A DNA stretch of 38,071 nt from Plicaturopsis crispa FD-325 SS-3. Lineage: Eukaryota; Basidiomycota; Agaricomycetes; Amylocorticiales; Amylocorticiaceae. The stretch's first letter is position 1. Each line of letters begins with the position of its first letter. Where the stretch lies: the NCBI GenBank assembly GCA_000827205.1, contig KN832567.1:97887-135957 (forward strand), given 5' to 3'. Made by a program: the position numbers and the translations under genes. The notes beneath the pieces are model-generated. The model searched no databases. It saw only the letters and a list, made by a program, of their open reading frames with translations, and was not told where the DNA came from. This document shows positions 1-38,071 of the stretch, one piece after another.

Positions 1-324
1 GTCCCATGATCCTGACACAATTTTGGTGCCATCAGGTGAGAATGCCACAGATTGCACCTCATTTCTATGGCCCTCAAGAACACTCAAGGCTGTTCTTGTG
101 GCTGCATCCCATATTCTTACAGTTTTGTCATTTGATCCTGACACAATTTTGGTGCCATCAGGTGAGAATGCCACTGAATACACCCAAGTTGTATGGCCCT
201 CAAGAACACTCAAGGCTGTTCCTGTGGCTGCCTCCCATATTCTCACAGTGTTGTCCCATGATCCTGACACAATTTTGGTGCCATCAGGTGAGAATGCCAC
301 TGATTGCACATGATGTGTATGCCC
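1..324 (-). repeat. WD40-coding tandem repeats, 126-bp unit (left)
   Basis: The 126-bp units start at 324 and 198, with a partial third from 72 to the edge. Each encodes a 42-residue WD40 blade of the form GHxxxVxSVAFSPDGTKIVSG. Units are nearly identical at DNA level. Changes cluster after GH (THHVQS, TTWVYS, RNEVQS) and just after VSGS (WDNT, NDKT). Confidence 0.93.
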
Positions 325-2980
325 CAATATTGTGCGCAACATAGATTTCCAGTTTCTGTTGACCCCACATAGAATCTTTGGCATATCAACTTTTTGTCTA
401 CAATATTCCTTCCTCAATTCCGTCTGGTATGGTGTCCAGAGCAGTGCAGAATGATATAACTCCATAGGTGATATTTTTATAACGTCCATGAATTCAAGCA
501 TGAACCTATGGATGTCATGGGCCAAGTTGAACACTTTTTGATTCTCTGATTTCTGTTACTTTGGTTAGTTGCTACATTATCTATTATTGCCTCATCACTG
601 ACCTTCAAGTTCACATACACAAGCAGTTGTTGTACAGCCTCTGCAGCAGCTTTCATATTATCTAACAAACTTAGACATTCAAGCCAATGCAATAGATGTT
701 TTTCCATGAACTCATCCAGCTCTGAATCAATGTTAAGGTTGACCCCTGCATTAAGATGTCTTGTCCAGTAGATACAAGCATATTTCATTGCATCTGATAT
801 GCCAGTTCCTATTGTTTTGGTATCAATATTCTCCAACAATGGGCGCCCAATAATGCTACACATATTTTGATGCAGGTTGAAATTCATATACTGTAGGCAT
901 TTTTTGGCTATAAATGCATGATGTTCCGCTGTGTCAACGGCAAAGTGAGAAGCACGTTCTTTGGAGATGAGAAAGTCAAAAAAAGAGGCATGGAATAATG
1001 TCATTGGATTATCCTTTGATTCTGGGATTTGCAGCAGAGAGCTGAATGGCTTCAACAAAGGCTCTGTATTTTGAGTGTACCCTAATAGCTCATTTATACA
1101 TGAAATGCTTTGAGGCATATACACAAGGAGAATTGTGTGCAAGATGTGCGACATCATATTAGTCTCCTGTGAACGCTGCCCTTTGATATTGAATGCAGCT
1201 TCCAGAACTTGCATATACAGTGCATCAAGGGTATCAAGAGGTTCTTGAAATTGACCTGCCACAATACTGTCCATAATGAGCTGGAGCCGATCAACAGGAT
1301 CTGCTGTCTCTGAGGACACAAATTGATAGACTGTGAATGCAAAGATGAATAGCTTTCCAGCTTCTTGGGTCAAAATATCAATGGTGGAAGCAGGGGGCCA
1401 GTCATTTGTTGATCCACTGATAGGATTCCGCAAGGAAGGATTCTTCTGCAGCTTTTCAGTCAAGTAAAGCTTGATGTCTCCAGTGACAATATCTGCCTCA
1501 ATATCATGCAAGTGCACCACCTGAGCAGAAGGCTCTGTGGATGCCGAACTTATATGCTGCCATATATTTGGGCGCCCAGTGACAAAAAAATGCAGATGAT
1601 TCAACTGGGAAGAATGGCTGTATATAATCTTCAACACTGCTTTGCCTGCATCATCTGCAAGCTCATCCAGAGCATCTAATACTATGTATACAGCAGACTG
1701 CTGGGCTGAATGGTGCATATTTAAAGCAGGCCCCAGGATAAGCTTTTGAAACTGCTGCTTCACATCATAAGACCCAAGGTCACATTCCTCTGTCAGGGCA
1801 TCTATGACACCAGCTGCAAATGCAGGATAGGTATGTGCTAGGAGATAGGAGATGGTGGAAAAGACACGCTTGACATCTTTGCTATCATCAAAGGCACGAT
1901 TGCAAAAGAAACTGGCACCCAGCATATTCTGGTCCTTGAGCTTCTGGGCCACAGATTCAGCTATGGTGGTTTTGCCAATGCCTGCCATGCCATTGAGCAA
2001 GTAGATCCTGGTGTTTGGGCTTCTAGTCCACTTTTCAATGTCTGAAAGAACCTGAACACGGGTGCCAGGAAGGCATCCAACATCATGGTTAAGTGTATCT
2101 CGTGATTCCAGTCTTGCTTGTTTGACACAAGCTAGTCTGTCCAAAAGGCCTAACAGAAAGAATGTCAGGTGCATGATAATGATTATGATCAAGAACAAAC
2201 CAATATTGGCCAGCTGAGGTGTAAACTTAGTTGCTATACTTCTGATAAAGAGTCCAGGTGCATACCTTGTCAATCACAATGTGATTCTGGATCACAGTTG
2301 CAAACTAGTATTTTTGAGAAGGTAAGCCATTTGAGATTCAGTGGATTGAGGCAAAAACTTCATACCACAAAGGTATTGATGGCATGAGATAAGCTGGCAA
2401 ATTCTTCTCCAATTGTTTTCTTGTCATCACTGTTGTCCAAGATCCGCCGCCAAGTCTTTGCATCAATTTTGGCCTTAACTTTTTCTGCAATTTGAGCTGT
2501 TTCTCTAATAGCCCAAGATTAGAGATATAAACTACACAGAGGAACATTTCAACATACTTCATAAATGCTTTTGCATAGGGCTGCAAGGCCAGTGGCAAGA
2601 TCCTATCTGCATCAGGAAGAGCAGAAGTGACTTCTGATAGCTGGCTCTCAAGCCTCTTGAAGCCATCATAGTTTTCATCTGTTTGCTGTAATGAAAAAGT
2701 CTCAGATAAGTCACTTCCTAGGGACTCATACACTCACTTCAATAGTCTTGACGATAAGAAGGACTCCCGACAAAACAGCCTTCAACCCCGGAACACTGAC
2801 ATCATCGAGAACCTCTTTTGCAGCACCCGCTAGGCCCTTGATAGCTTTGTAGACGGGGCTCTTGGTGACCTTTGAGGGTATAATGTGGCCCCCTGGGGTG
2901 CCAGCGCGACGCCAACTAAGGCGATCGCGGATCCTGCGGAATATGAGGCGGATCTTCTCTCTACGTAGTCCTTCAGGCAT
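1..2980 (-). CDS. NLR (NACHT-WD40) protein, left copy, 3' end outside window
   Basis: STAND-type NOD-like receptor, probably a cytoplasmic non-self or allorecognition sensor. Exons (minus strand): 2980-2738, 2685-2558, 2504-2366, 2304-2266, 2213-2201, 2149-603, 552 to the window edge; introns are 50-61 nt. Residues 1-187 form a helical N-terminal domain with a VPGLKAVLSG segment, a sort common before NACHT in Agaricomycete NLRs. The NACHT domain follows CLPGTR: P-loop GMAGIGKTT at about residue 241, Walker B IVLDALDE, and FFVTGRP. After a linker (LAHDIHRFMLEF) come WD40 repeats of 42 residues, two complete and a third cut by the edge. The intron at 602-553 has a clear AACTAAC branch point. 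From exon 2 on the gene is AT-rich compared with exon 1 and the flank. Function is inferred from family. Confidence 0.9.
2201..2213 (-). other. 13-nt microexon of left NLR
   Basis: Without this exon the flanking exons (ending IVIDK in phase 0, resuming at LLDRL with two leading bases) cannot be joined in frame. A CTCAG acceptor and a GTTTGT donor bracket 13 nt encoding LANI plus one base. They restore phase and split a 116-nt gap into introns of 52 and 51 nt. The right copy has the same arrangement with a perfect GTATGT donor. Confidence 0.72.
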
Positions 2981-3699
2981 CTTCAGTACGAGTGTTTTGC
3001 GATAAGTAGTCGATCGTTGTGCGATGGGCGAGAGATTCGAGCGAGACAGTGGTAGTGGTTCGAGTCAAGGAGGGAAGCGCCCGAGGGCGTGCGTTGGGCG
3101 TGGTATCGATGGTGCCACCGGGCGCTTAGCCGGCGCTGCGGCCAATGCTGATATTCACTCCGCATTTGGTAAAGAGGAGCCTGACTGCGGGCACAGCTTG
3201 CAGCTCATCGCTCAGACAAGGAAAAACGACGCCGAGCGCCGTCCGTACATACACGAGTACGCTCGATGAGCAAATAATATACTCCCGAGGACTACAGCAC
3301 AATTGATTACAACGGTGACTCGAAACTGCCTATACATCGCAAACAAGTTAGCACCTAGTCGCGGAATGATGTAGATGCTGCGCGTACTCACCAAACACTA
3401 GCCTCATATGCTGCCAACAGGACGCATGCATCCGTGGCGACAGAGGCACCTGCCGAGCTTATGCGCAGTGGCCACACTGGATTCGCGAGGACTGGAAAGT
3501 GACGGTGCGCGGGGAGTATAGCGAAGAAAGGCTGCGGGTTGGACAAGGGTCTGACGCGGGCCGCTCGAATGTCCAGGAGGCTGAGAGAGGACGCGTAGGC
3601 AGCCGATGCAGACGAGTTCCATGAACAGGTCACTACTAGAGCGCGTCGCCCAACGTCGGCGTCTAATGCCGTGACACCTACGCAGAGACATGCCGCGAA

Positions 3700-4560
3700 A
3701 CCTATGCAGAGACAACCGCAGGTTAGCACTCGTCACGCTCGCACAAAGCAACGACAACTTACCAGGCCATGGAACTCGCGTACAACATACATTTGCTGCG
3801 CTGAATCGCCCACCTACGCGAATCTCAGCAGCGCGCGAGCTCCCGCGGTCCAGACGCGAACGATGCGTTGCCGTTGGCGGGTCCACACGGGCGGCATTGA
3901 GCACGGCAGGTGCCGCGTACTGGCGACGGTGCACATGTTTGTCGCGTTGAGGAATGACGACCAGCGATGGCGATCCAGATCACCAACAACGCTGATACTT
4001 CGTCAGCGCCGTCTCTTTCTGGGTAGACCGAGGCGCGCAAATGGTATCCAGTGGAGAGGGACTGGGGGCGGCACCAGCGGAAGGTCGCCAGATATGCGAT
4101 CGCCAATCGCGAGAGCGGACGCATGCGGCAATCCATGGCGTCAACCGCGACATCCACGTCGAAAGACGCTATAGACAAGCGCAGGTCAGCTACTCGATGG
4201 CATCATCGCGTAAAACAGCGAAGACCCACTAGACCGCCAAAGACATGCTTGCTTCGCTTGAATCCCAGCAAGGATGCTACGCTGTCTCTTAATGGGTCGA
4301 CCGAGGGGTGCGAAAGGAATCCGGCGGGGAGGGACAACGGGCGGAACAGGCGGAACGTTGCCTGCTATGCGAACGCCAGTCGCGAAGAGATAGGGGACAG
4401 CAGATGCTTGCGGTAGTCACTGACATCAACCGCAACATACGAAGGACGCTAGACAGAAGCACAAGTCGGATACTCGATACCAAACAGCGACGACTCGCCA
4501 GATCGCCAAACGTAGATGCCCTCGTCGCTTGGCAACACGCCGGTGGAACGTGAGTTGGGC
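3700..4560. repeat. Diverged dispersed/tandem unit, three copies in left arm
   Basis: Related segments occur around 3,700-3,960, 4,030-4,290 and 4,300-4,560. Shared pieces include AAACAGCGA followed by an AGACCGCCAAA-like run, and GGACGCTA-like text upstream of it. Read on the minus strand, the shared part begins like an intron donor (GGTAAGT) and ends near a pyrimidine-rich TTTAG or CATAG. The right arm has only two comparable copies, around 33,360-33,600 and 33,760-33,960. This could be the remains of a short transposable element or of a decayed gene family; I do not recognise it. Confidence 0.5.
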
Positions 4561-5021
4561 GAGGTGCGCGATGCCGGGAGGGGAAGGCGCTCGTGTCCGC
4601 GCATGACCCTCCATGTCGACCGATGCCCAAGACCCAATTTGAAGACATTAATCATCACAAATGCGCGAGAGCTCTCTCTCTCTTTCCAGATGGACAGAAC
4701 CGTTTGATCGTTATCGCATACGGGCCTGGAAACGGGATCGGCGACGCGACGAGAGCACGGAGGGGCGGGGAGCGCGCCTACCCGAACCCTCGCTCGCGAT
4801 CGCCCATGCGCCACTCCCTCCTCATCCCCTTGACGCTCGCATCGACAGGATCGCAAGACGGCGATACCGACGACGCCAAGGACAATACTGACGGCGACAA
4901 CGGCGATATCGACGACGCGAAGGACAAACCACGTTGTTGGCGGTCTCAGTGATGCGGTGAGCGCGAAGGATGGGGAAGACTCGCACGGATACGGCGGGGG
5001 CCGGAGGGAGGCTGGGCGTGG

Positions 5022-5170
5022 CGTCGAGGGGGAGATGGCGTCGAGGGGGAGATGGCGTCGAGGGGGAGATGGCGTCGAGGGGGAGATGGCGTCGAGGAGG
5101 TGGTTGGCGTCGAAGAGGTGCACGACGTCGAGGAGGTGACGGCGTCCAGGAGGTGGATGGCGTCGAGGGT
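5022..5170. repeat. 17-bp minisatellite (left arm)
   Basis: Four perfect 17-bp copies of GTCGAGGGGGAGATGGC run from 5,023 to about 5,091, then four degenerate 17-18 bp copies (GTCGAGGAGGTG-like) to about 5,170. The right-arm counterpart near 32,495-32,535 has only about two units. Confidence 0.9.
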
Positions 5171-6037
5171 CGGACAGTCCTGTGAGTTCCCGCCAACTTG
5201 AATCTCGCCGTGTCACGGTTCCCGAATTGACGGTGTCGTGAGGGACTTCGCTGAGGACGGGGGGCGGGGATGGACATGCGGGCGTCGCAAGAGCACACGG
5301 TGAGTCGGGCCCACACGGATACAGCGAAAGTGCAGAGTTTGGAGGGAGTAGCGCGTACGAGCGGTGACGACTCCTGGTGTGGGTGTCAAAAGCAGCGGCA
5401 TAGCGCTAAGCGTTCAGGGCCTCTTTGAACGCGTGCATGGGTATGGAAAAATGCGTGAACTCACGTAGAAAACAACCCACACAGGAAGCCAAGGACAGCG
5501 CAGAACGGGCAGGCCGGAGACGCGCTCATCGCGTGGAACAAGTACGCGATAAAGTGAGTGTGGCGCGTCAGCGCAAGTTGATCGACCCGTCCCTATATTG
5601 ACGAAGCGGATGCTTGGAGGGACAGGGCTTGAGCATGTCGTCGTGGTCTGGTATCTTATGGAGTATAACGCGAAGAACAGGTTGCAGGCTTGCAGCAGGC
5701 TCAGCGGCGACAGTCGAGGAAGAGGTTATGGCATGTTTGTTTACTAGTGGCGTCGCGACAGGGCGAAATTGTGAAAGCTGTTCGTTTCTCCCCCGTATGC
5801 TGGCCGTAGGTATGATAACTTACCCTACTGGGTCTCGTGTATGAGCGGGGCTATATGTCGGCGCTATGTAAGAATTCACTGCACTGCACTGCCAGTCGTC
5901 ACGGTGGCGATGCCGCCATATACCCGCGCACGTTTCATGTCCAGGTTCAAAAGGGCGCGTCGGTCGTCTGCATCCGCCTTCTACCCCACAAACCTACTTA
6001 GTCGCTTCCCCCTGCTCTCACTAGTACCTACCATATA

Positions 6038-6759
6038 ATGCCTTCGTTTACACCGGACTCATCTCTAGAGCTCCTGTTCCCCTCCAATCTCATTTCTGCA
6101 GAAGTTAGAGCGGCGCTACCCGCGGATCTGCATGTACGTTCAGCTGCCACTTTCGCACCGTTAAAGCTCGTTGTCTGACGGCTTGTGTGGACGCAGATTC
6201 GCCCTTTGGCGTCTACGGACTACAAGCGCGGCCACCTCGCCGTCCTGTCCATGCTCACAGTCGTGAGCGACCCCGGCGAGGCCGCGTGGGTCGCGCAGTT
6301 CCACGCCATGCGCGAGGCGCCGCACACCTACTACCCCCTCGTCATCCTCGACAAACCATCCGACACCATCGTCGGCGTCGGCTGCGTGTTCATCGAGCGC
6401 AAGTTCCTGCGCGGGCTCGGGAGCGTCGGGCATATCGAGGATATCGCGGTGGACAAGAGCCAGCAGGGGAAGAAGCTTGGCTTAAGAATCATACAGGCCC
6501 TGACGTATATCAGCGAGAATAGTGGGTGTTATAAGACGATTTTGAATTGCAGCGAGAGCAATATACGTGAGTTTGGGCATGCGGTCGTGTTTCGTGGAGG
6601 CTGGCTGATGATGTGCTCTAGCGTTCTACGTGAAATGCGGGTTCGAGAGAAAGGAGTGCGAGATGGTGTGTTGCTCCATTCGTCGTCCTCATATAATACT
6701 AACATGTGTGTGTCAAGGCCAAATACGCGCCAGCGAGGACTCACTCGCCGAGGCTCTGA
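6038..6759 (+). CDS. GNA1: Glucosamine 6-phosphate N-acetyltransferase
   Basis: GNAT-family enzyme that transfers acetyl from acetyl-CoA to glucosamine 6-phosphate, a step towards UDP-GlcNAc and chitin; cytosolic. Exons 6038-6133, 6197-6566, 6622-6665 and 6718-6759 give 183 residues, the normal size for GNA1 (human about 184). Family features are IRPLASTDYKRGHL at the start of the fold, GHIEDIAVDKSQQGKKLG (acetyl-CoA pyrophosphate loop Q-x-x-G-x-x-G), GCYKTILNCSESN, and PFYVKCGFERKECEM near the end. The start is the first ATG in frame and gives a short N-terminal lead like that of homologues. The gene is convergent with POL2 (418 bp between stop codons). The inverted-repeat arm ends about 225 bp upstream, so the proximal promoter is unique sequence while the distal promoter would be arm-derived. 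Confidence 0.93.
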
Positions 6760-7177
6760 CCAAATTCGCACTTGGATTCCCCTGGCGGCGGGCCCATCTA
6801 TCATTCTATCATCTAGAGACACGGACGATACATCTATTATTGCGCACGCGCACACGGACAGTACCATACCTTCCCTAATCATTCATTACCTCGCTGGGCT
6901 GGCGATGGCCGTTGCCTCAATGCATGCATATATTGTTTTTGACTCTCTTGCGTGACGCGAGGGCGTGGGTCAAACGTCCGTACGCGTCATTCCAGAGATG
7001 TATCTGTGAAGGGACTTCCAAGTTGTTCCGCAGCTGTTGACTTCGAACCCGCGGTTTTGAAATGCAGTTTGGGGATATATATGTAGAAAGGATGGTATAA
7101 AATACAGTGTCAACATGCACGACATCTACACAAAGCTTCGAAAGCGACGACGATACAGTAGCAGTCCTCCACAACTT
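6760..7177. other. Intergenic, convergent 3' ends of GNA1 and POL2
   Basis: This 418-bp stretch between two stop codons presumably holds both 3' UTRs. AT-rich patches such as GGGGATATATATG near 7,071 are present. No further gene is supported. Confidence 0.6.
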
Positions 7178-10100
7178 TTACCAGTTGGCCAAACACGTCT
7201 CAGCGGTCTCCTGTGAAACATCATGAGTTGATGTAGCGCCACGCTGCAACAGGGAGCACATACCTTTAACCGCTTTAGGTTGTGAATATTCGCAACATTG
7301 GCGATGGTCTTCAATTTTCGCTTGACGTCGGCCTTATTCAACGTCAGCTGATACGCCCCCGAACACTGGCAGTATCGCGAAACGTTGTCAGACTGGATCT
7401 GCTTGCACTTCGCGCACCGCAGATCCTGTTGCGCGAACGCCCGCTCGAGGTTGTGCACCATGCCGATGAGCGTGAGCTCAATGCCTGCGCGGTCGTACTG
7501 AGCACCGCAGTTCGCGCACAGCCAGTGCCGCGACATCTCGACGCTATTGGGAACGAGCTCCTGGTCACGGCAAAAGTCAAAATCGCGCAGGGCATCGCAG
7601 TTGTGGCAGGGGACGTTGGCGAGCTTCAGAGGCTCGCAAGGGTTGCGGAAAGTGGCCTCGCTGGCAAACTCGCGCACATTGATGAGCTCGAGGAGGTTTC
7701 GTTTCAGAAGGCCTATCTCTACGCTGTACTCCCTGGCGAGGGAGAAAGCCGCGCAGACGAACTTGACAAACTCGAGAGTGGGGTTTTTGAGGATGAGGTG
7801 CGATCCGGGAAGGGAGGGGAAGTCGAATTGTGCTAGCGCTTCCTTGTCGCTCTTAGCCTCCTCGTGCCGCTGCTGGATGCTCCCAACGACTTTTAGCATC
7901 TTCCGCGTGAGCCTGCGGGCAATAAACTCGCGGGTGAGTTCCATTTCCTTCACCTTGCCCGCATCGCGCTGTGTCGCGTCTGGTGCAGCATTCTGGAGGA
8001 CACGCAGCGGTACGCGGGAGGCATCGTTCATCTTTTGGCGAGCTCTGAAGAGCTCGACGATGAAGAACTGGAGCACCGTGCTGAAATCCTGCTGGATTGC
8101 AGGCGGCAGGAAAGTGCCGATATTCCATATCATCTCGAGGGCGAGCTCTTGAGGTGGCTCTATCGCGAGCGGGTCCTCGCAAACAATGCCGCCCATGTTT
8201 GCTTGGTCCATAAAGAGGAGGAAGTCGTAGAATTTTTCGGTATTCAGATAGACGTGCTGGAAAAGCTCGTGGGACGTGACCGCTGTGTTGATATACGTCG
8301 CATAGGCGTGCGCTGTTCCGGGCGGTTTTGAGGTGGCCAGGAGGATATGGCTGAAGTCAGCGTAGACGACGTGCGACCCTAGCCGCTTAAACTCGGCAAG
8401 TAGTTGTATGAACGTCTTCCGCATCAGTCCGTGGATGAAACGGTGGATGCTGGGGTCGTACATCTGGGACGCGCTCGAGCTTATCCACCTCCAGAAATGG
8501 TCAATCGCCAGAGTCGCAGGACTCGTGAAATCACCCTGAATCTTGTCCAGCAGCCACGACTTGATCATCGTCTTCAAGATCCCGAACGTTTGGGCGGACA
8601 CGCTGGATTCGCCGAGGGTGAGGTCGCGATGGTCTTCCCCGGCAGCATATTCGTCCAAAGTACGCGACACGGAGTCGAAGGCAGTGGCCCCTCCACTACC
8701 CTCGAGTTCGTTGACCATGACGGAATGTAAAACGGAGTTGACCGCAAGATTGCGAACGGTGATATCGAGACAAACAGTCGGGTAACACCCCGGTGAGACA
8801 AACTCGGTACGCGGGAGCTCCTCGGTAGGCCTACTGTCTTCTTCGATGCCGCCCAGGTCTGGTCGCTCCTCGGGAGACCACCAAAGGACTATATCCTGCT
8901 GCATGAGCCGACGAGCAAAACTGATGTCCGAAACGAGTAACGGCTGGTCGCCATCGATATGCCCCACAGGAATATCGTAGTAGTCCGCCGTGGAGATCAA
9001 GCGGCCAAGCCACCGGCCCATCGAGAGGTACCGACCGAGCATCCTGGAGGCAATGTTTGCGTGCCACGGAAAAACGTCCAGCGTGTGGGGGCTCTTCGTC
9101 TTCGGCATCGAAAGAACGGGAAATTTCGCCAATTTGGGAATGTGGTGGTCGAAGTATACCTGCTCCTTCATGGACGAGATGACAACCGTATGCGACTTCC
9201 CCTCCATAAGGCTAAGCTCGCGCGAGATCGCCTTGAACGCGGCGGCTTCGGTGTTGTGGTACGTCGTAGTGAATTCTCTGGAAGATGGATACACGATGGG
9301 ACCCGACGACGTTCCGTGTGCTTTCTGCTCCTTGCGCAGCAACTCCGTGTAAACCTGGTCGAATCTGCCGAGGGATTGGCGCTCTTTGCTGGTGTCGATG
9401 ATATGCAACTTGACGGATGTATGAGGGAAGAAAAGCGCGAAGACGTGGATGGGCTGGTTGGCCGAGCACGCATGGTAGAGCATGATGTATTTGCCGTTAT
9501 CACCGCCCGATAGGTATTTCTGGCGCGTAGACGAGGAGCCAGCGCGATCGAGTTGTTTGAGATCGAGACCATTATTTTGCGCCCTGTTCAGCGTCATACT
9601 GGAATCCTCGACTGTGCATGTCTTGCCAAGCTTGAGGATACCTCGGACGGCCAAGGGCACCTGCGTACGCACTCAGCAGCTATTCCAACCATGTCAAAAG
9701 CCCCACTCACATGTTGCTCAAAGACACCAATAACGTTCGGATCGTTGGTTAGATCGATGAAGTGCTCGTGGATCTCTTGGTACGTCTCTTCACGGACCAC
9801 CAATTTGTAAAGGTTCGACGACTGTATATCCCGTGGTAGATTCCGGGCAACCTTCTCGCAAGAGTAGTACTCTTTTCGGAACAGACTCGGCTTGGGCGGA
9901 GTCCTGAGATGTAGATAAAACTCGCGCGGGATCCGTATAGGTATCGCCACGAGCGCGGAGTCGACCGAGAGCCACATGTTGAACCGGCCGGGCACCTTCG
10001 TGGAGCGGATCTGCACGATGTCCCAGCGGTGATTCGTCCGCTCTGTGGAGCCTCTGAACATGCCTGGGATGATGGTAGAGGATTCCGTACCCCAGCGACG

Positions 10101-13100
10101 TTGAAGCTTCTGCCTCCACTGAGGCTTTATCGCCTCAAGGTATTGGAGGTAGTCTACGTGAGCATCGGGAATTGGTGTCGTAGATACAGGATCCTCAGCC
10201 GTGGGCGAATCCGCTCTGGGAGCGGCTTTGCGCTTGACCACGGCTATGCGCGGACGACCGCTGGTCGATGCGCCCTGAACGGAGTCCTCGATGTCGACAT
10301 CCATGGAGTCCGAAGCGGGGCGATGCTCTGCGGTCACCTTCGTGAAGAAATCCGTCACTTTATTCTGCTTGAACTTATCGACCGCGCCAGCCACCCGCCG
10401 ATGAAGCCAGTCCGGATGCCTAATCCGAGGAACGGGGTTGGACACTTTCTGCATCGCAGCAGGAATCGTTATCAGTTTCTGGATCACCGAGCCCAGGCGC
10501 TCGATGTAATACCCCCAGTCAAGAATGGAGCGCAGCTGGAAGTCCACGAGGCTGCTGTCCTTGAGCCATTTGCGGAGGTACAGCCGCTTCACGCTCTCTT
10601 CGGCGGAGAATATAGCGACGGGGACTGCGCGCTCCGTCACAGGCGCGCCCATAGGTTTCGCAGAGATGATGAATTTACACGCGAGGCCCTTGTCCTTGAC
10701 CATCTGGTCGCCGAGGAATTCGGCAAGGCGCTTCGCGGTGCTGATACTTGTGGATTTCTGGCCCCCGTACTCCGCGAGCGTCTTGGACATGCTGCGGTTC
10801 TCGGCGATGAGCTCGACGAGCTCGTCGTCCCCGAGTGTATCGGCCTTGCTGAATAGCACGTCCAGCCATTGGTCTGCGACCTGGGCGACGGCGGCGTAGC
10901 ACTCCTCCGTGGTCGAGCCGAGTAGGAACTTTTCGAAAATCTGAGACTGGAAGATCTTGATGAGCTGGAGCTCGCCGCGCCGTTTGACTTCGAACCCCTT
11001 CAGCTCCGCCAGCGATCCATCGTCATTGAAAACAGCGTAACGCTTCTTCAACAATTTATCCTCCTCCTTGGACGACGGGAGGATCATAGCCCTGTACGGC
11101 CCGTCGAGCTCGAAGAAGATGGAGTTCTCGCTGTGGACTTTGTACTCCCCAGTGTCGGGGTCGAGGTCGTGGTACTGGTGATTCGTGAACTGCGCGTGCA
11201 CGAGGTGGTTGAGCATCGTGCACGGGTACGAGAACGCGATCGATTTCCCATTATCCAGCTCAAACTTGAAATTCTCCGGGAACACCCCCGGCAGCATGCA
11301 CCATATCCCGTCCGTGTCCAGCTCCAGCGGCCTCCCAATCTGCTCGACGAGCGCGCGCGCCATCTGGATGATCGTCGCGCCCGTGAGGCACGTAATCCCC
11401 GCCATCTCCATCGAGTGCCACCTCGCGCCCTTGCGCATGACGTACCCATAGAACGAGTTCAAGATGACCTTGTGCGCGAGCTGGAGCGAGTCGTACAGCA
11501 CTATCATCTTCCTTGCCTCGTCGACCTCCGCGACGGACCTTCCCTCCCCAACGACCTTATCGAGCGTCTTCTTCCACGTCTTGTGCAGGCCCTTGTACTC
11601 GTACCGCCGGTCGCGGAAGCGCCGCACGGTGTCCACGTAGAACGGGTTCTCCCGCTGGCACACGATCGCCTCCCGGTTCTCGATCTTCGTGTCCTTCGTC
11701 TTCTTGTACACCTTGCGCGAATAGTCCCCCAGCCTTTTATGCAGCAGCGCCGTCTGCTCCGCCTCGCTCAGGTCGGGGAACCGCCGCGCCGGGCCATTAG
11801 GCTTCTTGGGCGGGAAGGATTCTTGGTTGAGCGCGTGCTTGATCATGTTGAACTCGTCGCGGTGCGCGGGGAAGAACTCGCCGCGCCACGCCCAGTCGAG
11901 TCGCCGGTCGCACGTCTTCCCGGGCCGGTTGTAGTCGCACACGGCGCAGACGGACTCGGAGACCATGGAGTCTGGCTGCAGGCGGTTGGAGAGCATGATG
12001 TTGGGGTACATGGCCGCGACGTCGAGGTGGTAGATGAGCGGCGGGTCGGTGCGCTTGGGGGCGCCGCGCATGAGCTCGAGGGCGGACTGGATGGAGGCTT
12101 TGACGGAGTCGTAGTTCGTGACGCTGGTGATGGAGGTGTTGGACTCGTCGACGATGCAGAACATGAGGGCAGCGTCGAGGTCGTCGATGAGCTGCACGCA
12201 AATTATGTTCAACATTACATTAGTCGGCGAGCGTAGATAAAAAGTTACCTGCTGCACAGCGGACGGTTCAATCTTAAAATCAATCGGGATGTCGCTACGA
12301 AAAACACCAGCCTCAAGGGCCTCGACGTGGCCACCAACATACGTCTCCGATGCTAGCAAGTGCCCGTCATACATATTCCCGTGCGCCTCTTCGTGCCGAT
12401 TCGGCATAATGATCTCCCCTCGGTATGCTTCAACCTACACAGCGCTCGAGGTGAGTCCGGGCTTGAATAGGGCGAGGTGAACCATACCATGAGGAGTGTC
12501 TCGCACAGCGTGCCCGTACCCTTGCGGAGCACCTCGTCGGGGCAGAGCGGAATGATGTTGCACAGCGAGAAAATGAACGGGTGCACGTATTTCATGTACA
12601 GGTAGTACGTCGCCACCGCGTCCGAGACGGAGTACTGCGCCAGCACTTGCGGCTGCTCCATCGCATACCTATCCATCACCACCATCAGCTCCCCTTCAAA
12701 CTCCAATACACAACGCGCTTTCACTCACGGCGTCATCAACTCAGGATCCAGCTCGATCGGATTATACCCCAATTTCGACGTAGTGACCGCCTTGAGGCCC
12801 TGGCTGCCTTGCGGGAGGTACGAGTCGCGCTTGACCCAGCGGAAGGCGTCCATGTGCACGCAGGTGCGGCTCTTGTACTCGTCCTCCGCGTCCTTCGCGA
12901 ACCCCGTCTCGAGGAACATGTCGATCCCGTTCGCCTTTGCGCGCGCGTCCAGGAACGGGAAGTCGAAAAAGTCCCCGTTGAAGGTCGCGATCACCGTAGG
13001 CTTCACTTCTTGTATGTGCTCGAAGAATCGCCGTATCGTAGCCGCCTATCCACCCTTCTTATTAGCCCGTCTCCAGAAACACACACACGAGGGAAGAGGA

Positions 13101-14477
13101 AGAGGAGGGGGAAGAGGGAAGAGGAGGAGGGGGGAAGGGACGCACCTCGTCGGGTTCATTAAACACCACAAACGGCCCCTCGTACCCCTCCTTCGGCGTA
13201 TACTCGAAATCCTCAATATCCTCGCCCACGATCTCGCGGTTCGTGATCAGGTACCCCTGCCCGTCCACCATGTACGAGACCATCATCACCTGGTCCACCG
13301 CCTGGTCCGGGAACTTCAGCGCCGCCTTCGTCGTCTCGATGTCGTACGCCAGCACCACCGGGTCCGCGCGCTTCACGCGGTCCGGGAGCGGGAGGAAGGA
13401 CGGCGCGCCGGAGGTGAATGTGATGCGGTACCAGAGCCCGACGCGTAGGGCGTTGTCGATGGCGACGCGGAGGTAGTAGGGCACGTCGTATTCGCGCACG
13501 TCGATGATGCTTTCTTGCGGGTCCTGTCCCCTCCCTCCCTTGCCCGTGCTGCCCCACTCCTCCTCCTCCAGCGCAACGTTGATATTAGCCGACGCAGAAG
13601 CGCTGACGACCTCGGCATACGCGTCCACCGCATCGCGCTTCGCGCCATTCGCCAGCGCGAGCGGGACGATCTCGCGGCGCACGGCAAGCAGGTCCGAGAC
13701 GTTGCGGAAGGAGAGCTGGAGGTACAGCCGGCGGTGGCCCATGAGGTGGTTCGGGAGCTTGAGATCCTCCTTGCGCTCGCGCGTGATGCGGCAGATGAGG
13801 CCCTCGTATTTTTTGAGGAGATATTCTTCTACGGTGGTCTCCATGCCGTTCTGCAGTGTATATATCAGCAGGAGTACGATGGGAAGGGGGAGGGAGGGAG
13901 GGGAGAGGGGAAGGGGGAGAAGGGGGAGAAGGGCAAGGGACGTACTTTGCAAGCGATGTAGAAATACGGCTCGTACTGGAACGTGCACTTGAACATCCCG
14001 CCGTCGTCCTGGATGAAGTAAAAGTCCACAGCGGCCTTCCCGCTCGGCCAGTCCGCGTCCTTCATCACCGTCTTTATGCGTCATCAGTCACCACACGCCA
14101 TTCAACCACACGCCCACACATTATTAAACCACACCATCCCACCTCGTTAGCAGCTAAACCACACGCGATGAGGAAGAGATACGCACGGGATGCATGTTAA
14201 CCAACCACCCGTCCCTTTGCGCGCCCTCCTGCACCCGCGCAAAGCCCAGCTTCTCGTCGATCTCGTCGTTCAGCCGCACTTGTTCGAAGCGCTCTGCGAG
14301 CTGCGTGCCGTCGTCTTCGCGCTTCGGTCCCGCATCCCCGTTATTATGGGAGTTGGTACCACGACCGCGTCCTCGTCCGCGGAAGGACGAGCCGCGGTAG
14401 CCACCTGAGCGAAACGAACCGCGCCCGCCGCCGCCGCGCGACGTGAGACCGAATGTGCCGCGTCCCCCGCGCGCCAT
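7178..14477 (-). CDS. POL2: DNA polymerase epsilon catalytic subunit
   Basis: Leading-strand replicative polymerase, nuclear, catalytic subunit of the four-subunit Pol epsilon. Nine exons (minus strand): 14477-14187, 14071-13946, 13850-13146, 13045-12729, 12668-12488, 12434-12249, 12191-9711, 9660-7264, 7210-7178, giving 2238 residues (human 2286, yeast 2222). Visible: exonuclease motifs YDIETTK (D309/E311), [11 protein letters not shown] and [14 protein letters not shown]; polymerase motif [11 protein letters not shown] (D659), [14 protein letters not shown], and motif C ELDTDGIW (D894/D896); CysX cysteines [13 protein letters not shown] plus a later C for an Fe-S cluster; a PIP-box-like QNKVTDFF near residue 1209; the inactive C-terminal half; and two C-terminal Cys motifs (CHNC...CANC and CAKC...CQC). 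All catalytic residues are intact. An RGG-rich N-terminus is unusual. The 220-bp gap to the FAS1 gene should carry its promoter. Confidence 0.97.
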
Positions 14478-14697
14478 GAGCTTTTCGAGATGTTTTAATG
14501 AGGCTGGGTGAGGACGTGAATGGGCTGGCGTATGTGAGTGCCCGTACTCAAGTAAGTAAGGTAGCAGGAGTTCGAGCTGGAAATAACGCGTATTGACCGG
14601 GCCTAAACACATTACGTAAGATCTAACTCTCCTGCCGCTTGCTCGCCCTCTCCCTCACTCCAAATCCTCGAGCTACAGTGTACCCAATACCCAATGC

Positions 14698-16339
14698 CTA
14701 AAGCTCCTCTTCAAGTCGTTTCGAGCTCGACGTAGACACCTCCACCAGCGCTCTATCAATCGCCTTCAAAAATCCCTGAGTATCTCGGTGTGGTCGGGAT
14801 GAATGAGTGGAGGAGGAGCTCACCTGGACGATCCCACCGTCCGTCAACACGTCGCGCGCTGTCACCTTGGCCTCCACACTCCCTGCTACCACAATGCCCG
14901 TCTGCGACCCACCCACGACCGCCGTCTGCGACCCATCCGCGACGCCCGTCTGCGACCCATCGACGCCCGCCGTCTGCGAAATCTTGACCGATCCCCCAGC
15001 AGCCGACGTGTAGTTCTGGCCCGCCGCGGGAAGGACGACGCGCGCCCCCGAGATGACGTGTGCGTCCATGAAGGCCAGGAGGGCGGAGTCGGACAACGAC
15101 AACGCTTCGCTCAGAGCATCTTGCGGAGGCAGCAGGAGGGTATAGTCTGTGCGCGGTAGGAGGTGAGTTTATGTTCGCTTGAAGGCATGGGGACAAGGGG
15201 ACTGACTGTATTGCGTCTCCAAGCCCGCGATGGAGGGTAGCCGGGAGGATATCGCGCTCCACGCTGTCACGTTCAGCGCGGCTATGGTCGCTGATAGATT
15301 TCTGGGCAGGGTCTTCCGCGCGGGCCGGTAAGTTCTCAGTCAACTATGCGTTAATGTGGTATGTGGGGAGGAACTCACGGGCCAGTAGTCGACGACTTGG
15401 ATGTAGATCGTGTCCGTGAGGGGCGTGTCGGGGATGATGATGTTGCCCGAACCGTCTGCTCGCTCGCCCACGTCGCGTTAGCATTGCCAATATGTATGAG
15501 CGGCCAAAGGGGAGCGGGCGTACAGGGCGTGCTGTAGACTGTGCCGTTGTATACATCCGTGGTGTCTCCATCGTCTCCGTCAGTGGTGTCCCCATCTCCA
15601 TCGCCATCGCCGCCATCGTCGTCGTTGTCTCGCCTGGTGTTACTGGCGGTGCTGGTGCTGTTATCCGCCGCCTCCTGGTCCTCATCGAAACGCAGGCCTA
15701 TTGAAAGCGGCCAGTCCCCCAGGGCCGAGGTCTTCACCGAATCGAGCACCGTCGTCGTGTTGGACAGGAGGTCTGTCGTGTATATCCCCTGGAAAACTGT
15801 CCAGGCATTCTAACGTCAGTATCTTTGCTTTCTCCCTCAGAAAGGCGGACTCGGAGGGACAAGCTGGCTCGAATGTACAAGCACCCTCCAAAGTGCAAGC
15901 GAGCTCGAAAGGACGGACTCACAGAAATACGGAAACACATCCTCCCACACTTGCACCCACTCCGCCGTGCTGATCGACGCCGGGTCGGATATGTTCCCGC
16001 CCCGCGACGTCACGAAGTCGTTGAACGCGGCGTTGCTCGGCACCACGATCGTGAGCTCCTTTGAATTCGGGTTTTTGAGGATGGGCAGGACGGTGTCGGC
16101 GGCGAGCTGGATCCAGGCGCCGAATGCGGTGGTGGTGAAGGGGTCGGTGGCGGAGAGGAGGGAGATGACGGCGCTTGAGTGTTCGAAGGAGATCAGTGAG
16201 TGGGGACGTGTGATGCAAAAGGGAGAGAGGAGGGGAGGAGGGGACGCTACCTCTCGGATCGCTTGTACACTGGGGCCCTTCGGCCTGCGACCGCGACTGC
16301 AAGAAACAGCAGGGAAAGGGAGCGCGAGGGGAAAAACAT
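14698..16339 (-). CDS. Secreted fasciclin (FAS1) domain protein
   Basis: Probably an extracellular or cell-surface adhesion-type protein. Exons (minus strand): 16339-16251, 16173-15923, 15796-15524, 15455-15379, 15312-15207, 15146-14824, 14775-14698, giving 398 residues, all in phase. Residues 1-19 look like a signal peptide (MFFPSRSLSLLFLAVAVAG). FAS1-like text appears twice: SAVISLLSATDPFTTTAFG, LTIVVPSNAAFNDF and QGIYTTDLLSN, then LSATIAALNVTAWSAI, LLLPPQDALSEALS and LLAFMDAHVI. An acidic, Asp/Gly/Thr-rich linker lies near residue 165. A four-fold 8-residue repeat (SQTxxxxx) lies in the second domain. No C-terminal GPI signal is obvious. The last intron (48 nt, 14823-14776) may be retained, since it is open in frame. 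The gene is divergent from the ferric reductase and probably co-regulated with it. Confidence 0.82.
14885..14985 (-). repeat. 24-bp coding minisatellite in FAS1 gene
   Basis: About four 24-bp units on the plus strand share GTCTGCGACCC and encode SQT-A/G-V/I-x-x-G repeats (8 residues each) in frame on the minus strand. The unit length keeps the frame. Confidence 0.85.
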
Positions 16340-16495
16340 GGTGGGTCAGAGAAGGCGACCCATTCCCGGCGAGCGACGAGGCATTTGAGAGATCGACTCT
16401 CGTAAGGTGAGTTTGATTCACGCCAAGTTGGCTTTGGGTTCACGGGTGCACGGGAAGGGGACACGGCGGCCAGGAGCAGCAGCGAGCCAATGGGA

Positions 16496-16504
16496 ATCTG
16501 ATAA
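16496..16504 (+). promoter_or_regulatory. Sre/Urbs1-type iron GATA site, perfect match
   Basis: ATCTGATAA matches the ATCWGATAA consensus of fungal iron-responsive GATA repressors. It sits 4 bp after the CCAAT box. Confidence 0.65.
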
Positions 16505-16516
16505 GATTTTTTCATT

Positions 16517-16525
16517 ATCGGATAA
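16517..16525 (+). promoter_or_regulatory. Second GATA site, one mismatch
   Basis: ATCGGATAA differs from ATCWGATAA at the W position. It lies 12 bp after the perfect site, a spacing that puts both on about the same face after two helical turns. Confidence 0.5.
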
Positions 16526-16703
16526 GATCGGATCTATTTGATCGCCCTTGGCTCGGCGCGCGTCCTCTTTCGCGATTTTGCCGCTGCTCTTTGGGATTTT
16601 GCCGCTTCTCCTGCCTGGACTCACATGCTGCCCATGCGAAGGTATAAGAACGGCCGGATTTGAGCAGGGGGGTGTTGCGTGCTCGCTTTCGTGGTCGTCC
16701 GTT

Positions 16704-19700
16704 ATGTATCCGTATACTGTGGAAGAGGCTATCGCGCTGCCGTATTTTCTGACGGACGAGTTGTATGAGTATGCGGTGCGTCGATTCGCGGTTTCACCGT
16801 TCGTAGCGAGCTGACGGGCAGAGCAGGATATCTATGGCCCGTATATGCGTACGCTGTACATCCAGAGCTGTGAGCCAAAAAAACTTATTGCCACAAACCC
16901 CACGGATTAAACTGACATCGCGTCTAGATGTGGCCTTCAACTACAACTCGTACTACGTCGCCATGGTCTTCAAGTAAGCCTTTCCCCCACTCCCCTCTTT
17001 TTGGTTGGATTTATCGGCCGACACGGGCTCGTGCGCAGCTACGCCCTCTGGGGCGCCGTAGCCCTCATCCTCATCCTCGGCGCCATCCACCACCACCTCC
17101 TCCCCCGCCTCACCTCCTCCCCACGGCCCAACTCCCCCCGTCATAACTCCCCCACCATCACCTCCCGCGTCAACACGTTCCTCACAAAACACCTCTTCCT
17201 CGCCGGCACCTTCGGCGGCCATAACCCCTCCGCGCTCGAGCCGGTGTACCTCCTCGGGCGGAGGGTGAGGATGGCGCGATGGTTTACGCTGCAGGTGCCT
17301 ACGCGCGTGCATAGTCTCCTGATCGGGGTGTACGTCGCGCTTAATGTGGTGGTGGTGCTGTGTCCGTATATGACGCTCGTGCCTAATGCTTTGTGCGTCC
17401 CTCCCCCCCTCCTCCCTCCTTCGTTTTTATCGCGACGGTGTACTCATTCGTCCTGATATTCGTGAAGCTACACGGACCTCGGCTACCAATTCGACCAATA
17501 CACGCGCGCCCTCGCCGACCGCACCGGCATCCTCTCCTTCGGCTCCACCCCGCTCGTCATCCTCCTCTCCGCGCGCAATGGGCCGATCTCGTGGGCGACG
17601 GGCGCGAGCTACGCGACGCTGCAGGTGTACCACCGCTGGGTGGCGCGGATGACGTTTTTGACGGCGCTGTTGCATACGGTGGGGTATGTCGTGGATACTG
17701 CTATTGTACGTGTTGCCTCCTCGAACTCCTACTGTGTGTACTGGTAGGGCTAATGGGGGTTTTGAATGGTGGGTGTTGGGTGGACGGTAGATCAGCCCGG
17801 AGAACTTCTACGTGAACTTTGAGGACGCGTATTGGAATTGGGGGTGGGTGGTGAGTCTGCGTCTATCCATTAAATCTTGTACCGCGCACTCACTCACTCG
17901 AATGTCGGAACGGTGCAGGCGATAGTGGGCGGCGTCATACTGGTAGCGTGTTCCATGCGCCGCATGCGCGAGCTCGCTTATGAGGTTCGTCCGTCCCCCA
18001 TCCCACTCTTCCTCATCCCATCCCCTCATCCCCCACCCACGATCTCCCTCCTGTGCCGTCACTCACGATCTCCCTCCCGCGCCGTCACTCACAATTTCTC
18101 CCGCGCCGTCACTCACAATCTCTCCCGCCCCCACTCCCCTCCCACCCCCACTAACCCCGTTCCCCACCAGGTCTTCCTCTTCGGCCACATCCTCGGCATC
18201 CTCCTCTGGGTCATCGGCTGCTACTACCACGTCTACCTCCTCGCCGTCACCGACCCCGCCTCCTTCAACATCTTCCTCGGGTTCATCTACGCCGCTATCG
18301 CCTTTTGGGCGTTTGACCGCCTTGTAAGGGGGCTTTCTTTCCTCTGGAGTAACGCCCCCCGGTTCTCTCGAAAAGGCGAGGGCCAACGCGGGAAGATGGT
18401 GTTTTCGAGCGCGGAGGTACGTCCCGCGCTTTAATTGAGATTTGGTGTTTAATGATTCGTCGTAGGGCACGATAACAGCAGCAGGCGCGTACGTCCGCCT
18501 CCGCCTCACCCCCTCGCGCGCGTCGGGGTGGCTGATGAAGGGTGGGATGATGGGTGGTGGGCCGGGGACGTATGTGTTCGTGAGCTCGCCGGGGCTGAGG
18601 TTTGTGGGGTCGCATCCGTTTACGGTTACGTGGCCGGCGGGGATGCCTCCACCGCCTACTGCGGGGATGCCTCCACCGCCTACTGCGGGGATGCCTCCGC
18701 CGCCTACTGCGGGGATGCCTCCGCCGCCTACTGCGGGGATGCCTCCACCGCCTACTGCGGGGATGCCTGCTCCTCCCGCGTCTGAGGTAGGATATATGGG
18801 GGGTGAAGCAGACACGCCGACGGAAGAAAAATCTACGTCCGCGGATGTATTGGAGTCGGACGGCAGCGACCCACACGCGTTCGAGCTGGTGCTAAAGCGC
18901 CAGCACGGCTTCACGCGGCACCTCTCCCAGGCCCTCCTCCACTCTACCCCTACCGCACAACTCGAGGCCGGCGTCAACACCAGCGTACCTATCCCGAAAT
19001 CGATAACGCTGCACGTAGAAGGCCCGTACGGGCACGCCACCTCCCTCGCGGGGTCCGCGTGCGTGCTGTTCGTCATCGGCGGCTCGGGGATCAGCGCGGC
19101 GATAGCGCAGCTGGCGGAGTTTGCGCGGTTAAGAACAAAAGGGGAGGGGGAGAGGGGGGAGAGGGGCGTGGAGAGGGTGGTGCTCGTTTGGGCGGTTAGG
19201 GATGTTGGTACGTGCCCGTGTTCATGTTTCTTTTGGTGTTGCTGAAGGGAATTCATGTGGTGTGTGGCGTGGTGGTGGGGGATAGGTACGTGCGAAGTGC
19301 TAGCGCCGTACCTGCAGAAGCTGGAGGCCTACTTCCGGGGTGCGGGGTCGCACTTCCTGAGCATCGAGGTTTATTATACCGGCCCCTCAACCCACACCCA
19401 CACCCAGTCGGATCCTTCAATCGAAGATAAAACAGGACCTATCCCCGACGCCCTCACCCCCGGCGCCCTCGACGCCGAAGTGAACGCCCTCGACGCAGAA
19501 GTGAACCCCCTCGACACCAAGTCCCTCCCCGACGCCCTCGACGCCGAAATCAAAACCACGCTCAAAGACACGGCGTTCTCCACCACCTCCGTGCACCGCG
19601 GCCGCCCCGTCGTCGCCCGGATCCTCGGGGACATGCTCGAACTAGAACGTAGCGGTGGGGGAGGGGGTGGGGGAGGGGTGGCGGTGGTCGCGTGCGGGCC

Positions 19701-19806
19701 GGCGGGATTGTGCGATTCGGCGCGGAATGCTGTTGTGGGGCGTTTGGGCGTGGGGGGTGTGGGCGCGGGCGAGCTGAGGTATGTAGAAGAGGCGTTTACT
19801 TGGTAG
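16704..19806 (+). CDS. Ferric/cupric reductase (FRE, NOX superfamily)
   Basis: Plasma-membrane metalloreductase that passes electrons from NADPH through FAD and two haems to extracellular Fe(III) or Cu(II). Exons 16704-16775, 16827-16869, 16928-16973, 17039-17392, 17468-17705, 17791-17850, 17919-17984, 18171-18416, 18466-19207, 19286-19806 give 795 residues. Several hydrophobic membrane segments lie in residues 45-350. Two pairs of haem histidines, each 14 residues apart, are visible: HRWVARMTFLTALLH and HILGILLWVIGCYYH. HPFT (residues 425-428) binds FAD. IGGSGISAA and the ending VVACGPAGLCDSARNAV are the NADPH-side motifs. A proline-rich 8-residue repeat interrupts the FAD domain right after HPFT. 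The acceptor of the last intron is uncertain (19,285 or a few codons later, same phase). There is no signal peptide. Expression is probably induced by iron lack through the shared promoter. Confidence 0.9.
18055..18130 (+). repeat. Tandem repeat inside ferric reductase intron
   Basis: Three 24-26 bp units beginning CCGTCACTCAC and ending TCTCCCGCGC-like lie in the 186-nt intron 17,985-18,170, which is about three times longer than its neighbours. Confidence 0.8.
18640..18777 (+). repeat. 24-bp coding minisatellite in ferric reductase
   Basis: Five nearly identical 24-bp units starting at 18,640, 18,664, 18,688, 18,712 and 18,736, with a degenerate sixth, encode GMPPPPTA in frame. Only third-position C/T/G changes separate some units, so expansion is recent. 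Confidence 0.95.
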
Positions 19807-19969
19807 GTTTGTGCGCGGGGTGTCGTGTGTTGTGTTGATGTGTGAATGGATTACGGGTTCACGGAGGGTGAGGATGTGGGGGTGAGGTGATGATTTATAC
19901 AATGTGGTTTTGGTTATAAACATACAAGTGCATAGTGACCAGTGACTGTCCGCGCCCGCGCCAGAATTC

Positions 19970-21951
19970 CTACAATGTTGCATTGATGATAGTCTCCCGC
20001 AATATCGAAACCGTCGGGAAAACGCCCCCGGGATACTTCGGCATATCCCTCTCCGTCACATCCGCCCACCGCCATTTCGACCACCAGTCCTCCACGTGCT
20101 CGTACGTGTCGTACGCGAACACCCGCCAGTACTCTCCTATATCGCACACCCCGTGACTATCAGATGCCAACCATCGCGAAAGGAAGTAAGCGCCAAACAC
20201 TCACCCCACGTCTGCCTCATATACTCCTCGTCCGCATTCTCCCAATCCGCCTCCGCGAGGGGCATCGTCGCGCGGATCGCCTGGTCCCGCACCTCCTGCA
20301 TCTCGCCCTTCGGGATGCTCAGCGTCGACCGCGCGCCGCGCTCGAGCACCGCGGTCGCCTCGCACCGCGGCTGCCGGATGTCCTCGTACGCGCACAGGAG
20401 GAGCGGGATCTGCTTGTAGAAGCGCAGGCGCGAGAAGAGGCCGCCGAGGGTCGCGGCGTCTTCGATGACCATGGCGGCGCTTTGCCAGCCGAAGGGCTAA
20501 CGGTAATGAGCGATGAGTGGGGAGGGCGTTGAGTGGGGGTGGAGTGGGGTGGGGAAGTAGAGTGGACGGGACGGGACTGACCATTTCGGGGTGGGCGGCT
20601 TCGCCCATGAAGAGGACTTTGCCGGCATCGTGCACCCAGGTGTCGAAATGTAGTTTTGGGGATTGGTCTCGCTTCACGACTGCTCTTGTGCCGAGACTGG
20701 CTAATTTACGCAGTCTGTGTACGCATGTCATGTTAGAGAGAATGAGAACAATGATCATACAGCTATGAAGGTCTCCTACCGTGGCTCGCAGGACGCTGCG
20801 AATTGATGTAGTTGATCCAGTTGGTCTATTGGAATCTCCTCCCAGCTTGCATGGTCGTCGATGGCTCCCGTATGCCGAAATGCATTCGTCATGAGTGCGT
20901 AGTCACGTTTTCCGCACTTCGAGACCAGTCAGGATGGTTCAGACATGAACTTGAACGAAACGTGTAGTTACCATATTTCCGTAGAAGAATGCACCGTCAG
21001 CGAGCCAGCAAGTCACCTTAAACGGCATAGATAAAGTCTCTGAGCCTGCATAGAACGAGGAAAGTCTCACCTCAGTGTCTGCGATGAGAGAGTGGAGTTC
21101 TTCGTGCTCGTCCATACGCTCCGTTGGTATTGAGAGACTGTTACAGACATATGATGTTCCGTCTCTGCAGTGTGGATGCGCGCATAATATTAACGACGTA
21201 CCATAGCAATAAATCGTTTCCGAGAAGTATCTCAGAAGGGCGACCCAGTACCGCGGATCGGACGGTACTGTGGAGACCATCCGCGCCCACGATGATATCA
21301 GCAGAATGGGTGGTGCCGTCGGCGAGCGTCACGGCCCCCGCAGTTGCGTCTACGTCCACGACGCGCGAGTTGAATTCGAGTTTGATGTCTGTACTCGAGA
21401 CCATGTCGATTAGTAGGTCTTGTAGGTCGCCATGCTACCAGAGTCAAGATTTCGGTCAACGGAAATGTTCAGGAATAATCAGCGGACGAACGGCCTAGCA
21501 TACCTTCAAGTTGTAGAAACTTCCGTTTACAGCGCTCAGCAGCTCGTCATGAAGCTTGACGAGCCCTAACTTCTCCCCACTCTCGCCTAGAGGGCATATG
21601 TTAACAGGCTTTATTTTATATCGAACGTAGATGCATGTGAGGCCGCATACCATTCCAAAAGGTCCACTGCGTAGTTTTCGCCGACAGCGCTTGAAGAGCA
21701 TCGCTTGCGCCCCAGTTGGACAATATACGCGTCATATTCGGAGGACTTTGGATGATTCCTGGACTCTGTGAATGCTCAGTATGCAATCCAATCGATTATC
21801 TGTAACTGCATACTCTGTACGTCCCATCGCTCGCTTCCAGGACGCGCACGCGATGCCCTGCAGTGTGAAGCGCGTACGCAGCAGCGAGACCGCCTACGTT
21901 TCCGCCAACGACAACGATGTCTAGGGGCAATTCGGTCTTTCGTCGTGGCAT
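19970..21951 (-). CDS. FAD-dependent monooxygenase (salicylate hydroxylase-like)
   Basis: Class A flavoprotein monooxygenase, probably NAD(P)H-dependent hydroxylation of an aromatic or other small molecule; substrate unknown. Exons (minus strand): 21951-21814, 21765-21651, 21586-21504, 21434-21202, 21137-21071, 21016-20972, 20916-20780, 20714-20582, 20496-20205, 20136-19970, giving 469 residues, typical for the family. The N-terminal Rossmann segment DIVVVGGNVGGLAAAYAL (residues 11-28) is followed by EA at its strand end. SPGIIQSPPNMTRILSNWG is the usual post-Rossmann block, VGADGLHSTVR (from residue 161) the DG motif, and GEAAHPEM (from 310) the second FAD motif, usually GDAAHP. No signal peptide or membrane anchor is seen. 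The third glycine of GxGxxG is Asn. The gene is convergent with the ferric reductase (163 bp between stops). Confidence 0.88.
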
Positions 21952-23829
21952 GGTTCAATGGTTGGGCGCTGTCCGGTAAGGAGCGGAATGATGATGTTAT
22001 GGATGGGGTGTGCGCGCCGGAGTCAGCGGTACTTGCCGGAAACTGTTGCGTTACTTTTAGAGTTTGCTTTTAAGAACGCGATGCCATGTCGGCGTGGGAA
22101 TGGAATGGTATGCAGTGCGTCCCTCCGGAAGCGCTATGAGAAAGGCACGGTGGAAAATGCGATGGAGACTAGATCGGAGGTTGTGAGCGCAGGTGCTTCT
22201 CGCTACCGTCGTCCTCATCTCCGGAGGTCGAAAAGGCAACTCAGAGCCGCCACGCGCCTTGTTTTCCGGTTGAGGGTCCACTCATCCAACGGTGGGCGTG
22301 ATGGGTCCAGGGCACGTTGGGGGCAGAACATCTGCATCTGCACGTTACTTTCAGTTGATCATAGATGAAGGTCATAATTTGGTCATATCGTGATGCACCC
22401 GTTCAGGGTGATCCATTGTTTGCCACTTTCACTGGCTACGAGGACAAACGGAGGGACATATCAGAGGAAGAAACAGAACCTTGCAGAATCTGTCGAAAGC
22501 TCACAAGCAGTTATCCTTTGCATTCTTGCAGACTCAACAGTCAGCAGCGGAAACCCACGTTTAGTCACATAACGATACCTGCAATCTACAGGTAACCGAG
22601 GATATCGGATGATATATTCGCAACAATTTTGAGAAGCTAGAAGCTACGAAACGTCCAAATGCTGCACACGATGATGCATCCGTTCTGTTACACAGAAAAA
22701 AACTGCAACGTAAAGATATAGCGGGACCACCGGGAGCTGAGAATAGCTTTAAGGACTCACTGAAACGGCGCGGCGGGGGCGAAGCGAGATGGCGGGTCGT
22801 ATATGCACATTTGAACCATCAATTCAGGCTCGAGCCTCACAGCGAGGCTTGTGAAAACAAGAGGGCGGGGCATCACAGGGCATCACCTTACTGGCAGTAT
22901 CGCTTCACCGGGAGGGCCGTCATATAGATCTGTAACTGCATAACCGAACAGTCCGACCAGATAAATGCCGTCCGTGAACCAGCCGAAGAGGTAAAGCGTC
23001 GACATAGAAGTCTTCCTGGTATTGGCGCGACAAGCAACGAAGTCGCACCTGGGTCCTGACGGCAAGGGTATCGTGGAGACTGTTGCCTCCGATGACGATG
23101 GGTGTGGGGCAGCCTGAATAGCAGGTGCAGGTTACAACTGCGGAGGAAACGTTTTCCCGTTGCTCTCGACGCGTAGATAGATTGCCGTCGAGCATTGAGG
23201 CCTTGAGGTTCGACGAAAAGGAACGTACCAACAGATTTCTCGACACGCACTTGGGGGGATGCGATGCCCGGACGTTGCAAGGATACCCTTGATTAAAAGC
23301 TGCATAGGGCAGGTCAAGTCCTGGTATTCACAGTCCTGTAAGTTCAAGACGTCCATCCATAGTCAAGCGCCGCTTTCTATGTAGTCGAGAAAGAACGCCC
23401 CTGCGAAATCGAAAAATGGACAAGTCCGTTGAGAAGAGCGAGGCCAGTTCAGACTAGCTCCCGTGGCGCCCACTGGGCGCTCATCCGGATAAAAATGCTA
23501 TGCCCGCGCTTTAAACGTTGCATTCATCCTATGGAGCTGTCCGATACCAACGAGATAGGCACAAGCAAAGACCACCGAGCGCAGTGGAGAGACGCAGAGG
23601 GCGAAAAGGGGAAATGTTGGTGACCTGACACAACAGCCTGACACTGACAGGACGGCGCCGGCGAATGTGCCGGCAGCGTGCCGGACTCCGTTGGTGTTCG
23701 ACTGCTCAGTGCTGCTGCAGTGCTGGCCCGGCATCTTGCTTGCTTGCGTCCGCCGTCGTCGTGTTCAATAGCCTGGCCCGGTCAGATATACCCTCTGTCA
23801 CATACCAGACAATTGCAGGCGTGCCATCT
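21952..23829. other. Long intergenic region between two divergent genes
   Basis: About 1.9 kb between the monooxygenase and MO25 start codons. It should contain both promoters. The middle (about 22,600-23,400) has no clear gene; one short hydrophobic frame on the minus strand is listed separately. No RNA gene was recognised. Confidence 0.55.
22930..23020 (-). CDS. Possible fragment of a small membrane protein, very uncertain
   Basis: A minus-strand frame opens at an ATG near 23,005 and reads MSTLYLFGWFTDGIYLVGLF, then GYAVTDLYDG and PPGEAILP, ending at a possible GTAAGG donor near 22,885. The composition (a hydrophobic helix followed by a polar tail) is more protein-like than its surroundings. 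I found no convincing second exon in phase, and I do not recognise a family. It may be a gene remnant or chance. Confidence 0.2.
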
Positions 23830-25195
23830 ATGAATTTCTTCAAGTCCAAGCAGCGAACACCACCCGATCTCGTCAGAGGCTTACGCGATGCGATACCACG
23901 GCTTGAGTCTGGTGCACCAGGGGGAGAGACAAGGAGAAAGGTGAGTACGGAGTGTCTTGTTTCTTTTGGTATATCGTAGCTTATTCTGCTACAGGCGAAT
24001 GAGGAGGTCTCCAAGAATTTGCAGCAGATCAAGGCAATTCTTTACGGCGACGGCGGTGTGTCCCTATCGCACAGGTTGAGGAGCGAGCCACTAATCCAGC
24101 GCACTGTCCAGATCCCTTACCAGAGCTTGTAGCACAACTTGCGCAAGAAACATACAACACTGATTTGCTGCACCACCTTGTCCTCAATATTGCACGGTTC
24201 GAGTTCGAGGCGCGCAAAGATGTGGTTCAAATATTCAACAATCTCCTCCGACGGCAGATTGGCTCGCGTTTTCCAACCGTTGAGTATTTGTCCGCGAAGC
24301 ACGATGTCATATTCGCGACGCTGGCGGGATACGAGAACGAGGAGATCGCGTTGAACACGGGGATGATTCTCAAAGAGATGTTGAGGCATGAACAACTGAG
24401 CAAGGTTTTGCTATACTCGGACCAGTGCGTGGTTATACTTCATTCCTCCCGGCGGCACATATAACTCACAATGTGTGATAGATTCTACAAGTTTCCACAT
24501 TACATCGAAACGACAACGTTTGGGATCTCGTGCGATGCCTTCGCCAACTTGAAAGAGACGTTGACACGGCACAAACCTATGGTGGCAGAATATCTTGACA
24601 AGAATTACGACAGGGTAAGCCTGATTCAGCTACACTCTTGGACTTGATCCTGACGCGCCGTGCAGTTCTTCTCGTCATTCACAACTCTAATTCTGTCGAC
24701 GAACTACGTGACGAAGCGACAATCGCTCAAGCTTCTGGGGGAGATCCTGCTTGACCGCGCAAACTTCAACGTGATGACGCGTTACATTGCGAACGAAGCA
24801 AATCTGAAGATGATGATGAATCTACTGCGGGACAAGAGCAAGAACATCCAATTCGAAGCATTTCACGTATTCAAAGTACGCGCTTTCACGATATATACCG
24901 CCTTACAAGTCTCATGATCCGTCCAGGTATTCGTCGCAAACCCGAAGAAACCACCTCAAATCGAAACTATCCTACGAAGGAACAAGGACAAGTTACTGGT
25001 CTTCCTCAAAGGCTTCCATAATGACAAAGAGGGTGCGTTTTGACGCGACATGTCTGTAACGCCTTACGCTAATTCTTGCCACCCAGATGAACAATTTAGC
25101 GTGCGCAGAGTTCCGTTCCAGACCTATCTCGAGTACTGACAATTTTTTTATAGGACGAGAAACAATTCCTCATCGTGCAGATACAGGGCCTTTGA
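23830..25195 (+). CDS. HYM1: MO25/Hym1 family scaffold protein
   Basis: Armadillo/HEAT-type scaffold that binds and activates GCK-type kinases. In fungi it belongs to the RAM/MOR morphogenesis network for polarity and cell separation; cytosolic. Exons 23830-23940, 23995-24055, 24112-24424, 24482-24614, 24666-24875, 24927-25032, 25087-25100 and 25154-25195 give 329 residues, close to human MO25 (341). Characteristic segments are [18 protein letters not shown] at the start, [65 protein letters not shown], and the ending [13 protein letters not shown]. Exon 7 is only 14 nt (coding DEQFS) but is needed to join both flanks in phase. No defects are seen. Confidence 0.95.
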
Positions 25196-26564
25196 TCTGC
25201 GTCTTGCCTTGCCCCGAGTCTTGGGTGTCTACCTTGAGCTCACGGACTCCGACAGGCATCTGCTTCTTCGACCCGCACAGCTTTGGGCCCTGTACTGGGC
25301 ACACCGTCGTCAATTATTATCCGGCATCTCCGCTCCCGTGGCCGCACGAGCACGACCGAGCGCAACCGGCTTCGCTCCTTGATTATTCTGGCTTCCTCTC
25401 CTCGGTCTACATATATCCGCCCTTCGCACAATCCAGCATCTTGTAATACAGCACCGTTACCACTCGCACTCACCTGCCTGCCCATCCGCCCGTCGTTCGA
25501 TCGATATCATCCATTTTGTTTGCCGCAATTGTCTGTACTATCACTGCCTGCCGACGAAGTACCCATTTTGGCATTTACATGTCATACATGTATCTGGTGC
25601 ATCGTTCATTTGTGCGCGAGGTTTGAGCGGTGGACGTCGACTACTCACGATGTCGGATTTCCTCCTGGTAGTAAGTTCTAGTTTTGGTCAGCTTTAGTTT
25701 CTACGCGGCTTGAGGCCTGCTAGTACTGTGTACTGGCGATTTTCCGGGCTACCACCTGCTTGCTCGTCTGACCCACACTTACATTGTCAGCATACCATGC
25801 ATTCAACCCTCTGCAGGGCATCTTTCATCTACGTAAGGTGCGCGCATCCGAGTCTCTGAGTAGCCTCACAAATCTGATTCAAATGGATTTACAGTAACCT
25901 GACTGGGCTGAACTCCATATGATACCACGCTCTCCCCCGCCCGTCTCTGCAGCTGTAAGTACTAGTAGTTGGTTCCGCTTCGACGCGTCTCGCCGGCGCA
26001 GGGGAGTCAGACGATCGATCAATAACTTACCTTACAAATCTGGGTTGTTTGACGACCCCTCCCCTTGCCAAACAACGCTTTTCGTCGTCATTGTCATTTT
26101 GAAATCTTCCAGTGCACCGTCCCCCTCACTCACAATCGAAATCGTTCACGGCTGTTTGCAGCTCCCTTCGTCCGCCTTCACCCTAACACACGGCGCGTAC
26201 CCCACACCTCTTGAGACGGATCCTTCGTCGTCGTCGCCGCCTCGAACGACTACTGTAGGGATTGCTCGGGACCGAGGAGTCATGCCGTCCCTTGCGTACG
26301 CACTGCCCCGGCGAAAATCAAGGCGATTATAGAATTTGATGGTTTTTGGCAGGCGATATGAAAATGCTGACCGCTCGTCGATGCCGTCCGCGTCAGAGGT
26401 CGGGGAGCGGGACATCGGTTCAGCTCGCGACTCCTTAAAGTGACAGTAACTGTCGGAACGGTTCTATCTTGCCCATGTTCCCCCCATCGCTCTCTCCCTC
26501 TCTGCGATTCTTGCGGTCGAGGACACTCGTACACCCCGCCACCCGCATCCAAACCAGCCGCACC
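25196..26564. other. Intergenic region between MO25 and GST genes
   Basis: About 1.37 kb without a supported gene. Open frames here lack motifs and splice partners. It ends in a pyrimidine-rich leader before the GST. The palindrome GACAGTAACTGTC (26,442-26,454) lies just upstream of the first possible GST start codon. Confidence 0.55.
26442..26454. promoter_or_regulatory. Perfect 6+1+6 palindrome upstream of GST
   Basis: GACAGTAACTGTC is an inverted repeat with one central base, 20 bp before the upstream ATG. It could be a dimeric factor site; no known consensus is claimed. Confidence 0.25.
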
Positions 26565-27467
26565 ATGTCCAACACGACAAAGCCGGCACCGCTCACGCTG
26601 TACACCGTCGGCACGCCCAATGGCCAGCGCGTCTCCGTCTACCTCGAGGAGCTCAAAGCTGCCTACGAGCTCGATTACACGTACGTCCCCCCTGCCCTTC
26701 TTCCCCTCTCTCCTCCCTCCCTGCTAACCCCATCCTCACTCACCCAGCTGGAAAAAAATGAACTTCGCCACCAAGGAGCAGAAAGAGCCGTGGTTCCTCG
26801 CGCTGAGCCCGAATGGGCGCATCCCCGCGCTTGTCGACCACACCCGCTCCGACGTAGCGGTATTTGAGTCCGCGGCGATCCTGCTGTACCTCTCGCAGCA
26901 CTACGACCCCGCGCGCGCGTTCTCCTGGGCCCCCGACACGGACGGGGAGGAGTGGAGCGAGATGCTGCAGTGGATGTTCTTTGCGCATGGCGGGGTGGCG
27001 CCGATGGAGGCCCAGGGTACGTCTGCTTGCATGTCAAGTTAGGGTGCAAGGATGTAAGGCTGACGCGGGTAGTAGTGGTACATTTCTTGCACCAGGCGCC
27101 GGAGAAGATCCCGTACGCGATCGCGCGGTTCGTCGACGAGACGAAGCGCCTCTTTGGCGTCCTCGAGCTGCGCCTATCCGGGGGGCTGCTTGAGGGCGAC
27201 AAGCCGCGCGAGTGGCTGGTCGGCGACAAGTACAGCATCGCGGACATGAACGCCGCGCCGTGGGTGCGCGCCCACCGCTTCGTCGGCGTCGACTCCCTCG
27301 ACGAGTGGCCGCATGTCAAGGTATGTGCTTACTCTCACTACTTTATCAATCATGGCGATGGGAACTGACGGGTCTTGGGTGACGGACAGGCGTGGATAGA
27401 GCGGTTCGAGGCGAGAGGCCTGCGGTGCAGGCTGGGTTTAACGTTGCGCCGTTACGATGAAAGGTGA
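26565..27467 (+). CDS. Glutathione S-transferase, Ure2/YghU-like, C-terminus frameshifted
   Basis: Glutathione-dependent transferase or disulfide-bond oxidoreductase. Exons 26565-26680, 26748-27016, 27076-27320 and 27390-27467 give 235 residues. The thioredoxin-fold half shows LTLYTVGTPNGQRVSVYLEE, SPNGRIPALVD and the glutathione-binding ESAAILLYLS. The helical half shows MLQWMFFAHGGVAPMEAQ, APEKIPYAIARFVDETKRL and VGDKYSIADMN. Translation then reads AWIERFEAR and leaves the family pattern: the conserved ending RPAVQAGFNVAPLR lies in the next frame after an AGAG at 27,414-27,417, so an AG duplication replaces the last residues with an Arg-rich tail. An in-frame ATG at 26,475 would add 30 Arg/Ser-rich residues resembling a mitochondrial presequence. 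The acceptor at 27,075 was chosen by family alignment; 27,072 also keeps phase. Confidence 0.88.
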
Positions 27468-27728
27468 ACGGAGTAGGGTAGGCAGTGTGGCTTTGGTAGT
27501 AGGAAGGGGGTTTTGCGAAATGAGGATATGTTTTAGACGGCGCAGAATGGTCGTCCTATCGATTGCCTTGTACGTGTACCCACCGACGCCTTTCACTATG
27601 CTTTTTAGTGCGGCCGTATCACTAGAACCGTGATTGCTACGACAGAAGCATCATATATATTCATGACCTAGTATACAGATCTACAGTCAAACGAAACATG
27701 CTACAGACAGAAAGCCTAATCCAAACAC

Positions 27729-30700
27729 TTACTGCACCTTGATCAGCCACATACTCCACGCGACGAGGACCACTGGCACGACCGACACCATCTCCCCGAG
27801 CGCCGCATATTCCGGCGGGACACGCACATCCACAAACGCCCCCGCCGCCAGCAGCACCGCGCCCAAATTATACACAAAGCTCCACACAAAGTTCAGCACG
27901 ATGCGGTGCCCCGCGCCGCGCGACACCGCCAACACCACGCGCACGCTGCGCGCCAAATCCACCCCGTCCCCGTCCCCGCCCGCATCTACGACGACAACGT
28001 CTGCGGCGCTCACAGCGATGTCCGTCCCGCAGCTCAGCGACACCCCGACGTCCGCCTGCGCAAGCGCCAGCGCGTCATTGCTCCCGTCCCCGAAGAACAT
28101 CACCTTGGCCCCGCCCACTTCCTTCTGCAGCGCACGCACCCGCGCGAGCTTCGCCTGCGGGGTGCACCCACCGTGCGCGCGCTCCGCCGGGACACCGAGC
28201 TGCGCAGCGAGCGCATCGACCGCGCGGGGCTCGTCCCCACTGACGATGTGCACCGCCACGCCGCGCCGCGCCAGCAGGTCCACCACGGGCTTAGCGGACG
28301 CGCGCGGGGTGTCCGCAAGCCCGAAGGCCGCGAGGAACACGCCGCCACGGGTGACGGCGAATAGAGTGAGGCATTTGGTGCGCATTGTCTGGATGGCGGT
28401 GTGCGTATTGAGGTCGAGCCAGGTGGCGTTCCCGCCGCGGATGCGCACGCCGGCGTGCTGTGCTTCGATTCCGTGCCCTGGTACCTCGGTGATGTGGCCC
28501 AGGGGAGCCTCCTTCATACTTGGGTCAAGCGTGTGCATGTACCGCGCGATGGCCTGGGCAACCGGATGGCGACTGCCGGAAACGAGGCCGAGAACCAGGG
28601 CTGCGCAATCGTCTGAGGCAAAAGACGCCTCGACGACAGAGAGGCGACCTGTTGTCAGTGTCCCCGTCTTGTCGAACACCGCCGTGCGCGCAGTTTTGGC
28701 GCATTGCACGGCCTGGATCGACTATGACGCCCAACCACACGCTCTCAGACAATGCCGCAACTTGAAAATGAAACGCACCGACTTTGAACAGGACACCCTC
28801 CCGAGCGGCGACGGCCGCGGATATGACCGCGACCATTGGCACGCACAGCACGAGCGCGCACGGGCATGACACTACGAGCACCGCGATCGCATACCCAAGC
28901 GCCGTGACCCCCGCCTCCTGCGATTCCTGCCCACGCACCCGCACGCCCACCGCCATCCACACCGCAAACACAAGCATCGCCGCAGCGAGAATCACAGGCG
29001 CGAGCCACGCCGCAGCCTTATCCGCAACATCCTGCACACGCAGCCGCGAGTCCTGCACTTGCAGGAGCAGCCGCGCGATGTCCGCGACGGTGTTATCCGC
29101 GGGCGCTCGCGCGGCGGTGAGCTCGAGCGCACCGTGCAGGTTCAGCGTGCCCGCCGTGAGCGCGGAGCCGGGCGCCTTCGCCACGGGCGCGCTCTCTCCC
29201 GTCAGCGCGGCCTCGTCCACCGCGCTGTGCCCGCGCGCGACGACGCCGTCCGTGGGCACGCGCGTACCCGGCGCGATCCGCAGCCGGTCGCCCTCGTGCA
29301 CGAGCGCGGCCGCGATCGTGCGGACAGACCCATCGGCGGCCACGAGCTCGACGGTGTCCGGCTGCAGCGCGGCGAGGCCGTCTAGAGCGGCGGTTGCGCG
29401 GCGCCGCGCGTAGGCGGAGACTAGCCGCCCGAGCGTGATCAGCGTAATGAGCAGCGTGGGCGTCTCGAAGAAGGGCGCGGGGAACGCGCGGTGCGCGGCC
29501 TGCATGCCGAGCGCGGCTGCGGAGAACAGGTATGCGATGGTGGAGCTCAGCACGACGAGCAGGTCCATGTCGAGCGTGCGCTGCAGGAAGAGCGAGCGCA
29601 GCGCGGAGGAGTACAGCGGCGCGCCGACGAGCGCCTGCACGAGCGTCGCCAGCGCGAGCGACGCCCCGCCGTACACGAGCGGCCGCGGGGGGAGCGGCGC
29701 CCACGCGAACACGAGCACCGGGATGGTGAGTAGCGCGGAGAGGGCCGTGCGCCAGGCGAGCGTGCGGAGCTCGCGCGCGGCGTGGGCGGTGGCTGTCGTG
29801 CGCGGCGTCGGCACGAAGACGCCCCCGAACGCAGCGACGACGGCGCGTGGCTGCACGAGCGCGGGGTCGTACTCGACGTCCAGCACGACGCGCCCGCCCA
29901 CGCGCTTCTCCGCTCGAACGGCCACGCCCGGCGGCAGCTTCCCGTCACCATCTCTGTCCCACGCGTCCACGCTCACTTTCAGCACCCTCGTGCGCCCCCC
30001 AAGCGGGCCCTCGTGCACCACTGCACACGCAAACCCCGTGAGGACGGTCGCGCGCGCGGCGATGTCCTCAGGGCGCACGGCGCCCTCGGCGTATGTGAGC
30101 GCGGCGCGGTGCGCGAAGCTGCTCACGCGCACGTCTGCGACGGAGGGGAGTGTAAGGAGGGCGCGGGTGAGCTTGGTGGCGCAGGAGGGGCAGTCCATGC
30201 CGCGCACGCTGAGGAGGAGCGTGCGCGGGTTCGTGGCGCCGCGTTCGGGGTCGGGGTTTGAGGTAGGTGTAGGTTTCGCGGCGGGAGTCGGTGGGGGCTT
30301 TGAGGGAGATGCATGTGTGGGTGGGGTGTGGGTGTGTGTTGAGTGGTGATGGTGATGGTGGCGGCGCCAGTCGACGAGGCAGCAGCACGCGGCCTCGAAG
30401 AAGCGCCCGAATGTGCGCTCGATCTCGCATTTCTGGTGTCGGCTGTGATTGTGCTCGCCGCTCTTATGTGTGTGCCGTCCACCCTTATCGGCGTGTTGTC
30501 CACCCGTATGGGAGTGCTGTCCAGTCTTGCGGGCATGATTGTGTTTATGAGCGTGTATAGCGCGACGCCGCAGGACAGGTTGGGCATGTACAATCGCTTT
30601 CGCCGAGCCGGCCGCATATTTCGCTGACGTCGGGTCTGTATGCACAAGTACTCAGCATCGCTGTGCAACATGGACAGTAAGATATACACACGTTCGCTGG

Positions 30701-31468
30701 TCTCCGTGCAGCAACCTTTCACCGAGGGCGTGCAACACCCTTTCGCGGAGTCAGTGCAACGCCCGTCCGTGAAGTCGGTGCTGCATCCGTTCGCGCTCAC
30801 GTCAGCACTGGAGGTGTCTTCGGCACAGCAGCTGTCCTCGCATTTCTCTTCGCTGTTATCTCCTGCACCGACGCTAGTGTTGGCGGTGGCGCAGCAGTCC
30901 TTCTCGCCACCATCTTGGGCGCAGCACGAGTCCGCACAGGACGCCTCTGCGCCTTCAGTGGTGCGCGCGGCATCGTACGCATTACGTGAAGCATCGTCGA
31001 CAGCACAACAGGCGTCCTCGCATTTCTTTTGGCTGTTATCTCCTGCCTCGGTGCTTGTGTCAGCGCAGCACGAGTCCGCGCAGGGCGCCTCTGCGCCTAC
31101 TGGAGTGCGCACGGCGTCGCCTACAGTACGCAGGGCATTACCAGGAGCACAACAAGCGTCCCCGCACGTCTCGCCATCCACGGGCACTGGTGAAGCACTC
31201 AGACGACACTGTTAAGCTGTAGGGAAAGGGCTTACGCACGGTCGTCGCAGCACGCGTCGTCAGCACAGCATGCATTGTCGTCAATCGTAGCGGCAGCGGG
31301 GACACAATCGGAGCAGCATTCCGTGTCTTGAGATGAGTTGTGGGGTGGGCCGGGTGTATACGCAGGAGGGGAACAGCAGCTTGTGCCCGGGGTGGAGCGC
31401 TGGCAGCCGCCGCCTCCGTCTGGGATGCATGGGCCCACGACGATGTCGATTGGGCACGGGTGTGGCAT
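27729..31468 (-). CDS. Cu(I)-transporting P1B-type ATPase with Cys-rich N-terminus (CrpA-like)
   Basis: Copper efflux ATPase, probably at the plasma membrane or a vesicle membrane, giving copper tolerance. Exons (minus strand): 31468-31240, 31186-30692, 30635-28783, 28721-27729, giving 1189 residues. Residues 1-240 are metallothionein-like with many CC pairs (CADSCC, CEDACC, CEDSCC, ADDACC). A His-rich stretch covers about 268-310 and an HHHHHH about 333. One HMA domain has GMDCPSC (C390, C393). Catalytic motifs: TGES in the actuator, SCPCAL (C832/C834) as the membrane copper site, DKTGT (phospho-Asp D876), SRHP in the N domain, GDGSNDALAL, then VYN in helix 7 and MVS in helix 8 as expected for the Cu subgroup. 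The last intron has a weak GTCGGT donor but joins in phase. It is convergent with the GST (261 bp between stops). No breaks. Confidence 0.93.
30820..31110 (-). repeat. 180-bp tandem duplication in Cys-rich domain of Cu ATPase
   Basis: The segment from TCCTCGCATTTC at 30,835 recurs at 31,015, exactly 180 bp (60 codons) away. Both copies encode the same order, CADSCC then GDNS then KCEDxCC. This doubles the number of metal-binding clusters. Confidence 0.85.
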
Positions 31469-34400
31469 GGTGGTGGGAGATAAGAGTCAGACTGAGAGTG
31501 TGGGTGCTGTGTTTTCTACTTGAAGCCCTGGGGGACACGAGGTTGTGCGGCTGTGCCCGAGATAGGTTGGTGCGACACGTGTAGAGGTGCTGGGGCGGGG
31601 AAACTGGAATGGTCATTGGGAAGTCGCGAGGGAGGTTACATATTTGTGGTGCAAACGCGCTCGGCCTCGACTCTGGAGCACTTTTGTCTCATCGAGGGAA
31701 ATGGTACGCGTCCATCGGGGCTCTTGTCAAACAACGCTTTGCGAGATACACAGTGTCAGTTTCGCGCACATATGAAGGTCGATCTAAATGGCACTCACCA
31801 AGGCACTTCGCCGAAAAGCCTGCTGCTGGCTGGTATCGTTTCAAGCTGCTATCAATAATGATCATACGGCCGAGAAACGAACGTCGAACACGACAGCTTA
31901 TAATTTCGCCCTGTCGCGCCACTAAACAAACATGCCACAACCTCTTCCTCGACTGTCGCCGCTGAGCCTGCGGCAACCTGTTCTGCGCGCTATACTCCAT
32001 AGGATACACGACCACGACGACATGCTCAAGTCCTGTCCCTCCAAGCATCCGCTTCGTCAATACAGGGACGGGATGATCAATTTGGGCGGACGTGAAACCC
32101 GCCACCGTCGTATCCTATTCCGTACACTCCGAGTCACGCTATCGCGTACTTGGAAGTTGGTACACGCGATGAGCGCGTCTCAAGCCTGCCCGTTTTATGC
32201 GCGGTAACCTTGGATTACTGTGTTGGTTGTTTGCTATGTGAGTTCACGCATTTTTCGACGCCCATGCACGCGTTTAAAGAGGCCCCAAACGCTCAGTGCT
32301 ATGTCATATCTGACACCCACACCAGGAGTTGTCGCCGCACTCGTACGCGCTACCCCCTCCGCCCTCATGCGACTTTGCTGTGGTCTTCTGGCCATCCGTG
32401 TGGGCCCGACTCTCTTGCAACGCCCGCATGCCCATCCCCCCGTCATTTCGAGAACACGGCGAGATCGGGAAACGGGAACTCAAAAGACTGTCCGACTCTC
32501 GACGCCATTCGCCTCCTCGACGCCATGCTCAACTTCCCTCCGGCCTCCGCCAGCTGTATCCGTACGGACGAGCATAACTCCTGCATCGCACGCAACTCCT
32601 GCACCGCACGGAGTCGTCTCCATCATTCGCGCTCACCGCCAACACCACCGAGAAGATCGCATTTCCTCCTTTTCGCCGTCAATATCCCCTTGGCGTCGTC
32701 GATATCGCCTTCGTTGCCGTCGGTATCGCCGTCTTGCGCTCTCATTGATGCAAGCACCAAGGGGATGAGGAGGGATTGGTGCATGGGCGATCGCGAGCGA
32801 GCGTTCGGCTCGGCGCGGTCCCTCCGTGCTCTCGTCGCGCGCCGTCGATCCCGTTTCCAGGCCCGTATGATAGCTTAGGCCATCGTCGGTTGTATGCGCA
32901 TCTGCTCGCTCGATTTCTCCATCCCGGATGGTGCGAGGCTTCGCGGCTGCAACGGGACTCGATACTCGCAATTCATCCACGCGTAAATCGGCACCAACGC
33001 GTCCCCACTGGAGAATCCCAAGTCATCACTCGCGGCCGCGTCGCCCTCCCTCCTACACCGCATTCTGACGGCGAAGAGTACTTCGGACCTACGTGCGAGT
33101 GCACCGGTGCTGCCAGCCTCGTCGTTCGCGAGGTTTTTGCTCACTTATCCGCCCATCCACGGCCACTTGCAGCTTGACCAGGCGGATCTTCATCCTGAAC
33201 GCTATCGTGCCCACCGCTCGTGGTGCCCTCGCGAACAATAACGATAACGCGTCCTGTCCATCTGGAGAGAAGGAGTTTGCTTTCGCGTAGTCATGCGCAG
33301 ACACGAGCGGCATTCTCCTCTCGGCCTCGCGCACCTCGCGCGACTCTCGTTCCACAGGCGTGTGGCCGAGCGACGAACGCATCGACGTTTGGCGGTCTGG
33401 TAAGTTGTCGCTGTTTTACGCGATGATCGCATCGAGTATCTGACTTGTGCTTCTGTTTAGCGTCCTTCGTATGTTGCGGCTGATGTCAGGGATTACCGTG
33501 GGCGTCTGCTACCCCCTACCTTCCGCGACTGGTGTTCGCATAGCTGGCAACCTACCGCCGGTGCCGCTCGTAGTCCCTCCCCGCTGGATACTGTTTGCGC
33601 GCCCTGGTCGGCTCGAGAAGACACGGCGCTACGACGACAAATCGACTTTTGCTCATTATCCTTCAGCACGACAAACGTGTGCACAGTCGCCAGTACGCGG
33701 CACCTACCGTGCCCACTGCCGCCCGTGGCGGACACCCAAACGATAACGCGTCGCTCGCGTCTGGACTGCCGGAGCTCGCGCGCTGCTGAGATGGGCGTAG
33801 GTGGGCGATTCAGTGCGGCGTGTGTATGTTGTACGCGAGTTCCATGGCCAGGTAAGTCGTCGCTGCTTTGCGCGATCGTGACGAGTGCTAACCTGTGGTT
33901 GTTTCGGCGTTAGGTTCGATGGCATTAGACGCCGACGTGGTCTAGTATTAAACTGTCCGTGGAACTCGTCAGCATTGGCTGCCTGGGCGCGCTCGCTAAG
34001 CCTCCTGAACATTCGAGCGGCCGGTGTCAGACCCATTGTCCAGCTCGCAGACTTTCTTCGCCATGATCCCGGGCACACGGTCTCTTCTAGTAAACACGAA
34101 CGTCGTGTAGTTGCGCACAGGGTCCCCAGCTATGTCTTCGCCGTAATCCCTGCGCACACGGTTTCCTCTAGTCGACACGATCTCAGCTCAGCCACTGCGC
34201 GTGGGGTGCTAACTTATCTGCGTCGCCTATGCAGTGCTGGGTCACCGTTATAAACAATTGTGTTGCATTCCTCGGGAGTATACTGTTTGTGTATATGAAG
34301 CCGTACTCGTGTATGTACGGACGACATTTGGCGCCATGTTTCCTTGTCTGTGCGATGAGCTGCAAGCTGTGCCCGCAGTACGGCTCCTCTTTACCAAATG

Positions 34401-34582
34401 CGGAGTGAATATCAGCATTGGCCGCAGCGCCGGCTAAGCGCCCGGTGGCACCATCGATACCACGCCCAACGCACGCCCTCGGGCGCTTCCCTCCTTGACT
34501 CGAACCACTACCACTGTCTCGCTCGAATCTCTCGCCCATCGCACAACGATCAACTACTTATCGCAAAACACTCGTACTGAAG
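31469..34582. other. Cu ATPase promoter plus gene-free upstream part of right arm
   Basis: The first 390 bp or so is unique sequence upstream of the Cu ATPase. From about 31,860 the sequence is the inverted counterpart of the left arm. It holds two copies of the diverged unit (around 33,360-33,600 and 33,760-33,960) and a short version of the 17-bp minisatellite. The final 250 bp or so is the promoter of the right NLR, nearly identical to that of the left copy. No gene is supported here. Confidence 0.7.
33360..33960. repeat. Diverged unit, two copies in right arm
   Basis: Two segments share GGTAAGT, GTCGCTG and CGCGAT in order, at about 33,401 and 33,853, followed by a pyrimidine-rich stretch ending TTTAG or GTTAG. 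They correspond to the three-copy set in the left arm. The first is a mix of the two adjacent left units, as if a tandem pair had collapsed or expanded. Confidence 0.5.
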
Positions 34583-37500
34583 ATGCCTGAAGGACTACGT
34601 AGAGAGAAGATCCGCCTCATATTCCGCAGGATCCGCGATCGCCTTAGTTGGCGTCGCGCTGGCACCCCAGGGGGCCACATCATACCCTCAAAGGTCACCA
34701 AGAGCCCCGTCTACAAAGCCATCAAGGGCCTAGCGGGTGCTGCAAAAGAGGTTCTCGATGATGTCAGTGTTCCGGGGTTGAAGGCTGTTTTGTCGGGAGT
34801 CCTTCTTGTCGTCAAGACCATTGAAGTGAGTGTATGAGTCCCTGGAAAGTTACTTATCTAAGGCTTTTACATTACAGCAAACAGATGAAAACTATGATGG
34901 CTTCAAGAGGCTTGAAAGCCAGCTATCACAAATCACTTCTGCTCTTCCCGATGCAGATAGGATCTTGCCACTGGCCTTGCAGCCCTATGCAAAAGCATTT
35001 ATGAAGTATGTTGAAATGTTCCTCTGTAGTTTATATATCTAACCTTGGGCTATCAGGGAAACAGCTCAAATTGCTGAGAAAGTTAAGGCCAAAATTGATG
35101 CAAAGACTTGGCGGCGGATCTTGGATAACAGTGATGACAAGAAAACAATTGGAGAAGAATTTGCCAGCTTATCTCATGCCATCAATGCCTTTGTGGTATG
35201 AATTTTTTGCCTTGATCTAATAAATCTCAAATGGCTTACCTTCTCAAAATACTAGTTTGCAACTGTGGTCCAGAATCACATTGTGATTGACAAGGTATGT
35301 ACCTGGACTTTATATCAGAAGTATAGCTACTGAATTTACAACCCAGCTGGCCCATATTAGTATGTACCTAATCATTATAACCATTATCATCATCATGTAC
35401 CTGACATCCTCTCTGCTAGGTCTTTTGGACAGACTAGCTTGTGCCAAGCAAGCAAGACTAGAATCACGGAATACAGGAAACCATGATGTGGGATGCCTGC
35501 CTGGGACCCGTGTTCAGGTTCTTTTGAACATTGAAGAGTGGACCAAAAGCCCGGACACTAGAATTTACTTGCTCAATGGCATGGCAGGCATTGGCAAAAC
35601 CACCGTTGCTGAGTCTGTGGCCTGGAAGCTCAAGGGCCAGAATATGCTGGGTGCTAGTTTCTTTTGCAATCGTGCTTATGAAGACAGCAAAGATGTCAAG
35701 CGTGTCTTTTCCACCATCTCATACCTACTAGCACATGCCTATCCTGCATTTGCAGCTGGGGTCATTGATGCCCTGACAAAGGACTGTGACATTGGGTCCT
35801 ACCATATAAAGCAGCAGTTCCAAAAGCTTATTCTTGGGCCTGCTTCAGCAATGCAATATCTGGCCCAACAGCCTGCTGTACATATAGTGATAGATGCTCT
35901 AGATGAGCTTGAAGATGATGCAGGCAAGGCTGTGTTGGATCTCATATATAGCCATTCTGCAGAGTTGAAACATTTGCACTTTTTTGTCACTGGACGCCCA
36001 AATATATGGCAGCATCTGAGTTCAGCCTCAGCAGAGCCATTCACTAAGGTGGTGCACTTGCATGACATTCAGGCAGATATTGTGACCAAGGACATTGAGC
36101 TTTATTTGACCAAAAAGCTGCAGAAAAATTCTTTTCTGCAGAATCCTAACAGTGGATCAGCAGAAGATTGGCCTCCTGCTTCTACTATTCATATTTTGGC
36201 TCAAGAAGCTGGGAAGCTATTCATTTTTGCATTCACAATCTATCAATATGTGTGTTCACCAACTGGAGATCCTGTTGATCGGCTCAAGCGCATTATGAAT
36301 GGTGTTAAAGCTGGTAAATTCAGTGATCCTCTTGATGTACTTGATGCACTGTATAACCAAATCCTGGCAGCTGCAGCAAATATCAAAGGGCAGCTTCTTG
36401 ATGAGACTGAGATGATGCCGCATATCTTGCACACAATTCTCCTTGTGTATAAGCCTCAAAGTATTTCATGTATAAATGAGCTATTAGGATACACTCAAAA
36501 TACAGAGCCTCTATTGAAACCATTTAGCTCCCTGCTGCAAATTCCAGAATCAAAGGATCATCCAATAACATTATTTCATGCCTCCTTTTTTGACTTTCTC
36601 ACCTCCAAAAAACGTGCTTCCCACTTTGCTGTTGACACAGCAGAACATCATGCATTTATAGCCAAAAAATGCCTACAGTTTATGAATTCCAACTTGCATG
36701 AAAATATGTGTAGCATTGTTGGGCGCCCATTGTTGGAAAACATTAGCCTTGAAACAATAGAAACTGGCATATCAAATGCAATGAAATATGCTTGTATCTA
36801 CTGGACAAGACATCTTAATGCAGGGGTCAGCCTTGATATAGATTCAGAGCTGGATGAGTTTATTGGAAAACATTTGTTGCATTGGCTTGAATGTTTGAGT
36901 TTATTGGGTGATATGAAAATTGCTGCAGAGGCCATACAGCAGCTACATGTGTATGTGGACTCCAAGGTCAGTCATAAGATAATAGCCAATACAGAAGTTA
37001 CTAATAAAAGTGTTCCAGGAATCAGAAAATCAAAAGAACTTAGCCCACGACATCCAGAGGTTCATGCTTGAATTCATGGACATTATAAGAATGTCACCAA
37101 TGGAGATATATCATTCTGCACTGCTCTGGACTCCATACCAAACAGAATTGAGGAAGAAATATTTCCGTGAGCAAAAAGATGTGCCAAGCATTCTATGTGG
37201 GGTGAATAAAACATGGAAGTCTATGTTGCGCACTATATTGGGACATACAGAGTGTGTGAGTTCCGTGGCATTCTCACCTGATGGCACCAAAATTGTGTCA
37301 GGATCAGATGATGAAACTGTGAGAATATGGGATGCCGCTACAGGAGCAGCCTTGAGTGTTCTTGAGGGTCATACAAAATATGTGCAATCTGTGGCATTCT
37401 CACCTGATGGCACCAAAATTGTGTCAGGATCAGATGACCACACCATAAGAATATGGGATGCAGCCACAGGAGCAGCCTTGAGTGTTCTTCGGGGCCATAC

Positions 37501-38071
37501 AGATTCGGTGCAATCCGTTGCATTATCACCTGATGGCACCAAAATCGTGTCAGGATCAAATGACAAAACTGTGAGAATATGGGATGCAGCCACAGGAGCA
37601 GCCTTGAGTGTTCTTAAGGGTCATACATTTAATGTGAATTCAGTGGCATTCTCACCTGATGGCACCAAAATTGTGTCAGGATCAAGGGACTGCACTGTGA
37701 GAATATGGGATGCAGCCACAGGAACAGCCTTGAGTGTTCTTCGGGGCCATACAGATTCGGTGCAATCTGTTGCATTATCACCTGATGGCACCAAAATCGT
37801 GTCAGGAGCAGAAGACAACACTATAAGGATGTGGGATGCAGCCACAGGAGCAGCCTTGAGTGTTCTTGAGGGCCATACAGATTGTGTGAATTCTGTGGCA
37901 TTCTCACCTGATGGCACCAAAATTGTGTCAGGATCAAATGACAAAACTGTGAGGATATGGGATGCAGCCACAGGAACAGCCTTGAGTGTTCTTAAGGGTC
38001 ATATGGATTGGGTGCGATCTGTGGCATTCTCACCTGATGGCACCAAAATTGTGTCAGGATCAGATGACCAC
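34583..38071 (+). CDS. NLR (NACHT-WD40) protein, right copy, 3' end outside window
   Basis: Paralogue of the left NLR in inverted orientation. Exons 34583-34825, 34878-35005, 35057-35195, 35256-35294, 35347-35359, 35420-36966, 37019 to the edge; every internal exon has exactly the length of its left partner. The N-terminal 81 residues differ from the left copy by one residue (Val for Ile), but 13 of 100 residues differ around the P-loop GMAGIGKTT (about residue 241). Walker B is IVIDALDE. The exon 6/7 intron has a TACTAAT branch point and is needed to reach LAHDIQRFMLEFMDI and the WD40 repeats; reading through it stops at 37,071. Six full WD40 repeats and part of a seventh are visible. It is probably a non-self recognition sensor, by family. 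AT-rich from exon 2 onwards. Confidence 0.91.
35347..35359 (+). other. 13-nt microexon of right NLR
   Basis: Bracketed by ACCCAG and a perfect GTATGT donor, it encodes LAHI plus one base and is the only arrangement I found that joins IVIDK to LLDRL in phase. The flanking introns are 52 and 60 nt. Confidence 0.75.
37241..38071 (+). repeat. WD40-coding tandem repeats, 126-bp unit (right)
   Basis: Units start at 37,241, 37,367, 37,493, 37,619, 37,745, 37,871 and 37,997 (partial). They are nearly identical, and most changes fall at the codons after GH (TECVSS, TKYVQS, TDSVQS, TFNVNS, TDSVQS, TDCVNS, MDWVRS) and after VSG (SDDE, SDDH, SNDK, SRDC, AEDN, SNDK). TDSVQS occurs twice with an identical surrounding block, a sign of recent copying. 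Confidence 0.96.

Follow-up and report, generated by a model that had tools for sequence, protein, structure and literature searches.

What does it mean that the same NLR gene stands at both ends of this locus, in opposite orientations, with a run of ordinary genes between? The window analysed here is a gap-free stretch of 38,071 nucleotides (C14:97887-135957). We think it probable that the locus belongs to an HNWD-like cluster of three NLR genes, whose copies would exchange sequence and carry lasting CpG methylation, with the intervening block a bystander.

Two inverted NLR copies flank a block of ordinary genes

The window ends are inverted copies of one another. Positions 1-5.8 kb and 31.9-38.07 kb each hold a NACHT-WD40 NLR gene with about 2.8 kb of upstream DNA, confirming as real the arrangement that a preliminary description had proposed with some 3 kb of upstream DNA. 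A repeat search found 27 inverted repeat pairs, and all 25 of those shown connect both ends. A single blastn match aligns 7-4241 to 37558-33388 (83.8% identity over 4,271 columns), and further blastn pieces extend the homology to 5781/31893. The features of the arms are as follows; exon edges are approximate, coming from a simple predictor in a run that fused nearly all genes.

1..2980, minus strand: NLR copy B (left arm), with Pfam NPHP3_N/NACHT matches and 126-bp WD40 repeats; 3' part cut by the window end
1-325, minus strand: WD40 repeats of copy B, 126-bp units
~369-552, minus strand: linker exon of copy B, simple exon predictor
~603-2213, minus strand: NACHT exon of copy B, simple exon predictor and Pfam
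~2366-2504, 2558-2685 and 2738-2980, minus strand: N-terminal exons of copy B, start codon near 2980
2981..5781, no strand assigned: upstream DNA of the left arm, with homology to its counterpart in the right arm
31893..34582, no strand assigned: upstream part of the right arm, homologous to the left arm
34583..38071, plus strand: NLR copy C (right arm), from Pfam matches, inverted homology and open reading frames; mirror of B, its WD40 array cut by the window end

The two arms are not equally similar along their length. Per 150-column bin their identity is 79-91% at about 771-2261 and 95-100% at about 2262-3224, and they share an identical run of 170 bases. The upstream parts mostly lie at 75-90% with many indels, and in some bins at 42-52%, where the arms are unaligned; because of its many indels, the left upstream part is probably non-coding. 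Treating the upstream DNA as a dispersed repeat failed: a genome search returned only the C14 copies and two short 70% matches on C3, counts that are lower bounds.

Both copies have the makeup of fungal NACHT-WD40 NLRs of the STAND type, with a predicted NACHT-type NTPase followed by C-terminal WD40 repeats. Open frames of 598 and 594 aa, one in each arm, match NPHP3_N and NACHT above the Pfam cut-off, and both carry a GIGKTT P-loop, near which exactly the 13 of 100 residues counted earlier differ between the arms. The 126-bp units at both ends match Pfam WD40. Against the PDB, the best match of the NACHT exon reached only E 0.48. The N-terminal region, a spliced model of 183 aa, matches none of the Pfam families at E up to 0.1; low annotation of this region is described as usual for basidiomycete NLRs in the portion of the literature available.

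The block between the arms (about 5.8-31.9 kb) holds about eight genes, in agreement with the eight ordinary genes over some 26 kb first described. Five have Pfam support. Their edges are approximate, as the first prediction run fused nearly all genes and a stricter run missed several.

6038..6600, plus strand: GNAT acetyltransferase (GNA1-like), Pfam Acetyltransf_1 and coding scan; divergent from copy B; edges approximate
7264..14077, minus strand: POL2, catalytic subunit of DNA polymerase epsilon, Pfam POL2_thumb, DNA_pol_B, DUF1744 and zf-DPOE, gene model and coding scan; edges approximate
23830..25043, plus strand: MO25, Pfam Mo25 (E 1.2e-129), gene model
26565..27368, plus strand: glutathione transferase, Pfam GST_N/GST_C, gene model; resembles Ure2p-type forms, which are among its PDB matches
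27732..30234, minus strand: heavy-metal P-type ATPase, Pfam E1-E2_ATPase and HMA, coding scan; divergent from copy C; edges approximate

Fasciclin-like, ferric-reductase-like and FAD-monooxygenase-like genes were named by eye, and the pieces of them that were scanned gave no Pfam match. The idea that the block is a mobile element whose terminal repeats are the arms was discarded: each arm is a copy of a gene, and another such copy lies outside.

A third copy makes the locus a cluster

The arms are two members of a three-gene cluster, as a third copy shows. Copy A lies outside the window, 14 kb further left and in the orientation of the left arm, at C14:83501 to about 89.2 kb, with WD40 repeats and 3' flank from 81.7 kb. 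The search of the wider region that had been suggested places the outer arm ends at about C14:95.8 kb and 139.1 kb. N runs within WD40 arrays adjoin both window ends, and the gene copies sit at those ends because the gap-free stretch stops there, so that the symmetry of the arms is in part an effect of the window. A check for a telomere at the start of the contig returned N only.

The NACHT frames of all three copies are open and free of stop codons, with dN/dS of 0.25-0.28 over the NACHT exon, showing purifying selection at the sequence level.

Nor is there support for the arms as a privileged pair bracketing the block, as had been supposed: there are three copies, and outward orientation is common to only two of the four neighbouring NACHT pairs. 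These pairs, found within about 50 kb among 15 loci (C14 A-B, C14 B-C, C22 and C10), are two outward and two tandem, and with no excess of outward pairs a special role for that orientation was rejected.

The three copies are mosaics of one another

Three tracts of the genes have three different best partners, and in each the observed score was reached by 0 of 2,000 shuffles.

1151..2161, minus strand: tract of B grouping with A; 96.3% identity to A, 83.0% to C; 152 of 184 informative sites
2653..3224, minus strand: tract of B (first exons and the DNA just upstream) grouping with inverted C; 97.8% to C, 82.3% to A; 93 of 104 informative sites
421..666, minus strand: tract in which A and C form the closest pair; 93.3% identity, with A-B at 81.7% and B-C at 80.8%; 37 of 50 informative sites

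Tree tests, run on tract borders picked from the same data, conflict between two of these tracts. The NACHT tract joins A with B, the other pairings being rejected (AU 0.021 and 0.042), and the N-terminal tract joins B with C, the others again being rejected (AU 0.005 and 0.018). For the C-terminal tract (421..666) and two in-between stretches the test decides no pairing. Over the whole gene A with B is best and B with C is not rejected (AU 0.117). In mid-NACHT the synonymous distances are 0.056 (A-B), 0.523 (B-C) and 0.631 (A-C). The three sequences are thus mosaics of each other, and these patterns support the earlier suggestion that gene conversion or exchange shuffles NLR sequence among copies, inverted ones included. 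All three come from one assembly, in which each of their WD40 arrays contains gaps. Part of the mosaic would be imitated by a misjoin of A with C, though the longest identical run between those two is only 58 bases.

The WD40 repeats are, on average, equally alike between and within genes. We compared one unit of A, four of B and 14 of C, with the C22 genes for contrast and 6 of 54 units left out as truncated or irregular. Mean DNA identity between the A, B and C genes is 86.1-88.1%, within genes it is 87.1% (C) and 88.9% (B), and against the C22 genes 78.0-82.0%. The nearest unit is mostly in the same gene (12 of 14 in C, 3 of 4 in B), and no between-gene pair of units exceeds 95% identity; recent exchange of units between genes is therefore without support. 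The five most variable of the 42 WD40 positions are 41, 42, 20, 2 and 18. Codons 7, 9, 25 and 27 of the HET-D/HET-E repeats are reported as selected in the available part of PMC1805685; matched to these by spacing, positions 42, 2, 18 and 20, whose variability is what we measured, carry a different combination in each of 19 units.

Three accounts of how the copies came to lie as they do compete with exchange inside a cluster. In one, which we regard as unlikely, a past crossover between A and inverted C turned round the intervening 47 kb, B and the block included, leaving A and C as hybrids of two former genes, one of them a near-identical sister of B. Along its length B changes its match from A to C at a single switch point: over 2,188 sites, an A/C hybrid switching at about 2351-2421 mismatches B at 94-95, whereas A by itself mismatches at 186 and C by itself at 233. 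The similarity of A and C is highest around that point (90-96% per bin at about 2262-2710), and beyond the tract the upstream DNA of B is on the whole closer to C than to A. Yet the mismatch count drops for any hybrid chosen to fit, two separate conversions account for the same sites, and the outer 3' ends give B no clear preference for A (A-B 81.0%, B-C 79.2%, A-C 80.5%). The initial model was an inversion switch with B and C as its arms and the block in two orientations among strains. We now hold it very improbable: inverted arms with a 170-base identical run do lie on one gap-free 38-kb stretch, but the third copy makes the B-C pair non-exclusive, and as the stretch ends in repeats on both sides, its orientation in the scaffold rests on links across gaps. 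An assembly artefact, with the arms as haplotigs, misplaced alleles or a fold-back, is hardly credible. Its grounds are the N runs in the WD40 arrays of all three copies and, for Podospora anserina, the statement in the accessible part of PMC12222747 that Illumina-based assemblies of such arrays are unreliable; against it, divergence between the arms ranges by region from a few to about 25%, their neighbouring genes are not the same, both occur on a single gap-free stretch, and a third copy exists. The earlier argument from divergence against a fold-back holds, and the neighbouring genes and third copy also make one very unlikely.

The gene bodies are CpG deserts

Most of the expected CpG is missing from the NLR gene bodies, where observed/expected ratios (O/E) are about 0.0-0.4 against 1.0-1.3 in sampled surroundings.

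1..2700, minus strand: CpG desert, body of copy B; nine 300-bp bins, each O/E 0.00-0.43
34801..38071, plus strand: CpG desert, body of copy C; eleven 300-bp bins (the last cut), each O/E 0.07-0.38

By coordinates, all 35 of 168 one-kb windows with O/E <0.55 lie within or adjoin NACHT/WD40 stretches. Twelve of the 15 NACHT loci are depleted, and the other three have no listed WD40 array; one depleted locus, C10:727 kb, likewise has no WD40 array in the list. All five sampled TPR-array genes are depleted, two of their pieces with repeat self-identity of only 61-62%. None of the three sampled reverse-transcriptase pieces is depleted, a poor fit to a general repeat-methylation system.

These features suggest CpG methylation that has persisted for long and goes with in-frame tandem repeats. 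Much of the CpG loss appears to predate the divergence of the three copies. Only 28 of 223 (A-B), 20 of 250 (A-C) and 10 of 221 (B-C) transitions between copies are CpG-type; CpG loss therefore does not account for the present separation of A, B and C. Ascomycete-type RIP, which inactivates duplicated DNA by C to T changes mainly at CpA, was rejected: CpG is depleted, TpG and CpA are in excess, and the NACHT frames of A, B and C are stop-free.

That the CpG shortage instead reflects codon or base-composition bias, as in recently acquired AT-rich genes, strikes us as improbable. The few CpG-type changes among copy differences would suit such a bias, as would the GC content of the NLR bodies, 38-48% (53% in the C1 stretch) against 48-69% in measured neighbours. 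Speaking against it, TpG and CpA are in excess in the NACHT exons while GpC is not depleted, and the loss extends across codon boundaries: one CpG is observed there in B against 29.1 expected and one in C against 26.9, with 131 against 115.6 in POL2, and TpG in B is in excess (75 against 49.8). Desert borders are mostly close-set and, in B and C, leave out the first exon; TPR-array genes are depleted too, while three NACHT loci are not.

A more specific proposal is offered tentatively, as a conjecture more likely wrong than right: in-frame repeat arrays may mark WD40 NLR and TPR-array genes for germ-line CpG methylation, driving the sensor genes to near-complete CpG loss as conversion among copies reshuffles them. 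In the window the mark would begin shortly behind the first exon and run beyond the end of the array. Such marking would amount to a regime of mutation and exchange specific to these immune-receptor loci and different from transposon defence, as the undepleted reverse-transcriptase pieces argue; the scarcity of CpG-type changes among present copy differences lowers its probability.

A model for the cluster

In the cluster reading that we favour, a unit of some 8-9 kb, comprising the gene and its upstream DNA, would have duplicated to yield three NLR copies, in a fungus whose small introns, base composition and gene types suggest an agaricomycete. Copies on the same strand and inverted ones would keep a common backbone through conversion and perhaps crossover, as WD40 rearrangement and selection vary the sensor face. 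Methylation tied to in-frame tandem repeats would be long-lasting and feed deamination to TpG/CpA. The 26-kb block would be a bystander, though recombination between inverted copies might invert it.

The NLR cluster is a clear case of known biology, useful in that a single genome allows its exchange to be followed from tract to tract. Of greater importance are the CpG deserts, as open-frame immune-receptor genes that look long methylated. A methylation trace that follows tandem repeats and not gene family would, if true, connect immune diversity with mutation and the recognition of repeats.

Comparison with known systems

The closest known relatives in design are the HNWD genes het-d, het-e and het-r of P. 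anserina. Like A, B and C, they combine NACHT with highly conserved WD40 repeats that evolve in concert, vary at the same WD40 positions (matched by spacing) and have arrays that are hard to assemble; the accessible part of PMC12222747 reports conflicting trees per gene part and between-gene repeat exchange for HNWD/NWD genes. Unlike them, the genes here form one cluster with an inverted member and have CpG deserts, and their N-terminal model lacks a Pfam match, no HET domain having been found. Control of heterokaryon incompatibility is a feature of the P. anserina family; the present genes are putative receptors.

Sordariales NLR clusters, as defined in the part of PMC12258605 available, comprise consecutive NLRs separated by less than 40 kb and by no more than seven other genes, a rule that B and C, with about eight genes between them, nearly satisfy. 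Clusters of close paralogues are uncommon in that survey (16 of 272), whereas the cluster here consists of close paralogues, probably in another phylum.

For the deserts, the nearest parallel is the CpG-biased RIP-like mutation and CpG methylation of Basidiomycota, with the same CpG to TpG signature; DNA methylase domains occur in the present genome as well. In the portions of the literature available, that process is reported for transposons or genome-wide, and a review (PMC13297926, in part) describes CpG methylation as restricted to transposon-rich regions in most Basidiomycota and gene-body methylation as largely lost in fungi; here, among the sampled loci, the signature is confined to tandem-repeat and open-frame NACHT genes.

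The inverted NLR pair within its cluster

Repeat search and blastn bore out that the same NLR gene and upstream DNA lie inverted at both window ends. The left-arm gene (copy B) reads leftward and the right-arm gene (copy C) rightward, so both point away from the ~26-kb block. Each encodes a NACHT-type NTPase (Pfam) followed by 126-bp WD40 repeats, and the divergence in the preliminary description proved exact, at 13 of 100 residues near the P-loop. Pfam backs the GNAT/GNA1-like, POL2, MO25, GST and heavy-metal ATPase genes of the block; three more (fasciclin-like, ferric-reductase-like and FAD-monooxygenase-like) were assigned by eye and had no Pfam match in the pieces scanned. The ferric-reductase-like gene's region also holds a 24-bp tandem repeat (window 18613-18800; 5.5 copies, 98% matches).

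The pair belongs to a cluster of known kind. The window spans C14:97887-135957 (C14 and the like are contigs) in a 33.2-Mb genome of 49 contigs, and runs of N within the B and C WD40 arrays abut both its ends. Its sequence thus runs without a gap from one break in near-identical repeats to the next, which accounts for the position of the gene copies exactly at the ends. A third run of N lies within the WD40 array of a third copy, A (C14:83501 to ~89.2 kb), oriented like B. The outer arm ends could also be placed: homology continues beyond the arrays to ~81.7 kb (A), 95.8 kb (B) and 139.1 kb (C). Genome-wide, NPHP3_N has 15 matches: three on C14, two each on C22, C10, C5, C3 and C1, and one each on C6 and C11. 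The four NLR neighbour pairs within ~50 kb show no excess of outward orientation (two outward, two tandem); the C22 pair (C22:99248-103000 and 121500-126700) also faces outward. Fungal NLR clusters are known, with unequal crossover and conversion proposed (PMC12258605).

Other duplications occur nearby. Segments C14:71705-72397 / 92550-93361 and 79848-80366 / 91869-92392, between or beside NLR copies, form one inverted (77-84%) and one direct (70%) pair. Right of copy C lie two adjacent similar reductase-like genes (by eye, from ORFs), at 3812-7597 of the stretch labelled L017.

CpG deserts in NLR genes

CpG deserts are a more surprising result than the inverted pair. CpG O/E is 0.16-0.19 in the NACHT exons of all three copies, against 1.04-1.26 in five block genes, with TpG plus CpA in excess (1.51-1.56) and GpC unreduced. 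The deserts in the window are:

Window 1-2700, copy B (- strand gene): CpG desert
Window 34801-38071, copy C (+ strand gene): CpG desert

CpG O/E fell below 0.55 in 35 of 168 one-kb windows on C14, C22, C6, C5, C10 and C1, and all 35 lie, by coordinates, in or adjoining NACHT/WD40 stretches; the DNA around the deserts is otherwise normal in CpG. Most borders are close-set, the change taking 250-750 bp; on its far side the right-hand C22 gene has a ragged border of >1 kb, and a middle stretch of the C5 gene stands at 0.49-0.71. The first coding exon of B and C is spared, the desert beginning directly after it, and at most loci it ends ~0.5-0.8 kb beyond the last WD40 match among those listed. 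Codon boundaries hold 1 CpG against 29.1 expected in B and 1 against 26.9 in C; POL2 has 131 against 115.6.

Depletion affects 12 of 15 NACHT loci, B and C among them. The remaining three (C1:1522 kb, C3:1174 kb, C11:540 kb) have O/E of 1.02-1.09 in 2-kb pieces. In the C1:3448 kb gene depletion sets in only at ~3448.25 kb, along with its array, and the C3:2184 kb piece shows a gradient, O/E climbing from 0.12 to 0.73 away from its array. CpG-type changes make up 28 of 223 A-B transitions, 20 of 250 A-C and 10 of 221 B-C; with so small a share, most CpG loss looks older than the copies' split.

Tandem repeats and depletion

Depletion appears to follow repeat arrays. Among the matches listed (150 scored of 470 candidates), WD40 matches lie at or near 11 of 12 depleted and 0 of 3 non-depleted NACHT loci (Fisher 0.009, compared after the pattern was seen); the C5 array lies 5 kb from its NACHT match. 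We then turned to TPR arrays, picking five loci from 79 Pfam matches (~10 array-like groups) with composition unseen. All five pieces, of 400-500 bases each, were depleted (O/E 0.13-0.25). TPR-array genes, with 120-bp units in the pieces read, lie at:

C12:188 kb and 206 kb: TPR-array genes
C13:954-957 kb and 1008 kb: TPR-array genes
C15:154-155 kb: TPR-array locus

Members of this set can be near neighbours on opposite strands, as at C13:954 and 957 kb.

The genome has one NB-ARC match, at C10:727 kb. Neither NB-ARC nor NPHP3_N was found near the five TPR loci, a search that could miss another NTPase kind, and on that ground the feature common to depleted genes seems to be the array, not their being NLRs. 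No depletion was seen in two other WD40 gene pieces, three short reverse-transcriptase pieces (sampled from 42 matches), three DNA-methylase loci or one C3 locus; DNA methylase domains occur on C10, C2 and C7. Against the repeat idea, C10:727 kb is depleted without an array among the matches listed (the 600 bases directly downstream are neither depleted nor repetitive), and repeats in two TPR pieces are only 61-62% alike. A CpG bias of mutation has been described in Basidiomycota, both for transposons and across the genome (PMC4014442, PMC5870257, PMC4352252); among the open-licence papers listed by our searches, none was seen to report depletion confined to tandem-repeat NLR genes, though such a report may exist.

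Exchange between copies

The earlier interpretation is partly supported: segments, shuffles and AU trees favour exchange of NLR sequence between copies, and recombination between the arms might also invert the block. The closest partner switches along the gene. Scanning 537 informative sites gave best segments (window positions in B) of 1151-2161 for A-B (152/184 sites), 2653-3224 for B-C (93/104) and 421-666 for A-C (37/50), each score reached by 0 of 2,000 shuffles. With the C22 genes as outgroup, and segments chosen from the same data as tested, the AU test rejected both other trees for 1151-2161 (0.021, 0.042) and 2653-3224 (0.005, 0.018) and favoured none for 421-666 or the intervening 667-1150 and 2162-2652. 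For the gene as a whole, A+B scores best; B+C is not rejected (0.117) and A+C barely is (0.046). Trees conflicting by gene part are already reported (PMC12222747). Mid-NACHT synonymous distance is 0.056 for A-B, 0.523 for B-C and 0.631 for A-C. At a NACHT-exon dN/dS of 0.25-0.28, all three copies look constrained.

A single past A-C crossover, switching at ~2351-2421 and inverting 47 kb, also fits the B pattern. An A/C hybrid switching there has 94-95 mismatches to B of 2,188, against 186 for A and 233 for C, but the outer ends of homology do not clearly favour such an event. Exchange between copies is supported by the segment trees, and takes in same-strand and inverted copies alike.

WD40 units

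Concerted evolution and instability of WD40 repeats are known (PMC1805685, PMC2873952). We used 48 of 54 units found, leaving out six as truncated or irregular; 19 come from the cluster (A 1, B 4, C 14). Cluster units average 86.1-88.1% identity between genes and much the same, 87.1-88.9%, within, and lower, 78.0-82.0%, against C22 units. Likewise the C22 genes' units are 85.1% alike between genes and 83.9-84.1% within (2 and 6 units), though one NACHT stretch that can be aligned between them is 69% alike. The nearest unit lies mostly in the same gene (C 12/14, B 3/4) and no two units of different genes exceed 95% identity, which argues against recent unit exchange.

The most variable of the 42 unit positions are 41, 42, 20, 2 and 18, and the residue combination at 42, 2, 18 and 20 differs in 19 of 19 units. 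These four match, by spacing, P. anserina codons 7, 9, 25 and 27, which PMC1805685 describes as positively selected, with conserved codons 8 and 26 between.
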